Source of the DNA: Bathymodiolus japonicus methanotrophic gill symbiont
GTDB taxonomy: Bacteria > Pseudomonadota > Gammaproteobacteria > Methylococcales > Methylomonadaceae
Reading direction: 5' to 3'
DNA length: 64,000 bases
NCBI RefSeq assembly: GCF_019721995.1
Contig: NZ_BLYC01000004.1
Coordinates: 62,001 to 126,000, forward strand
The notes beneath the pieces were generated by a model. The model saw only the letters and a list, made by a program, of their open reading frames with translations. It was not told where the DNA came from and searched no databases. This document shows positions 1 to 64,000 of the stretch, one piece after another; position 1 is the stretch's first letter, and every line of letters starts with the position of its first letter. The position numbers were made by a program, and so were the translations under genes.

Positions 1-298
1 CAATGATATTACAACACGCTGAAACATCTGGGCGTTTTAATGGTGAAAGCTATGTTGAGTTTTTAACACAATTGCTGGCTTATTATAAAGGCAAGATTAT
101 TCTAATTGAAGATGGTGCCCCTCATATGAAGTATTTTAAAACTTTTGAAGATCTTCATGATTCAGTTGTGCAAGCTTTTAACACTTATATGCATGATGCC
201 AGTAAAGTGATTTGTGTTATGCAAAAATTGCGGGAAGATTTCGTTGTTACCGCCTAAGTTTAAGCGCTCCAAATTTGGAAATTATTTATCTGAGAAAC
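1..298 (+). mobile_element. IS630-family element, right-end fragment
   Basis: The sequence matches the right part of the fuller copy at 59669-61249, including the non-coding tail and the terminus ending GAGAAAC before a TA dinucleotide. The left part lies outside the window or is lost. The element joins directly to the truncated IS66 on its right, so it probably inserted into that element. Confidence 0.8.
3..257 (+). pseudogene. IS630-family transposase, C-terminal fragment with internal deletion
   Basis: The 84 residues match the C-terminal third of the transposase at 59919-61208 (shared segments ILIEDGAP and MKYFKTFEDLHDSVV). Compared with that copy about 120 bp are missing after 'EDGAP', removing the block that contains SPDFNPIEKLWK, which carries the last catalytic acidic residue of this DDE family. 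The fragment therefore cannot encode an active enzyme. Confidence 0.85.
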
Positions 299-329
299 TA
301 TATTATTAGTCACGGTATTACTCAATCGA

Positions 330-1601
330 GTGACACTGAACAGCAAAAATAGCAGTAAACCACCTGCAAGTGATCCCAAACGTAAAAAAGGGAATCGAAA
401 AAAATCAGATAAGCCTTCTGGCGGACAAAAATCGCATGTCGGCACGACACTTCAAAAAATAGATGACCCGGATGAAATCGAGATCATTACCATTGATCGC
501 CGTACCTTGCCAAAAGGGCGATACACGGCAGATGGCTTTGAAACACGCCAGGTATTCGATATTGATATCTCAAGGGTAGTGACAGAATACCAGGCGCAAC
601 GGTTGATAAATGAAAAAGGGCAGTGTTTTATCGCTCCTTTTCCAGATGAGGTTACTAAGGCTGCGCAATATGGTAATGGGATAAAAGCCCATGTGGTTTA
701 TCTTTCGCAATATCAGTTATTGCCCTACAACCGAATACAGGAGTATTTCGCTGATCAATTAGGTATGCCGATTAGTGAAGGCTCTATCTATAATTTCAAT
801 GAACTGGCCTATGAGAAGTTGGCTGGGTTTGAAACTATCAGTAAAGAACACTTAGTCGAATCAGCGTGCATTCATGCGGATGAAACAGGCATTAATATTA
901 ATGGTAAGCGCCATTGGCTACATGGGGCCTCCAATGTTCAGTGGACACACTTCTTTCCCCATGCGAAACGTGGCACAGAGGCAATGAATGACATTGGTAT
1001 TTTACCCCATTTTCATGGGATTTTATGTCATGATCATTGGAAGCCCTACTATAAATATGATTGTACTCATTCGCTTTGTAATGCACATCATTTGAGGGAA
1101 TTAACGCGCGCCTGGGAGCAGGATAAACAGGAGTGGGCGCTTGAAATGAAACGACTACTTGAAAAAATGAATGATGCCGTCAATGAAGCAGGTGGCATGC
1201 TACTACATAAAGAAGCAGAAAAATGGAAGGTACAATACAGAGAATTACTTGGCAAAGCGGAGATCGAATGCCCACCACCCGATAAGCCTAAAGAAGTAAA
1301 ACGGGAGCGAATAAAACGCAGTAAAGCTAGAAACTTACTGGAAAGGCTGATTAATTATGAAGAGGATGTCTTGCGCTTCATGACAAATGCCTGGGTGCCA
1401 TTTACCAATAATGCCGCAGAAAATTCGATTCGGATGACCAAGGTTCAACAGAAAATATCCGGCTGCTTTCGTAGTACCAAGGGTGCAGAGATATTTTGTC
1501 GTGTCAGAGGGTATTTATCAACGTGCCGTAAACAAGGTCTAAGTGCAACTCAGGCAATGACCTTGGTCTTTGAGGGAAAGTTACCTGAATTTGCTTTATA
1601 A
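330..1601 (+). pseudogene. IS66-family transposase TnpC, N-terminally truncated
   Basis: The 423-residue frame has IS66 TnpC features. Near the start is the conserved 'NSSKPPASDP' segment, followed by a zinc-ribbon-like/central region, then HADETGI (first catalytic Asp), 'CHDHWKPYYKY' (second Asp) and 'NNAAENSIR' (catalytic Glu). The reading frame stays open upstream of the GTG at 330 as far as the IS630 junction at about 303. The coiled-coil N-terminus, normally another ~70-100 residues, has therefore been cut off rather than starting here. The catalytic core looks intact, but without its N-terminus and accessory TnpA/TnpB genes the copy is probably inactive. Confidence 0.85.
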
Positions 1602-1610
1602 TTTCATTGA

Positions 1611-1633
1611 ACTACTCAGCTTCGCTGAGTAGT
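1611..1633. terminator. Perfect hairpin at IS66 right end
   Basis: ACTACTCAGC, a TTC loop and GCTGAGTAGT form a 10-bp perfect stem just after the transposase stop and just inside the IS terminus. It could act as a terminator or as part of the terminal recognition sequence. A short T-rich stretch follows, but there is no strong U-tract. Confidence 0.5.
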
Positions 1634-1636
1634 TAC

Positions 1637-1787
1637 GTTTATTTTAGGTAGTTTTGCCATGTTTATAGCAAACCCTTACTTAATTCCCCTTAGGCAATAG
1701 CATTTGAAACGAATGAAAAGACTATTTTTTTCATATGGTTGTAGCATAGTTTCAATTTTACCATAAATAATTATTGGGAAACTTCAG
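1637..1787 (+). repeat. MITE D, right part
   Basis: Matches the last ~150 bp of the D repeat (full copy 63431-63635), ending in GGGAAACTTCAG. The first part is missing, replaced by IS66. Small differences from other copies (TAGTTTTGCC, CATATGGTTG) indicate an older copy. Confidence 0.85.
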
Positions 1788-1898
1788 TTATAAAAAATAC
1801 GGGATAAAATACCAGCTGATTTGAGCATAACCCTGCGGTTGTATCTAGTTCCAGGGTTGACTCCTAAGGAACCAGAATTAAATAACATATTAGGTAGG

Positions 1899-1953
1899 GT
1901 GTGCTGAGGTACGAAGCGCACCAATGTGTGATGCGCTTCGTGCCTCAGCACAT
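1899..1953. repeat. Imperfect inverted repeat (hairpin)
   Basis: TGTGCTGAGG plus ACGAAGCGCA on the left pairs with TGCGCTTCGT plus CCTCAGCACA on the right, giving a stem of about 20 bp around a short loop. It resembles the intergenic 'GGTAGGGTGTGCTGAGG' type palindromes common in methylotroph genomes (from memory). It lies in the non-coding stretch 1788-1998, where no gene was found. Confidence 0.6.
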
Positions 1954-1998
1954 CTTATTAATTTGCGGTTTTTACATAATCCTCAACCCTAAAGCCCT

Positions 1999-2278
1999 CG
2001 CTGAAAATCATGGAAACGGAGCTTAGCGAAGTGGTGATTTTTAGTCCCTGATAGGCGACAGGGCAATTCGCTGATTCGACGTGTGCTAGCAGCACGCGAG
2101 AGGAGCAAGAATTGCATTCCGAATAGCCGTCCAGCCAGTGAGGTAGTAATGACGAAGCGGCTTTTGTGCGTAGTCGTTGCGGACGCAGGGCGTTCAGGGC
2201 ATCTCCCATCCGCTGCGTAGGTGAACGAATTATGGTGACAGGAGTCCCGGAATTTCGTGAGGTAGCATGGCGCGCCTG
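1999..2278 (-). repeat. Repeat A, full copy (280 bp)
   Basis: Full-length copy reading CGCTGAAAATC to GGCGCGCCTG on the + strand. Flanks CCCT and TAAT show no duplication. The base four positions beyond the 3' end (forward sense AGGG) is G. It ends 23 bp beyond the stop of the lpxA-like gene. Confidence 0.9.
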
Positions 2279-2301
2279 TAATAGTTACTGCTTTTGTGAG
2301 C

Positions 2302-3078
2302 CTACTTCCGCTCCAGTTCCATAAATCCATGCAGGCCTCGCTTGGACTTAACCGCAAGCCATTGTTTAAGGTATTTGATCTCTTCAGTGTCTTCCAGGTG
2401 TTCAATACTTTTGTTTTGCCGAAGTAATCTAAATGCCGTTGAGATAACTTTATAGCGCTCTCCGGTAATGCCAGAACGTTTTATGCCTATGGTGTTCAAA
2501 CGATAGTGCTTTGCCGGATAACCCGCAATCAGGCAGAATGGCAAAACATCTTTATTTAGTCCGGTAGTGCCCTGAACAATGGCATAAGAGCCAATGCGGC
2601 AGAATTGATGCGCTACAACACTGCCGCCCATAAATACACGGTCATCAATTTGCACAAAACCGCCTATCGCAACATTATTGGCAAATATCGTATGGTTGCC
2701 AATCTGGCAGTCATGCGCTACATGGCTTTTATTCATAAAAAAGCAGTGAGAGCCGATGCGGGTGATACTGTTTTCCGTGGCGGCTCGGTGCGCAGTAAAG
2801 CCCTCTCTAAAGGTATTATTGTCGCCAATCTCCAGCCACGAAATTGTTGCTTCTTTAAAGCTGGTATCTTGCGGTAAATCGCCTAAAACAACATGGGCAT
2901 GCACAGTATTGCCCGCACCCATTTTTGTGTAGGGACGGATAACAGCATGAGCCCCAATGCGACAGTTATCGCCTATTTGAGTATGCTCTTCGAGCACCGC
3001 AAATGGGCCAATTGTGACATTTTTGCCTATATTGGCGTGTGCTGAGATATAGGCGCTAGGATGTATGTTTTGTGTCAT
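2302..3078 (-). CDS. lpxA: LpxA-like UDP-N-acetylglucosamine O-acyltransferase
   Basis: 258 residues, close to the usual LpxA length. The N-terminal two-thirds is a hexapeptide-repeat left-handed beta-helix (IGKNVTIGPFAVL, IGDNCRIGAHAVI and more), followed by a helical C-terminal domain. LpxA transfers a hydroxyacyl chain from ACP to UDP-GlcNAc in the first step of lipid A synthesis in the cytoplasm. The HVAHDCQIGNH segment contains the conserved region with the catalytic His (NAHVAHD in canonical LpxA). The C-terminal half is more divergent than in typical LpxA, and the gene is not beside lpxD, fabZ or lpxB. It may therefore be a paralogue acting on a related nucleotide sugar. It is transcribed with xerD 10 bp upstream. 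Confidence 0.75.
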   Translation of the reverse strand: MTQNIHPSAYISAHANIGKNVTIGPFAVLEEHTQIGDNCRIGAHAVIRPYTKMGAGNTVHAHVVLGDLPQDTSFKEATISWLEIGDNNTFREGFTAHRAATENSITRIGSHCFFMNKSHVAHDCQIGNHTIFANNVAIGGFVQIDDRVFMGGSVVAHQFCRIGSYAIVQGTTGLNKDVLPFCLIAGYPAKHYRLNTIGIKRSGITGERYKVISTAFRLLRQNKSIEHLEDTEEIKYLKQWLAVKSKRGLHGFMELERK

Positions 3079-3087
3079 GTGGGGGAT

Positions 3088-3972
3088 TTAGCCTCGTGGA
3101 TGATATTGTGTATGCAGGTCTTTTAAACGCTCGTTGGCGATATGCGTATAAATCTGTGTGGTAGATAGGTCGCTATGACCTAATAGTAATTGCACTACGC
3201 GCAAATCTGCACCGTGATTTAATAAGTGTGTGGCAAATGCATGGCGCAGGGTATGTGGCGATAGTTCTTTACTGATGCCTGCCTTTTTTGCATAGCGCTT
3301 AATAATATGCCAAAAAGCCTGACGTGTCATGCCAGCGCCCCGATTGGTTACAAAAATAGTATTGCAGGGGCGCCCAGATAGTAGCGCTATACGACTGTGC
3401 TGCAGATAAGTTGCCAGGCTATCCATGGCTTGCTCACCCATAGGCGTCAGGCGTTCTTTATTGCCTTTACCGGTGATGCGTAATACCCCCATACGTAGAT
3501 TAACCTGGCTAATAGTTAAAGCGACCAGCTCGGAAACCCGCAGACCTGTCGCATAGAGTATCTCTAGCATAGCTTGATCACGCGCACCTAGCACAGACGA
3601 TGGTTCTGGCGCATTAAGCAATCGCTCAACATCGTATTCTGATAAAGAGCTAGGTAAGGGGCGTCCGATACGCGGGGTATCTATTAAAGCAGTAGGGTCG
3701 CTGTGAATATGATTTTCGCGTAGTAAATAAGTATAGAAGCGCCGTAGGCTGGACAAAATTCTAGCGGAAGAGCGAGAGCTAACGCCTTGTTCATAGCGCT
3801 GGCTCAGAAATAACGCAATATCAGTATTAGTCGCCTGCTGTATAGGTTTTTTTTCCAGGCTTTTGTTGAAAATACGCAAGTCGCTGGCATAGGCGCTGAG
3901 CGTATTTTGGCTGAGGCCATTTTCTACCCATAAAGCATCGATAAAAGTGTCGATTAATTGCTTAGAGCTCAT
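3088..3972 (-). CDS. xerD: Tyrosine recombinase XerD
   Basis: The N-terminal SAM-like core-binding domain (residues ~1-100) is followed by a tyrosine-recombinase catalytic domain. It carries the Arg of ATGLRVSELV, the Lys of GKGNKER, the HTLRHAFATHLLNHGAD box, the GH of LLGHSDLSTT and the nucleophilic Tyr in QIYTHIA. With XerC it resolves chromosome dimers at dif during division. About 295 residues is the normal XerD length. I chose the MSSKQ start; an upstream ATG adds six residues. Either start overlaps the end of ogt, which suggests translational coupling in a pap-ogt-xerD-lpxA operon. Confidence 0.9.
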   Translation of the reverse strand: MSSKQLIDTFIDALWVENGLSQNTLSAYASDLRIFNKSLEKKPIQQATNTDIALFLSQRYEQGVSSRSSARILSSLRRFYTYLLRENHIHSDPTALIDTPRIGRPLPSSLSEYDVERLLNAPEPSSVLGARDQAMLEILYATGLRVSELVALTISQVNLRMGVLRITGKGNKERLTPMGEQAMDSLATYLQHSRIALLSGRPCNTIFVTNRGAGMTRQAFWHIIKRYAKKAGISKELSPHTLRHAFATHLLNHGADLRVVQLLLGHSDLSTTQIYTHIANERLKDLHTQYHPRG

Positions 3973-4693
3973 GAGCCAGCATTTTTTCATGTTGTAATAA
4001 AGCGATTTTTATATCGACCAGTTTTCCAGTTGTTGCGCCTGCATAGCCGCCAAGACCTGTTTTAGAAAGCACTCGATGACAAGGGATTATCAAGGGAAAC
4101 GGGTTTTTACGGCAGGCATTAGCCAGGGCTCTAGAGCCGGTGTTTAATTCTTTGGCTAATTCGCCATAGGTTTTTGTTTGTCCCACTGGTATCTGACAGA
4201 GAGCATGCCAGATTTTTCGCTGAAACTCGGTGCCTTGTTTTAACATGCCTGTGTGCATCGTCATTTTGCCTGTGAGCCAGTACTGGTTAATTTGTTGTTC
4301 CAGGGCAGTGGGTAGCTCAGTATGTTGAGTGTCTATTCCTGGTCTAATGACCCACTGGAGTGTGGATAAAAATTCACCCAGCATTTGTACCTCTAGTGTC
4401 CCAGTAGCTGAAGTTTCCCAATTATTGAGTAGCTGAAATACACAATGCTGGTGTATCGAGGTTTATTTTAGGTGGTTTTGCCATGTTTATAGCAAACCCC
4501 TACTTAATTCCCCTTAGGCAATAGCATTTGAAACGAATGAAAAGACTATTTTTTTCATATAGTTGTAGCATAGTTTCAATTTTACCATAAATAATTATTG
4601 GGAAACTTCAGTCCCAGTAGGTGTCTGGTAATAATAGCATTGTATGGCTTGTGGCTTATCAAGAGTCTGCCAGTTAATTTGAGCCTCTGGCAT
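3962..4693 (-). pseudogene. ogt: Methylated-DNA--protein-cysteine methyltransferase, interrupted by MITE D
   Basis: The C-terminal part (ATG at 4384) has the Ada/Ogt active site PCHRV (acceptor Cys) and the helix-turn-helix segment with 'YGELAKELNTGSRALANACRKN'-like residues. Removing MITE D (4408-4611) and one copy of its 9-bp duplication TCCCAGTAG gives a continuous frame starting at 4693: MPEAQINWQTLDK, continuing through YYQTPTGTLEVQ into MLGEFL. The gene was therefore intact before the insertion. The internal ATG at 4384 could still yield a 140-residue protein with the catalytic domain but without 36 N-terminal residues. The ancestral start lies 3 bp after the pap stop, so the two were probably co-transcribed. 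The enzyme removes O6-alkyl groups from guanine. Confidence 0.85.
4408..4611 (-). repeat. MITE D, full copy in ogt
   Basis: 204 bp with terminal inverted repeats CTGAAGTTTCCCAAT. It is flanked on both sides by TCCCAGTAG, a 9-bp target-site duplication, which defines the boundaries exactly. Confidence 0.95.
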
Positions 4694-4695
4694 AT

Positions 4696-6180
4696 TTAGT
4701 CCAACGCTTTTTCAAGTGCCTTGCAGTATGTTTTAATGACTTTGATCCGCGCATAGCGCTTGTTATTAGCTTCTATCAGGCTCCAGAGTGCTGCCTGTGA
4801 ACTGGTGCGGGAAACCATGTCATTCACGGCCAGCGAGTACTCAGCCCATTTTTCCCGGTTGCGATAATCTTCTTCGGTAATTTTATGCTGCTTATAACTG
4901 ATTTGCTCGCGCTCCTGGAAGCGGCGTAATTGTTCATCTGGATCTATATGTAACCAGAATTTTAATAGCACGATGCCGTGCTCGGTTAAAGCCTGTTCAA
5001 AATTGACGATTTCAGCGTAGGCGCGAGTCCACTGCTGTTCAGAGGCAAAGCCTTCAACGCGCTCGACCAGCACCCGTCCGTACCAGCTGCGGTCATAAAT
5101 AGTGATGCGTCCAGCGCGTGGCATATGTCGCCAGAAGCGCCATAAATAATGTTGTACGCGTTCTTCATCTGTGGGTGCTGCAATGGGGGTAACCTGATAG
5201 TTTCTCGCATCGAGCGCATGGGTGAGTCGCCTGATTGCGCCGCCTTTGCCACCTGCATCCCAGCCTTCGAAAACCAGAATGCTGGATATTTTTTTCTGTT
5301 GTGCTTGGCGTGCCAGTTTATTTAATTTGCCTTGATATAAGTTTAATTGCGTGCTGTATGTCTTTTTATTCAGCTCCAGGCTAAGATCCAGTGAGTCTAA
5401 AATTCTGGGCTGATTGCCATGAATAATCTTTGAATGTTGGGTAGGTGCAGGCTGCTGATGTTTTAATTCATGTTTTGTGATATGCGCCTGGATTTTGTCC
5501 AGTACACATTGACCAACCGTCAGGCTGCTGTAGCGAATATCTGAGCCATCAATTATGTGCCAGGGATTTTGTGTGCTACTGGTTTCCTGTAGCACGGTTT
5601 CCGCAACACGCACAAAATCATCATACAATTTAAGGTGCAGTTTATCGCGCTCTGTGACTTGCCAGGCTGTTTCCGGGGTTTTTTTCAGTTGCTTCAAGCG
5701 TTTTTTTTGCTGCTCTTTTTTCAAGTGCAACCAGCATTTGATGATTAACGTGCCGTCATCAGCGAGCTCCTGCTCTAACTCCTTAATTTGCGTCAGTTGA
5801 TGCTGTAGTTCAGCATCTTTTGTGTCATTGTGCACACGTTGTGCAATAGGTAGACTATACCAGGAGCCCACATAAATACCAATGCTGCCTTTTGCTGGCA
5901 TAGTACGCCAGAAACGCCAGAATTTTGGGCGCTCACGTTCTTCATCACTAGGCGAATCATACGCATTGGTGAGCATAAAGCGAGGATCTAGCCACTCATT
6001 TAATAAGTTAACCACATCGCCTTTACCGCCACCATCAACGCCTGAAATCAGAATAATGACCGAAAAATCATATTTTCTGAGTTGCTGCTGCTGTGTCAGT
6101 AAATGCGTGCGTAAACCGGGAATTTTTTCATTATAGTCAGCTTTATTGACTTTGTGCCCTAATTCAGCTATTTCAAACAT
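4696..6180 (-). CDS. pap: Polyphosphate:AMP phosphotransferase (PPK2 class II, two-domain)
   Basis: 494 residues made of two fused PPK2 domains, as in Pap of Acinetobacter. Each has a Walker A-like loop: SGVDGGGKGD at about residue 48 and FEGWDAGGKGG at about 303. Both also carry the paired 'FWRFWR' lid segment followed by a YDRSWYGR/YVGSWYSLP motif. The second domain has the canonical DRSWYGR and is probably the catalytic one; the first has GSWYS and may be regulatory. The enzyme phosphorylates AMP to ADP using polyphosphate. A DGGGKGD start with no signal peptide indicates a cytoplasmic protein. ogt followed directly before the D insertion. Confidence 0.9.
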   Translation of the reverse strand: MFEIAELGHKVNKADYNEKIPGLRTHLLTQQQQLRKYDFSVIILISGVDGGGKGDVVNLLNEWLDPRFMLTNAYDSPSDEERERPKFWRFWRTMPAKGSIGIYVGSWYSLPIAQRVHNDTKDAELQHQLTQIKELEQELADDGTLIIKCWLHLKKEQQKKRLKQLKKTPETAWQVTERDKLHLKLYDDFVRVAETVLQETSSTQNPWHIIDGSDIRYSSLTVGQCVLDKIQAHITKHELKHQQPAPTQHSKIIHGNQPRILDSLDLSLELNKKTYSTQLNLYQGKLNKLARQAQQKKISSILVFEGWDAGGKGGAIRRLTHALDARNYQVTPIAAPTDEERVQHYLWRFWRHMPRAGRITIYDRSWYGRVLVERVEGFASEQQWTRAYAEIVNFEQALTEHGIVLLKFWLHIDPDEQLRRFQEREQISYKQHKITEEDYRNREKWAEYSLAVNDMVSRTSSQAALWSLIEANNKRYARIKVIKTYCKALEKALD

Positions 6181-6277
6181 ATTGGTATAAATGGTTAGTT
6201 TTTTAAATGCTCAGAGACAGGTGTTTGCTACCAGACCACGCAAGCCCTTATAATGACGCAATTTTACATTAATTTCA

Positions 6278-6718
6278 ATGGGTAAGTCTTTGGAGAATTT
6301 TACACCTATTTCTGCGTTGGCAGGCGGTGCATTAATTGGCTTAAGTGTCAGTTTGCTACTTTTGTTCAATGGCCGTATAGCGGGCATTAGCGGTATTATG
6401 AACGGTTTGTTTCTTGCGCCTAAAAGGGAAAAAACATGGCGCGGCCTGTTTTTAACAGGCTTGATTCTCGGCGCCTTTATTTTTCAGTTATTAACTAATG
6501 ATAGTTTGCAATTACGTCAGGACTACCCGCTCTCGCTGATTGTGTTAGGTGGTTTTCTGGTCGGTTTTGGCACTAGAATGGGTGGGGGTTGCACCAGTGG
6601 ACACGGGATTTGCGGAATAGCACGTTTTTCCATTCGCTCGATCGTTGCAACAATGACCTTTATGTTGAGTGGTATGGTGACCGTTTTTATACTTAAGCAT
6701 CTGATAGGGGGTGCTTAA
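6278..6718 (+). CDS. YeeE/YedE family membrane protein (first half)
   Basis: 146 residues with about four transmembrane segments. The family signature GFGTRMGGGCTSGHGICG includes the Cys that in the TsuA/YeeE family handles thiosulfate during uptake. The single-chain YeeE is here split into two half-size proteins, an arrangement also called PmpA/PmpB. The stop codon overlaps the start of the partner (TAATG), so the two are translationally coupled. Likely role: import of a reduced sulfur compound. It starts a three-gene operon with two further permease genes. Confidence 0.8.
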   Translation: MGKSLENFTPISALAGGALIGLSVSLLLLFNGRIAGISGIMNGLFLAPKREKTWRGLFLTGLILGAFIFQLLTNDSLQLRQDYPLSLIVLGGFLVGFGTRMGGGCTSGHGICGIARFSIRSIVATMTFMLSGMVTVFILKHLIGGA

Positions 6719-7131
6719 TGAAAAACAATTTAGTGGCATTAATATCGGGCGTTATTTTTGGCCTGGGTTTAGCATTATCGCAAATGGTAGCCCCCAATAA
6801 GGTGATAAACTTTCTTGATGTAAGCGGGAACTGGGATCCAAGTCTGGCGTTTGTGATGATGGGTGCATTAGCAGTGAGCATGCTGAGCTTTCGGGTTATT
6901 TTAAAGCGTTCTACTCCGCTGCTAGAGCCTGGCTTTCATGTGTCCAGACAGGCGCGTATTAGCCGACCTTTATTAATAGGCGCAGGGCTTTTTTGTGTGG
7001 GCTGGGGAATGACCGGTTATTGCCCGGGACCTGCTGTCGCTAGTTTAGGCCTGTTTTCGCTGGAAGGAATGATTATGGTTGCAGCCATCTACGCTGGTTT
7101 TTTTAGTCAGCGCTGGCTAGCTAATAAATAA
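6718..7131 (+). CDS. YeeE/YedE-like membrane protein, second half (DUF6691 type)
   Basis: 137 residues, hydrophobic throughout, with GWGMTGYCPGPAVAS carrying the second conserved Cys of the split YeeE pair. It begins with MKNNLVALISGVIFGLGLALSQM, a first membrane segment rather than a cleaved signal. It overlaps the preceding gene by one base and is followed after 7 bp by a TSUP permease. The two halves probably form one thiosulfate/sulfur-compound channel in the inner membrane. Confidence 0.8.
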   Translation: MKNNLVALISGVIFGLGLALSQMVAPNKVINFLDVSGNWDPSLAFVMMGALAVSMLSFRVILKRSTPLLEPGFHVSRQARISRPLLIGAGLFCVGWGMTGYCPGPAVASLGLFSLEGMIMVAAIYAGFFSQRWLANK

Positions 7132-7138
7132 GACAGAA

Positions 7139-7963
7139 ATGGAATTTTTAGAGACGGTTGTATCCTTTTTTCTGGGGTTTGAGTTAATTCATATTGCTGC
7201 AGGGAGTCTGGTTGGCTTTGTAATTGGCTTAACAGGTGTAGGCGGCGGCTCATTGATGACGCCGATTCTGGTGCTGGGCTTCGGTATTGCACCAGCTATC
7301 GCGGTAGGGACTGATTTATTGTACGCAGCGCTGACAAAATACAGCGGGGTTTTTTTCCATCATAGAAATAAAACAGTAGACTGGCGGATTGTAGGGTTAT
7401 TGGCCGCAGGCAGTGTGCCTAGCTCGATAATCACCGTTGCCTTGCTGGAGCAAATTAAAGCGGCGGGCTTTAATTCTGATAAGCTGATGATGCTGACCTT
7501 AAGTGTGATGCTGGTGCTGACATCGTTTATTATTTTAATCAAGGGTCGGCTGGTTTCTTATGTGAGTCATCGACACGGTAACTCAAGATTTGTGCGCCTG
7601 CTTAAAGCTTATCGATCTCATATTACGGTGCTTTCGGGAGTTGCACTGGGCATACTGGTGACTATTTCTTCGGTGGGCGCCGGAGCAATCGGTTCGGCTA
7701 TTTTGTTTTTGCTTTATCCGCGTAAAAAGCCTGTGGCTATAGTGGGCACTGATATTGCCCATGCAGTGCCTTTAACAGCGATTGCCGGGATGGGACATAT
7801 GCATTTTGGCTCGGTAGACTATGATTTGCTATTTGGCTTATTAGCTGGTGGGGTTCCCGCGATTTATTTGGGCAGCCTGGTAGGCAGGTATATTCCGGAT
7901 CATTGGCTGAGGGTGGCGATTGCTTGCTTATTGTTTGCCATGGGCGTAAAGCTGGCGCTGTAA
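7139..7963 (+). CDS. TSUP-family permease (TauE/SafE)
   Basis: 274 residues with seven to eight predicted membrane spans. It has the two internal repeats of the TauE/SafE family, each with a Gly-rich turn: GLTGVGGGSLMTPIL near residue 30 and TISSVGAGAIGSAIL near 180. Family members export or import sulfite, sulfoacetate or other organosulfur anions. Its position 7 bp after the YeeE/YedE pair suggests a combined system for moving sulfur compounds. Substrate is inferred only from family and neighbours. Confidence 0.8.
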   Translation: MEFLETVVSFFLGFELIHIAAGSLVGFVIGLTGVGGGSLMTPILVLGFGIAPAIAVGTDLLYAALTKYSGVFFHHRNKTVDWRIVGLLAAGSVPSSIITVALLEQIKAAGFNSDKLMMLTLSVMLVLTSFIILIKGRLVSYVSHRHGNSRFVRLLKAYRSHITVLSGVALGILVTISSVGAGAIGSAILFLLYPRKKPVAIVGTDIAHAVPLTAIAGMGHMHFGSVDYDLLFGLLAGGVPAIYLGSLVGRYIPDHWLRVAIACLLFAMGVKLAL

Positions 7964-8147
7964 AGAGTGGTTGATTACTTTTGTAGCTAAAGTAATTTAA
8001 TAATCTGCATTTTCTGATCTCTTTCTGATAGAATGCCCAGTTAATTCAATTTTGGACTGAGTTTGGGCTTTGTAAGTGTTGTGCGGGCATGCTCAGAGCA
8101 TAAAATTGAACACATAATTTTTAATAAATTTTAAAAGGTATTTTAGT

Positions 8148-8471
8148 ATGACTTTCGTCGTTACCGAAAACTGCATCAAATGTAAATTTACCGATTGCGT
8201 TGATGTATGTCCTGTAGACTGCTTTCATGAAGGCCCTAACTTTCTGGTTATTGACCCTGATGAGTGTATTGATTGCACATTGTGTGAGCCTGAGTGTCCG
8301 GCAGAGGCAATTTTCTCGGAAGATGAATTGCCAGAAGGTCAAGAGCAGTTTATCGAAATTAATGCAGAATTAGCACAGACCTGGCCGGTGATTACTGATA
8401 TCAAGGAGCCTGATGCAGACGCCGAAGAATGGAATGGCAAGCCAGGTAAACTAGACTTGCTAGAAAGATAA
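8148..8471 (+). CDS. fdxA: Seven-iron ferredoxin FdxA
   Basis: 107 residues with the FdxA cluster pattern: [17 protein letters not shown] for the [3Fe-4S]/[4Fe-4S] pair and [12 protein letters not shown] for the second cluster. An acidic C-terminal extension is typical of Azotobacter-type FdxA. It acts as a cytoplasmic electron carrier. AAAAGG lies 9-10 bp upstream of the ATG as ribosome binding site. The ~180-bp leader contains the small palindrome ATGCTC-A-GAGCAT at 8089-8101, whose role is unknown. Monocistronic, ending at a bidirectional hairpin. Confidence 0.93.
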
Positions 8472-8487
8472 AAGCTATAGAAAACCC

Positions 8488-8517
8488 AGGCAAGTAAGCA
8501 TGCTTACTTACTTGCCT
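8488..8517. terminator. Bidirectional terminator hairpin between fdxA and the carbonic anhydrase gene
   Basis: AGGCAAGTAAG and CTTACTTGCCT form an 11-bp perfect stem between two convergent genes. A-rich sequence on the left and an A/T stretch on the right suit termination in both directions. The right arm overlaps the stop of the minus-strand gene. Confidence 0.75.
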
Positions 8518-9038
8518 AAATACTCATCTTTAAGCTGCACATAATGTGCCGCTGAATATTCTAAAAATTCTCTTTCATCTTCACTTAAAGCGCGTGTCTT
8601 TTTGGCGGGTACTCCGATATAAAGGAAGCCACTTTCCAGCACCTTTCCTGGCGGCACTAATGCTCCAGCACCGAGCATTACGTAATCTTCCAGCACCGCA
8701 TTATCCAGAATAATGGCACCGATACCGATTAGGCAATAATCACCCACGGTACAGGCATGTACCACCGCCCGATGTCCTATGGTAACCCCTTTGCCAACAT
8801 TTAGTGGTGCTTCTTCCGGGGCATAATCGCCTGCATGTGAGACATGCAAAATTGAACCATCCTGAATATTGGTTTCCGCACCTATGCTTATACTGCTGAC
8901 ATCCCCGCGTATTACGACAGTGGGCCAGACAGACACATGATCTGCTATAGTGACATCACCGATAATAACAGCACTTTCGTCTATATACGTTGCCTCGCCT
9001 ATTTGTGGGAGGATGTTATTAAATGATCGAAGAGGCAT
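8508..9038 (-). CDS. Gamma-class carbonic anhydrase family protein (YrdA-like)
   Basis: 176 residues with hexapeptide repeats forming a left-handed beta-helix, then a C-terminal helix. Three metal-binding His positions are visible: HVSHAGD (one His), IGHRAVVHAC (two). Bacterial YrdA/PaaY-type members are trimers with zinc or iron. Catalytic carbonic anhydrase activity is variable in the family. Length and motif order are normal. It is convergent with fdxA and shares its terminator. Confidence 0.85.
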   Translation of the reverse strand: MPLRSFNNILPQIGEATYIDESAVIIGDVTIADHVSVWPTVVIRGDVSSISIGAETNIQDGSILHVSHAGDYAPEEAPLNVGKGVTIGHRAVVHACTVGDYCLIGIGAIILDNAVLEDYVMLGAGALVPPGKVLESGFLYIGVPAKKTRALSEDEREFLEYSAAHYVQLKDEYLGK

Positions 9039-9205
9039 AAGGTGTTCCTGTAGTCTGTAAATATTAAATAATATGATACTGCGATTCAGGATATTATTCA
9101 GCTCTTTGTATTAGCCCATGATTTTTCCGTGTGTGGGGTTTGCTCAGTGAGTTTAATGATGTAAAAAGCTAAACTTTATGCCTGGGTATTATAGGAGCAA
9201 GTCTT

Positions 9206-9352
9206 ATCCTAAAAACCGCAATTGACCGCTAAAATGCTATAAGTTACTGAATATTAAAATATAATGATTGTATATACTTATCATCTGCTGAGCGAATATA
9301 CCACGCTACACGGTTTTGTGAATAAATTCGTGTCCAACTACGGTTTCTAGCA
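9206..9352. repeat. MITE G, first copy
   Basis: An imperfect inverted-repeat element starting ATCCTAAAAACCGC and ending GGTTTCTAGCAT. It shares internal words with the copy at 38482-38724 (GTTACTGAATATT, CACGGTTTTGTGAATAAAT). It occupies most of the gap 9039-9354 and ends directly in front of the zinc-ribbon gene start. No promoter can be distinguished. Confidence 0.7.
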
Positions 9353-9530
9353 TTATGGCGCAATGTAAAAGTTGCTCTGCACCGCTACTGGCAAATGGCA
9401 AATACCAATCGTTGTCAGTATTGCGGTGTGCGCAACGATGTGGATTTGCAGGATAAGCATGCTGTTACAAGCCTTACCCAAGCCTCCGACCGGCAGTGTC
9501 CAAATTGTGAAAAGTCTTTGCAATCAATCA

Positions 9531-11124
9531 TCAGTGTTCCCCTATCAATTGAGGCGGTAAAACTAACCTCGCCACAAGAGAGCTCATAAAGCACTGTAAA
9601 GACATTCCTGTTATTATTGCGTTTTGAACTGCTCGAATGGTATACGAGCTGATACGAGATATTCTTGCCTGGAAAAATAATGGATTCACAAAACGATCTC
9701 GTTTTTGGGCCTGTTGCTGCCTAATCTCCAGAGCCTCGCTATATTTTTTATCCGATGGATGAATCAATTCTGGCTGTTGTGTTTTTGAAATCTCTTCAAA
9801 CACGCGCATTAAATTATAGCTCATTGCAGTCAGGCGCATTTGATTTTCAAGTGAGCGGGTATTGGAAGACCAAGCTTTAGTTTCCTTGAAATTACTTTTA
9901 GTGTTATTGAATGTCTTTTCAATCGTCCATCGCTTGAAATACAGCATGGCAATGGTTCCAGGGTTAATAGTCATTGGCAAGGTTGTCACAAACCGGTGAA
10001 GTTTTCCGGTTTCTGGATCACGGTAATCCACCACGTTAAATTTGATGCCCTTGTTTTCGTACACACTGTATGCTTCAACCCCTGTATTGATCTCATGGAG
10101 GGAGTCAAAAGGGATAGACTCAACCAGAGTCGCAATTGAATTTTCTTTTAGCATTGAAATCATGTGATTAGCATGTCGTTTCTGCCGATCCCACCAGACA
10201 AAGCCGGTGACGGCTTTATCGTAGACATAGAGATGTTTCTGAGAGCTGTTATTTCCATTGTTTTGCTTTTCAATATGATCTCGTAACACAGGTATTTCTT
10301 GATGTCTCTGAGTTCCGTTTGTCACCAGACAAAGAAATCTGAGCAACCCACTTCTGAGATTCAACGCGTAAATCCCCCCGGCCGCATAAACTTTCCCCTT
10401 GCTGTTTTTTTCAGTATGGCAGGCATGATCAATAAAATGTCCATCCGCTGCTTCCGCTGAAAATCCTGGAAACGGAGCTTTAGCGAAGTGATGATTTTTA
10501 GTCCGCGATAGCCGTAGGGCCGTTGTTTTGTCGGAGTCTGAGCGTTAGGGAAGGTGGAGACAAAATAAAAGGCCATCCGACACGGCGTCAAGTCATTTGG
10601 AGCCTATGTTCCGACCCCTTGTTGGGTCGGGACGAGGTGACGAGGACGAATCGGGGCCGCCGGAGGCATAAGTGGTCGCGTTAAGTTTTTGCTGCTTGCT
10701 TGGGCTGGGATGCCCAAAACAAGCTTTCGCAAAAATAGCGACTCCCCGACATGGTGTATTCGTCAAGTTCCGGGAATGATTTAAGATAATCAATGCCTTG
10801 CGATAGCAGTGTTTCAGCGTGAAGATGATAGCTCTGCTGTTCAAATGCCTCAAGCATACTTGTTCGTCTATGCGACTTCAGTGATTTAAAATACGTTGAG
10901 TGGGGAAGCAGCTGGCCATAAATCTGTTCATTGGTTTGGAGGAAATGGCGACCACTATCGACTACACTGATACAGCGTAATAACCCAAGGCGAATAAAGT
11001 CGATATCCTTCAACTCTGGGCATGAGCGAGCCCACAAAGGATGACGCTCTGCTAACAGGGCACGTTCCATACTTTCATTGCAGTGTTGGTGAATATGTTC
11101 AGAGAGTGGTAGGTCTTTAAGCAT
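9531..11124 (-). pseudogene. IS F transposase (IS4-like) interrupted by repeat C
   Basis: Two pieces match the 432-residue transposase of 25206-26504: the N-terminal part up to 'ELDEYT', and the part from the 'HFIDHACHTEKN' region to the C-terminus. Repeat C at 10455-10749 separates them and introduces stops. The C-terminal piece keeps the YFKRWTIEKTF block (IS4 Y-R-E-K signature). The two pieces abut exactly when C is removed, apart from one A/G difference. Confidence 0.9.
10455..10749 (-). repeat. Repeat C, copy in IS F1
   Basis: 295 bp from CGCTGAAAATCC to GCGACTCCCCGA on the + strand. Compared with IS F2 it is inserted at GCTGCTTC/TATGG with no duplicated bases. Forward 3' flank GAAG (G at +4). 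Confidence 0.9.
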
Positions 11125-11897
11125 GGGTGATATCCGTTTATGAGGTGATTAAAACGGAAATTTTTAGAAAAATTTTTTCGGCAATTGCAAGCTTTATTTG
11201 AAATTATTTGTTGTTTTTTTACGGTGCCTACAGAGTGTTTATTTGCTGTTATAAGTGATTAAAATCAAAAAGATGGAAATATTCAAGTGGTGCTACCTTC
11301 AGGTAGGTCATAGGCTGCTTTGTTTAGGTACTTCTTCTTTCAATGGGAACACTGATGCAATCAATACAAATACAGTTAGATGCCCCACTTTCTATCGAGC
11401 GTTGTCCAGATTGTTTTGGTATGTTTTTTGACAAGGGAGAACTAGAGGTCTTGTTAAATCATGCTGTGCAACATGTAGCATTTATAAATCTGGCGCATCT
11501 GAATAATATAAATGCGGATCGATTTCGTGTCGAACAGCGGGTTAAATATATTAAGTGCCCGGTTTGTTTAAAGTTTATGCACCGCAGCAATTTTGCGCTA
11601 AAAAGTGGTGTTATTGTGGGCATTTGCCGCGTTCATGGTCTGTGGTTAGATAATGGTGAAGTAACTCATCTGATGGAATGGAAAAAGGCGGGTGGGCAGT
11701 TGTTGTATCGGCAGGAACAACAGAAAAAACAGCCTAAACTGAGAAAAACGCAAGCGGGTCGTTCTGATAGGCTGTGGGGCGATGCACTACAAAAAGATAC
11801 ACTTAGCCTGGAAACAGATTTACTTGAGCTGTTAGCATCTGTCGTGGGAAAAATATTTTTGTGAAGGGCTAGCTAGTGCAGCACTAGGCGCTTTATG

Positions 11898-13249
11898 TTA
11901 TTGCATAACTTTGGAATTAAACAGTTCAATATGCGTCGCGGCTGAACTTAGATGTAACAACTTGTTTAAACGGCAGGCAACAGGCTCGATATTAGCACGG
12001 TGCAGGTTAACAAATTCACTCGGCTGAAACTTACTATCATTAAAAAGTAGACTGTCTGCGGAATCCAGCGCTTTTATACCCGGCAGGAAAATTGCCCATG
12101 CATAAATGGAGTCATGATTAGGGAGAGAGATATAGGATAGTTCAGACTCCAGTGCTAACAGCTTGATGCCCAATTCCAGCTTATGCCCGGTCAACTGCGA
12201 TATTCTGCAAATAATACCGATTTCCTGGGTATTGTTATTAGCGATCGCAATAATATCGCCAATCTGTACGGTAGATTGATTGACCTTGGTATCAGAAATA
12301 ATTTTGTAGCCTTTGATACTGCTGTCGATGATATTAAATTTATCCGGATTATCAGGTCGGTCTTGCAATAACTTGTTCTCAGGATTTGCCCAGATATTTT
12401 TACTCTGTGAGTTTTTCAGCGCCTGATCAATTCTGCTCTGTTCTTCTCTTAACTGAAGTTTCCCAATTATTGAGTAGCTGAAATACACAATGCTGGTGTA
12501 TCGAGGTTTATTTTAGGTGGTTTTGCCATGTTTATAGCAAGCCCCTACTTAATTCCCCTTAGGCAATAGCATTTGAAACGAATGAAAAGACTATTTTTTT
12601 CATATAGTTGTAGCATAGTTTCAATTTTACCATAAATAATTATTGGGAAACTTCAGTTCTCTTAATAGTCCCATATGCTGGCGACTTTTATTCATGGCAT
12701 CTAGTGACTCATAACCCTCTGTGACTAATTCGATGTTGGGTACTATCCTCCCACCAGCAACCCTAGGGTCTATTGGGTCTATGCCTTGCTTGCCTAGTGC
12801 TTCAGTATTTAAAGGGCTGCTGTTATGTAGTTGTTGAATGATAGCACAAAAGCCGATTAAGCCATGGTGTTGGTTTTTCTCGTTAAAGCGGGTGAATTTA
12901 CGTTTTTGCGATAAGCTTAGCGTTTTTGCTGCCAACAATATATTTTCGCGATTTATTGATTTGATAATCCCGGTTCCAGGTGCATCGTGAGCGGCATTTT
13001 TATTGATTTATAATGCAGATGAATAAGCAGAAAAAAACCGTATGGCACTTTTTTCGGATTGTTTCAGGCGGTTTAAATTACTAGGTGGCTTATCCACGGT
13101 TAAGTCAAAGCCAGAGTAGCGGGCAGTTTTTGCAACAAGAAATTTTTTGCCCAGTAGCATGGTTGAAGTGTATTTTTCTACACAGTCAGAAACAGTCAGC
13201 ATATCGCGTGGGCGAAATTGTTCCAGGTTACAGTGGAAGAGTGCTAACA
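11898..13249 (-). pseudogene. PilZ-like protein gene, 3' half (rearranged)
   Basis: Reading downstream from 13249 (TAACA duplication of IS E): LLALFHCNLEQFR, KTARYSGFDLTV, FRVEQ-like basic stretches, an in-frame TAA at 13008-13010, then NAAHDAPGTGIIKS and KRKFTRFNEKNQ. After MITE D (12453-12656; duplication TTCTCTTAA) follows LREEQSRIDQA, then GDIIAIANNNTQEIGIICRI, a segment resembling the GxI/V...G pattern of PilZ-type barrels, up to 11898. The 5' half is at 18956-19900 on the other strand. I infer a PilZ/c-di-GMP-related protein of ~550 residues from general layout only; the family assignment is weak. The gene has lost function through D, IS E, A', B and an inversion. Confidence 0.65.
12453..12656 (-). 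repeat. MITE D, full copy in the PilZ-like gene
   Basis: 204 bp between CTGAAGTTTCCC and GGGAAACTTCAG, with 9-bp duplication TTCTCTTAA on both sides. Confidence 0.95.
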
Positions 13250-14362
13250 CTCGATGTTCAAGTTTTTGATATTGAGAAGGTAAAATCAGGTATTCTGAGG
13301 TTGTTGTAATTTTATCGGTGTAATCCCATGTTAATGAATGCCCCAGCCACCTTTATCCAAAGCTATATTGACGATTTAAATGATGCGCTCAATCAGCTAA
13401 AACCCGGAGCGGCTTTGACACGTATTCAAGCCGCTTGGTTGGGCGCTTGTTTAACGTGCATACTGCTAATGAACTCTGTTTGCTGGGCTAAGTTTGAGCG
13501 AGCAAGCCTTGGAGATTGCAAAGTAGCCGCATTATCCTGGGTGTTTCGTAAAGCAAGTATACCCTGGGACTGGTTGCTACGGGTGAGTGTGGTCTTAATT
13601 TTAAAACGTTATGGCATTACTGAAGGTGTGTTGGCCTTTGATGAATCAGACCGAGCACGATCTAAGTCTACAAAACGTATTTATAAGGTTTACAAGCAGA
13701 AACACAAAGGCTCCGGCGGGTATGTTAATGGACAAACGATAGTATTATTGCTGCTAGTTACCTCATCCATTACAGTGCCTGTCGGTTTTTTCTTTTATAT
13801 GCCGGATCCAGCCTTAAAGCAGTGGGATAAAGAAGATAAACGGTTGAAAAAGAGCGGTATAGCAAAAAAAGATCGGCCTATTAAGCCTGAACGTGACAGT
13901 GCCTACCCGACCAAAACAGAGATTGCATTAGGCTTATTAAAAGAGTTTAAAGTTGCGCATAGCCTGATTAAAATTAAAGGCGTACTGGCTGATGCGCTGT
14001 ATGGTGAAAAAGCCTTTATGGACGAAGCCGCTAAAGAATCTGGAGGCTCGCAGGTGATTAGCCAATTACGTAAAAACCAAAATATTGAATATAGAGGTAG
14101 AATAAGGTCAGTCGAGAGCTACTTTAATTCGATTAACAAAGGCATTGATCAGATAATACGTGTACGTGGCGGCAAAGAGATTAAAGTGACTGTCAGCAGT
14201 GCACGATTAAAGGTGAGTTCACACAGTAAAAAACGCTTTGTCATTGCCTTAAAATATGACGGTGAAAACGACTATCGCTATTTAGTGGCGACAGACCTGA
14301 CTTGGCGCACACAAGATATTATTCAAGCCTATACGTTGAGATGGCTGATTGAGGTTTTCTTT

Positions 14363-14462
14363 CAGGCGCGCCATGCTACCTCACGAAATTCCGGGACTCC
14401 TGTCGCCTATCGGGGACTAAAAATCACCACTTCGCTAAGCTCCGTTTCCATGATTTTCAGCG
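14363..14462 (+). repeat. Repeat A, internally deleted 100-bp form
   Basis: Both ends of A are kept (CAGGCGCGCC and TTTTCAGCG). The 180 bp between the two internal copies of CCTGTCGCC are missing, leaving one copy: a clean direct-repeat deletion. Inserted between CTTT and GAGG of the IS E transposase without duplication. Confidence 0.9.
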
Positions 14463-14516
14463 GAGGACTGGAAGCTTTATGAAGGATGGGGGCGTGAGGC
14501 CAAACAATTAGATGAA

Positions 14517-14811
14517 TTGGGGAGTCGCTATTTTTGCGAAAGCTTGTTTTGGGCATCCCAGCCCAAGCAAGCAGCAAAAACTTAACGCGACCACTTATGC
14601 CTCCGGCGGCCCCGATTCGTCCTCGTCACCTCGTCCCGACCCAACAAGGGGTCGGAACATAGGCTCCAAATGACTTGACGCCGTGTCGGATGGCCTTTTA
14701 TTTTGTCTCCACCTTCGCTAACGCTCAGACTCCGACAAAACAACGGCCCTACGGCTATCGCGGACTAAAAATCTTCACTTCGCTAAAGCTCCGTTTCCAG
14801 GATTTTCAGCG
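14517..14811 (+). repeat. Repeat C, copy in IS E1
   Basis: 295 bp from TTGGGGAGTCGC to TTTTCAGCG. The intact IS E sequence GATGAA/GAGGGATC is split with nothing lost or duplicated. 3' flank GAGG. Confidence 0.92.
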
Positions 14812-15210
14812 GAGGGATCAAGCCGTGGCCTGATTCTGAGTCTTTTGTTTGACCATTGCCTTCTCCTTCACCCAGAGCAAATAGCCCGCATTGAAAGCAA
14901 ACTACCTGCGTATACCGTAGGAAGCTTACAGCGCAAGTCTCAAATGGATGTACTGCTTGAGTTCATCACGTCATTGCTAGAGTTTCCAGATCCTGGTGAT
15001 AAGCTGAAAGAGTTAGGTGAATTAATAAAGGATGTGTTTCAACTGATGCCATCAGGAAAACATATGATTGGCAGAGATTTAGGGCGCTTAGGGCCAACAG
15101 CATCATTAAAGTATTGTTCTGCTGGGTGAAGGTAAGAGTTTGATGGCAATGGGATGGAAAAACTTGAACATCGAGTAATAGAGCTTCGTGCAAGCTAAGA
15201 CCTACTCCCC

Positions 15211-16677
15211 CTACATTATTCCCAGGCTCTCCCACATTTCATCGACTTTTTTTACCACATCTTCAGACATAGCAATAACACGCCCCCACTCGCGCGTCGT
15301 TTCTCCAGGCCATTTATTGGTCGCATCAAAGCCCACTTTAGAACCTAGTCCTGAAGCTGGCGAAGCAAAGTCCAGATAATCAATCGGGGTATTTTCCAGT
15401 ATGGTTAAGTCGCGCGCTGGATCCATACGCGTGGTAATTGCCCAGATGACTTCCTGCCAATTATGTACGTCAATATCATCATCGACGACAATCACGAATT
15501 TGGTATACATAAACTGGCGTAAATAAGACCAGGTTCCCAGCATCACCCGCTTGGCATGCCCTGCATATTGTTTTTTCATACTGATCACCGCCATACGATA
15601 GGAACAACCCTCAGGCGGTAAATAAAAATCAGTAATCTCAGGAAATTGCTTTTGCAGAATCGGCACAAACACTTCATTTAAAGCCACACCTAAAACTGCG
15701 GGCTCATCGGGAGGTTTACCCGTGTAGGTACTATGGTATATAGGTGCCTGACGCTGGGTAATACGCTCAATGGTAAATACCGGAAATTCATCCACTTCAT
15801 TATAATAACCGGTATGATCGCCAAACGGCCCTTCAGGCGCCGTTTCCCCCGGATATAAAAAACCCTCTAAAACAATTTCTGCACTGGCGGGCACTTGTAA
15901 ATCATTAGTCATGGATTTTGCCACCTCTGTTTTACTGCCGCGCAATAATCCCGCAAAAGCATATTCTGACAGCGTATCGGGTACTGGCGTAACAGCGGCT
16001 AAAATCGTCGCAGGGTCTGCCCCTAATGCAACCGAGATGGGAAATGGCTCGCCCGGATGCTTTTCCTGCCATTCTCTATAATCCAGCGCCCCACCTCGAT
16101 GTGCCAGCCAGCGCATGATCACCTTATTTTTAGCAATCACCTGCAAGCGATAAATACCTAGATTCTGGCGCTCTTTATAAGACCCTTTGGTAATTACTAA
16201 GGGCCAGGTAATTAACGGCCCGGCATCATCCGGCCAGCAAGTTTGTATCGGATATTGGCCTAAGTCAATTTCATCACCGATGCGAAATATTTCCTGACAG
16301 GGAGGATTTTTTACCAGCTTAGGCGCCATATTCAGCACATTTTTAAACACCGGGATTTTATCCATCGCATCTTTCATGCCTTTAGGCGGCTCAGGCTCCT
16401 TTAATTGCGATAATAATTCACCCACGCCGCGTAGGGCTGTAACAGATGTTTCGCCCATGCCCATCGCAACCCGGTCTGGCGTGCCAAATAAATTAGCTAG
16501 CACAGGAATATTATAGCCTTTGGGATTTTCAAATAATAAGGCAGCCCCCCCTTGCTTTAAAGTGCGATCACTGATTTCTGTCATTTCCAGCACCGGATCC
16601 ACTTCCTGCGTAACCCGTACCAGCTCACCTTTTTTTTCTAGCTGAGCAATAAAATCTCTTAGGTCTTTATATTTCAT
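15211..16677 (-). CDS. ubiD: 4-hydroxy-3-polyprenylbenzoate decarboxylase UbiD
   Basis: 488 residues, standard for UbiD. It uses prenylated FMN (made by UbiX) to decarboxylate the polyprenyl-hydroxybenzoate intermediate of ubiquinone synthesis. Family regions seen: the N-terminal domain ([22 protein letters not shown]), the central prFMN-binding segment with '[10 protein letters not shown]' and '[13 protein letters not shown]', the catalytic acid-rich [11 protein letters not shown], and the C-terminal 'SAMDPARDL-like' [14 protein letters not shown]. The start ATG overlaps the end of prlC by 4 bp, so the two are co-transcribed. The gene now lies inside a segment inverted between IS E copies but is itself intact. 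Confidence 0.95.
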
Positions 16678-18710
16678 GCGGCTATCCCACTATGCCTTAA
16701 TAAGGCATCAATTTTCGGCTCGCGCCCTCTGAATTTAACGAATAACTCCATAGCATCTGCGCTGCCGCCAGCTTCCAATATATGAGTCAAAAATTTTTCC
16801 CCAGTCTTTTGATCAAAGATACCGTTTTCTTCAAACAATGAATAGGCATCGCTGGATAATACTTCTGCCCATTTATAGCTGTAATAGCCTGCCGCGTAGC
16901 CACCGGCAAAAATATGCGCAAAGCTGTGCGCAAAGCGGTTAAAGTCTGGGGGAATCATCACTGATACTTTTTCCCGGATAGCATTAAGCTGCTGATAGAT
17001 CTTCGCACCATGCTCAGGCGTATAGTCCTGATGCATTTTAAAATCAAATAGGCTAAATTCTAATTGGCGCACCATAATCATACCCGCCTGGAAATTTTTC
17101 GCCGCGAGCATTTTATTAAACAACGCTTCAGGCAAGGCCTCACCAGTTTGATAATGACCGGAAATCAAAGCCAGACCTTCTTTTTCCCAGCACCAGTTTT
17201 CCATAAACTGACTTGGCAATTCCACCGCATCCCATTCCACGCCATTAATACCGGACACCCCCAGATAATCCACTTTGGTTAGCATATGCTGCAGACCATG
17301 GCCGAATTCATGGAACAAGGTCAACACTTCATCATGGGTTAATAGCGCCGGGGCATTGCCAGCTGGCGGTGTAAAATTACAGGTCAGAAAAGCGACCGGG
17401 ATCTGTATGCTAACCCCCATTTTTCTACGGCCAACACAATCATCCATCCATGCGCCACCGCGCTTTTTAGGGCGCGCATACAAGTCGATATAAAATTTAC
17501 CGCGTAACTCTCCAGCTTTATCTTTAATCTGAAAAAAACGTACATCTTTATGCCAGGTATCTACATCCTTAAGCTCTGATATATTCAGGCCATACAGCTT
17601 TGCAACCACATCAAACAAACCTTGTATTACGCGTGACGCTGGAAAGTACTGCTTTACTTCTTCTTGCGATAAATCATAGGCATGCTGGCGCATTTTCTCT
17701 GAATAATAACCAGTATCCCAGGCATGTAACTTTGCGATGCCATACTGCTGTTGTGCAAATTCTACGAGTTCAGCCAGGTCTTTGCGCGCTTGTGGCAGGG
17801 ATTTTTCCGCTAATTCCTCTAAAAAGTCTGTTACCTGGCGGGTAGAGTCTGCCATTTTTGTCGCCAGCGATAACTCCGCATAATTTTTAAAGCCTAATAA
17901 CTGTGCTTTTTCGTGCCGCAATGCAATGGTCTTTTCCATAATATCGGTATTATCCCAGTCACTGTTAACACCTAGCTCGGATGCCCGGGTCGAAAAAGCC
18001 TTATACATATCAGCGCGTAACTGGCGATCATCAGCATAGGTCATCACCGCAATATAAGACGGGAATTGCAAACTGAGCAACCAGCCTTTCATTCCTTCCT
18101 GCTCTGCCGCCTGCTTTGCCTGCTGTAATGCGGAGTCGGGCAAACCTGCCAGATCACTTTTTTTAATGATTAGCTTTTGCCATGCATTGGTTGCATCCAG
18201 CAGATTTTCCTCATATTTACTGGAAAGCTGTGACAGTTCAAGGCTAATCTGCTTAAACCGCGCTTGTTTATCTTGATTAAGATCTATCCCCGATAAACGA
18301 AACCCACGCAAGGCATTTTGTATCACTTTTTTTTGGGCTGGCTCTAATTGCTCATAATCATCACTGCCCGCGATGGACTCATACGCGTTAAACAGCCCCT
18401 TATGCTGACCCATTTCAGTGGAGTAGGCGCTGAGTTTTGGCAAACAGGCATTATACGCATCGCGTAGTTCATCATTGTTTACCACTGAATTCATATGGCT
18501 TACAGGCGACCAGGCTTTATTAATCCGGTCCTCCGCCTCATCTAGCGGTGCGATAAGGTTTTCCCAGGTGTATACATTATTTGCAGCTAAAAGCTGCTCT
18601 ACGCTTGCCCGCGCATTGTTTAATAGTTGCTCAATAGCGGGCTCTATATGTTCAGCCTTAATATGTGAAAATAAAGGCAGTTCACTGTTTTCTAGTAAGG
18701 GGTTAGTCAT
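16674..18710 (-). CDS. prlC: Oligopeptidase A (M3 metallopeptidase)
   Basis: 678 residues, normal for PrlC/OpdA. The zinc site [11 protein letters not shown] at about residue 460 supplies HExxH, with a downstream Glu in [18 protein letters not shown]. The N-terminus ([20 protein letters not shown]) matches OpdA and lacks a signal peptide. This cytoplasmic oligopeptidase degrades signal peptides and other short peptides. It forms an operon with ubiD (4-bp overlap). The 245-bp upstream gap to 18956 is AT-rich and probably holds the promoters of both this operon and the divergent PilZ-like gene; no clear -35/-10 pair was fixed. Confidence 0.95.
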
Positions 18711-18985
18711 TGCTTTTCGTGTGTAGGTTTTGGTGTGTTAAGGGTTTATTCAAGTTTAGGCTAATATTATCGTGACCTTAATGCACTAATTAGCGCTAGT
18801 TCTAATATAGCTTGTATACCTAAACTGCTCCTTAACAATATACTTTCTGGGTAGAATTATAATACAGTTAGCCTACAATATATTAGATGGAACAACTAAT
18901 AATAAGTTTTCCGCCTGCTTTTCAACTATAAGCCTATGATTTTATTAAATCTCCTATGGATACTTTAATATTTAAAACGACATCT

Positions 18986-19269
18986 CAGGCGCGCCATGCT
19001 ACCTCACAACATTCTGGGACTCCTGTCACCAACATTCATTCGCCTACGCAGCGAATGGGAGATGCCCTGGTCGCCCTGCGTCCGTCTCAACTACGCACAA
19101 AACCCTGCTCCGTTAAAGACTACCTCAAATGGCTGGAAGGCTATTCGGAATGCAATTCTTGCCTCCCTCGCGCGCTACTAGCGCACTTCGGATCAGCGAA
19201 TTGCACTGTCGCCTACCAGGGACTAAAAATCATCACTCCGCTTAGGCTCCGTTTCCCTGATTTTAAGCG
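18986..19269 (+). repeat. Repeat A' (diverged A, 284 bp)
   Basis: Starts CAGGCGCGCC and ends GATTTTAAGCG. Sequence is ~80 % like A, with GCGCT-ACT-AGCGC where A has GTGCT-GCT-AGCAC. Flanks ATCT and ACGG; no duplication, and the host frame is preserved. Confidence 0.85.
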
Positions 19270-19488
19270 ACGGATGCTGACTTCCAGATTCCTTTTAAAT
19301 TATCTGCCGAAGCATTTAATCACTGGCTAGCGACTCTGGAAAATAACTCCAGCAACGAACAAAGTTACCTGGTTTTATTAGCTGTACGCGCTGTAAACCA
19401 GCAAGGTACTTTATCCCGGGAGCAAAAATCACTGCTGTTGCAAAACATTTACCAATCCATGCTGGTTTTGTTAACATCATTTGTCAAC

Positions 19489-19748
19489 CGCTGTCAGCCC
19501 CGGACGGGCTGATAGTCTCCAGAAGGCGCAGGGAAATTTGCCAATCCGAAGTGCGCGATAGCGCGCGAGGTAGGCTGAAATTTTATCCCGAATAGCCGTA
19601 GAGCCATTTGTGGTAGCCATGACTGAGCTGCTTTGTGCTCAGTCTGTGGCGGACGCAGGGCGGCTGGAGCATCTCCTATTCGCTGCGTAGGTGAACGAAT
19701 TACGGCGACAGGAGTCCCGGAATTTCGTGAGGTAGCATGGCGCGCCTG
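19489..19748 (-). repeat. Repeat B, copy in the PilZ-like gene
   Basis: 260 bp. The forward 5' end is that of A (CAGGCGCGCCATGC), and the 3' end is a different hairpin (TCAGCCC-GTCC-GGGGCTGA) followed by CAGCG. Forward 3' flank GTTG. Confidence 0.85.
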
Positions 19749-20048
19749 TTTGTGCCGTTTACCAACAAGTCTACCCCAAGTTCTGGAAGCAAAGTTATAA
19801 ATTCTACGGCCTGGCATACAAGCTAAATATCCAGGATTTAAATATTGAGCAACATGGTTATCATAGCAATACGATTAGTAAAACATTTAAACACCTGTTA
19901 CTCGATGTTTAAGTTTTTCCATCCCATTGCCATCAAACTCTTACCTTCACCCAGTAGAACAATACTTTAATGATGCTGTTGGCCCTAAGCGCCCTAAATC
20001 TCTGCCAATCATATGTTTTCCTGATGGCATCAGTTGAAACACATCTTT

Positions 20049-20328
20049 CGCTGAAAATCATGGAAACGGAGCTTAGCGAAGTGGTGATTTTTAGTCCCTG
20101 ATAGGCGACAGGGCAATTCGCTGATTCGACGTGTGCTAGCAGCACGCGAGAGGAGCAAGAATTGCATTCCGAATAGCCGTCCAGCCAGTGAGGTAGTAAT
20201 GACGAAGCGGCTTTTGTGCGTAGTCGTTGCGGACGCAGGGCGTTCAGGGCATCTCCCATCCGCTGCGTAGGTGAACGAATTATGGCGACAGGAGTCCCGG
20301 AATTTCGTGAGGTAGCATGGCGCGCCTG
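20049..20328 (-). repeat. Repeat A, copy in IS E2
   Basis: Full 280 bp. Inserted between ATTAATA and AAGGATG of the transposase (forward sense), with one flanking substitution. Forward 3' flank in this copy AAAG. Confidence 0.92.
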
Positions 20329-20531
20329 TATTAATTCACCTAACTCTTTCAGCTTATCACCAGGATCTGGAAACTCTAGCAATGACGTGATGAACTCAAG
20401 CAGTACATCCATTTGAGACTTGCGCTGTAAGCTTCCTACGGTATACGCAGGTAGTTTACTTTCAATGCGGGCTATTTGCTCTGGGTGAAGGAGAAGGCAA
20501 TGGTCAAACAAAAGACTCAGAATCAGGCCAC

Positions 20532-20826
20532 CGCTGAAAATCAGGGAAACGGAGCCTAAGCGAAGTGATGATTTTTAGTCCGCGATAGCCGTAGGGCCGT
20601 TGTTTTTTCGGAGTCTGAGCGTTAGCGAAGGTGGAGACAAAATAAAAGGCCATCCGACACGGCGTCAAGTCATTTGGAGCCTATGTTCCGACCCCTTGTT
20701 GGGTCGGGACGAGGTGACGAGGACGAATCGGGGCCGCCGGAGGCATAAGTGGTCGCGTTAAGTTTTTGCTGCTTGCTTGGGCTGGGATGCCCAAAACAAG
20801 CTTTCGCAAAAATAGCGACTCCCCGA
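20532..20826 (-). repeat. Repeat C, copy in IS E2 at a deletion junction
   Basis: 295 bp. The two flanks come from positions ~0.7 kb apart in intact IS E. Forward 3' flank GTGG. Confidence 0.9.
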
Positions 20827-21640
20827 AGCGGCTTCGTCCATAAAGGCTTTTTCACCATACAGCGCATCAGCCAGTACGCCTTTAATTTTAATAAGGCTAT
20901 GCGCAACTTTAAACTCTTTTAATAAGCCTAATGCAATCTCTGTTTTGGTCGGGTAGGCACTGTCACGTTCAGGCTTAATAGGCCGATCTTTTTTTGCTAT
21001 ACCGCTCTTTTTCAACCGTTTATCTTCTTTATCCCACTGCTTTAAGGCTGGATCCGGCATATAAAAGAAAAAACCGACAGGCACTGTAATGGATGAGGTA
21101 ACTAGCAGCAATAATACTATCGTTTGTCCATTAACATACCCGCCGGAGCCTTTGTGTTTCTGCTTGTAAACCTTATAAATACGTTTTGTAGACTTAGATC
21201 GTGCTCGGTCTGATTCATCAAAGGCCAACACACCTTCAGTAATGCCATAACGTTTTAAAATTAAGACCACACTCACCCGTAGCAACCAGTCCCAGGGTAT
21301 ACTTGCTTTACGAAACACCCTGGATAATACGGCTACTTTGCAATCTCCAAGGCTTGCTCGCTCAAACTTAGCCCAGCAAACAGAGTTCATTAGCAGTATG
21401 CCCGTTAAACAAGTGCCCAACCAAGCGGCTTGAATCCGTGTCAAAGCGGCTCCGAGTTTTAGCTGATTGAGCGCATCATTTAAATCGTCAATATAGCTTT
21501 GGATAAAGGTGGCTGGGGCATTCATTAACATGGGCTTACACCGATAAAATTACAACAACCTCAGAATACCTGATTTTACCTTCTCAATATCAAAAACTTG
21601 AACATCGAGTATTAGGAATGAGCGCATTTCTTACTTGCTG

Positions 21641-22111
21641 CTAAGATACCGAGCCTACATAAATATTATGCTGCTGACTATGCAAATTCAGTAACAGCTC
21701 GGCAAAAAAAATAGGTGAAATGGTATGCTGCGATAGTTCCTTAACCGGCAGCCATTCAACCCCGACCTGATGCTTGTCAGGATCAGGCCCAGAAGCTGGA
21801 ATATAGTTATCGGGTGTCTGGCATTGAATTAATACTTCTAGCTGATGGCGGGTATAGGGCTCTGGGTCAAACTTGGGGATAAAGAAATCAGCAATATGCA
21901 GCACATCAAAAGCATCTACGGCGGTATTGATTTCTTCTAGACATTCTCTAATAACCGCCTGATGCAAGGTCTCTCCCGATTCCAAAGCGCCGCCGGGTAA
22001 AGTGTAGCGTACACCTTCGTCCTGGCTGTCTTTTTTGATTAATAGGATGTTACCATTTTGCACAATAACCGCGCGTACCGTTATGCGTATGCCTGACTGT
22101 AATTTATCCAT
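21641..22111 (-). CDS. NUDIX hydrolase
   Basis: 156 residues with a complete Nudix box starting GGALESGETLHQ and ending RECLEEIN (pattern GX5EX7REUXEEXGU). The enzyme hydrolyses a nucleoside diphosphate linked to another moiety; the substrate cannot be told from sequence. Nothing suggests a signal peptide. It lies alone, 32 bp from the end of IS E2, and before the inversion it neighboured the ubiD operon end. Confidence 0.85.
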   Translation of the reverse strand: MDKLQSGIRITVRAVIVQNGNILLIKKDSQDEGVRYTLPGGALESGETLHQAVIRECLEEINTAVDAFDVLHIADFFIPKFDPEPYTRHQLEVLIQCQTPDNYIPASGPDPDKHQVGVEWLPVKELSQHTISPIFFAELLLNLHSQQHNIYVGSVS

Positions 22112-22188
22112 TTGTCTAGTTGAGTGCTTGGGCGAAAGCCACGCCCTACCGATCGGATCTGAATAGCTTAAAGATTACCAGTGCTGCA

Positions 22189-22668
22189 CTAGTGATTACA
22201 ACCAGCGCCATGGATATGGCCATGTTCGATTTCAGTTGCAGTCGCTGGACGGATATCCATTACTTCAACGTCAAATGTTAATTGTTCGCCCGCTAGGGGA
22301 TGGTTGCCGTCTATAGTGATATTGTCGCCGTCAATCTCAGTAACAGTCACAATGGCAGGGCCGTTACTTGAGTCAGCCTGGAATTGCATGCCGACTTCAA
22401 CTTTATCCATGCCCTGGAACATGTCTTTAGAGACGGTTTGCATTTGCGCTTCATTGTGCTCGCCATAAGCATCAGCTGCTTCGATAGTCACCGTTAATTT
22501 ATCGCCGACAGATGTCTCACTTAATGCTCTTTCAAGACCTGGAATAATGTTTCCTGCACCTTGTAAATAGCTTAGAGGTTCGCCACCAATAGAGCTACCC
22601 AGCTTTTCACCCGCTTTGTTAGTTAGCGTGTAATGGATAGCAACAACAGGATTTTCAGTATTTTTCAT
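22189..22668 (-). CDS. slyD: FKBP-type peptidyl-prolyl isomerase, SlyD-like
   Basis: 159 residues. The N-terminal FKBP half-domain (VAIHYTLTNKAGE) is split by an IF insert (AYGEHNEAQMQTVSKDMF) as in SlyD, followed by GNHPLAGEQLTFDVEVMDI closing the FKBP domain. A short His-rich tail, EHGHIHGAGCNH, could bind nickel or zinc. The protein is a cytoplasmic chaperone and prolyl isomerase that assists metalloenzyme maturation in the family. It is shorter in the metal tail than E. coli SlyD. FkpB is the alternative call. Confidence 0.8.
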   Translation of the reverse strand: MKNTENPVVAIHYTLTNKAGEKLGSSIGGEPLSYLQGAGNIIPGLERALSETSVGDKLTVTIEAADAYGEHNEAQMQTVSKDMFQGMDKVEVGMQFQADSSNGPAIVTVTEIDGDNITIDGNHPLAGEQLTFDVEVMDIRPATATEIEHGHIHGAGCNH

Positions 22669-22860
22669 GTTTAATAAATGTAAAAAGTTAAAGGAAGGGG
22701 TTTTAGGTGATTTCTGTCAAAGAACATACCGCCTTACGGGGCTTTTGTGCGTATTCTGCGTTGCGACAGCAGTTACATAGAGTGATTATGTGTCTTGTAT
22801 CGCGCCTTGAAGACAAACGAAAACCCTGCGCAATCTGGCGTATTCTTTTCTGGCAATCAC

Positions 22861-23955
22861 CTAAGAATCATCACTTTGTATTGCAAGTTCGGTGAGTGAA
22901 TTAATTAAATCTGTGAAAGTTTCCAGACTATCTGTTCTGACCGTAGCATGAGCAAGTTTGCGTCCTTTGCGCGCGGCTTTATCATATAGATGCAGATGTA
23001 CCTGCTCTAAAGATAATAGTGTTTTGCTTTTAGGGACATTGCCGATAAAATTCTGCATGGCTGCATAGCCTAGAGAATGAGTGGAGCCCAGAGGCATACC
23101 CATAATCGCGCGCAGGTGATTTTCAAACTGGCAGGTTTCGGATCCTTCGATAGTCCAGTGGCCGGAGTTATGTACTCTTGGGGCAAACTCATTGGCAATT
23201 AGTTGGTCACCTACGGCAAACAGCTCCAGTGCTATTGTGCCAACATAATCAAGCGCGTTCAGGATGGCGGTAATATAATTTTCTGCTTGCCCCTGTAATG
23301 GGTCATTTCGGGTGTTTTTAGCCAGACGCAAGATACCTTTATGATGCTCATTTTCAGAGAGTGGGTAGTAGACGGTTTCACCCGCAATATTACGGCTGGC
23401 AATAATAGAAATTTCCCTGTCAAAAGGCACAAAGCCTTCGACTACGCATGAAGCATTATTAACTGCCTGCCATGCCTCAGCTAAATCCTGAGCATTTTTA
23501 AGTACCACCTGGCCTTTGCCATCATAACCAAAGCGGCGTGTTTTAAGAATGGCTGGATAGCCAATCTCCACCATTGCCAGTTGTAATTCATCCAGACTGG
23601 AGACCGCTGCAAATGGTGCGGTAGCAATGCCCAGATCCTGCAAAAATGTTTTTTCAGTAATGCGATCCTGGCCTATCAATAAGGCTCTTCCAGGTGGATA
23701 AACAGGTGTGCTTCGATTGAGAAAGTCGATGATTTCCACCGGCACATTCTCAAATTCATATGTGATAACATCAGACTCTTCTGCAAGCTGAGTTAGCAGC
23801 GTTTTATCAGTGTATTCGCCTATCAGATGCTTACCTATATCAGCAGCGCAGGCAATGGGAGTCGGATCTAAAAAGATAAATTTAAGACCTAAAGGTTTTC
23901 CTGCCAATGCAAGCATCCGGGCTAGTTGCCCGGCACCTAAAATGCCAATAACCAT
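22861..23955 (-). CDS. purK: 5-(carboxyamino)imidazole ribonucleotide synthase PurK
   Basis: 364 residues, an ATP-grasp enzyme converting AIR plus bicarbonate and ATP to N5-CAIR in purine synthesis. Seen: nucleotide-binding N-terminus IGILGAGQLARMLALAG, the KTRRFGYDGKGQ loop, and the ATP-grasp metal site ELFAVGDQLIANEFAPRVHNSGHWT. Its ATG overlaps the PurE stop by one base, so purE and purK are one operon with purE first. The 190 bp between this gene and slyD hold no other recognisable gene. Confidence 0.95.
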   Translation of the reverse strand: MVIGILGAGQLARMLALAGKPLGLKFIFLDPTPIACAADIGKHLIGEYTDKTLLTQLAEESDVITYEFENVPVEIIDFLNRSTPVYPPGRALLIGQDRITEKTFLQDLGIATAPFAAVSSLDELQLAMVEIGYPAILKTRRFGYDGKGQVVLKNAQDLAEAWQAVNNASCVVEGFVPFDREISIIASRNIAGETVYYPLSENEHHKGILRLAKNTRNDPLQGQAENYITAILNALDYVGTIALELFAVGDQLIANEFAPRVHNSGHWTIEGSETCQFENHLRAIMGMPLGSTHSLGYAAMQNFIGNVPKSKTLLSLEQVHLHLYDKAARKGRKLAHATVRTDSLETFTDLINSLTELAIQSDDS

Positions 23956-24449
23956 TACGTAAACTCCCTGGGGTCTGAATTAGCAAGTACTGTCTCGGTT
24001 TGCTGCTGTCGAAATGCATTCAGCGGCGCTTTATATTCAGTGTGTTTGTTAGCAATAATGGCTGCGGCTAACAGTGCCGCATTGGTTGCGCCCGCTTTGC
24101 CGATTGCTAGTGTGCCAACCGGGATTCCTGCAGGCATTTGTGCAATGGATAATAATGAATCCATGCCATTCAGTGCTTTGGATTGCACCGGCACGCCTAA
24201 TACGGGTAAACAGGTTTTTGCTGCGGTCATGCCAGGCAAATGTGCTGCGCCACCTGCGCCTGCAATAATGACTTCCAGGCCTTTGCCCTCCGCGCTTTCT
24301 GCATAGGTAAACAGCTTATCCGGGGTGCGGTGCGCGGAGACAACTTCAACGTCAAAAGGAATGCCTAGTTGTTCTAGTTTTTCAGATGCAAAGCGCATGG
24401 TTTCCCAGTCCGAAGTTGAGCCCATGATAATACCCACTAATGCAGTCAT
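23955..24449 (-). CDS. purE: N5-carboxyaminoimidazole ribonucleotide mutase PurE
   Basis: 164 residues, octameric class I PurE that shifts the carboxyl group of N5-CAIR to give CAIR. Motifs [13 protein letters not shown] (phosphate loop), [10 protein letters not shown] (catalytic His region) and [12 protein letters not shown] are all present. First gene of the purEK operon. The ~230-bp upstream region to 24682 is AT-rich and should hold the promoter, but it is now bordered by an IS E fragment. Confidence 0.95.
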
Positions 24450-24682
24450 GTATGTCCTTTTTATGCAAATAATTAGCTTACGTCGTAGCGATAAAACTGC
24501 TCGTTCGTTAGCAAAAGTAATTGATTATACTTAAGTTTATGACATTTTAAAATACAAGAATGTGCATAAAATTGCAGGAAGCTCAATATTTTGATTAAAA
24601 GCAGGAGGGGCGAGTCGGTATTAAGTCTCTGGGGAGTTGATGTTTTGCAACTTATTGCTAATTTGATTAGATATGTATGGCA

Positions 24683-25120
24683 CTCGATGTTCAAGTTTTT
24701 GATATTGAGAAGGTAAAATCAGGTATTCTGAGGTTGTTGTAATTTTATCGGTGTAATCCCATGTTAATGAATGCCCCAGCCACCTTTATCCAAAGCTATA
24801 TTGACGATTTAAATGATGCGCTCAATCAGCTAAAACCCGGAGCGGCTTTGACACGGATTCAAGCCGCTTGGTTGGGCGCTTGTTTAACGTGCATACTGCT
24901 AATGAACTCTGTTTGCTGGGCTAAGTTTGAGCGAGCAAGCCTTGGAGATTGCAAAGTAGCCGCATTATCCTGGGTGTTTCGTAAAGCAAGTATACCCTGG
25001 GACTGGTTGCTACGGGTGAGTGTGGTCTTAATTCTGAAACGTTATGGCATTACTGAAGGTGTGTTGGCCTTTGATGAATCAGACCGAGCACGATCTAAGT
25101 CTACAAAACGTATTTATAAG
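24683..25120 (+). mobile_element. IS E copy 3, left-end fragment
   Basis: Begins CTCGATGTTCAAG and is cut after codon ~120 by MITE D. The right half is absent. D flanks here (TTTATAAG and TTCTTAATG) do not match, so the loss probably came from recombination between two D copies. Confidence 0.9.
24761..25120 (+). pseudogene. IS E transposase, N-terminal fragment
   Basis: About 120 residues identical to other copies from MLMNAPATFIQSYIDD to LAFDESDRARSKSTKRIYK, containing only the first catalytic Asp. Translation would continue into MITE D for a few codons (LKFPNY) and stop. Confidence 0.9.
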
Positions 25121-25203
25121 CTGAAGTTTCCCAATTATTGAGTGGCTGAAATACACAATGCTGGTGTATCGAGGTTTATTTTAGGTGGTTTTGCCATGTT
25201 TAT

Positions 25204-26736
25204 CATCAGTGTTCCCCTATCAATTGAGGCCGTGAAACTAACCTCGCCACAAGAGAGCTCATAAAGCACTGTAAAGACATTCCTGTTATTATTGCGTTTT
25301 GAACTGCCCGAATGGTATACGAGCTGATACGAGATATTCTTGCCTGGAAAAATAATGGATTCACAAAACGATCTCGTTTTTGGGCCTGTTGCTGCCTAAT
25401 CTCCAGAGCCTCGCTATATTTTTTATCCGATGGATGAATCAATTCTGGCTGTTGTGTTTTTGAAATCTCTTCAAACACGCGCATTAAATTATAGCTCATT
25501 GCAGTCAGGCGCATTTGATCTTCAAGTGAGCGGGTATTGGAAGACCAAGCTTTAGTTTCCTTGAAATTACTTTTAGTGTTATTGAATGTCTTTTCAATCG
25601 TCCATCGTTTGAAATATAGCATGGCAATGGCTCCAGGGTTAATAGTCATTGGCAAGGTTGCCACAAACCGGTAAAGTTTTCCGGTTTCTGGATCACGGTA
25701 ATCCACCACGTTAAATTTGATGCCCTTGTTTTCGTACACACTGTATGCTTCAACTCCTGTATTGATCTCATGCTGGGAGTCAAAAGGGATAGACTCAACC
25801 AGAGTCGCAATTGAATTTTCTTTTAGCATTGAAATCATGTAATTAGCATGTCGTTTCTGCCGATCCCACCAGACAAAGCCGGTGACGGCTTTATCGTAGA
25901 CATAGAGATGTTTCTGAGAGCTGTTATTTCCATTGTTTTGCTTTTCAATATGATCTCGTAACACAGGTATTTCTTGATGTCTCTGAGTTCCGTTTGTCAC
26001 CAGACAAAGAAATCTGAGCAACCCACTTCTGAGATTCAACGCGTAAATCCCCCCGGCCGCATAAACTTTCCCCTTGCTGTTTTTTTCAGTATGGCAGGCA
26101 TGATCAATAAAATGTCTATCCGCTGCTTCTATGGTGTATTCGTCAAGTTCTGGGAATGCTTTAAGATAATCAATGCCTTGCGATAGCAGTGTTTCAGCGT
26201 GAAGATGATAGCTCTGCTGTTCAAATGCCTCAAGGATACTTGTTCGTCTATGCGACTTCAGTGATTTAAAATACGTTGAGTGGGGAAGCAGCTGGCCATA
26301 AATCTGTTCATTGGTTTGGAGGAAATGACGACCACTATCGACTACACTGATACAGCGTAATAACCCAAGGCGAATAAAGTCGATATCCTTCAACTCTGGG
26401 CATGAACGAGCCCACAAAGGATGACGCTCTGCTAACAGGGCACGTTCCATACTTTCATTGCAGTGTTGGTGAATATGTTCAGAGAGTGGTAGGTCTTTAA
26501 GCATGGGTGATATCCGTTTATGAGGTGATTAAAACGGAAATTTTTAGAAAATTTTTTCGGCAATTGCAAGCTTTATTTGAAATTATTTGTTGTTTTTTTA
26601 CGGTGCCTACAGAGTGTCTATTTGCTATTATAAGTGATTAAAATCAAAAAGATGGAAATATTCGAGTGGTGCTACCTTCAGGTAGGTTATAGGCTGCTTT
26701 GTTTAGGTACTTCTTCTTTCAATGGGAACACTGATG
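25204..26736 (-). mobile_element. IS 'F' (IS4-like) copy 2, intact
   Basis: 1533 bp with inverted ends CATCAGTGTTCCC, flanked on both sides by the 8-bp duplication ATGTTTAT inside MITE D. This is the reference copy for the family. Confidence 0.95.
25206..26504 (-). CDS. IS F transposase (IS4-like DDE), intact
   Basis: 432 residues, uninterrupted. The IS4 signature block YFKRWTIEKTFNNTK shows Y-(2)-R-(3)-E-(6)-K spacing. The upstream catalytic Asp candidates are in IEAADRHFIDHACH and HLYVYDKAVTGFVWWDR. Target duplications in this window are 8 bp. A ~230-bp non-coding leader separates the start from the terminus. It is the only complete F copy seen; the other three are interrupted or truncated, so this one could be the source of mobility. 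Confidence 0.9.
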   Translation of the reverse strand: MLKDLPLSEHIHQHCNESMERALLAERHPLWARSCPELKDIDFIRLGLLRCISVVDSGRHFLQTNEQIYGQLLPHSTYFKSLKSHRRTSILEAFEQQSYHLHAETLLSQGIDYLKAFPELDEYTIEAADRHFIDHACHTEKNSKGKVYAAGGIYALNLRSGLLRFLCLVTNGTQRHQEIPVLRDHIEKQNNGNNSSQKHLYVYDKAVTGFVWWDRQKRHANYMISMLKENSIATLVESIPFDSQHEINTGVEAYSVYENKGIKFNVVDYRDPETGKLYRFVATLPMTINPGAIAMLYFKRWTIEKTFNNTKSNFKETKAWSSNTRSLEDQMRLTAMSYNLMRVFEEISKTQQPELIHPSDKKYSEALEIRQQQAQKRDRFVNPLFFQARISRISSYTIRAVQNAIITGMSLQCFMSSLVARLVSRPQLIGEH

Positions 26737-26942
26737 ATGTTTATAGCAAACCCCTACTTAATTCCCCTTAGGCAATAGCATTTGAAACGAATGAAAAGAC
26801 TATTTTTTTCATATAGTTGTAGCATAGTTTCAATTTTACCATAAATAATTATTGGGAAACTTCAGTTCTTAATGTGCAGCGGAAATATATCGAGATAAAA
26901 GACCTGCAGGGACTGCGTAAAATTTACATCGCTTGAGTCATT

Positions 26943-27506
26943 CTACGAGATACGCAGGCATTTTCCATCAAGCGCATTATAGATAGCGGTCGCTTGCTGC
27001 TGATGACCGGTTGCCCCAGCCAGAATATGGATGTTATTTGCATGGAATTTTTCACGTACCGCTAACGCAGAGCGGGCAGGTGTTTGACGGCTGATATTGG
27101 CACTGGTGGAAACAATAGCTCCAGCAAAGTCTGCACATAATCGCTGCACCAAGGGGTGCGCGCTAACCCGGACAGCCAGTGACGTATGTGCTCCGCTTAA
27201 ATAAGCGGGTACCCAGGCTTGTGCAGGAATGATCCAGGTAATGGGACCCGGCCAGCTGGGCATAATACGCGCTAACATTTCTGTACTTGGCTTAATAAAA
27301 GGCTGCAGTTGAGAAAAATCGGATGCAATCAGAATCAGGCCTTTATGTACAGGGCGTTGCTTAATGCTTAATAAATGCATGACAGCGGCTTCATTCAGCG
27401 GGTCGCAACCTAAGCCATAGATAGCCTCGGTAGGGTAGGCAATGACTTTTCCCTGCTTCAGCGCATGGCTAGTCATGCGTATTTTTAATTGTGAATGAAA
27501 AGTCAT
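26943..27506 (-). CDS. tsaC: Threonylcarbamoyl-AMP synthase TsaC
   Basis: 187 residues, the single-domain Sua5/YrdC form. It makes threonylcarbamoyl-AMP from Thr, bicarbonate and ATP for the t6A37 modification of ANN-decoding tRNAs. YrdC motifs: YPTEAIYGLGCDP, SIKQRPVHKGLIL (KxR-type substrate binding), and VSTSANIS near residue 137. Its start overlaps the end of lgt by 4 bp, indicating a two-gene operon. Confidence 0.92.
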   Translation of the reverse strand: MTFHSQLKIRMTSHALKQGKVIAYPTEAIYGLGCDPLNEAAVMHLLSIKQRPVHKGLILIASDFSQLQPFIKPSTEMLARIMPSWPGPITWIIPAQAWVPAYLSGAHTSLAVRVSAHPLVQRLCADFAGAIVSTSANISRQTPARSALAVREKFHANNIHILAGATGHQQQATAIYNALDGKCLRIS

Positions 27507-28276
27507 AGCTTTTTCGCGCGGTAAAGGATATAGATGCCGACCAGCACAAAGGGAATGCTGAGCATTTGCCCGGTGCTAATCCATAAATCGGTAGCATAAT
27601 GCACCAGGCTATCTTTATAAAACTCCAGGATAAAGCGCGTGCTAAAAATAAGTATTAAAAACCAGTCGCATAAGCGTCCCCTAAAATCGAAAGTAGGGCT
27701 GTTTTTATACAGATACAATAAGAACAGAAAAATACCTGCATAGCTTATTGCTTCGTATAGTTGTACCGGGTGTCTGGGGGTATTATCCAGCCGCTTAAAG
27801 ATAACCGCCCAGGCAGCATTAGTCGCAGTTCCGGTAATTTCGGAGTTTAAGAAATTACCGATACGTACCAGGCAGCCGCTTAGCGATGCGGCAATCGCTG
27901 CCCTGTCCAGAATCCAGAAATAATTAAAGCTGGCTTTACGCTGATAAATATACAGTGAAATTAACACTCCGAACACGCCACCATGACTTGCCAGTCCCCC
28001 TTCCCAAATGGCAATAATCTTTTGTGGTTCGGCAAAATAATAGCCCGGATTATAAAATAAGATATGCCCCAGTCTAGCGCCTATAATTGAGCCGCCTATA
28101 CAATACCAGAGCAAGCGATCTACATCTTCCGCTGTACCTAATTCACGCAGATAAACCCAGTGCATAAATAAATAATTACTGAGTAATGCGAGCGCAAACA
28201 TGGCGCCATACCAATGTATGCGTAGGTATTTAAAGCTGGCTAAGACAGGATCAAAGTCCCAGATAAAATAGTCCAT
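27503..28276 (-). CDS. lgt: Prolipoprotein diacylglyceryl transferase
   Basis: 257 residues with seven membrane spans. Lgt transfers diacylglycerol from phosphatidylglycerol to the lipobox Cys of prolipoproteins. The family signature GCLVRIGNFLNSEITG contains the essential Arg and Asn, and RHPVQLYEA the conserved region after it. HWYGAMFALAL in the first span matches Lgt. It is first in the lgt-tsaC operon. A remnant of MITE D lies 33 bp upstream and may have affected the promoter. Confidence 0.95.
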   Translation of the reverse strand: MDYFIWDFDPVLASFKYLRIHWYGAMFALALLSNYLFMHWVYLRELGTAEDVDRLLWYCIGGSIIGARLGHILFYNPGYYFAEPQKIIAIWEGGLASHGGVFGVLISLYIYQRKASFNYFWILDRAAIAASLSGCLVRIGNFLNSEITGTATNAAWAVIFKRLDNTPRHPVQLYEAISYAGIFLFLLYLYKNSPTFDFRGRLCDWFLILIFSTRFILEFYKDSLVHYATDLWISTGQMLSIPFVLVGIYILYRAKKL

Positions 28277-28309
28277 AGGGGGGGAGGAGGGGGTGTTGAG
28301 ATTATTATT

Positions 28310-28343
28310 AATTTTACCATAAATAATTATTGGGAAACTTCAG
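28310..28343 (+). repeat. MITE D, 34-bp right-end remnant
   Basis: Only the terminus of D (AATTTTACCAT to AAACTTCAG) is left, next to an A/T-rich stretch in the lgt upstream region. Confidence 0.8.
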
Positions 28344-28651
28344 TAGTAAGTACTTCATGACCTTCATGGTATTAAGTTTTTTACTTTACTCTTCCACCGC
28401 AAAATCTACGATGTCTTTTAGCATAATGTTCATCTTTTCGGCAAAGGCATTAAGCTCCGGGTTATCAGTATCGGTGGGCATTAAGTGAGTACGCACGATG
28501 GTTTTTCCGTTGAATTCATATGTCACTATATTGCACGGCATAAAGCGTACCGCATGGGGCGACATTAGTAACACTCGATGTTCAAGTTTCTGATATTGAG
28601 AAGGTAAAATCAGGTATTCTGAGGTTGTTGTAATTTTATCGGTGTAAGCCC

Positions 28652-30073
28652 ATGTTAATGAATGCCTCGGCCACCTTTATCCAAAGCTATATTGACGATT
28701 TAAATGATGCGCTCAATCAGCTAAAACCCGGAGCCGCTTTGACACGGATTCAAGCCGCTTGGTTGGGCACTTGTTTAACGTGCATACTGCTAATGAACTC
28801 TGTTTGCTGGGCTAAGTTTGAGCGAGCAAGCCTTGGAGATTGCAAAGTAGCCGCATTATCCTGGGTGTTTCGTAAAGCAAGTATACCCTGGGACTGGTTG
28901 CTACGGGTGAGTGTGGTCTTAATTCTAAAACGTTATGGCATTACTGAAGGTGTGTTGGCCTTTGATGAATCAGACCGAGCACGATCTAAGTCTACAAAAC
29001 GTATTTATAAGGTTTACAAGCAGAAACACAAAGGCTCCGGCGGGTATGTTAATGGACAAACGATAGTATTATTGCTGCTAGTTACCTCATCCATTACAGT
29101 GCCTGTCGGTTTTTTCTTTTATATGCCGGATCCAGCCTTAAAGCAGTGGGATAAAGAAGATAAACGGTTGAAAAAGAGCGGTATAGCAAAAAAAGATCGG
29201 CCTATTAAGCCTGAACGTGACAGTGCCTACCCGACCAAAACAGAGATTGCATTAGGCTTATTAAAAGAGTTTAAAGTTGCGCATAGCCTGATTAAAATTA
29301 AAGGCGTACTGGCTGATGCGCTGTATGGTGAAAAAGCCTTTATGGACGAAGCCGCTAAAGAATCTGGAGGCTCGCAGGTGATTAGCCAATTACGTAAAAA
29401 CCAAAAAATTGAATATAGAGGTAGAATAAGGTCAGTCGAGAGCTACTTTAATTCGATTAACAAAGGCATTGATCAGATAATACGTGTACGTGGCGGAAAA
29501 GAGATTAAAGTGACTGTCAGCAGTGCACGATTAAAGGTGAGTTCTCACAGTAAAAAGCGCTTTGTCATTGCCTTAAAATATGACGGTGAAAACGACTATC
29601 GCTATTTAGTGGCGACAGACCTGACTTGGCGCACACAAGATATTATTCAAGCCTATACGTTGAGATGGCTGATTGAGGTTTTCTTTGAGGACTGGAAGAT
29701 TTATGAAGGATGGGGGCGTGAGGCCAAACAATTAGATGAAGAGGGATCAAGCCGTGGCCTGATTCTGAGTCTTTTGTTTGACCATTGCCTTCTCCTTCAC
29801 CCAGAGCAAATAGCCCGCATTGAAAGCAAACTACCTGCGTATACCGTAGGAAGCTTACAGCGCAAGTCTCAAATGGATGTACTGCTTGAGTTCATCACGT
29901 CATTGCTAGAGTTTCCAGATCCTGGTGATAAGCTGAAAGAGTTAGGTGAATTAATAAAGGATGTGTTTCAACTGATGCCATCAGGAAAACATATGATTGG
30001 CAGAGATTTAGGGCGCTTAGGGCCAACAGCATCATTCGCTGAAAATCCTGGAAACGGAGCTTTAGCGAAGTGA
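28652..30073 (+). CDS. IS E transposase (IS4/IS701-type), nearly full length
   Basis: 473 residues. Motifs: FDESDRARSKS, LADALYGEKAF, and YTLRWLIEVFFEDWK with Y-(2)-R-(3)-E-(6)-K spacing. Repeat C enters only at the extreme C-terminus (GPTAS). It replaces the normal last residues LKYCSAG with a short tail ending NGALAK, so the enzyme may still work. It is the best-preserved E copy in the window and would also be the likely source of transposase for the 152-bp MITE E'. Confidence 0.85.
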   Translation: MLMNASATFIQSYIDDLNDALNQLKPGAALTRIQAAWLGTCLTCILLMNSVCWAKFERASLGDCKVAALSWVFRKASIPWDWLLRVSVVLILKRYGITEGVLAFDESDRARSKSTKRIYKVYKQKHKGSGGYVNGQTIVLLLLVTSSITVPVGFFFYMPDPALKQWDKEDKRLKKSGIAKKDRPIKPERDSAYPTKTEIALGLLKEFKVAHSLIKIKGVLADALYGEKAFMDEAAKESGGSQVISQLRKNQKIEYRGRIRSVESYFNSINKGIDQIIRVRGGKEIKVTVSSARLKVSSHSKKRFVIALKYDGENDYRYLVATDLTWRTQDIIQAYTLRWLIEVFFEDWKIYEGWGREAKQLDEEGSSRGLILSLLFDHCLLLHPEQIARIESKLPAYTVGSLQRKSQMDVLLEFITSLLEFPDPGDKLKELGELIKDVFQLMPSGKHMIGRDLGRLGPTASFAENPGNGALAK

Positions 30074-30331
30074 AGATTTTTAGTCCGCGATAGCCGTAGG
30101 GCCGTTGTTTTGTCGGAGTCTGAGCGTTAGCGAAGGTGGAGACAAAATAAAAGGCCATCCGACACGGCGTCAAGTCATTTGGAGCCTATGTTCCGACCCC
30201 TTGTTGGGTCGGGGCGAGGTGACGAGGACGAATCGGGGCCGCCGGAGGCATAAGTGGTCGCGTTAAGTTTTTGCTGCTTGCTTGGGCTGGGATGCCCAAA
30301 ACAAGCTTTCGCAAAAATAGCGACTCCCCGA
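30037..30331 (-). repeat. Repeat C, copy in IS E4
   Basis: 295 bp. It splits GCATCATT/AAAGTATTG of intact IS E without duplication. Forward 3' flank AATG. Confidence 0.92.
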
Positions 30332-30798
30332 AAAGTATTGTTCTGCTGGGTGAAGGTAAGAGTTTGATGGCAATGGAATGGAAAAACTTGAACATCGAGT
30401 AACAGGGTTTTAGCGTGTGTCAGATTGCAAAATTGTAGGGTATCATATTCAGGAAAGTCTTTTGTACCCCGCTCGCGGATCACTTTCCCGACCCGGCTAT
30501 GCCCCGTAATTCTAAAATTATGTTCTGAAATTGCTATTTCCAGTTCAGCGAGCACATCGGCATAGGGCTTTTCGGTATCTGCCTGGTAGTAGGGCAGATA
30601 CTCGCCTTTAGGTTTTTGAACGCAACCGATCAAGATGCTCAGGCAAGTGATAAGCAATAAAACAACATTTTTTTTAAATAAAGTCATACGTCATTTTAAC
30701 ATTGCAAAATCAACTATCCAAAGTCACGGGTGATATTTAAATAGAGTAGTGGCTACTGTGCTAGAATTGCCCGTTGTTAAAGTCACCTCATATGTAAA

Positions 30799-31158
30799 CT
30801 GAAGTTTCCCAATTATTGAGTAGCTGAAATACACAATGCTGGTGTATCGAGGTTTATTTTAGGTGGTTTTGCCATGTTTATACTCGATGTTCAAGTTTTC
30901 AGCTATAACTGGGCTAAGAAAAGTAAATTTTTACGGCTCTGTTTTATAAGTGATTGATTTACAATGATGTTGATGCTTTCTTTGTCAGTAAAATTGTCAA
31001 TAAAATCAATCAGTTAAAAAACTTGAACATCGAGTTATAGCAAACCCCTACTTAATTCCCCTTAGGCAATAGCATTTGAAACGAATGAAAAGGCTATTTT
31101 TTCATATAGTTGTAGCATAGTTTCAATTTTACCATAAATAATTATTGGGAAACTTCAG
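30799..31158 (+). repeat. MITE D split by MITE E'
   Basis: D parts 30799-30882 and 31035-31158. The outer flanks do not form a clear duplication. The right end lies 10 bp before the P450 start codon, so D now supplies the sequence immediately upstream of that operon. Confidence 0.9.
30883..31034 (+). repeat. MITE E' copy 1 (152 bp)
   Basis: Ends CTCGATGTTCAAGTTTT and AAAACTTGAACATCGAG are those of IS E. Flanking 5-bp duplication TTATA. No coding capacity. Confidence 0.95.
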
Positions 31159-31168
31159 TAAATACCTT

Positions 31169-32479
31169 ATGTCTGATTCTACTGCACTAAGCCTGCCGCC
31201 TGGCGAGGACATTATTATTGATTACCATCAACTGGAACAGGTTTTGGCTAAACTTGAAAGCCTGGTGGGCACCAATGGTAATGTATTCAAGGCTAAATTT
31301 CCTGATCAGGATGACTGGGTGTATAACATCTGTGACCCGGAGATGGCAAAGCATATTCTGGTCACTAATTACAAAAATTATAAAAAAGGCGTGGGCATCA
31401 AGCAGATTAATGTCTTATTAGGCCGAGGCATTATCGTTAGCGAAGGTGACTTGTGGAAACGCCAGCGGAAAATGATGCAGCCGCTGTTTAGTAATAAATT
31501 GCTGACACATCAATTACCCTTAATGATTAGCTGTGCTGATAAGTTACTCGCCAGCTGGGATGATGATATTAAGACTGGCAAGCCGATTAATCTCACTGAG
31601 TCGATGAGCCAGACTGCGCTGGATTTTATTTTACATGCGTTATTTAGTGAAGACCTGGACCGGATTATCGAAGAAACCGGGGAGAACCCTTTTCTGATGG
31701 TAACCGATGATTCTGCCCGAGACTTGTTATTTGCCAGGCGTTTTCGTCAACTGACGCATCTGGTTAACGATATGATGCAGCGACGTCGTGCAGAAAATCG
31801 CCAGCCGTTTGATTTACTAACCATGGTGATGAACGCGACCGAGAAGCGTAGCGGTGAGGCGATGCCGGAGAAATTGCAAATCGATGAGATCTTGACGCTT
31901 ATTATTGCCGGACATGAAACCACTGCAAGTGTTTTAAACTGGACCTGGTATTTGCTTGCCCAGCATAGTGAGATAGAGCAGCAGCTGTTAGCTGAAAGTC
32001 AGCAATTCTTGCCCGCCGATAAGATGCCGAGCATGGCTGATACCGAGCAACTGCACACAACACAACAGGTACTGGATGAATCGATGCGCTTATATCCACC
32101 TGTCTGGGTTATTACCCGACAAGCATTTGCGGATGATCACTTTAATGGTATTGATATTCCAGCAGGTACTGATATTTTGATACCGCCTTATCTGATGCAT
32201 CGTAATCCAGCTTATTGGCCTGATCCAGAAAAGTTTGATCCACAGCGCTTTAGTCCGGAAAATAAAGAAAAGCAGCATATCGGAGCCTATTTGCCCTTTG
32301 CAATTGGTCCCCGGCGTTGCATCGGTGACAGTATGGCGATACAGGAAATGGCGGTACATATCAGCCGCATTATACAAAAGGTTCATTTTAAACTGGTGCC
32401 CGGGCAGACGGTTGAACTGGAGCCATTGGTCAATTTAAGACCCAGGCAAGATATTTTTATACAAGCAACTTATAGATAG
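31169..32479 (+). CDS. Cytochrome P450
   Basis: 436 residues with all P450 landmarks: I-helix AGHETTA, ExxR in LDESMRLYPP, the PERF-type 'DPQRFSP', and the heme loop FAIGPRRCIGD with the Cys ligand. No N-terminal anchor, so a soluble bacterial type; it resembles CYP102/CYP4-like fatty-acid hydroxylases in the I-helix and heme regions. I chose ATG at 31169 (MSDSTALSLPP). An upstream in-frame start would begin inside MITE D. It is followed after 4 bp by an acyl-AMP ligase fused to an ACP, suggesting oxidation of a carrier-bound or free fatty acyl chain. Confidence 0.92.
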   Translation: MSDSTALSLPPGEDIIIDYHQLEQVLAKLESLVGTNGNVFKAKFPDQDDWVYNICDPEMAKHILVTNYKNYKKGVGIKQINVLLGRGIIVSEGDLWKRQRKMMQPLFSNKLLTHQLPLMISCADKLLASWDDDIKTGKPINLTESMSQTALDFILHALFSEDLDRIIEETGENPFLMVTDDSARDLLFARRFRQLTHLVNDMMQRRRAENRQPFDLLTMVMNATEKRSGEAMPEKLQIDEILTLIIAGHETTASVLNWTWYLLAQHSEIEQQLLAESQQFLPADKMPSMADTEQLHTTQQVLDESMRLYPPVWVITRQAFADDHFNGIDIPAGTDILIPPYLMHRNPAYWPDPEKFDPQRFSPENKEKQHIGAYLPFAIGPRRCIGDSMAIQEMAVHISRIIQKVHFKLVPGQTVELEPLVNLRPRQDIFIQATYR

Positions 32480-32483
32480 GTAT

Positions 32484-34451
32484 ATGAGCGAAGCAACATT
32501 TTCCGCCACGCTAGTTGAGGCGCTACAGACCACTGCACAAGGTAATAAAAGCATTACCTATATTAAAGCGAAAAATGACGAACTGACGGTTAGTTATGCA
32601 GAACTATACAATCGTGCCCTGCACTTGTTATATCAATTACAAGCTGCGGGTGTAAAGCAAGGGGATGAGCTGATCCTGCTGGCAGAAAATAATGAACAGT
32701 TTGTCGATGTTTTCTGGGCAGCGATATTGGGAGGTATTATAGTTGTTCCACTTAATGCCGCGAACCAGAATACCGCACATAAACGCGTACTCTCGGTGTT
32801 TCAAAAACTAGACTCGCCATTTATCTGGACGACAGCGACATCACTGCAAGCTTTATTAGGCTATGCCGATGAGCAGCAGCTAGCGGCGTTAACGCCGCTA
32901 TTACAGCAGCAGGCTTTACTCGCAGAACAACTGCTACCGGATCAGAACCAGGCGAAGGTGGCAACAGTTGCCCCGCAAGATACCGCTTTTATTCAGTTTT
33001 CGTCAGGCTCTACTGGCGAGCCTAAAGGCGTGGTGCTATCGCATCATAATTTAATGAGTAATATACGCTCAATCCTGAAGGGTAGTGAGGCGACTGCAGC
33101 AGATGTCAGTTTAAGCTGGATGCCGCTAACCCATGATATGGGTATCATCGGCTTTCATTTGTCCCCGCTGGTCTTAAATACAGATGTCTACCTGATGTCG
33201 CCGGAACTATTCGTGCGCAGACCTAATTTATGGCTGGATAAAATCAGTGAAAAAAAGGCCACAGTGTCAGCCGCGCCTAATTTTGCTTATCAGCATATTT
33301 TGAAATATTTTAAGCCAGAAAAGCAGGGGCACCTTGATCTCTCTGCGCTACGTTTAATGTTTAATGGCGCTGAGCAAATTTCAGCGGCATTATGCCGCGA
33401 GTTTAATCAGACTTTAAAGCCGTTTGGCTTTAAACAAACTGTTATTTTCCCAGTGTATGGTCTGGCAGAAGCCTCACTGGCCGCAGCGTTTACTCAGCCG
33501 ACAGCAGAAGTGCAATCTATTTTTATCAACCGGCAGTATATGCAATTGGGCGATACCATTAGAGTGACTTCAGCAGAACAGGCGGACAGCCTGGAAATGG
33601 TGTTATTAGGAACGGCTGTGAGCGGCACTGGGTTGATTATTGCGAATACTGCTGGCGAAGAGTTGGCCGAGCTGACTTTAGGGCATGTTTTAATTCGCGG
33701 CGATAATGTCACGCACGGCTATTATGACGATCCTGCACTGACATCGGAAACTATTAATAACGCGGGCTGGCTAGATACTGGAGATATAGGCTTTATTTAT
33801 CAGCAACAGCTGGTTTTAACCGGTCGCTTTAAAGACTTGATTATTGTGAATGGTCAAAACTATCATGCGCATGACCTAGAACAGATGTGTGAGGCGCTAC
33901 CGGAGATAGGCGAGCAAAAAGTCGCTGCATGTACTATCCCCGGTAACAATGGCGAAGCACTTGCTCTGTTTGTCAACTATAAAGGGGAGTTAAGTGAGTT
34001 TGTGGCTATTGCGAATGCAATTCGCGCCATTCTAGCCAAAGATGCAGGCATAGAAGTAGCTGAGGTCATTCCTGTTTCTGCATTCCCTAAAACCACCAGT
34101 GGAAAAGTACAGCGCTTTAATCTGTCGAATCAGTTTATTGCTGGAGCGTACGCGGGTGTTATTGCACAACTCAGACAATTATCTGCAGCGGAAGCGGTTC
34201 AAAGCATAGGGCAAAGTGGGGCTGGCTCTATTGAGCAGCAGTTAATGGCGATTTGCAAAGAAGTGATTCCTGAGCGAGATATTGCACCTGATGATGATTT
34301 ATTTGAAATTGGCATTAGCTCGCTGTCGTTAACGCAAATTCACGAGCGTCTGGATCAGCTGTTTCCTGATCAGGTCGAATTAACCGACTTGTTTGATTAT
34401 CCAAGTATTCGCACTCTGGCTAGCTATCTTGAGCAAAATTCCCAGAGCTAA
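32484..34451 (+). CDS. Fatty acyl-AMP ligase fused to acyl carrier protein
   Basis: 655 residues. Residues ~1-570 form an ANL adenylation domain: the P-loop-like FSSGSTGEPKGVVLSH, the PLTHDMGIIG motif of FAAL-type enzymes, VYGLAEASLAAAF, WLDTGDIGF, and the C-terminal Lys in PKTTSGKVQR. Residues ~575-655 are an ACP with the phosphopantetheine serine in FEIGISSLSLTQ. The protein would activate a fatty acid as acyl-AMP and load it on its own carrier domain. It lies in a tight operon (4 bp after P450, 12 bp before the acyltransferase). The final product is unknown. Confidence 0.9.
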   Translation: MSEATFSATLVEALQTTAQGNKSITYIKAKNDELTVSYAELYNRALHLLYQLQAAGVKQGDELILLAENNEQFVDVFWAAILGGIIVVPLNAANQNTAHKRVLSVFQKLDSPFIWTTATSLQALLGYADEQQLAALTPLLQQQALLAEQLLPDQNQAKVATVAPQDTAFIQFSSGSTGEPKGVVLSHHNLMSNIRSILKGSEATAADVSLSWMPLTHDMGIIGFHLSPLVLNTDVYLMSPELFVRRPNLWLDKISEKKATVSAAPNFAYQHILKYFKPEKQGHLDLSALRLMFNGAEQISAALCREFNQTLKPFGFKQTVIFPVYGLAEASLAAAFTQPTAEVQSIFINRQYMQLGDTIRVTSAEQADSLEMVLLGTAVSGTGLIIANTAGEELAELTLGHVLIRGDNVTHGYYDDPALTSETINNAGWLDTGDIGFIYQQQLVLTGRFKDLIIVNGQNYHAHDLEQMCEALPEIGEQKVAACTIPGNNGEALALFVNYKGELSEFVAIANAIRAILAKDAGIEVAEVIPVSAFPKTTSGKVQRFNLSNQFIAGAYAGVIAQLRQLSAAEAVQSIGQSGAGSIEQQLMAICKEVIPERDIAPDDDLFEIGISSLSLTQIHERLDQLFPDQVELTDLFDYPSIRTLASYLEQNSQS

Positions 34452-34463
34452 GGAGGCTATGTA

Positions 34464-35138
34464 ATGAAATTATTGAATACATTTATTAAGCAAAAACTGG
34501 TGCCCTCCCTTATTTTCGGCTATGTAAAAATATTGCAAAAGACCTGCAAAGTGCAAATTACAGGTAGCGAACAGATACAGAGCTATATCGATGCAGACCA
34601 GCCGATGCTGCCGTGTTACTGGCACCAGCAAATGACGTTTGCGATCCATTTTTTGCTGGGATTATGTCAGCAAGGTGTGCATGCCACCGTGCTAGTAAGC
34701 CCTTCTAAAGATGGTAATATCGGTGATGCGGTATTAACAAAACTGGGAATAGGCGTACTGCGTGGTTCTGCGCATCGTACCGGGGCTATGGCTTTACGTG
34801 ATGTTTACTTAACTGTCAGCAAAGAAAAATGCAGTGTCGGAGCCGCAGTCGATGGATCTTTGGGGCCTGCCAGAGAAGCTAAGGTAGGGTCAGTGGTCTT
34901 GGCACAGCTGAGTGGTGCGCCGATTATCCCCGTTGCCAATGCTTGTAGTCGCAAGATTTACTTAAATGGCTGGGATCATTTTTTTCTACCTTTGCCATTT
35001 AGCAAAGTACATATCATGATCGGGCAGCCTATTGAAGTTGGCAAGCGAGTCATGGAAGAAGAAATTACGCAATATCAGCAGCAATTAACCGATCAGCTTA
35101 ATTATTTAAGCAAGCAGGCGGAACAGAGTTTTGATTGA
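34464..35138 (+). CDS. Lysophospholipid acyltransferase-like protein (DUF374)
   Basis: 224 residues. In place of the usual HX4D, this family has the CYWHQQMTFAI region, followed by SPSKDGNIGDAVL and GRG-like VLRGSAHRTGAMALRDV and AVDGSLGPAREAKVG. These are the DUF374 landmarks. The fold is that of PlsC-type acyltransferases. In this operon it probably moves the P450-modified acyl chain from the ACP of the upstream protein onto an acceptor lipid. That is inference from gene order. The N-terminal hydrophobic stretch suggests membrane association. Confidence 0.8.
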   Translation: MKLLNTFIKQKLVPSLIFGYVKILQKTCKVQITGSEQIQSYIDADQPMLPCYWHQQMTFAIHFLLGLCQQGVHATVLVSPSKDGNIGDAVLTKLGIGVLRGSAHRTGAMALRDVYLTVSKEKCSVGAAVDGSLGPAREAKVGSVVLAQLSGAPIIPVANACSRKIYLNGWDHFFLPLPFSKVHIMIGQPIEVGKRVMEEEITQYQQQLTDQLNYLSKQAEQSFD

Positions 35139-35224
35139 TAGCGTTAGAAGAGGGATGGGGTGTTGCAGAGAAGGATTGCGAATATATTTCCAGCTCTTGG
35201 TGAAAACGTACGTTGCTGGAGATA

Positions 35225-35253
35225 GGGTTAACGGGCGCAATGCCCATTAACCC
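35225..35253 (+). terminator. Hairpin after the P450 operon
   Basis: GGGTTAACGGGC and GCCCATTAACCC form a 12-bp stem with one G-T pair. It is not followed by a T-run on the + strand, so it may be a terminator or only an intergenic palindrome. A second stem, CTTTAAGC/GCTTAAAG at 35262-35288, overlaps the stop of the next gene and ends its transcription from the other side. Confidence 0.55.
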
Positions 35254-35282
35254 CGATCTGACTTTAAGCTATAAGTCGCAGC

Positions 35283-35666
35283 TTAAAGCATTCTTTTAAG
35301 ATCTGTAAATGCTTTTTCTGCCATACCTAAATGATCTTCACCACCTTGCATGTCACCTTTCTTAAATGCTGATCTGGCTTTTTTAAGGTGTGCGTTAGCG
35401 CGACCACGAGCTACATCAACTTTATCACTAGCATTAATTTCTTTGCTTGCTTTTAGCGCGGCTTTTGTATGTGCAATTGCTGCTGGGCCATTTTCTCCAG
35501 CTTCAACTGACTTCATGCCTTCAGCAATATGACCTAAAACAATATCAGTTGCCTGAGCAGGACCAAAGCAAGTTCTTCCATCTTCACAAGCAACAACCGC
35601 AGTTGAAAAAGAACCCAAAGAAAGTGTTAATGCAAACGCAATCAGTGCACTTTTTAATAATTTCAT
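35283..35666 (-). CDS. Periplasmic helical-repeat protein, SmbP-like
   Basis: 127 residues with a signal peptide (MKLLKSALIAFALTLSLGSF..., cleavage near AVVA-CEDG). The mature part is helical and rich in Ala, Lys and His, with repeats such as HIAEGMKSVEAGENG, IAHTKAALKASKE and RANAHLKKARSAF. This pattern resembles the small metal-binding protein SmbP of ammonia oxidisers, a four-helix periplasmic protein. Two Cys (CEDGRTC) near the N-terminus could form a disulphide. Metal binding is not shown by sequence. It stands alone, with the hairpin at 35262-35288 at its end. Confidence 0.6.
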   Translation of the reverse strand: MKLLKSALIAFALTLSLGSFSTAVVACEDGRTCFGPAQATDIVLGHIAEGMKSVEAGENGPAAIAHTKAALKASKEINASDKVDVARGRANAHLKKARSAFKKGDMQGGEDHLGMAEKAFTDLKRML

Positions 35667-35854
35667 CTATGTAAACCTCATTGTTGTTATTTTGAATAAC
35701 ACGTTACCATTGTTAATAGGCACATGCTGATTATGATTCTAGCACAAACTATATGTGTATTGCATGAGCAGAAATGTAATTAATTAGGTTGACTTGGCCG
35801 TCTTTTGGGTGGTAAAGGTTTTGAAAATAATGTTGTGGACGGTGTAATATGGTT

Positions 35855-36016
35855 ATACTTCGTGCGGTCACGGATGCGGAATTTATAGCGCACTGATTTT
35901 TGTCGAGGGCAAGGCGCTAAAACAGGCGCATAGCTGGCTATGCAACTGTTTTAGCAACGCCGCTATCGGCAAAAAGTCAGTCGTTAGAAATCCGTGGTCG
36001 TGACCGCGCGAAGTAT
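35855..36016. repeat. 162-bp near-palindromic element (MITE H)
   Basis: The left half ATACTTCGTGCGGTCACG... is complementary nearly throughout to the right half ending CGTGACCGCGCGAAGTAT. Inner arms GCTAAAACAG and CTGTTTTAGC surround CATAGCTGGCTATG. It forms one long imperfect hairpin and lies in the 436-bp gap 35667-36102, where no gene was found. Confidence 0.75.
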
Positions 36017-36102
36017 AGATAATTGATGGCGCTAAATATCATTGATTAAATGACATAGACGTGTTTTTATGTCTGCTAATAAACAAACTAGCAAACAAAA
36101 GC

Positions 36103-36693
36103 ATGAATAAACAAACAGGCGTTTCGGGAGTCATTCTGGCGGGTGGTTTAGCAAGGCGGATGAATAAACAGGATAAAGGTCTGGTTGCATTTAAGGGGCA
36201 TGCAATGATTACTTATGCCATACAGGCAATGGTGCAGGTTGTGGATGAGTTAATTATTAATGCCAATCGCAATATCGAGCAATACCAGCAATTTAATTAT
36301 CCGGTGATTAGCGATGCAAGCGATGATTTTCTCGGGCCATTAGCTGGGGTTTACGCAGCTTTACTCGCCTGTCACAAAGATATTTTACTGGTGACTCCCT
36401 GTGACTCCCCTTTTATGACAGCGACTGCTTTGCGGTTCTTGCTTGATGAGCGTCAGCGCTGTGCGGCTGATATTGCTGTTGCCTTTGATGGCGAGCGTAT
36501 ACACCCGGTTTTTATGGCGCTTAACAGCACGCTTAAACATAGCCTGCAAGATTACCTGGCGCAGGGTGAGCGCAAGATAGACCGCTGGTTTGATCAGCAT
36601 CACTGGGTCAAAGTAGACTTTAGTGCTAATCCGGAACTTTTCTCTAATATTAATACGCTGCAGCAATTAGCGGATTTTTCCGCCAGGGAATGA
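36103..36693 (+). CDS. mobA: Molybdenum cofactor guanylyltransferase MobA
   Basis: 196 residues from MNKQTGVSG. An earlier in-frame start would add 14 residues with no conserved content. The nucleotidyltransferase signature VILAGGLARRMNKQDKGLV is at the N-terminus, with TPCDSPFM as the metal/GTP-binding Asp region. MobA attaches GMP to molybdopterin, making the bis-MGD cofactor used by formate dehydrogenases. It overlaps fdhD by 4 bp, consistent with a formate-oxidation context. Confidence 0.9.
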   Translation: MNKQTGVSGVILAGGLARRMNKQDKGLVAFKGHAMITYAIQAMVQVVDELIINANRNIEQYQQFNYPVISDASDDFLGPLAGVYAALLACHKDILLVTPCDSPFMTATALRFLLDERQRCAADIAVAFDGERIHPVFMALNSTLKHSLQDYLAQGERKIDRWFDQHHWVKVDFSANPELFSNINTLQQLADFSARE

Positions 36694-37499
36694 CGATGCA
36701 ATTAGAAATGACTGATGCAGGATTAAGTGTTGCCAAAGCGGTTGTCGGAATTGATGAAACCGGTGCTACAAGAAATATCCAGTTAGTTGGCGAAAGGGCG
36801 ATGACCATTTATGTGGATAAGCAGGAAATCGTAACCCTAATGACTATCGGCTCGCACCCTGAATTATTAACCCTGGGCTATTTAAAAAACCAGGTTTTTT
36901 TTGAGCATATAAATGAGATCAAAGTTGTGCAGGTCGACTGGGAAACCGAATCAGTCGCGGTGGTGACCAGCGAAGAAAGCAGTGATTTTAGCCAGCAAAT
37001 GCAGCGCCGAACAGTGACGACAGGCTGTGGTCAGGGAACTGTATTTGGCCGCTTAATGGAAAAGTTACAGAAAATTCGTGTCCCCGAAAACCATGTGCGT
37101 CAATCTACTTTATATGCATTGTTAGATTCTGTCAGGGCTCATAATGAAGTCTATAAAAAAGCGGGCGCGGTACATGGTTGCGCTTTATATGCAGCAGATC
37201 AGCTAGAGATATTTGTCGAAGATGTGGGCCGGCATAATGCGGTGGATGCCATAGCCGGGCATATGTGGCTGCAGGGTATCTCTGGCGATAACAAAATTTT
37301 CTATACCACCGGGCGACTCACCTCGGAAATGGTGATAAAAATCTCGCAAATGGGTATTCCGGTTTTGCTATCACGTTCAGGTGCGACCCAGATGGGGCTG
37401 GAAATGGCGCAATTATCCGGCGTTACCTTGATTTCTCGATCCAAAGGCAAGCATTTTATGGTACTTAACGGCGCGCAGAATATTGAGTTCGACGTGTAA
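36690..37499 (+). CDS. fdhD: Sulfurtransferase FdhD, formate dehydrogenase accessory protein
   Basis: 269 residues. FdhD moves sulfur from IscS to the molybdenum cofactor of formate dehydrogenase. Family regions: SHPELLTLGYL, GAVHGCALY, DVGRHNAVDAIAGH, FYTTGRLTSEMV and SRSGAT. The catalytic loop reads TTGCGQG, keeping one Cys, whereas E. coli FdhD has a CxxC pair. Start ATG overlaps mobA by 4 bp. No formate dehydrogenase structural gene is in the window. Confidence 0.9.
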   Translation: MTMQLEMTDAGLSVAKAVVGIDETGATRNIQLVGERAMTIYVDKQEIVTLMTIGSHPELLTLGYLKNQVFFEHINEIKVVQVDWETESVAVVTSEESSDFSQQMQRRTVTTGCGQGTVFGRLMEKLQKIRVPENHVRQSTLYALLDSVRAHNEVYKKAGAVHGCALYAADQLEIFVEDVGRHNAVDAIAGHMWLQGISGDNKIFYTTGRLTSEMVIKISQMGIPVLLSRSGATQMGLEMAQLSGVTLISRSKGKHFMVLNGAQNIEFDV

Positions 37500-37592
37500 A
37501 GTAGGCTTTCTAAAGTTATTTCTGTGTCAGTGCAGAGATTAGGATAAAATTACCCGCATTTATTGAATCAAATACACTATAGCAAGACTAAT

Positions 37593-38159
37593 ATGAGCAT
37601 AAAATCAGATACATGGATTCGTCGCAAAGCACAAGAGGAGGGCATGATCGAGCCTTTTGAGCCGGGGCAGGTTAGACACTCAGAGCAAGGTAAAGTTATT
37701 TCCTATGGCACATCGAGTTATGGCTATGATGTACGCTGTTCGGATGAATTTAAAATATTTACTAATATCAATTCTGCGATAGTTGACCCCAAGAATTTTA
37801 GTGATGGCAGCTTTGTAGATGTAAAATCTGATGTGTGTATTATTCCGCCCAATTCATTTGCGCTGGCAAGAACAGTGGAGTTTTTTCGTATTCCGCGGGA
37901 TGTGTTAACCATTTGCCTGGGTAAATCGACCTATGCCCGCTGTGGGATCATTGTTAATGTCACGCCACTAGAGCCAGAATGGGAAGGACATGTGACGCTG
38001 GAATTCTCCAATACCACGCCATTGCCGGCAAAAATATATGCTAATGAAGGGGTTGCGCAAATGCTGTTTTTTGGTGGTGATGAGGTCTGTGAGGTTTCGT
38101 ACAAAGACAGAGGTGGGAAGTATCAGGGGCAAAAAGGTGTGACCTTACCGAAAGCATAA
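37593..38159 (+). CDS. dcd: dCTP deaminase
   Basis: 188 residues from [14 protein letters not shown], the standard Dcd start. Upstream in-frame Met adds ten unsupported residues. Dcd converts dCTP to dUTP in pyrimidine deoxynucleotide supply and forms trimers. Motifs: [47 protein letters not shown] with the catalytic Glu, and the C-terminal [13 protein letters not shown] lid. Stands alone, convergent with the ycgL gene. Confidence 0.95.
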
Positions 38160-38187
38160 GCACACCCTCATTTGGCATGGATGCTAA

Positions 38188-38445
38188 TTATTGTAACTTT
38201 CCAGGGGCAGAATGCGTGGTCGGTGGCATTTGAATACAAAAACCATGATCCGCTATGCCCTTTAAAACATCCGTTGCTTTTTCACGTGCTAGTTCACGCT
38301 CGGGTGTAAGGTCTAGTTGCATAACAAATTCAGGTGGACCAATACTCTTAAATATCGCCTCTGGAATATCTGAGAAATCATCTTGCTTGGCTATATATAA
38401 ATACAAACCGTCTTTTTTGCTACTTTTGTAAATAAAACACTGCAC
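38188..38445 (-). CDS. YcgL-domain protein
   Basis: 85 residues with the YcgL family layout: MQCFIYKSSKKDGLYLYI, then VMQLDLTPERELAREKATDVL and GFCIQMPP. YcgL proteins are small, of unknown function and restricted mostly to gammaproteobacteria, which supports the taxonomic reading. Normal length. It converges on dcd. Confidence 0.85.
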   Translation of the reverse strand: MQCFIYKSSKKDGLYLYIAKQDDFSDIPEAIFKSIGPPEFVMQLDLTPERELAREKATDVLKGIADHGFCIQMPPTTHSAPGKLQ

Positions 38446-38481
38446 AGCATTAGCCCCCTAACGAACAAAGAAAGTCGTATT

Positions 38482-38724
38482 ATCCTAGAAACCGCAGTTG
38501 ACCGCTATAAAATACTAGAAGCTACTGAATATTGAATAAAATGAATGTTAATACTAGTCACCCGTTGGGTGAATGTTTCCCGCTTCACGGTTTTGTGAAT
38601 AAATCTGAGCACGAAATACTGCGTTACAGCTCTCGCCAATGACTACGGCCATTGGCGAGAGCTGTGCCTTGTCTTTCGCGCTCAGATTTTCCACAACAGC
38701 GTGCTCAACTGCAGTTTCTAGGAT
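38482..38724. repeat. MITE G, second copy, with a nested palindrome
   Basis: Ends ATCCTAGAAACCGCAGTTGA and TCAACTGCAGTTTCTAGGAT are inverted repeats. Inside lies a nested hairpin of ~90 bp: AAATCTGAGCACGAAA pairs with TTTCGCGCTCAGATTT, and the core is a perfect 16-bp stem, ACAGCTCTCGCCAATG/CATTGGCGAGAGCTGT. The copy at 9206 lacks this nested part. Confidence 0.75.
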
Positions 38725-38742
38725 TTATCGCACCAATTTACT

Positions 38743-39342
38743 ATGAATGAACCCTCAATAAATCCTGATAATTTTTTCAAAACAGCCTGCTATTTTAAGA
38801 GTGCACTGGTTTTAGTCGCCATAGTCCTTGGCTGGATGGTAGATATTAATCCGTTTGAGTTTATTATATTTAATGAACAGGTAGTCATTAACGGTATTGT
38901 GGGAACCTTGCCACTATGTCTGATTTTTATCGCCTTAAATCAACTTCAGCTAGATTCCCTGCAAAAAATCAGGCAGGTGTTACATCAAACACTAGGGCCA
39001 AGTTTACACAAACATCACTGGGCTGATTTATTTGTTTTAGCCACTATCGCAGGTATCTCGGAAGAGATTTTGTTCCGCGGCGTAATTCAGCCCTGGATGG
39101 AAAATTCATGGGGAATGATGGCAGGCATACTGGTCAGTAGCATCATCTTTGGACTGGTGCATGCAGTGACTATCTTATATTTTGTGCTGGCGACAGCCGT
39201 TAGTATCTACCTGGGCTTATACCTGGATTATGATAGTTCTCGAAATCTGCTAACGCCTATAATTATTCATAGCGTATATGACTTCTTTGCATTTGTGCTT
39301 ATCTTGCATAGCTATCGACTAGAGCAACAAAAGGATAAATAA
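38743..39342 (+). CDS. CPBP-family intramembrane metalloprotease
   Basis: 199 residues with about six membrane spans. The CPBP/Abi catalytic motifs are all present: EEILFRG (EExxxR), FGLVHAV (FxxxH) and HSVYDF (HxxxD-type). Family members include CAAX proteases and bacteriocin-immunity proteins; substrate is unknown here. It is coupled directly to the next gene (stop and start adjacent). Confidence 0.85.
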   Translation: MNEPSINPDNFFKTACYFKSALVLVAIVLGWMVDINPFEFIIFNEQVVINGIVGTLPLCLIFIALNQLQLDSLQKIRQVLHQTLGPSLHKHHWADLFVLATIAGISEEILFRGVIQPWMENSWGMMAGILVSSIIFGLVHAVTILYFVLATAVSIYLGLYLDYDSSRNLLTPIIIHSVYDFFAFVLILHSYRLEQQKDK

Positions 39343-39810
39343 ATGACACTCTCAGAACAACAATTACAATCCGACCTGTTAATGGCGGGAGTTATTAGGG
39401 CGCTAGCATTGATGAGCTTAATTGCGCTGGTTGTAATCTGCCATACATACGGTAATAAAATACAGCTAGGTATGGATGAGCAGCAGCGTATTTTAATTAG
39501 AACTATTCTTTATGTCGTTGCCATTACGACATTTCCGCTAATGAAATTTATGCGCCATGTTTTATTACGATTGAATCAAACGGCAAAGGGTAATAAAACT
39601 GCAAAATCTCGCTACTTAGTAACAATTTTTGTCTCTATGACGGTTGCTGCTAGTATAGGAATATATGGCTTTGTGATGTTCATATTAGGCGATAGCTTTA
39701 ATACACTTTATATATTCATATTATTATCCGCGCTGGTTATGTATTTATACCAGCCAAAAATCGAAGAGTACCAGGCTATTATTAAAAGTCTCGCAGCAAA
39801 GCCGTTATAG
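39343..39810 (+). CDS. Unknown membrane protein
   Basis: 155 residues with four likely transmembrane stretches (for example ALALMSLIALVVICH and TIFVSMTVAASIGIYG). I do not recognise a family. It starts one base after the CPBP protease stop, so it may be a partner or immunity-type component of that protein. The 320 bp that follow hold no gene. Confidence 0.65.
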   Translation: MTLSEQQLQSDLLMAGVIRALALMSLIALVVICHTYGNKIQLGMDEQQRILIRTILYVVAITTFPLMKFMRHVLLRLNQTAKGNKTAKSRYLVTIFVSMTVAASIGIYGFVMFILGDSFNTLYIFILLSALVMYLYQPKIEEYQAIIKSLAAKPL

Positions 39811-39869
39811 ATCATAGTATTGTCTTTAAAGGTGAGCTGATGGTACTCTTGGCGTACACTGCTATTAAG

Positions 39870-40477
39870 TTAACCCATCTTCGTCACTTTTATCTTTCTA
39901 AGCTATTGATTCATCGGTTTAAGCGATTTTTTGTCGAAAAATTCTCTTTAAAATCAATGGTGTTTTTTTGAAAGTTTTATAGTGCCAGTTATATTATTTT
40001 TGTCGATAAATTCATTGACTTTTGTCAAAAAAATCATCATTATTTGAGTGTAATTTACATTTCGACAAAAATACTCTAAAAAATTCAACGTTTTATACAA
40101 AAAACACAAAATCTGTAGTGCCAACTGGCTTACGCTGAAAATCATGGAAACGTAGCTTAGCGAAGTGGTGATTTTTAGTCCCTGATAGGCGACAGGGCAA
40201 TTTGCTGATTCGACGTGTGCTAGCAGCACGCGAGAGGAGCAAGAATTGCATTCCGAATAGCCGTCCAGCCAGTGAGGTAGTAATGACGAAGCGGCTTTTG
40301 TGCGTAGTCGTTGCGGACGCAGGGCGTTCAGGGCATCTCCCATCCGCTGCGTAGGTGAACGAATTATGGCGACAGGAGTCACGGCATTTCGTGAGGTAGC
40401 ATGGCGCGCCTGTTTTTAAAATTTCAACCAATTGATTTATAACAACTACATCATCAATAGTGACGAAGATGGGTTAA
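39870..40477. repeat. MITE J with 19-bp terminal inverted repeats, containing repeat A
   Basis: TTAACCCATCTTCGTCACT at 39870-39888 is repeated exactly in inverse at 40459-40477. Without the A insertion (40133-40412) the unit is 328 bp, AT-rich, without coding capacity. Only one copy is in the window, so its boundaries are provisional. Confidence 0.6.
40133..40412 (-). repeat. Repeat A, copy in MITE J
   Basis: 280 bp with a few substitutions (AACGTAGC, GTCACGGCATT). Forward 3' flank TAAG; no duplication. Confidence 0.9.
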
Positions 40478-41089
40478 GGAATATTTAATCAAATAACAAA
40501 ATCATACAGCGTAGGCTGATGATATGGACTCCTCTCCCACCAACAGTGTCATAATGCACCTAAGAGTAATAACGGAGCAAAGAGGAGCCCGACATGAATA
40601 ATAGGGTTCTGTCGCAAGAACTTATCGTGACGGCAAAACTTGGTTATAACTGACCTTTATGCAGCTAATGAATAAAACTGTCCTGCAGGAGACAAACCAT
40701 CCCCTCCGAACATTTGTCCTTTTTTGATCATTTTCATTATCTCAATACCTGCTAATGTTTTTTGGGCCCTATGGAAGTTTTTAAAACCCAACATAGGGCG
40801 AGTTATTCGTTTAATGTTCCTATGATCTTGTTCGATAATATTATTCAAATATTTACATTGACGGATTACAATGGGTTCCACTTTAGGGGTATCTGAGTCT
40901 TCCTTATTGATGCTATTAAGCGCTGCTTTATTGGAACCACTCTTATCAATATTGACTAATTCAGGGCGGTCATTTCTCTTAATGGCTTTCTTAAAAAAGC
41001 GCTTGGCTGCTTTCATATCACGCTTTGCGGTGAGTAAGAAGTCAATGGTATTGCCTTCTTTATCAACGGCACGATAAAAATATTTCCAC

Positions 41090-41369
41090 CGCTGAAAATC
41101 ATGGAAACGGAGCTTAGCGAAGTGGTGATTTTTAGTCCCTGATAGGCGACAGGGCAATTCGCTGATTCGACGTGTGCTAGCAGCACGCGAGAGGAGCAAG
41201 AATTGCATTCCGAATAGCCGTCCAGCCAGTGAGGTAGTAATGACGAAGCGGCTTTTGTGCGTAGTCGTTGCGGACGCAGGGCGTTCAGGGCATCTCCCAT
41301 CCGCTGCGTAGGTGAACGAGTTATGGCGACAGGAGTCCCGGAATTTCGTGAGGTAGCATGGCGCGCCTG
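41090..41369 (-). repeat. Repeat A in IS6 (first site)
   Basis: 280 bp. Forward flanks GGAGA and GTGGAAA rejoin to the codons of VKGEWKYFYR with no gain or loss. Confidence 0.95.
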
Positions 41370-41518
41370 TCTCCTTTGACTTTAATATAGGTTTCATCCA
41401 TCCGCCACCGTCCATTAACAGGACGCTTCTTTTTATGAAATTCTTTCTCTAATTCAGGTGCATAATTTATCACCCACCGATTAAGGGTGCTGTGGTCAAC
41501 ATGATAGCCTCGTTCTTT

Positions 41519-41798
41519 CGCTGAAAATCATGGAAACGGAGCTTAGCGAAGTGGTGATTTTTAGTCCCTGATAGGCGACAGGGCAATTCGCTGATTCGAC
41601 GTGTGCTAGCAGCACGCGAGAGGAGCAAGAATTGCATTCCGAATAGCCGTCCAGCCAGTGAGGTAGTAATGACGAAGCGGCTTTTGTGCGTAGTCGTTGC
41701 GGACGCAGGGCGTTCAGGGCATCTCCCATCCGCTGCGTAGGTGAACGAATTATGGCGACAGGAGTCCCGGAATTTCGTGAGGTAGCATGGCGCGCCTG
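41519..41798 (-). repeat. Repeat A in IS6 (second site)
   Basis: 280 bp. Forward flanks ATAGCT and AAAGAAC rejoin to EEIAKERGY exactly. Confidence 0.95.
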
Positions 41799-42335
41799 AG
41801 CTATTTCCTCAAGATTGCGATAACTGAGTGGATAAGCCAAGTACCATCTGACATTTAGGAGAATGATTTCTTTTTCAAAATGACGCCATTTAAAACTAAG
41901 CATATGAACCTTATTTTATTCGAATTGAGACTCATGATAGCAGGTAACACGGAGAAGTGAACTTTATGCGACAGAACCGTATGGCACATGCGCGGCGTAA
42001 ATTCGATGAAGCGCTAAAAGCCCTCCCTAAAGAGAGTCGCAAGAATAAAATGGGGCTGGCTCAAACCGCATTACGTAAGTTTGCCCGACTGTATGCACTT
42101 GAAAAACAGATCAAAGACCTGACGATAGAGCAACGTTATTTACAGCGTCAGGAAAAAAGCAAACCTTTACTGGAAGAGTTAAAGCAGTGGTGCGATAACA
42201 ACCTTACCAAGACAGCAAAGGATAGCGCAATAGGTAAAGCCATTCGTTACACTATTACTCGATGTTCAAGTTTTTGATATTGAGAAGGTAAAATCAGGTA
42301 TTCTGAGGTTGTTGTAATTTTATCGGTGTAAGCCC

Positions 42336-44021
42336 ATGTTAATGAATGCCCAGCCACCTTTATCCAAAGCTATATTGACGATTTAAATGATGCGCTCAAT
42401 CAGCTAAAACCCGGAGCCGCTTTGACACGGATTCAAGCCGTTTGGTTGGGCACTTGTTTAACGGGCATACTGCTAATGAACTCTGTTTGCTGGGCTAAGT
42501 TTGAGCGAGCAAGCCTTGGAGATTGCAAAGTAGCCGCATTATCCTGGGTGTTTCGTAAAGCAAGTATACCCTGGGACTGGTTGCTACGGGTGAGTGTGGT
42601 CTTAATTTTAAAACGTTATGGCATTACTGAAGGTGTGTTGGCCTTTGATGAATCAGACCGAGCACGATCTAAGTCTACAAAACGTATTTATAAGGTTTAC
42701 AAGCAGAAACACAAAGGCTCCGGCGGGTATGTTAATGGACAAACGATAGTATTATTGCTGCTAGTTACCTCATCCATTACAGTGCCTGTCGGTTTTTTCT
42801 TTTATATGCCGGATCCAGCCTTAAAGCAGTGGGATAAAGAAGATAAACGGTTGAAAAAGAGCGGTATAGCAAAAAAAGATCGGCCTATTAAGCCTGAACG
42901 TGACAGTGCCTACCCGACCAAAACAGAGATTGCATTAGGCTTATTAAAAGAGTTTAAAGTTGCGCATAGCCTGATTAAAATTAAAGGCGTACTGGCTGAT
43001 GCGCTGTATGGTGAAAAAGCCTTTATGGACGAAGCCGCTAAAGAATCTGGAGGCTCGCAGGTGATTAGCCAATTACGTAAAAACCAAAATATTGAATATA
43101 GAGGTAGAATAAGGTCAGTCGAGAGCTACTTTAATTCGATTAACAAAGGCATTGATCAGATAATACGTGTACGTGGCGGCAAAGAGATTAAAGTGACTGT
43201 CAGCAGTGCACGATTAAAGGTGAGTTCTCACAGTAAAAAACGCTCGCTGAAAATCATGGAAACGGAGCTTAGCGAAGTGGTGATTTTTAGTCCCTGATAG
43301 GCGACAGGGCAATTCGCTGATTCGACGTGTGCTAGCAGCACGCGAGAGGAGCAAGAATTGCATTCCGAATAGCCGTCCAGCCAGTGAGGTAGTAATGACG
43401 AAGCGGCTTTTGTGCGTAGTCGTTGCGGACGCAGGGCGTTCAGGGCATCTCCCATCCGCTGCGTAGGTGAACGAATTATGGCGACAGGAGTCCCGGAATT
43501 TCGTGAGGTAGCATGGCGCGCCTGTTGTCATTGCCTTAAAATATGACGGTGAAAACGACTATCGCTATTTAGTGGCGACAGACCTGACTTGGCGCACACA
43601 AGATATTATTCAAGCCTATACGTTGAGATGGCTGATTGAGGTTTTCTTTGAGGACTGGAAGCTTTATGAAGGATGGGGGCGTGAGGCCAAACAATTAGAT
43701 GAAGAGGGATCAAGCCGTGGCCTGATTCTGAGTCTTTTGTTTGACCATTGCCTTCTCCTTCACCCAGAGCAAATAGCCCGCATTGAAAGCAAACTACCTG
43801 CGTATACCGTAGGAAGCTTACAGCGCAAGTCTCAAATAGATGTACTGCTTGAGTTCATCACGTCATTGCTAGAGTTTCCAGATCCTGGTGATAAGCTGAA
43901 AGAGTTAGGTGAATTAATAAAGGATGTGTTTCAACTGATGCCATCAGGAAAAAATATGATTGGCAGAGATTTAGGGCGCTTAGGGCCAACAGCATCATTA
44001 AAGTATTGTTCTACTGGGTGA
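42336..44021 (+). pseudogene. IS E transposase, frameshifted and interrupted
   Basis: A 1-bp deletion in the fourth to fifth codon (ATGCCCAGCC instead of ATGCCCCAGCC) breaks the start, and repeat A splits the frame after SSHSKKR. Otherwise the protein matches the copy at 28652, including LADALYGEKAF and YTLRWLIEVFFEDWK. Confidence 0.9.
43245..43524 (-). repeat. Repeat A in IS E5
   Basis: 280 bp. Intact IS E reads AACGCT/TTGTCATT at this point; nothing is duplicated. Forward 3' flank AGCG. Confidence 0.95.
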
Positions 44022-44426
44022 AGGTAAGAGTTTGATGGCAATGGGATGGAAAAACTTGAACATCGAGTATTAACCAGTGGGGTAGCTTGATCCGCTATAT
44101 TGATGACGGTAATATACAAATTGATAATAATGCAAGCTGAACGGCATATCAAACCGTTTGTGATTGGACGTAAAAACTGGCTGTTTAACCAGACACCACG
44201 CGGTGCAAATGCCAGCGCACTACTTTACAGTCTTGTGCAAACAGCCGTTGCTAATAACCTGGAGCCTTTTGATTACCTGAAATATCTATTAACTGAACTA
44301 CCCAAGCTGGGTAGGCATTATAAACCAGAAGCACTGGATCAGTTTTTGCCCTGGAACTTGATTGAAAAAATTAAGCCTCTAAAGTAATTGGGGTAGCTTG
44401 TCTAGGTGGAGAGAATTGACGCTTAC

Positions 44427-45109
44427 GATACAGCGTAATAACCCAAGGCGAATAAAGTCGATATCCTTCAACTCTGGGCATGAACGAGCCCACAAAGGAT
44501 GACGCTCTGCTAACAGGGCACGTTCCATACTTTCATTGCAGTGTTGGTGAATATGTTCAGAGATCGGGGAGTCGCTATTTTTGCGAAAGCTTGTTTTGGG
44601 CATCCCAGCCCAAGCAAGCAGCAAAAACTTAACGCGACCACTTATGCCTCCGGCGGCCCCGATTCGTCCTCGTCACCTCGTCCCGACCCAACAAGGGGTC
44701 GGAACATAGGCTCCAAATGACTTGACGCCGTGTCGGATGGCCTTTTATTTTGTCTCCACCTTCGCTAACGCTCAGACTCCGACAAAACAACGGCCCTACG
44801 GCTATCGCGGACTAAAAATCTTCACTTCGCTAAAGCTCCGTTTCCAGGATTTCCAGCGGTGGTAGGTCTTTAAGCATGGGTGATATCCGTTTATGAGGTG
44901 ATTAAAACGGAAATTTTTAGAAGAATTTTTTCGGCAATTGCAAGCTTTATTTGAAATTATTTGTTGTTTTTTACGGTGCCTACAGAGTGTCTATTTGCTG
45001 TTATAAGTGATTAAAATCAAAAAGATGGAAATATTCGAGTGGTGCTACCTTCAGGTAGGTTATAGGCTGCTTTGTTTAGGTACTTCTTCTTTCAATGGGA
45101 ACACTGATG
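44427..45109 (-). mobile_element. IS F copy 3, 5'-end fragment with repeat C
   Basis: Right terminus GGGAACACTGATG at 45109; the rest of the element is lost at the IS66 junction. It carries the start of the transposase (to about residue 50, ending near LGLLRCI), interrupted by C at 44564-44858. It truncates a lipoprotein gene on its right. Confidence 0.9.
44564..44858 (+). repeat. Repeat C in IS F3
   Basis: 295 bp from TCGGGGAGTCGC to TTTCCAGCG. Splits CAGAGA/GTGGTAGG of IS F without duplication. Confidence 0.92.
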
Positions 45110-45205
45110 ATTCTCTGGTAACTTATCAGACTTTGACCCGGTGATCTGGCAAGCTGTTAAACTAAAAAACATAAACAGCATTATTACTTGTATTAAACGT
45201 TGCAT
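45110..45205 (-). pseudogene. Lipoprotein gene, 5' remnant
   Basis: ATG at 45205 preceded by GGAG at normal spacing. MQRLIQVIMLFMFFSLTAC is a lipoprotein signal with a lipobox ending in Cys, followed by QITGSKSDKLPEN, then IS F3. Aryl-polyene loci often carry a small lipoprotein gene of this kind, but too little is left to assign it. Confidence 0.7.
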
Positions 45206-45258
45206 AATAATCTCCTACATAATAGTTTTAAAGAAACTACTCCCCAAGTGAGCATAAA

Positions 45259-46449
45259 TTACCAATCTGTCTTACTTCTTCCGGTTAACAAGCCCTGTTG
45301 AAACGAATTATGCTCCTGCCATAAATCACCCGCAAGTAGTGCGACAATTTCCTCTTTTATATCCAGTTGCCGATCCGATTCAAAAAACAGGTTTTCGACT
45401 ATATTAGAACAATAAAAGCGCTCAATTAATAAGTGCATAGTCTTAAACCCTTTTTGATAAAATGCATCCCCTTGCTGATGGAGGTATTCATCGCCCTCTT
45501 TACCCGAAGCCAAGCCCTTATGCAATTGATCGGCTATAAATTCCGCTGTTTTCACTGCAAAAAAGAAACCAGAGGAAAACACCGGATCTAAAAAACCTGC
45601 TGCATCACCACAACAGGCAAAGCGCTGACCATAACGTTGCGTGTTTCGATAGCTAAAATCTGCCTCGATTTGTACTTCCGAGAGTGTTTGCGCTGCTATT
45701 AAGAGTTCACTCATATAAGGTGAAGCCTGAAGACTTTGCTCAAAAAGTGCAGCCTGTTTCAAATCTCCAGAGGTGTTTTTTTGTACTACCAGGCCCACAC
45801 TTAGACGACCATCGGTTAAAGGAATGCACCAAATCCAGCCTATACTGGATAATAGTATCTTAATATTACCATGCTTAAAAAGCTCATTGGCAGCATTATT
45901 GTCAGCTAGCTTATAATGTTTATAGAGGGCAAATTTACCCAGATTTTTTATTTTATCAATACTACGTAATTTTTTACCCATCAGAGTATCACGCCCGGTT
46001 GCATCGATAAAATACCGCCCCTGGTATTGCGCTTTATCTGTTTCAATACTCACGCGACTCGCTGAGCATTGCGCATTGACAACCTGCTCTTGCTGCCGTG
46101 CTATAACGCCATTTTCAATAGCATTATCAAACAGCCGTTTGTCAAACACCGAACGCTCAACTTGAAAGGTACGATATTTTCCCTGAAATGGAAAATAGGT
46201 ATGCCGCCCTGAAACTTCATCAATAAAGTCAGCGCCACTTTTTTTTAAATTCCCTGTTTCCCAGTCTATACCCAACCGTTGCATCACCGTCTCGCTCATC
46301 GGCAGCATAGACTCACCAATATGAAAGCGTGGGTGCTGGTCGCGCTCAATTAATAAGACACTGTGCCCATATTGCGCCAATAATGTCGCTGCAGTAGTAC
46401 CCGCAGGTCCAGCTCCGGCAATAATAACATCGTACTTCTGTTGTTCCAC
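45259..46449 (-). CDS. FAD-dependent oxidoreductase, halogenase-like
   Basis: 396 residues. The N-terminal FAD site is VIIAGAGPAGTTAATLLAQ, followed by HPRFHIGESMLP, the flavin-dependent halogenase-type 'FP-R-x-IGES' segment. GWIWCIPLTDG has the WxWxIP motif that marks FAD-dependent halogenases. GDAAGFLDPVFSSGFFFAV is the second FAD/ribityl motif. In xanthomonadin/aryl-polyene loci a protein of this class is regularly present and could halogenate or oxidise the aryl head. It is last in the operon, 104 bp after the chain-length-factor gene; its own activity is unproven. Confidence 0.8.
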   Translation of the reverse strand: MEQQKYDVIIAGAGPAGTTAATLLAQYGHSVLLIERDQHPRFHIGESMLPMSETVMQRLGIDWETGNLKKSGADFIDEVSGRHTYFPFQGKYRTFQVERSVFDKRLFDNAIENGVIARQQEQVVNAQCSASRVSIETDKAQYQGRYFIDATGRDTLMGKKLRSIDKIKNLGKFALYKHYKLADNNAANELFKHGNIKILLSSIGWIWCIPLTDGRLSVGLVVQKNTSGDLKQAALFEQSLQASPYMSELLIAAQTLSEVQIEADFSYRNTQRYGQRFACCGDAAGFLDPVFSSGFFFAVKTAEFIADQLHKGLASGKEGDEYLHQQGDAFYQKGFKTMHLLIERFYCSNIVENLFFESDRQLDIKEEIVALLAGDLWQEHNSFQQGLLTGRSKTDW

Positions 46450-46498
46450 TCAGTATCTCTCTTAAGCTTTTTTAATTCCCTCTACAAGGAAATATACT

Positions 46499-46524
46499 GT
46501 AGAGCGGACTTTAGTCCGCTCTAC
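46499..46524. terminator. Perfect 12-bp hairpin between the flavoprotein and ketosynthase-like genes
   Basis: GTAGAGCGGACT-TT-AGTCCGCTCTAC. It lies in the only sizeable gap of this part of the operon, so it may partly terminate transcription before the flavoprotein gene. It also resembles dispersed intergenic palindromes. Confidence 0.55.
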
Positions 46525-46553
46525 CACGATTTATTTTTTAGCGACTGGTGAAG

Positions 46554-47303
46554 TTAAACTTCAAGCAGGCTCGTCCAGATAGGCACTTTTATATTTAACG
46601 GCACTATACACGGTTGCTTATGTTGCAAGGCAAGTAACAATGGAATCACCGCCGCTGCTGGTGCTGCTTTTGTAAGCTTAACCCAGTCAGCCTGTAAAGC
46701 TTGCTCCTTCTGCTGTGAAACCTGAGGCAGCGTTATCGCCCCTATCGATTGATCAGGCTCTGCGCTCAACACAAATGCACAGGCGAAAGCTATTTTCCCT
46801 ATAGGCGGCGTCAGATATTGCGGCCATAGTTCATCATAGCAAACCAACAAGCGCTCGCCACTACTTTGTTGCAACTGCGCCCACACTTCTATCAAGCCCA
46901 TAGCAAAAGTATCATCGGCTGCAGCAATTGCTGTAGCCGGAGCCTGGCACTGATTTAGAATACTCCAGTAACCCGCCGTGGTATTATGCACTGAGTTATG
47001 AAACTGGGTCGGAGAAAGCAGTTCATTCTTATCAGGCAGTAAGCGACAAAGCGCATCGGTGACTTGTATCTCGCCACCTAATGATGCAAAAATCGAGGCC
47101 AGGTTTTGAGTACCCACATCAGCCTGTACACACGCGAGTTTTGCTGCAGTAATTGCGATGCGCGTAGTGACGCTTGTCCGTCTGCGCATGCCTGCTGGAA
47201 TCAGGCTTTTATCTATATCACTGCCTTGTAGATTAAAAGCAGCTAATACCTTACTGTCAGGACAACAAACTGCAGCTGATTTAATATATAACTGATTCAT
47301 CAT
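46554..47303 (-). CDS. Ketosynthase-like chain-length factor
   Basis: 249 residues, shorter than a full ketosynthase (~400). It matches the 'beta-ketoacyl synthase chain length factor' family: GMRRRTSVTTRIAITAAKLAC, then LSPTQFHNSVHNTTAGYWSI and AAADDTFAMGL. The catalytic Cys is absent, as in the chain-length factor ApeC of aryl-polyene type II PKS systems, where it pairs with an active ketosynthase. The start overlaps the end of the ketosynthase gene by 4 bp, supporting a complex of the two. Confidence 0.8.
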   Translation of the reverse strand: MMNQLYIKSAAVCCPDSKVLAAFNLQGSDIDKSLIPAGMRRRTSVTTRIAITAAKLACVQADVGTQNLASIFASLGGEIQVTDALCRLLPDKNELLSPTQFHNSVHNTTAGYWSILNQCQAPATAIAAADDTFAMGLIEVWAQLQQSSGERLLVCYDELWPQYLTPPIGKIAFACAFVLSAEPDQSIGAITLPQVSQQKEQALQADWVKLTKAAPAAAVIPLLLALQHKQPCIVPLNIKVPIWTSLLEV

Positions 47304-48508
47304 AGCGCTACTATCACACTGGCATTATTACCGCCAAAGCCAAATGAATTACTCATTGCAATTTGCATGTTTTTTGTCTGTAGGGGGAATTGAATAACCT
47401 GACACTGGCATTCGTCATCAAGTTCCTGTAATCCCTGAGTGCCAGGAATAAACTGTTGCTGTAATGCAGTCAGTGCAATAATGGTTTCTAATGCCCCAGC
47501 CGCACCTAAGGTATGCCCGGTAATGCCTTTGGTGCCACTACAGGGAACAGAATCACCAAAGACGCTAAATACAGCTCTACCTTCCACGCTATCATTTATT
47601 TTAGTAGCTGTGGCATGTAAATTCAGATAATCAATTTTGTCAGCCTTTAAACCTGCCAGTTGTAATGCGTTCTTCATAGCCAATACCGCACCTTTACCTT
47701 CGGGGTGCGGGGTACTCATATGATGGGCATCCGAAGATTCACCTACAGCTAATACTTTCATTGCATCAGCATTATCCGCGCCACATTTTTCTAAAACTAA
47801 TAAACCTGCTGCTTCTCCAATACTAATTCCATTTCGATTTTTATCCATGGGAGTGCATGGCTGATTTGAGACCAACTCCAGACTACGAAAGCCACGCAGA
47901 GTTAAGCGGCATAAGGTATCAACACCACCCACTATTACTGCATCACAGAGTCCACCGTTAATTAGGCGTTGCCCGGCGGCAATGGCTTTAGCACCAGAGG
48001 AACAGGCTGTAGATATTGCATAACATACGCCCGTTAAGCCTAATTCCAATTGTACAAATCGTGCGGTTGCCTGATAGGCGTGTTCAGTGACAAAATGAAA
48101 ATCATCGGGCATATCACCTGTTTCTAGTAACACCCCATATGCTGATTCGGTTTCATATAGTCCCGAGGTACTAGTACCAATAATAACGCCGATTCGGTGT
48201 GCGCCATACCTATCTTTCGCAGTTTCAACAGCTGCTCGCACACCGCCTTCTGCATCATTTAATGCGGTTAAAGCCACTCTTGCATTACGGCAGTTGTATT
48301 CTGCCAGTTGCTCGCGAATATCCAGTAAAGGCTGTTTTATTTCACCGACAAATGCTGGAAACGAGATACTAAATAATGATAAAGGAGCTAACTGTGATTG
48401 ATTATCAGCTAGGGATTGGTATAACGCTTTATTGCCCATTCCACACGTACTCAAGGCTGAAAAAGCTTTAATTGCTACAGGCTTTATGACGGTAAGATTA
48501 TTTTTCAT
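47300..48508 (-). CDS. Beta-ketoacyl-ACP synthase (aryl-polyene type)
   Basis: 402 residues with the full ketosynthase triad: Cys in ISTACSSGAKAIAAG, His in LNLHATATKIND, and His in GTKGITGHTLGAAGALE. The C-terminal SNSFGFGGNNASVI is typical of FabF-like enzymes. It would extend a polyene chain on ACP by decarboxylative condensation with malonyl-ACP. It belongs with the chain-length factor (4-bp overlap). Its upstream neighbour is now a toxin-antitoxin remnant with IS30, so it may be separated from the promoter used by the ACP-side genes. Confidence 0.88.
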   Translation of the reverse strand: MKNNLTVIKPVAIKAFSALSTCGMGNKALYQSLADNQSQLAPLSLFSISFPAFVGEIKQPLLDIREQLAEYNCRNARVALTALNDAEGGVRAAVETAKDRYGAHRIGVIIGTSTSGLYETESAYGVLLETGDMPDDFHFVTEHAYQATARFVQLELGLTGVCYAISTACSSGAKAIAAGQRLINGGLCDAVIVGGVDTLCRLTLRGFRSLELVSNQPCTPMDKNRNGISIGEAAGLLVLEKCGADNADAMKVLAVGESSDAHHMSTPHPEGKGAVLAMKNALQLAGLKADKIDYLNLHATATKINDSVEGRAVFSVFGDSVPCSGTKGITGHTLGAAGALETIIALTALQQQFIPGTQGLQELDDECQCQVIQFPLQTKNMQIAMSNSFGFGGNNASVIVAL

Positions 48509-48568
48509 TGCTCCCCATAATCAATACTTTCAATATTTTCAGGTTTTTCAAACTAAAGAACCATTCAG

Positions 48569-48947
48569 CTAGGCCTCAATAATAGCAACATCATATTGAG
48601 CTACAAGCTTATCTCTTGTTACTAGCGTAAGTTTTTCAATTTTGGCTTGCGCTATTAACATTCGATCAAAAGGGTCTTTGTGAATATTAGGTAACTTTCC
48701 AGCCAGTTGGGCATGTTGAGAATTAATACCCAACTGCGTGAATCGATGCAGATCAATTTCCTCAAGCAAATTATCAGGTATTTCAAGTCTTCCCAGTGAT
48801 TGCTTAATACTCAATTCCCATACTGTAGCAGAACTAATAAAAATCAGATTTTTACCCTCTAATAATTGCATTACGTGCTGGAACAGAAAGCGTCGAGTTA
48901 TTTTCTAATGCCCAGATAAGAACATGCGTGTCTAGAAGTAAATTCAT
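48569..48947 (-). pseudogene. PIN-domain toxin (VapC-like), frameshifted
   Basis: From ATG at 48947: MNLLLDTHVLIWALENNSTL, with the first catalytic Asp (LLLDTHV), to RNAII. One extra A near 48870 then shifts the frame, which resumes as EGKNLIFISSATVWELSIKQ and ends DPFDRMLIAQAKIEKLTLVTRD...AIIEA at 48569. The remaining acidic residues of the PIN nuclease are in the second part. Without the extra base the protein is ~126 residues, normal for this family. It was downstream of a Phd-type antitoxin. Confidence 0.85.
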
Positions 48948-49012
48948 TCTACATCTGGAAAAATAGTAGAATTATAAAAAAGATCTATTGAATCATCACT
49001 AGACCTGAATTC

Positions 49013-50115
49013 GTATAATAAGTGCATAACCCTCTGCAAGTATTGGCTAGACTAACACCTGTTGAATTAAGACAAGACATAGGTGTAAAGTAAACAGCTA
49101 CCAAACAATTTACAGAGGCTACAAATGAGCTATACACACCTATGTCCTGAAGAAAGATATTATATAGAAATTGAATTAAAAAAGGGAACTTCACAGAATA
49201 AAATAGCAGAAGCCTTAGAACGAAGCCAAAGCAATATTTCACGCGAGATTAAACGCAATACAGGTCAAAGAGGCTACAGGCATAAACAAGCAGAAGATTT
49301 TGCCCAAGAACGACACAAAAACAAGCCTAAAGAGGTTAAATTAACGGATGAAATAAAAGGCATTGTTAATGTTCGCATTGAGGATGACTGGAGTCCTGAG
49401 CAGATTGCAGGGCGGTTAAAACAAGAAGGTATAATTAGTCTTCATCATGAAACAATCTACCAGCATATTCTGGCGGACAAAAAGGCAGGGGGTGAACTAT
49501 ACAAGCATCTTCGGCATCAGAACAAAACCTATCGCAAGCGGTATGGGTCAGCCCATAATAGGACAGGAATCCCTAATAGAGTCGATATAGATGAGCGTCC
49601 TGAAGAGGTCAACAACCGTAAGCGTATAGGTGATTGGGAGGCAGATACAATCATTGGGAAAAATCACAAAGGGGCGATTGTAACGTTGGATGAGCGAGTC
49701 TCTAAATTACGGTTGGCCTTCCCTTTAGCGGGGAAAAAGGCTCAATATGTATTAGACGCAACTATTTTAATGCTTGATCCTATAAAAAGCTTTGTTAAAA
49801 CAATTACTTTTGATAACGGGAAAGAGTTTACCCTGCATGAAAAAATAGCAGAAGCACTAGGCTGTGATACGTATTTTGCGACTCCCTACAGCTCTTGGGA
49901 AAGAGGGCAAAATGAGAACGCTAATGGCTTATTAAGACAGTATTTCCCTAAAGTAATGGAGTTGATTGATGTTACGATAAAAGAGGTTTTTATAGCCGTT
50001 GATAAGCTAAATAGTCGCCCTAAAAAGTGTCTCAATTACAAAACACCTTATGAGGTATTTGAAGAGCTGACTGGGATAGATATGAAAAATTTATTGGGTT
50101 ATGTACTTATGACTT
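49013..50115 (+). mobile_element. IS30-family element, intact
   Basis: Imperfect terminal repeats: GTATAATAAGTGCATAACCC on the left and AAGTCATAAGTACATAACCC inverted on the right. Flanked by GAATTC on both sides, a 6-bp duplication centred in the 12-bp palindrome CCTGAATTCAGG of the original site. Confidence 0.92.
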
Positions 50116-50117
50116 GA
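49125..50117 (+). CDS. IS30-family transposase, intact
   Basis: 330 residues. N-terminal helix-turn-helix LCPEERYYIEIELKKG and SQNKIAEALERSQSNISREI; the catalytic triad region has GDWEADTIIG (Asp), ITFDNGKEFT (Asp), and WERGQNENANGLLRQYFPK (Glu), the IS30 hallmark. The stop codon uses two bases of the GAATTC duplication. No lesions, so this is one of few intact transposases here. Confidence 0.95.
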   Translation: MSYTHLCPEERYYIEIELKKGTSQNKIAEALERSQSNISREIKRNTGQRGYRHKQAEDFAQERHKNKPKEVKLTDEIKGIVNVRIEDDWSPEQIAGRLKQEGIISLHHETIYQHILADKKAGGELYKHLRHQNKTYRKRYGSAHNRTGIPNRVDIDERPEEVNNRKRIGDWEADTIIGKNHKGAIVTLDERVSKLRLAFPLAGKKAQYVLDATILMLDPIKSFVKTITFDNGKEFTLHEKIAEALGCDTYFATPYSSWERGQNENANGLLRQYFPKVMELIDVTIKEVFIAVDKLNSRPKKCLNYKTPYEVFEELTGIDMKNLLGYVLMT

Positions 50118-50523
50118 ATTCAGGAGACTCATCAAAATCATCCATTACTTTTACCTTCCCCTCCCAGCTTCCGCCTAGTGTTCGAGGAGTTAGGTTATCC
50201 TTATACGCAGAAAGAATAGCAACGGGATTGCCTGCTTTACCTATAATAATAGGCTCTTTGGTTTCTTGAACAATTTTTATCAGCTTAGACAAACTGGCCT
50301 TTGCATCAGAAATATTAGTAATTTGCATGTCAGACTTTTGTTTTTAACTCATTCGAATATTTATTCTAGTCTGGTCTGGTCTTTTATGCCAATACTTGAA
50401 TCTCAAATAAATAAGATGCCTAAATTCTTCTATGAAACATCTACTACTATTTCTTTTATCAATAAACACGTGCTATTTTATTAGGCACTTGGAAATAAAT
50501 AATCGTCCAAAATTTGAGCCGGA

Positions 50524-52827
50524 TTAGTTGTTTCCAGGAGCCTTAGTCTTAATCAAAATCGGACACAATAAAAACCCCAATATCACCCCACAACTAACCA
50601 CCTTTGCCAAGGTCTGTAACATCGAGGTCTGGGCAAAAATCAGACAACCAAAGACCAGAGCACTGGTCAGCATAGAAGCTGCCATCGCCTGATAGGTTAA
50701 GGTCAAATGGCCACTGCGATTTTCCTGATAAAAAATCCCATAATCGACACAGATAGCCACCGCTAATAAAACCCCGACTAAATGTAAAAAGCTGATTGCC
50801 TCTCCCGTCCAGGCCCAGAGAGCCAGAATCATTAAGGCTGATAAAACAGCCGGTGATAAGGTTTGTACGGTTTTAATAATGCTTTTATAACGCAGCCATA
50901 ATAATAATGTGATCAACGCCAGACCTGATAACAGCGTAATTTCGGCACGACGCTGATAGTCTACCGCCATACGATTGAGCCTATCGCGCTGACTAAAATA
51001 TTGCACATGCGGTAAATCAGCTAAAGCACTTTGAATGGCTTCTGGCTGGTGTTCGCTCAACCAGATGGTTAATAAGGCTCGCTGCCCTGTTACAATGATT
51101 TGATTACTGACTAACCTGGCGATAGGAGATTGCAAAACCTGCTGTAAGCTTAATATGTTACTCTGGGTATAATCCAGTTCGCCTAATCGACTAATGGATA
51201 AACCCGCATCGTGCAATGCATTACGCCAATACTGACGTTGCCGATCATTTAAAGCAGATAATAAATAATGCTGATTTTCTAATTGCTGCTGCCCGGACAA
51301 AAGCCAGGGATAAAGCCCAAAATAATCCTCCACATCGCCCGATGCTTTTAGCTCATCCAGACGCCGATAAACCTGCTCAGCGCTTTGTAGAGTCTGTTCT
51401 ACTGTCACAGCACTGACGAGTACAAAGCGCCCCGGTTCCATATTCACCATACGCTGGCGAATTTTTTTATCAGTGACTTTTAAGAAATCCAGTTCCGGGG
51501 TTAATTGCTGTAAGTCCTGCATCCACTGTAAGCGGTCTAATTGTACTGCACCTGCAGCGGACAATAACACGACCACAGTTAATAGAATTAAGCGGTAACG
51601 CTGACAAAAGCGAGTCCAGAAAACGATAAACCGAAAGGGCTGAATGGTTTTTGCTTCCCCGGTCATCAATAGCGGAAATAAATAACGGGTCAATAATAAC
51701 GAGGCAATGATGCCAGTCGAAGTATACACAGCCACTTGCTGAAATCCAGGATAACCAGATAGACCCAATGCTATATAACCAATCAGCGTGGTCACACCGC
51801 CCATAAGCAAGCTAGGAAAAATACGCTTTATCACCGTAAGCCTCTGCGCCTGTGCCAAGCATTGCGCATGGACAATTGCATGAATCGGATAATCTATGCA
51901 GATCCCGATTAAGGTCGAGCCTATTGCGATAGTCATGCCATGCACCGAACCAAACGCCAGGTTAGTGACTAATACCGCCAGCGTCATCACCATCATCAGC
52001 AGAGAAAATACCCAGAATAATACCTGGAATGAGCGAAACAGAAGCAGAAATAACAACATCAATACCAGGGTAGAAAAAATACTGATAAATTTAATATCCG
52101 CTTCTATCATAGTCTGGGTCGCGACGGCGAACAGCGGCACGCCGGTCATTTCCAGCTGATAGTCAGTATTGTGCGCTGCAGCGGTAAAAGCCTGCTTGAT
52201 TTGCTGCTGAATTTTTAACTGTGCTGGCACATCCATGCCTGACATTTGGGTTTCTAATATAAAATTAGCAAACTGGGAGGATTTTGATTGTTGCTTTTGA
52301 AATTGCGCAGCAAAGGACTTAAATCCGCTCAGGGATAATAATAACGGATCCTGCACAGCTATTTTCTTTATCAGCCGCGCCTGCGGAGAAAGCAGCGCCT
52401 GCTTTAAGCCAGCTGCTCGTTCAGCCAGAGCTTGCTCAGTTAATATGTCAGCTAATGCCTGTTCTGGATATAGACTGTATAAATGCGCCCCGTGTTGGGC
52501 ATATAAATCGGATAAGGCACCCCAGGCACCTTTTTCTTCATCTGTCATCCAGACATCAACTACACCAGAAATGGTCTTTATCTGCCGTAACCAGGCCAGA
52601 ATAAATCCCTGGGATACCTGTTTATTCTCACCCGCATCAATTGACAAAATATAACGTCGGGATAAAGTGCCGGATTGTATTTCACTGGCTAGTAAAATTT
52701 CTTCGGCATTATCGCCCGCAATAACAAAAGCAGAAATATCTGTTTTAAATTGTGTCGTATAAAAAGCCAGGGCAATCAGCAAAGGCAAACACAGAAAGAA
52801 AACTAATGCAGGAATCGAGCGACGCAC
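50524..52827 (-). CDS. MMPL/RND-type exporter of the aryl-polyene locus
   Basis: 767 residues, about 12 transmembrane spans in two repeats (AITLLSGLALITLLLWL in the second; ISIFSTLVLMLLFLLLF in the first), each preceded by a large periplasmic loop. Typical of the COG4258 exporter found in aryl-polyene clusters, thought to move the lipid product from the inner membrane. The start lies 3 bp after the LolA-like gene stop, within a tight four-gene run. Substrate is inferred from context. Confidence 0.85.
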   Translation of the reverse strand: MRRSIPALVFFLCLPLLIALAFYTTQFKTDISAFVIAGDNAEEILLASEIQSGTLSRRYILSIDAGENKQVSQGFILAWLRQIKTISGVVDVWMTDEEKGAWGALSDLYAQHGAHLYSLYPEQALADILTEQALAERAAGLKQALLSPQARLIKKIAVQDPLLLSLSGFKSFAAQFQKQQSKSSQFANFILETQMSGMDVPAQLKIQQQIKQAFTAAAHNTDYQLEMTGVPLFAVATQTMIEADIKFISIFSTLVLMLLFLLLFRSFQVLFWVFSLLMMVMTLAVLVTNLAFGSVHGMTIAIGSTLIGICIDYPIHAIVHAQCLAQAQRLTVIKRIFPSLLMGGVTTLIGYIALGLSGYPGFQQVAVYTSTGIIASLLLTRYLFPLLMTGEAKTIQPFRFIVFWTRFCQRYRLILLTVVVLLSAAGAVQLDRLQWMQDLQQLTPELDFLKVTDKKIRQRMVNMEPGRFVLVSAVTVEQTLQSAEQVYRRLDELKASGDVEDYFGLYPWLLSGQQQLENQHYLLSALNDRQRQYWRNALHDAGLSISRLGELDYTQSNILSLQQVLQSPIARLVSNQIIVTGQRALLTIWLSEHQPEAIQSALADLPHVQYFSQRDRLNRMAVDYQRRAEITLLSGLALITLLLWLRYKSIIKTVQTLSPAVLSALMILALWAWTGEAISFLHLVGVLLAVAICVDYGIFYQENRSGHLTLTYQAMAASMLTSALVFGCLIFAQTSMLQTLAKVVSCGVILGFLLCPILIKTKAPGNN

Positions 52828-52829
52828 AG

Positions 52830-53456
52830 CTAATGGCTTTTGAGTGACTGCAATAATTCCTGCAAGTGTTGTCGAATTGCTTGCCCCTGCTGAGGCTGGT
52901 TTAAAACATACGAACTACGGTCACCGTCGGGCAAAGTTACGACCATTTTACTTGCCGCCTGCTCGCTGATTCCCTGCATAATAATTTTAAGTGGCTGCTC
53001 GTCTGGCTCATGCTTCTTTGCTGTCATTTCTAGCTTCCAGGATAACTCCGAAGAGCTAAATTTTAGCTGATAAAGCTGGCGCAAAGCAGCAAGATTACCC
53101 GTCAGCATGGCTTTGAATGCTACCAGGCTCGCCATCATCGGATTACTTTCATCTAACTGAGTGTGGTGGTAGGTTCGTGTGCTTGGCTTATGGTAAATCA
53201 GCTGATTTCCATCAGCCGCCATGAGTTCAATTTCTGGTTTTAATTGCTGTTTCAGCATGCTATCAGGAAGCGCAGCGTACAAAAAACCGCTGCCCTGCCA
53301 GTCGGCATCAAATAAGCCCATAGTACGCGTTTCCTGGTACGCTATTTGCACCGCCGGTTCTGGCTTCATGCGCTGCATAACGCTTTCTATACTGTCATCA
53401 GCCAGACACACTAGCGACAAACAGTATAAAAACAAGGTGCATACTTTTTTTGTCAT
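52830..53456 (-). CDS. LolA-like outer-membrane lipoprotein carrier protein
   Basis: 208 residues with signal peptide MTKKVCTLFLYCLSLVCLA-DDS. The mature part matches the LolA-like family of aryl-polyene loci: IAYQETRTMGLFDADWQGSGFL, ADGNQLIYHKPSTRTYHH and VTLPDGDRSSYVLNQ. LolA-fold proteins carry hydrophobic cargo across the periplasm; here probably the pigment lipid released by the MMPL protein. Two bases separate it from the exporter gene. Confidence 0.8.
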   Translation of the reverse strand: MTKKVCTLFLYCLSLVCLADDSIESVMQRMKPEPAVQIAYQETRTMGLFDADWQGSGFLYAALPDSMLKQQLKPEIELMAADGNQLIYHKPSTRTYHHTQLDESNPMMASLVAFKAMLTGNLAALRQLYQLKFSSSELSWKLEMTAKKHEPDEQPLKIIMQGISEQAASKMVVTLPDGDRSSYVLNQPQQGQAIRQHLQELLQSLKSH

Positions 53457-53459
53457 TAT

Positions 53460-54107
53460 TTAACTCGCTTGCACATCCAGCCAGATTTTGCGCCCATTAA
53501 CAACCATATTCCTGGCGGAATCTTTAAATCCTGGAATTTGGTCAAAGGGCAGATCTTGCGACCGAAAATAAATATGGCGCCAAAAATATTCCGCAACCAT
53601 CAGTAATACGGATAACAGAAAAATCAGTACGCCGGTAAAAACCGCCCACCACTCTACAGGTGCAAACAGCGCCAGTACAACACAAGTGACGACATTGAAA
53701 GCAAAAAAACCTGCCCAAACCAGCGTTAGATTACGACAGTAATTAACCAATATTAAGGGCATGGGCTGATCAGGAAAGTCAAGCCGCGCAAAGCGCTCTA
53801 CTAATGACGGGCCTTTACCTTTTAATAAAGTTTTACCAAAAAACAACATTAAAGTCAGTTGAATAATGATAGGAATCAGCTTTGCGACTAGTTCCTGATA
53901 AAAAATAGTCCCCACCAACAAGCTTAATACAATCACCAGCTTTTGTACTCGCACGGGTGTTTTTCGTGTTTTTACCGCCTGATAAAAATATATGCCGGCA
54001 ATCACAGCATGCGCAAACCACACACCTCCTTCCTGCACTCCCCTGTAGACCAGGAAAGGATAGAGCAAAACGACAACACTAATAATGATGCGCAGTATGA
54101 TTTGCAT
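53460..54107 (-). CDS. COG4648-type membrane protein of the aryl-polyene locus
   Basis: 215 residues with about six transmembrane segments (for example IIISVVVLLYPFLVY and LVIVLSLLVGTIFYQ). The sequence FFGKTLLKGKGPSLVERFAR and CRNLTLVWAGFFAFN are characteristic of the COG4648 membrane proteins found next to the ACP in aryl-polyene clusters. Exact function unknown. It begins 7 bp after the ACP stop and ends 3 bp before the LolA-like gene. Confidence 0.8.
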   Translation of the reverse strand: MQIILRIIISVVVLLYPFLVYRGVQEGGVWFAHAVIAGIYFYQAVKTRKTPVRVQKLVIVLSLLVGTIFYQELVAKLIPIIIQLTLMLFFGKTLLKGKGPSLVERFARLDFPDQPMPLILVNYCRNLTLVWAGFFAFNVVTCVVLALFAPVEWWAVFTGVLIFLLSVLLMVAEYFWRHIYFRSQDLPFDQIPGFKDSARNMVVNGRKIWLDVQAS

Positions 54108-54114
54108 GAGGAAA

Positions 54115-54378
54115 CTATTTGCTTCTATTTTCCGCTACAAACTTAGCCAGCGAATTGACTGAAGCAAAAATCTCCTGATTACGATCATCTTCCGAGGTAA
54201 TTTTAACCCCATATTTCCGATCTAACAGCACAACGATTTCCAACGCATCTATTGAATCCAGCCCTAAACCTTCGCCAAACAGTGGCTCGTCAGGAATAAT
54301 TTCCTCAGGTGTAACATCTTCTAAATGCAAACCATCAATAAATAATGTTTTTAATTCCGCTACTAATTCTTGAGACAT
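54115..54378 (-). CDS. Acyl carrier protein
   Basis: 87 residues, four-helix ACP with the phosphopantetheine serine in GLGLDSIDALE. First gene of the ACP-COG4648-LolA-MMPL run, so it probably carries the growing polyene chain for the ketosynthase/chain-length-factor pair. Only one ACP is present here, whereas many aryl-polyene clusters have two. The 255 bp before it on the right contain no gene except the end region of the glycosyltransferase gene and a palindrome. Confidence 0.9.
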   Translation of the reverse strand: MSQELVAELKTLFIDGLHLEDVTPEEIIPDEPLFGEGLGLDSIDALEIVVLLDRKYGVKITSEDDRNQEIFASVNSLAKFVAENRSK

Positions 54379-54618
54379 ACTTCCTTTTCCAGACTAAAAA
54401 TAAATAGCGGGTATTTTACCTTATTTTCCCTAAGAGATCGTTAATGAAATAATTTTCAGATGGGAAATTGGCTTTAGCAGTAGACTGGGATGGGGCTTGT
54501 GCCGCAGCGTGTTACGTTAATGGATAGAGTTGTTAGTATACTTTTTATTTAACGTTAAAGTTCATTTAGGCAACTTTCCAAAACTATGCAGCACTGGAGT
54601 AATCCCAGCATTATTGTT

Positions 54619-54649
54619 GCTGGATTTCGTACTTCAACCCAGCCTACGC
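54619..54649. repeat. Intergenic palindrome-type repeat overlapping the GT2 stop
   Basis: Reads on the minus strand GCGTAGGCTGGGTTGAAG and TACGAAATCCAGC, a type of dispersed repeat with inverted 'GGCTGGGTT' and 'AATCCAGC' elements common in methylotroph genomes (memory). The GT2 stop TGA and its last three codons lie in this repeat, so the gene end has been replaced or fused by it. Confidence 0.5.
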
Positions 54650-55467
54650 ATACTCTTATTGCGCATCAGTAATTTTGGCAGGCGCAATAAAAAATCGCAT
54701 AATAAGCGAATATGCATACCTGTCAGCAGCATATTATCCCGGCCATATTTAAACCGACTAACGCCACCTTCCTGTTTAGAAATATAGCGTACCGGGGTAG
54801 CGATATTAACCACTGGCACGCCGCGCCAAGCCATACGTACCGCCACCTCAGGTTCAAAATCAAAGCGCCTGGCCCAACGGGTTGAATGCATGACCGCAAC
54901 TAAATCTGCAATAGGATAGACACGCATTCCGAACAAAGAATCATGGATACCCCAGTTCATGGTTTCCAGATTAACCCACCAGTTTGAAATTTGTCGTCCT
55001 TTAACACGTATCATAGGCGCTGAATCATCAAATAGCGGTTCACCTAAAACCATAAATTCAGGGTTTTCAACTGAAGCCTGCATGTACTGCCTGATGAAGC
55101 TGGCCGGGTGCTGATAATCCGCGTCCATAGTGAGTATATGTGTATAACCTTGCTGCTGTGCCTGGATAATGCCTGCTAACACTGCAGCACCTTTACCGCT
55201 GTTTTCACTATACTTTATGACTCGCAAGGTACCAGAATACTGTATTTGCAACGGCTGCAACAGGGCATCACTACCGTCATCACTACCATCAATAATCACC
55301 CAGACGGGCAACCACTGTTGTAGTGCCTCAGTTACCGTATCTTTTAATAAAGCCCCAGTGTTGTAACTGGGAATTAACAGCAGATGAGTCGCTGACACCT
55401 TATGTTTATCCTTCATACTAAAGCTATGATTTTCTACGCAATGAGTGTGGTTTGGAAAGTTCATCAT
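54634..55467 (-). CDS. Family 2 glycosyltransferase
   Basis: 277 residues from ATG at 55467, chosen because GGAGGG lies eight to nine bases upstream; a longer frame exists. It has the GT2 layout: LLLIPSYNTGALLKDTV, the VIIDGSDDGSD segment (nucleotide-binding acidic), and LTMDADYQHP with the DxD-type motif. The C-terminal part has a WARRFDFEPEVAVRMAWRG block. In aryl-polyene loci such enzymes may glycosylate the lipid or its head. It overlaps the acyltransferase gene by 44 bp. Confidence 0.82.
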   Translation of the reverse strand: MMNFPNHTHCVENHSFSMKDKHKVSATHLLLIPSYNTGALLKDTVTEALQQWLPVWVIIDGSDDGSDALLQPLQIQYSGTLRVIKYSENSGKGAAVLAGIIQAQQQGYTHILTMDADYQHPASFIRQYMQASVENPEFMVLGEPLFDDSAPMIRVKGRQISNWWVNLETMNWGIHDSLFGMRVYPIADLVAVMHSTRWARRFDFEPEVAVRMAWRGVPVVNIATPVRYISKQEGGVSRFKYGRDNMLLTGMHIRLLCDFLLRLPKLLMRNKSMRRLG

Positions 55468-56197
55468 GATAAATTCCCTCCAATCGATGAACAAACTCTT
55501 GTGCAGACTCGTTAGCTCGAATAACAACCGGCTCACCGACATGAACACTCATTCTTAAGGGAAAAACCGGCTTTTTATACAGTGGCCAGCCCTTTTCAAA
55601 GAATCGGGAGTTGCTACGAATATAAACCGGAATGATAGGCACAGAAGTTTGTTTCGCCAGCAAGGCTACACCGCCTTGTATCTGGTTCATCCATTGCGCA
55701 TCGGTTTTTGTTCGCGTCCCTTCAGGAAACATGAGTAACTGATTATTTTTTAATAAGCACTGCCTGGCCAGCTTTATCATTTGGCTAATTGAGTTTACCG
55801 GGATATAGCCAGCGAGGCGTCCCGCCTGCCCTCCAAATAACGGGTTTTTCAAGATACTCTCTTTCATGATAATGATAAGTTTTGGCACTTGAGCCACAAT
55901 AAAAACTACATCCCATAAAGCGATATGATTGGGGGCGACAATCATTGCTCCCTGCCTTTCTGCCAGTGCTTTTAATTGCTCATCCTCCAGAATAAGTAAA
56001 CCAGTTATTTTCAATATAAAAATAAACAACTGAAAGTCTTTTTGTATCAGCAAACGCCCAATCGCTAGTGCGTACTTTGGCGGCAGTATTAGGTACAACA
56101 AAGTTCCTAACAGAGAAACAAATATCGATGTTACTGCCCAATATATGAGCATAAAACAGTAAGCAACCCAATCCCAACAATACTTAATCACAAACAC
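55424..56197 (-). CDS. 1-acylglycerol-3-phosphate acyltransferase-like protein
   Basis: 257 residues, PlsC family: NHIALWDVVFI carries the HX4D catalytic pair, KESILKNPLFGGQAGRLAGY the acceptor-binding block, FPEGTRTK the third motif, and IPVYI the fourth. Two hydrophobic segments at the N-terminus anchor it in the inner membrane. In this locus it probably attaches the polyene to a lipid backbone. It overlaps TSUP by 10 bp at its 5' end and GT2 at its 3' end. Confidence 0.85.
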   Translation of the reverse strand: MFVIKYCWDWVAYCFMLIYWAVTSIFVSLLGTLLYLILPPKYALAIGRLLIQKDFQLFIFILKITGLLILEDEQLKALAERQGAMIVAPNHIALWDVVFIVAQVPKLIIIMKESILKNPLFGGQAGRLAGYIPVNSISQMIKLARQCLLKNNQLLMFPEGTRTKTDAQWMNQIQGGVALLAKQTSVPIIPVYIRSNSRFFEKGWPLYKKPVFPLRMSVHVGEPVVIRANESAQEFVHRLEGIYHDELSKPHSLRRKS

Positions 56198-57258
56198 TCC
56201 TGCTCTGAGTCACGGGCATAGAATGGTGCTTTACTCATCCAAATCATAATAGTCAAAAACAAGGCCAGCATACTAATACTAAAAACAATCAATGTACTAT
56301 CAAAATCCAGTAACCATAAGGAAGTACCTAACTCTAAACAAATTAATGCGATTAACAAATAGCGTATCTTCAGGTAATGCATACGACTACAAAAATAAGC
56401 CCCCAAGGGTGCACCCACAACGACAACAGGAACCGCAGATAACCAATAGGCTTGCACCTGGGGGTTGATGCCATCCAAAAAATACATTTGCAACAAAATC
56501 CCAAAAACTGAACTAATTGCCATCAAAATAACCGATGTAGATGTAGCGATGCTTTCGCTGATACGAAATAATAAAACCAGTACCGAAAAGCAAAGCATAT
56601 CAATACCACTGCCCACCAAACCCGACACCGTTCCACCGGCCACACCTACCAATAGCAATATACCCACTTCCCCTAAATTTATTTCCGGCATGCTGATATG
56701 ATTAAGCCGGAAACTAATGCTTAAGCGAATCAGCGTAAATGCCAGACTAACCGCCATCACAGTAAATAGCATACGAATAATATCAGATGCCAAAACAGGT
56801 GCTAATAAGACAGACCCTATAAATAACCCAACAACCCCGCCCAGGCTCACCCAGACTATCACTCGCCATAACACCTGAACGCGCATCATTATTATAGCAA
56901 TGGAAGCGGCAACCATACCCACACTTTGTATCGCCAGAGAAAAAACTTTTGCATCCCCCGGGGCGATATGTAACATTTTGGTAAACACAGGAAAAGCAAT
57001 CGCGCCACCGCCTTCACTGGTAGCACCAGCAATAATGGAGCCAAATATCATGGTCACTGAGATTTGCCAATAATCTTGAAAAATTCGCCAGTGTTCGGGG
57101 TAGGTATAAACAAGCCATGCAGCCCAAACGACAGACGCAAATAGTAAGCTTACTAAATAAGGAGAGAACGCTTTTTTTACTGCCATATGATGTTGAGTGG
57201 TTACATTGTATACAAGCAAGAGCGCTATGATAGAGAAGGTCAGGAAAAATGCAACCAT
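56188..57258 (-). CDS. TSUP-family permease (TauE/SafE)
   Basis: 356 residues with about nine transmembrane spans and two TauE/SafE repeats, with Gly-rich turns GATSEGGGAIAFPVF and GTVSGLVGSGIDML. A longer variant than the 274-residue protein at 7139-7963. Substrate unknown; it could move an organic anion or sulfur compound. First gene of the block read leftward. The overlap with the acyltransferase suggests co-transcription, which is unusual for the aryl-polyene pathway. Confidence 0.8.
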   Translation of the reverse strand: MVAFFLTFSIIALLLVYNVTTQHHMAVKKAFSPYLVSLLFASVVWAAWLVYTYPEHWRIFQDYWQISVTMIFGSIIAGATSEGGGAIAFPVFTKMLHIAPGDAKVFSLAIQSVGMVAASIAIIMMRVQVLWRVIVWVSLGGVVGLFIGSVLLAPVLASDIIRMLFTVMAVSLAFTLIRLSISFRLNHISMPEINLGEVGILLLVGVAGGTVSGLVGSGIDMLCFSVLVLLFRISESIATSTSVILMAISSVFGILLQMYFLDGINPQVQAYWLSAVPVVVVGAPLGAYFCSRMHYLKIRYLLIALICLELGTSLWLLDFDSTLIVFSISMLALFLTIMIWMSKAPFYARDSEQECL

Positions 57259-57681
57259 CAGACTGGCAATGCATCATAAGTGATCTATATTTGTTCTCTG
57301 GGCAGAACTAGACAGATATTTTAAATCGATTACTCCCAGATCACCTCGGTAACTGAATCGAGACAAGCAAACAATTCATAGCGCGTATAAAACCTTAGCC
57401 ATGAAATACAATATTATGCCTGGGAAGCCTAGCAAATGATAATGGAAAAATCTGAATGTGCATCAATAGATAAGGCACTTGAACCCCTGAGCAATGCAAA
57501 AAAAGTATTTATGGTTATATCAGAATGGGATATATTATGATTTATCTAAAATAAAATCCCACAAAATCTCTAGCAGGGTAAGAGATGGTTTCGCTTCAGT
57601 TCTTACCATGTATCATGGTTTTGCTAACATTAAATACACCTTCTACTAATGCTTAATAAAGAGATGTCCAAACTCAACACT
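57259..57681. other. Intergenic region without recognised features
   Basis: 423 bp upstream of the TSUP gene. No open frame with coding character, no RNA gene and no member of the repeat families listed here was seen. It must contain the promoter of the leftward operon, but I could not fix its position. Confidence 0.5.
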
Positions 57682-58213
57682 CTAAAATATTTTTGTCGTA
57701 GTAATCATTTCCCCATTTTGACGAGCGCAAATTATACCCGGGTTGGTTGAAAAACATGATGTTTGCGTTATTTCTAATGTGACTGGTGATGTAAACACAG
57801 TGTCTGTCGTAGCCTGAAGAACACCAACCACAGTTTGTAATGATACTCTATTATCATTCCGTTTTCCTAACCAGGCTCCCCAAGTTAATAATGTCTCCTT
57901 GCAACACGATAAGAACCAATTGACCATTATTCTCATGAATACTCAGGTACCCGATATCAACATTTTGATATTGTGCTGCCCATATACCATCATAAATTCC
58001 AGCCGCTGCAATAGGAAAATTCACTACAACTCGATGTTCAAGTTTTTTAACTGATTGATTTTATTGATAATTTTACTGACAAAGAAAGCATCAACATCAT
58101 TGTAAATCAATCACTTATAAAACAAAGCCGGAAAAATTTACTTTTCTTAGCCCAGTTATAGCTGAAAACTTGAACATCGAGTACAAGCAAAACAACCATT
58201 AATATTTTTTCAT
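57682..58213 (-). pseudogene. Secreted beta-rich protein, frameshifted and split by MITE E'
   Basis: Read on the minus strand from ATG at 58213: MKK, one base missing in the A-run, then ILMVVLLV, a signal peptide interrupted by E' (58030-58181, duplication TACAA). After E', VNFPIAAAGIYDGIWAAQY and NVDIGYLSIHENNGQ follow. A second frameshift near 57890 leads into TLLTWGAWLGKRNDNRVSL, then to the end at 57682 (QNGEMITTTKIF). I do not recognise a family. The protein would be secreted, ~130 residues. Three lesions make it non-functional. Confidence 0.7.
58030..58181 (-). repeat. MITE E' copy 2 (152 bp)
   Basis: Inverted ends of IS E; 5-bp duplication TACAA. It is oriented opposite to the copy at 30883. 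Confidence 0.95.
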
Positions 58214-58318
58214 ATTTTTATCCACATCACTTAAAAATGAAATTGAGTGAGATTCCCTCTTCACAGTGTCAACCTGTACCGAAGGAACCGTCTTAAAAAG
58301 TGACGGTTCACTACTCAA

Positions 58319-58401
58319 CTGAAGTTTCCCAATTATTGAGTAGCTGAAATACACAATGCTGGTGTATCGAGGTTTATTTTAGGTGGTTTTGCCATGTTTA
58401 T
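58319..58401 (+). repeat. MITE D, left part, cut by IS F4
   Basis: First 83 bp of D, ending ATGTTTAT, at exactly the same insertion site used by IS F2 but with F in the opposite orientation. The right part is absent. Confidence 0.9.
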
Positions 58402-59259
58402 CATCAGTGTTCCCATTGAAAGAAGAAGTACCTAAACAAAGCAGCCTATAACCTACCTGAAGGTAGCACCACTCGAATATTTCCATCTTTTTGATTTTAA
58501 TCACTTATAACAGCAAATAGACACTCTGTAGGCACCGTAAAAAAACAACAAATAATTTCAAATAAAGCTTGCAATTGCCGAAGAAATTTTCTAAAAATTT
58601 CCGTTTTAATCACCTCATAAACGGATATCACCCATGCTTAAAGACCTACCACTCTCTGAACATATTCACCAACACTGCAATGAAAGTATGGAACGTGCCC
58701 TGTTAGCAGAGCGTCATCCTTTGTGGTCTCGTTCATGCCCAGAGTTGAAGGATATCGACTTTATTCGCCTTGGGTTATTACGCTGTATCAGTGTAGTCGA
58801 TAGTGGTCGCCATTTCTTCCAAACCAATGAACAGATTTATGGCCAGCTGCTTCCCCACTCAACGTATTTTAAATCACTGAAGTCGCATAGACGAACAAGT
58901 ATGCTTGAGGCATTTGAACAGCAGAGCTATCATCTTCACGCTGAAACACTGCTATCGCAAGGCATTGATTATCTTAAAGCATTCCCAGAACTTGACGAAT
59001 ACACCATAGAAGCAGCGGATGGACATTTTATTGATCATGCCTGCCATACTGAAAAAAACAGCAAGGGGAAAGTTTATGCGGCCGGGGGGATTTACGCGTT
59101 GAATCTCAGAAGTGGGTTGCTCAGATTTCTTTGTCTGGTGACAAACGGAACTCAGAGACATCAAGAAATACCTGTGTTACGAGATCATATTGAAAAGCAA
59201 AACAAGGGAAATAACAGCTCTCAGAAACATCTCTATGTCTACGATAAAGCCGTCACCGA
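58402..59259 (+). mobile_element. IS F copy 4, truncated at a repeat A
   Basis: Left end CATCAGTGTTCCC intact. The element stops in mid-transposase at A (59260-59539), and the sequence to the right of A is not IS F. Recombination between two A copies could explain the missing half. Confidence 0.9.
58634..59259 (+). pseudogene. IS F transposase, N-terminal half
   Basis: About 208 residues identical to the intact copy from MLKDLPLSEHIHQH to LYVYDKAVT, then cut by repeat A. The Y-R-E-K block is lost. Confidence 0.9.
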
Positions 59260-59539
59260 CGCTGAAAATCATGGAAACGTAGCTTAGCGAAGTGGTGATT
59301 TTTAGTCCCTGATAGGCGACAGGGCAATTCGCTGATTCGACGTGTACTAGCCGCACGCGAGAGGAGCAAGAATTGCATTCCGAATAGCCGTCCAGCCAGT
59401 GAGGTAGTAATGACGAAGCGGCTTTTGTGCGTAGTCGTTGCGGACGCAGGGCGTTCAGGGCATCTCCCATCCGCTGCGTAGGTGAACGAATTATGGCGAC
59501 AGGAGTCCCGGAATTTCGTGAGGTAGCATGGCGCGCCTG
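59260..59539 (-). repeat. Repeat A at the IS F4 break
   Basis: 280 bp. Forward 3' flank TCGG. The two flanks derive from unrelated sequences, unlike the seamless insertions. The gap 59540-59668 holds no gene. Confidence 0.9.
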
Positions 59540-59676
59540 AAAATCACTTAAAAAACATCATGTTTTAAGCTGACAGTCAAGTATTACTAGTTTAATCCAG
59601 CTATTTCCATGCTAGAATACAATGCTTACTAACGACCTAATCAGCTAAGCTAATAATTATTAGCTATAGACTTTCA

Positions 59677-59828
59677 CTCGATGTTCAAGTTTTCAGCTAT
59701 AACTGGGCTAAGAAAAGTAAATTTTTCCGGCTTTGTTTTATAAGTGATTGATTTACAATGATGTTGATGCTTTCTTTGTCAGTAGAATTATCAATAAAAT
59801 CAATCAGTTAAAAAACTTGAACATCGAG
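59677..59828 (+). repeat. MITE E' copy 3 (152 bp)
   Basis: Ends of IS E; 5-bp duplication TTTCA, located in the IS630 left terminal repeat. Confidence 0.95.
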
Positions 59829-59918
59829 TTTCAGAAAATTAATTTCCGAACAAACAAAAACGACAGAGGGGAAACTGGCTTATAATTTTCGTCCCAACAC
59901 TAACGGAAACAGTCAAAA

Positions 59919-61208
59919 ATGGTATCCCTCACTTTTTCAAAGTCAATTGTAGACCGACTAAAAAAAAATATGGCGACAGCTCTCAAGCTAAGTAATATTT
60001 GTTTATATCGATTAACTCAAGCTCTACTCTGGTTCAGTGAATGCATGGGAATCAAAGAAATAGCACGCCTAATGTGAGTCTGTGAAAAAACCATTATAAA
60101 TTGGCTGAAAACATTCATGCATAAAGGTGTCGGTTGGTTAATAGGGCAACACTATCAAGGATGTGGTCGGAAGTCAAAGTTAACTAAAGACCAGAAAAAT
60201 AGATTGGTTGAGTTGATAAAGAAAGGCCCAGAAGACAATGGATTTCATTGTGGAATATGGAATACTGCGATGATTGCCGAGCTTATTTGGTTAAAATTTG
60301 AAGTTCGTTATAACTTGAACTATTTATCAAGCCTAATGAAAAAACTGGGCTTCAGTTATCAAAAAGCTCGTTTTGTGACTGATCGCCAAGAAGAAGAAAA
60401 GTACGAGCTTGAAAGAAAAACGTGGCTGGAAGAAACATTGCCTGCCATTATGGAAAAGGCGGTAGAAGAAAAGAGTGTCGTTTTATTCGGTGATGAGGTG
60501 TCATTTGCTATGTGGGGTTCATTGGCACGAACCTGGGCTCCAATAGGAGAGCAACCCACAGTGAAAACATCAGGGATTCGAAAAGGGTTGAAAATGTTTG
60601 GTACGATCGAACTCGAAGGAGGGAGTTTTCAATACCGAGAATCATTGGCTTATGAGATAAAACCAAAGTCACTTAGACTTTTAAAAGAAGCTGGGCTGCC
60701 TCAAGAATTTTTAGCTATTCTTAAAAGCTTAAAAAATGAGAAATATCCAACACAGAAGCTTTTTATGGAAGCGATATATTCTATTGCCGACAACGTCTTA
60801 ATCGAGAGTTATAAGCCAATGATATTACAACACGCTGAAACATCTGGGCGTTTTAATGGTGAAAGCTATGTTGAGTTTTTAACACAATTGCTGGCTTATT
60901 ATAAAGGCAAGATTATTCTAATTGAAGATGGTGCCCCGTATCATGGAAGCGGTGTTATTAAGGAATTTAAGTTAGCTAATGTAGATCGTTTGACAGTAGA
61001 ACGTCTCCCTGCGTTCTCGCCGGATTTTAATCCGATTGAGAAATTATGGAAAAATACGAAACGCGATTCGACTCATATGAAGTATTTTAAGACTTTTGAA
61101 GATCTTCATGATTCAGTTGTGCAAACTTTTAACACTTATATGTATGATGCCAGTAAAGTGATTTGTGTTATGCAAAAATTGCGGGAAGATTTCGTTGTTA
61201 CCGCCTAA
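59919..61208 (+). pseudogene. IS630-family transposase with an in-frame stop
   Basis: From ATG at 59919: MVSLTFSKSIVDRLKKN, ECMGIKEIARLM (helix-turn-helix), then TGA at 60075-60077. The same frame continues as VCEKTIINWLKTFMHKG to 61208. The DDE core is intact: VVLFGDEVSFA (Asp), IILIEDGAPYHGSG (Asp) and FSPDFNPIEKLWK (Glu). The downstream ATG at 60117 could start a protein missing the first DNA-binding helix. Probably inactive. Confidence 0.88.
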
Positions 61209-61253
61209 GTTTAAGCTCTCCAAATTTGGAAATTATTTATCTGAGAAACTATA

Positions 61254-61406
61254 CATGAAAAAAAATAGTCTTTTCATTCGTTTCAAATGCTATTGCCTAA
61301 GGGGAATTAAGTAGGGGTTTGCTATAAACATGGCAAAACCACCTAAAATAAACCTCGATACACCAGCATTGTGTATTTCAGCTACTCAATAATTGGGAAA
61401 CTTCAG
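61254..61406 (-). repeat. MITE D, part (reversed)
   Basis: First ~150 bp of D in reverse orientation, ending CTTCAG at 61406 and cut on the left by IS630. It ends 4 bp before the start of a lipoprotein-like frame. Confidence 0.88.
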
Positions 61407-61410
61407 TTAT

Positions 61411-62082
61411 ATGAAACAACTAAACTTATTTCCCTTATTGTTGGTGTTGTTTGTTACTGCCTGCGCTAATACTGGCTTTAGTTAATACAACTGCTGTTGA
61501 AAATCAATCTGTTAGCTATACCGGAACGGGCACATTAAATATTGCCCCGGTTATTTTTGCCAAGGATTTGCAAGTAAGAGAGGCGGTACGTAAGGAATGT
61601 CAGCTATTAACTAAATTACCTGGTTTTGTGCAAAGCTATGCGCAAGATCAATACGCGAGTATAAATTTAGATGCAAAGAGATCAACAAACGCTGAAAATC
61701 ATGGAAACGTAGCTTAGCGAAGTGGTGATTTTTAGTCCCTGATAGGCGACAGGGCAATTTGCTGATTCGACGTGTGCTAGCAGCACGCGAGAGGAGCAAG
61801 AATTGCATTCCGAATAGCCGTCCAGCCAGTGAGGTAGTAATGACGAAGCGTCTTTTGTGCGTAGTCGTTGCGGACGCAGGGCGTTCAGGGCAGTGGGTAA
61901 CAATCAAAGGTTCCTTGCTCAGAAAAGGAAAAAAGACACGTACATTTACTGCCAATCGAGGCTTTATGGGAGCCTATAAAGGCACTTGCGCATTATTAGG
62001 GCGTTGCACTAAGGCATTAGGCAAAGATATTGCTGAATGGCTTAATAATCCAGTCGGTGGAGCTTCTTTAGGCGATATGTGA
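61411..62082 (+). pseudogene. Secreted protein, frameshifted and cut by a truncated repeat A
   Basis: MKQLNLFPLLLVLFVTAC is a lipoprotein-type signal, but a stop follows after NTGFS. The neighbouring frame gives LILALVNTTAVENQSVSY, then IAPVIFAKDLQVREAVRKEC and ends at repeat A (61690-61891). After it the frame is WVTIKGSLLRKGKKTRTFTA, GAYKGTCALLGRCTKALGKD and GGASLGDM to 62082. The last block resembles DUF4410-like lipoproteins, a weak assignment. It lies just upstream of the second flavoprotein gene and was probably co-transcribed with it. Confidence 0.65.
61690..61891 (-). repeat. Repeat A, truncated at its 5' end
   Basis: The forward 3' end (CGCTGAAAATC on the + strand) is intact with flank TTTG. 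The other end stops in CGTTCAGGGCA, losing ~80 bp. Confidence 0.88.
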
Positions 62083-62104
62083 TGATCGAGAGATAAATAT
62101 AATA

Positions 62105-63427
62105 ATGGCAGATTTACTACCTGAAAAATGTACCGTACTAGTTATCGGCGGTGGCCCTGCCGGAAGTAGTGCTGCAACACAGTTGGCAAAAAGAGGTATT
62201 GATGTCGTGTTGCTGGAGCGCGCAAAATTCCCACGTAACCAGGTCGGTGAAAGCCTGATTCCGCATTTCTGGAAATTCACCGATCAACTGGGTGTTACTG
62301 AAAAAATTCAGCAACAAGGGTTTCTTAGTAAAGCAGGTGGTATTACCGTCTGGAATAATAAAATTCATCAGATTCTGTTTTCAGATTATGGCTATACCCG
62401 GCCAGGTTTGCATATCGAGCGGGATGTTTTTGACCAGCTCTTGCTTGAGCATTCTGAGCAGCAAGGTGCGCAGGTTTTTAACCAGGTGGTGGTTAAAAAA
62501 GTTGATCTATCCCAATCTCAACCTATTGTTGCCTATACCGATACCCGTGGCACTTCAAATCAACAAGGCACGATACAATGTCAATATCTAATTGATGCTA
62601 GTGGACATAGTTCTTTATTAGCACATCAGTTAGAAACTCGGCAAACCATTAGTTCGGAAATGAACTTCTTGTCTCTTTGGGGCTATTTCAAAAGTTCGCG
62701 CTTTGTCGGTGTCGATCGTCAAAGTCACTCTCATGCAGAATTAAAGACGATGGCTCCCGTGACTTTTGTGATGACACATGATGATGGCTGGTTATGGCAT
62801 ATTATTTTGCGTGAGAAAACCAGCGTTGGTCTGATCGTACATACCGATAAATTAACCGGTATGAATAAGATCCAGCGTGAAGCATATTTTATACACAGTT
62901 GCGCGCGGATACCTTACTTAAAGGATTTATTAAGAGATGCCGAGTTTATTGCGGGTTCTTTGCAGTATCGTCCTGATTATTCCTATTATGCCAGCCAGGC
63001 CTGTAGGGAAAATTATTATTGCATCGGTGATGCGGCGGGCTTTGTAGATCCTATATTTTCGCACGGGGTACAGAATGCTTTTTATAATGCGGCAGTGGCT
63101 TCTCTGGCTATTAGCGAATCGTTAAAAAATACGAAAAAAGCGGCGCGTTTTGCAGCTTTATGTGAAAACCGTATGCAGCAGTTTTATAGCTTTTCCAGGG
63201 CGCTTTCTCTGGGAGATTTTGGTTGTAATGGAGTGCATAGGGATCTGGTTAAATCATTGATGAAATCAATGCCACCGCTGGAATTAGAGTTGATGCTGGT
63301 GGCTTCTGAAATGACCAATCGTTCGGAAAATTTCAAGCAGCTTGCTCGTGAAGCAGGTGTCTGGGAGCAATTTTCAGAACAGTTTGAACAGCAAAAAAAG
63401 GGCGTGATAGCAGAGCTTAATTTTTAA
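62105..63427 (+). CDS. FAD-dependent oxidoreductase, halogenase-like (second copy)
   Basis: 440 residues. FAD motif VLVIGGGPAGSSAATQLAK, then FPRNQVGESLIPHFW, DGWLWHIILREKTSVGLIV in the place of the WxWxIP motif (the Pro is replaced by Ile-Leu), and CIGDAAGFVDPIFSHGVQ. It is about 25-30 % like the flavoprotein at 45259 by eye and belongs to the same superfamily as tryptophan-type halogenases and geranylgeranyl reductases. The altered motif argues against halogenation. Starts 22 bp after the lipoprotein pseudogene; MITE D follows 3 bp after the stop. Confidence 0.8.
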   Translation: MADLLPEKCTVLVIGGGPAGSSAATQLAKRGIDVVLLERAKFPRNQVGESLIPHFWKFTDQLGVTEKIQQQGFLSKAGGITVWNNKIHQILFSDYGYTRPGLHIERDVFDQLLLEHSEQQGAQVFNQVVVKKVDLSQSQPIVAYTDTRGTSNQQGTIQCQYLIDASGHSSLLAHQLETRQTISSEMNFLSLWGYFKSSRFVGVDRQSHSHAELKTMAPVTFVMTHDDGWLWHIILREKTSVGLIVHTDKLTGMNKIQREAYFIHSCARIPYLKDLLRDAEFIAGSLQYRPDYSYYASQACRENYYCIGDAAGFVDPIFSHGVQNAFYNAAVASLAISESLKNTKKAARFAALCENRMQQFYSFSRALSLGDFGCNGVHRDLVKSLMKSMPPLELELMLVASEMTNRSENFKQLAREAGVWEQFSEQFEQQKKGVIAELNF

Positions 63428-63430
63428 TTA

Positions 63431-63635
63431 CTGAAGTTTCCCAATTATTGAGTAGCTGAAATACACAATGCTGGTGTATCGAGGTTTATTTTAGGTGGTT
63501 TTGCCATGTTTATAGCAAACCCCTACTTAATTCCCCTTAGGCAATAGCATTTGAAACGAATGAAAAGACTATTTTTTTTCATATAGTTGTAGCATAGTTT
63601 CAATTTTACCATAAATAATTATTGGGAAACTTCAG
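63431..63635 (+). repeat. MITE D, full copy (205 bp)
   Basis: Complete unit from CTGAAGTTTCCC to GGGAAACTTCAG. The right flank is occupied by repeat B, one base away, so its duplication is unclear. Confidence 0.93.
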
Positions 63636-63636
63636 T

Positions 63637-63896
63637 CGCTGTCAGCCCCGGACGGGCTGATAGTCTCCAGAAGGCGCAGGGAAATTTGCCAATCCGAAGT
63701 GCGCGATAGCGCGCGAGGGAGGCTAAAATTTTATCCCGAATAGCCGTAGAGCCATTTGTGGTAGCCATGACTGAGCTGCTTTGTGCTCAGTCTGTGGCGG
63801 ACGCAGGGCGGCTGGAGCATCTCCTATTCGCTGCGTAGGTGAACGAATTACGGCGACAGGAGTCCCGGAATTTCGTGAGGTAGCATGGCGCGCCTG
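63637..63896 (-). repeat. Repeat B, second copy (260 bp)
   Basis: Almost identical to 19489-19748. Forward 3' flank ACTG, formed by the end of MITE D. The last ~100 bp of the window (63897-64000) hold nothing I recognise. Confidence 0.92.
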
Positions 63897-64000
63897 TTAA
63901 AAAACACTTACGACTAAAAGACGGTCAACTATAATGATCCCCAAAAACTAGACCAGCATTTAAGATAGAATCTTGCCCTCAAAACTGAGGATTAAGAAAT

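Follow-up and report, generated by a model that had tools for sequence, protein, structure and literature searches.

How repeats without genes can enter a bacterial genome at many sites without marking their target is the question raised by the window analysed here, a stretch of 64,000 nucleotides from the Bathymodiolus japonicus methanotrophic gill symbiont. Its A, B and C repeats form three related families of a single mobile element that carries no gene, with unit lengths of 280 bp for family A, 295 bp for family B and 260 bp for family C. The commonest length is held exactly by 113 of 120 B copies, 106 of 112 C copies and 84 of 112 A copies, and pieces cut off at either end are also present. 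At the 5' end, A and C start with CAGGCGCGCC, and B starts with two bases, mostly TC, before GGGG. By eye, the two ends of the element are unrelated and share neither terminal inverted repeats nor core bases. The 3' hairpins of A/B and of C are likewise unrelated, yet each ends directly in CAGCG and keeps the target rule described below. The foot of this hairpin is CG-CTG...TAG in all three families, and a GTAG or CGTC foot is not present. A/B-type 3' ends number 992 in the genome. By extrapolation, some 1,400 copies make up about 8% of the genome, a load that, to our knowledge, is unusual for gene-less bacterial elements.

The window contains 17 3' ends, 15 of A/B type and 2 of C type. Full-length family A copies lie on the minus strand at 1999..2278 (3' flank AGGG), 20049..20328 (AAAG), 40133..40412 (TAAG) and 59260..59539 (TCGG). 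The minus-strand A copy at 41090..41369 (GTGG) is inserted inside an IS6-family transposase, and the minus-strand copy at 41519..41798 (AAAG) appears to sit in the interrupted first part of the same gene. Two further A copies on this strand are found at 43245..43524 (AGCG), inside an IS4/IS701-like transposase that scores below the NCBIfam cut-off, and at 61690..61892 (TTTG), where the 5' part is missing. On the plus strand, the A copy at 14363..14462 (GAGG) has an internal deletion with both ends intact and lies in an IS4/IS701-like transposase, again below cut-off; the copy at 18986..19269 (ACGG) is a variant that is 85% identical and ends in AAGCG. Family B is represented on the minus strand at 10455..10749 (GAAG), 20532..20826 (GTGG) and 30037..30331 (AATG) and on the plus strand at 14517..14811 (GAGG; 5' end TTGGGG) and 44564..44858 (GTGG). 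In our reading, copy 14517..14811 would lie downstream of 14363 within one interrupted IS, and its flanks are found joined in a copy on contig C8. Both family C copies, 19489..19748 (GTTG) and 63637..63896 (ACTG), are on the minus strand.

The sequence-only reading of this DNA had stated that the fourth base past CAGCG is G, and all 17 window ends agree. The same holds in a genome sample of 1,212,206 bases that includes the window, where G occupies +4 at 255 of 260 A/B ends (T at 4, C at 1; 2.05 bits) and at 105 of 105 C ends matched by one exact 14-mer. A second sample of a further 782,500 bases shows it at 132 of 138 A/B ends and 44 of 45 C ends, and other genomes at 95 of 95 distinct ends, so that the flank profile over many copies upholds the enrichment. 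Among 325 full-length copies, C is scarce at +1 (3%) and G at +5 (4%). Specificity is one-sided, with no left-flank position of these copies exceeding 0.10 bit. Read on the bottom strand, the only fixed target base is C at -4, and the other positions reach at most 0.34 bit. A preference for A or T before the 5' end had been proposed as well. It holds for all 11 A and C starts in the window but for only 70% of the 325 copies and, since the A+T content of the window is 57%, we regard it as a weak tendency.

Insertion is exact. For 144 of the 325 full-length copies, an uninterrupted counterpart is present in the sample. The joins are ungapped at 138 of these 144, and 119 of the 138 are perfect over 30 nt; in a control with one or two bases taken out, 14 and 3 of 145 are ungapped. 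This comparison with empty sites agrees with the earlier claim that no bases are duplicated or lost. One of the six gapped joins, at a family C copy on contig C8 near 86110, carries a direct duplication of about 21 bp. Reading frames give a further view of the joins: an ORF of at least 150 aa runs across the exactly joined flanks at 130 of 323 copies, compared to 80 and 82 copies with one or two bases removed and 62 with the element in place.

The CAGCG end forms a hairpin whose wobble pairs lie on the bottom strand. In the top-strand reading of 13 sequences, its wobble cells are A-C in 33 cases versus G-T in 1. The opposite is seen in some internal helices, where the top strand holds more of the wobble cells (14 versus 1 and 3 versus 0 in two examples). 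A conserved fold extends over the entire B element: 27 of its 71 pairs are compensated, 92.8% of cells are paired, and none of 500 shuffles scores as high on any measure. In B only, helices are found near both ends (A1 columns 2-50 and 251-322), with 1 of 13 compensated pairs in the former group and 8 of 25 in the latter. The interior fold is conserved beyond what end hairpins would require.

Element orientation agrees with GC skew, calculated with the elements masked, in 185 of 233 copies (p 4e-20); 92 of the 325 copies were left out because the skew was too weak. The second sample replicates this with 103 of 127 copies, 56 being left out. Agreement is seen inside ORFs of either reading direction (41 of 54 and 34 of 41), and the element is sense to the surrounding ORF in 54 cases and antisense in 41. 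Orientation thus tracks GC skew, a sign of replication direction that here represents it in place of a mapped origin, rather than gene direction. About one fifth of the copies are oriented contrary to the bias. We infer that replication causes the bias, and this orientation, independent of gene direction, supports the single-strand integration suggested from the letters of the window.

Our preferred reading, which we consider reasonably probable, is that A/B/C is a non-autonomous single-strand transposon of HUH/Y1-like type that is moved in trans at replication forks and inserts 3 nt after a C. The active strand would be the bottom strand, 5'-[D C N N N]^CG-CTG(hairpin)TAG...-3'. As part of the lagging-strand template, single-stranded at the fork, the element could fold into hairpins. 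A trans-acting enzyme, most likely an HUH/tyrosine nuclease of the IS200/IS605-RAYT type, would link the hairpin 5' end of the element to target 3' ends three nucleotides past a C, and the 3' end of the element would then be joined to the remainder of the strand. Replication would turn the insert double-stranded, and for this reason nothing would be duplicated or lost. The single-strand intermediate, the enzyme class and the action in trans are inferred. For IS608, ISDra2 and TnpA-REP, single-strand action on the lagging strand and hairpin recognition are described (PMC6006769, PMC8266576). Several observations speak against this reading: the target lacks the conserved tetra- or pentanucleotide of IS200/IS605 members, no cognate enzyme was found in the searches described below, the interior is folded more than end hairpins require, about a fifth of the copies oppose the bias, and some internal helices have their wobble on the top strand.

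The moving enzyme was sought in the window and beyond. Among the 46 window ORFs of at least 150 aa, 5 scanned with NCBIfam and 41 with Pfam, DDE transposases are present, as is a tyrosine recombinase of XerD type (3088-3990), and no HUH, IS110 or RT family was seen, in line with the earlier statement that no enzyme is evident in the window. A Y1 search of the genome yields 22 matches, mostly partial or degenerate. One full-length RAYT-like protein (L181; 65 bits versus an NCBIfam cut-off of 80) is flanked by a different repeat, of which 1.21 Mb contain just two copies. A frame of IS200 type with 113 aa (L174) belongs to an IS with ends unlike those of A/B/C. Among 20 Y1 loci of the own genome and 30 drawn from the more than 100 matches of ten relatives, none showed a Y1 transposase with the ends of the element, and no RAYT gene was found with A/B/C repeats beside it. 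A RAYT profile search with five proteins returned L181 and a weak match, L175, in about 1.5 Mb including overlaps, and no match in the further 0.78 Mb. An MGRS-type RAYT is present in G014 and G110; it has no match in the own genome in a search without positive control. A longer element sharing both termini, which the sequence-only reading had suggested looking for, was not recognised among 374 5' ends. For 350 of these, a 3' end follows within 1.5 kb, at more than 320 bp in 16 cases, of which at least the commonest fit nested copies in our reading. At the remaining 24, similarity to the element ends after 36-289 nt; 12 of the 24 have a same-strand 3' end 1.8-4.8 kb further on, about as density predicts.

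Related repeats occur in other genomes. Presence in all 29 genera, suggested by a first pattern (GATTTTCAGCGNNNG), was dropped. Because its match at L220 was a chance one inside a gene, a more specific tail was searched. It is carried by 72 of the 237 genomes, which represent 16 of the 29 genera, and the other 165 genomes are without it. Among cultured laboratory methanotrophs, Methylotuvimicrobium buryatense 5G has the element, at L064, L072, L076, L093, L104 and L107. The phage collection gave no B match, a few stretches of viral contigs carry ordinary copies, and four plasmid records, each from a methanotroph genus, carry the element. Opposite-facing pairs at L211 and L220 were rejected as autonomous elements, as the ORFs listed between them are only ordinary-looking genes. 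Judged by titles and the beginnings of abstracts, the open-licence literature yielded no description of such repeats in methanotrophs. Short solo hairpins, CGCTGAAAATC...GATTTTCAGCG, occur in 7 of 237 genomes; among the loci listed, 15 of 15 have C on the left and 14 of 15 have G on the right (L282 and L285 are a single site). In L279, uninterrupted copies of the same IS have the two flanks of the solo hairpin at a spacing of 578-580 bp, in 26 places, and exact joining gives an ORF of 150 aa in 0 of 15 cases, so that reading frames are not favoured. Given this spacing and the frame result, solo hairpins were set aside as evidence against the one-sided rule. We interpret them as remnants, after deletion, of two insertions facing opposite ways, on the basis of one of seven own-genome sites; at the six others there are no copies with both flanks.

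Exact joins and a conserved fold would also be expected if a structured RNA of bottom-strand sense reverse-spliced, or was reverse transcribed, into the single-stranded lagging template, in the manner of endonuclease-less group II introns. The whole element is a conserved and compensated fold and, like the sense strand of such an intron, its bottom strand is part of the lagging template; RmInt1-type introns have their sense strand there. The group II reverse transcriptase named as a candidate in the sequence-only reading has putative counterparts among the five RT matches of the genome. L169 has a group II RT model as best NCBIfam match, at 132 bits versus a cut-off of 300, and L170 represents a piece of an RT of group II type; L171 and L173, on the other hand, form a Drt3a/Drt3b pair that exceeds the cut-off, and L172 resembles retron RTs. 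We consider retro-insertion unlikely. The window has no Rfam match at gathering, and a search of 10300-14900 with E up to 10 gives no group II intron and only the chance-level WT1-AS_5 and eiav_FSE (E of at least 0.5), although the same library did detect the genuine group II intron of L207. Most copies have their full length, for which reason target-primed reverse transcription with 5' truncation was also discarded as the main model, and ORFs in the bottom-strand direction are not in excess (41 versus 54). Comparably doubtful is a new protein-free class of mobile nucleic acid in Methylococcales, a structured strand of 260-295 nt, possibly RNA with ribozyme-like ends. Such a strand would insert itself exactly into lagging template in its single-stranded state, three nucleotides past nearly any C. 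It would do so unaided or with an enzyme of a type that has so far no link with transposition.

A hairpin end with a fixed flank rule opposite a free flank, the lack of duplication and the TC with which B mostly starts would suit rolling-circle transposition of the IS91/Helitron type, starting at the hairpin end and with the other end as terminator. We give this little credence: Y2_Tnp (PF04986) has no match in the genome in a search for which control genomes were silent too, and just 16 of 350 copies exceed 320 bp, the commonest of which at least fit nesting as we read them. A DDE transposase or a serine or tyrosine recombinase could also integrate the element by blunt or single-strand exchange, for example a Xer-type enzyme acting on the hairpin like an integron integrase; blunt, exact joins would look identical. 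Integrases are able to use folded single strands, and the window carries both XerD and several DDE transposases. This is improbable, since the ends share neither inverted repeats nor core bases by eye, a DDE enzyme leaves the strand bias unexplained, and we take XerD to be an ordinary host gene. The poorest candidate, and a very improbable one, is that the element enters breaks left by an RNA-guided nuclease of IscB/Cas9-like type with a G-containing PAM. The cut exactly 3 bp from a fixed G resembles that of Cas9-like enzymes, which cut 3 bp from the PAM, and HEARO/IscB RNAs are mobile structured RNAs. The RNA-guided integration suggested earlier is nevertheless unsupported: a single element sequence enters many unrelated sites, the orientation bias is unexplained, Rfam gives no HEARO match, TnpB (PF07282) is not found, and the IscB RRXRR domain (PF14239) is not found in a search whose control was silent.

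With well over 100 exact before-and-after sites, A/B/C documents putative single-strand insertion with unusual clarity, and the target rule comes down to essentially one base. An enzyme that demands so little of its target, if there is one, would serve as a new model of how HUH proteins choose their targets and might become a scarless tool for near-random insertion. The spread of palindromic repeats without enzyme, such as SMRs and CGTC REPs, becomes directly testable.

Under the preferred single-strand reading, the closest known systems are IS200/IS605 elements such as IS608 and ISDra2. They share exact, duplication-free insertion, hairpin ends (tested here for B only), specificity for only the flank that lies 5' on the active strand, and the lagging-strand preference, seen here by GC skew. 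Members of that family have a conserved target tetra- or pentanucleotide, whereas in A/B/C only C at -4 is fixed. Unlike them, A/B/C starts its end hairpin 2 nt inside the terminus, lacks a transposase gene and has a fold conserved throughout. The palindrome-associated transposable elements (PATEs) of Haloquadratum are described as gene-less, with near-end palindromes and neither terminal inverted repeats nor target duplication, all shared with A/B/C (PMC3119063). According to the same report, PATEs have ends in common with IS605-type transposons and number 177 and 194 in two strains; for A/B/C no parent element was found, 992 A/B ends are present, and the interior fold is conserved across genera. 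The small mobile repeats (SMRs) of Haloquadratum, reported there as having no duplication and no known enzyme, resemble A/B/C in both respects and differ in carrying terminal inverted repeats (PMC3119063). REP, BIME and REPIN sequences with RAYT (TnpA-REP) are also hairpins in high copy number, presumably mobilised in trans by Y1 enzymes acting on single strands, and CGTC-type REPs are described as likewise lacking an enzyme (PMC3733652). In contrast to REPs, A/B/C has a CGCTG foot rather than GTAG or CGTC, units of 260-295 bp that often lie inside ORFs, and no RAYT gene found flanked by it. ORF-less group II introns are similarly structured, exactly inserted and oriented to the lagging template, but A/B/C has no Rfam group II match and no fixed exon-binding target. 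DDE insertion sequences and MITEs differ from A/B/C, which has no terminal inverted repeats by eye and no duplication in 138 of 144 cases. Added here to the sequence-only reading are the GC-skew orientation, the hairpin end with bottom-strand wobble, the conserved B fold and the tail in 16 of 29 genera.

Family A is 280 bp long and runs from CAGGCGCGCC to CATGATTTTCAGCG, family B is 295 bp long and runs from TCGGGG to GATTTTCAGCG, with its last ~60 bp in common with A, and family C, at 260 bp, resembles A (~80%) across its first 237 bp and has a separate end, TCAGCCCGTCCGGGGCTGACAGCG. Because A and B share a tail and A and C share a body, the families look modular in their sequence. In the B copies that were read, two extra bases precede GGGG, usually TC and sometimes GC or TT. 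Among copies having both ends, the modal length is found in 113 of 120 for B, 106 of 112 for C and 84 of 112 for A. Allowing two mismatches at most, the A/B tail occurs 992 times in the 4.97-Mb genome (478 and 514 by strand), and its reversed sequence never. From this count and the ratio of C ends to A/B tails of ~0.4 in a sampled 1.99 Mb, we extrapolate to ~1,400 elements genome-wide, occupying some 0.39 Mb. Among the matches listed, Methylococcales with the tail include Bathymodiolus methanotrophic symbionts, Methylomonas, Methylotuvimicrobium and Crenothrix; A copies of a Bathymodiolus platifrons symbiont (loci L077, L080 and L081) are closely similar to those of the source genome, which suggests that the latter belongs to a methanotroph, probably a Methyloprofundus. 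The tail is also found in a thiotrophic symbiont record and a Rhodospirillales MAG (L099 and L102), where our guess is contamination from methanotroph DNA.

The sequence-only reading held that these repeats insert without bases being duplicated or lost, and the joined flanks bear this out. Once the two initial bases that belong to the element are trimmed, copies having an uninterrupted counterpart give gap-free alignments over the join in 138 of 144 cases; removal of one or two further bases leaves 14 and 3 of 145. The reading frames agree with exact insertion: with exact joining, 130 of 323 copies show an ORF of ≥150 aa across the junction, compared to 80 and 82 for shifted joins and 62 with the element in place. 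The one read of the six gapped cases among the 144 alignments, a C copy near position 86110 of contig C8, carries a ~21-bp direct duplication in its flanks. In a contig from a viral collection (IMGVR_UViG_2781126804_000001, L240:1880-2480), the sequence to the left of a B copy recurs downstream, as a duplication local to the insertion.

The proposed target, W^NNNG, stands in its G and is weak in its W. In the joined-site profile of 325 full-length copies with usable flanks from 1.21 Mb (A 102, B 117, C 106), the sole strong position is +4, the fourth base past the 3' end (2.05 bits); a scarcity of C at +1 and of G at +5 gives weak signals, and -1 carries 0.10 bit. Given this profile, the rule is better written as ^NNNGH (top strand) or DCNNN^ (bottom strand). 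G occupies +4 in 255 of 260 A/B and 105 of 105 C ends of the first own-genome sample, in 132 of 138 and 44 of 45 in further stretches, and in all 95 distinct ends from other genomes. Pooled over own and other genomes, it follows CAGCG in 390 of 395 A/B-type ends, AAGCG in 10 of 10 and C-type ends in 112 of 113, and the base is mixed after rarer altered 3' ends.

On the bottom strand the end hairpin reads CTG...TAG with a G-T pair, where the top strand has an A-C mismatch, and its wobble cells, read on the top strand, are A-C in 33 cases vs G-T in one. This strand test is uneven, with several internal helices showing more wobble on the top strand. Eleven B relatives from several genomes give a bottom-strand consensus of 71 pairs, 27 of them changed on both sides. 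The fold, scored on the alignment from which it was derived and so favoured over slid versions, pairs 92.8% of cells against 38-46% for slid versions, and none of 500 shuffles reaches as high. Solo hairpins, short palindromes in which either end is CAGCG, follow the site rule on both sides, and we read them from one case as what a deletion left of two opposite insertions, with each end retaining the flank it had. The sole testable hairpin (L279, contig C1:303494-303541) replaces ~579 bp of an IS, and in other copies of that IS its flanks are found at 26 places with a spacing of 578-580 bp; it suggests that opposite copies delete the intervening DNA and leave one palindrome.

Orientation tracks GC skew. 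Most elements sit on the - strand in stretches with a G-rich + strand (196/242; with elements masked 185/233, 92 of 325 with weak skew being excluded; 103/127 in a further sample, 56 excluded). The bias is kept inside ORFs of both directions (41/54 and 34/41), and the elements show no link to the reading direction of the ORF (54 sense, 41 antisense). With GC skew as proxy for replication direction, orientation seems to be set by replication and not by transcription; if the proxy holds, it is the bottom strand that serves as lagging-strand template.

That no enzyme is evident in the window is supported by scanning all 46 of its ORFs of at least 150 aa (5 by NCBIfam, 41 by Pfam), which yields DDE transposases, one XerD, metabolic genes and several matchless frames, and no HUH or RT family. 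Genome-wide, the 22 matches to Y1 transposases (PF01797) are a full-length RAYT-like gene (L181), a 113-aa IS200-type frame (L174) and otherwise partial. Among 20 Y1 loci fetched as ~3-kb, in several cases overlapping, windows, 13 contain an element or part of one, with ~12 expected from the extrapolated density; 3 of 5 RT loci, in windows of that size, also contain one. In ten relatives, 30 Y1 loci fetched of >100 matches contain element pieces in four, and end-type hairpins occur in three places at L246 and L264, at least two of them within element copies. Of a RAYT-like family beginning MGRSRY (L212:143-673, L212:1730-2260, L207:2359-2889), the L207 copy is missed by PF01797, since it does not figure among its host genome's matches. 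The five RT matches (L169-L173) include a Drt3a/Drt3b antiviral pair on contig C102 (L171:1075-2253 and L173:235-2166, both above the NCBIfam cut-off), a retron-like RT (L172) and a best match to a group II RT model (L169), both below cut-off, and a group II-type fragment on contig C43 (L170:1474-1833), whose locus also contains an A and a C element close by. Profile searches of the source genome gave no TnpB, with its positive control detected, and no IscB or Y2, for which positive controls gave no match either.

With the assembly 98.86% complete in 109 contigs, the enzyme gene may be absent from it, or may be of a kind outside the searched families. A long autonomous copy may also lie between distant ends, or in the 60% of the genome beyond that sampled. 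The 1.21-Mb sample contains 374 5' ends, and for 350 of them a 3' end lies within 1.5 kb, the distance exceeding 320 bp in 16 and falling short of 240 bp in 5. At the remaining 24, resemblance to A or B ceases after 36-289 nt, and for 12 of these the same strand carries a 3' end at 1.8-4.8 kb, about the chance level for this density.

The most likely mechanism, in which we place moderate confidence, is single-strand insertion by an HUH/Y1-like enzyme acting in trans. Such an enzyme would account for the exact joins, a site rule on one side only, the end hairpin, the strand bias and the absence of a gene within the element; by itself it leaves the conserved interior fold and the one-base target unaccounted for. 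The nearest descriptions found, in passages of the respective papers, are PATEs and SMRs (PMC3119063), IS200/IS605 and TnpA-REP (PMC6006769, PMC8266576) and enzyme-less CGTC REPs (PMC3733652). Passages of a Methyloprofundus paper report that symbiont genomes carry a massive load of IS, most of whose transposases are disrupted, and do not describe the A/B/C repeats (PMC8788690). We conclude that these repeats are a real and unusually clean case of exact insertion of a structured, gene-less element, apparently linked to replication. They behave like a derivative of IS200/IS605, but fail that family's target test, and membership in it fails on this ground.
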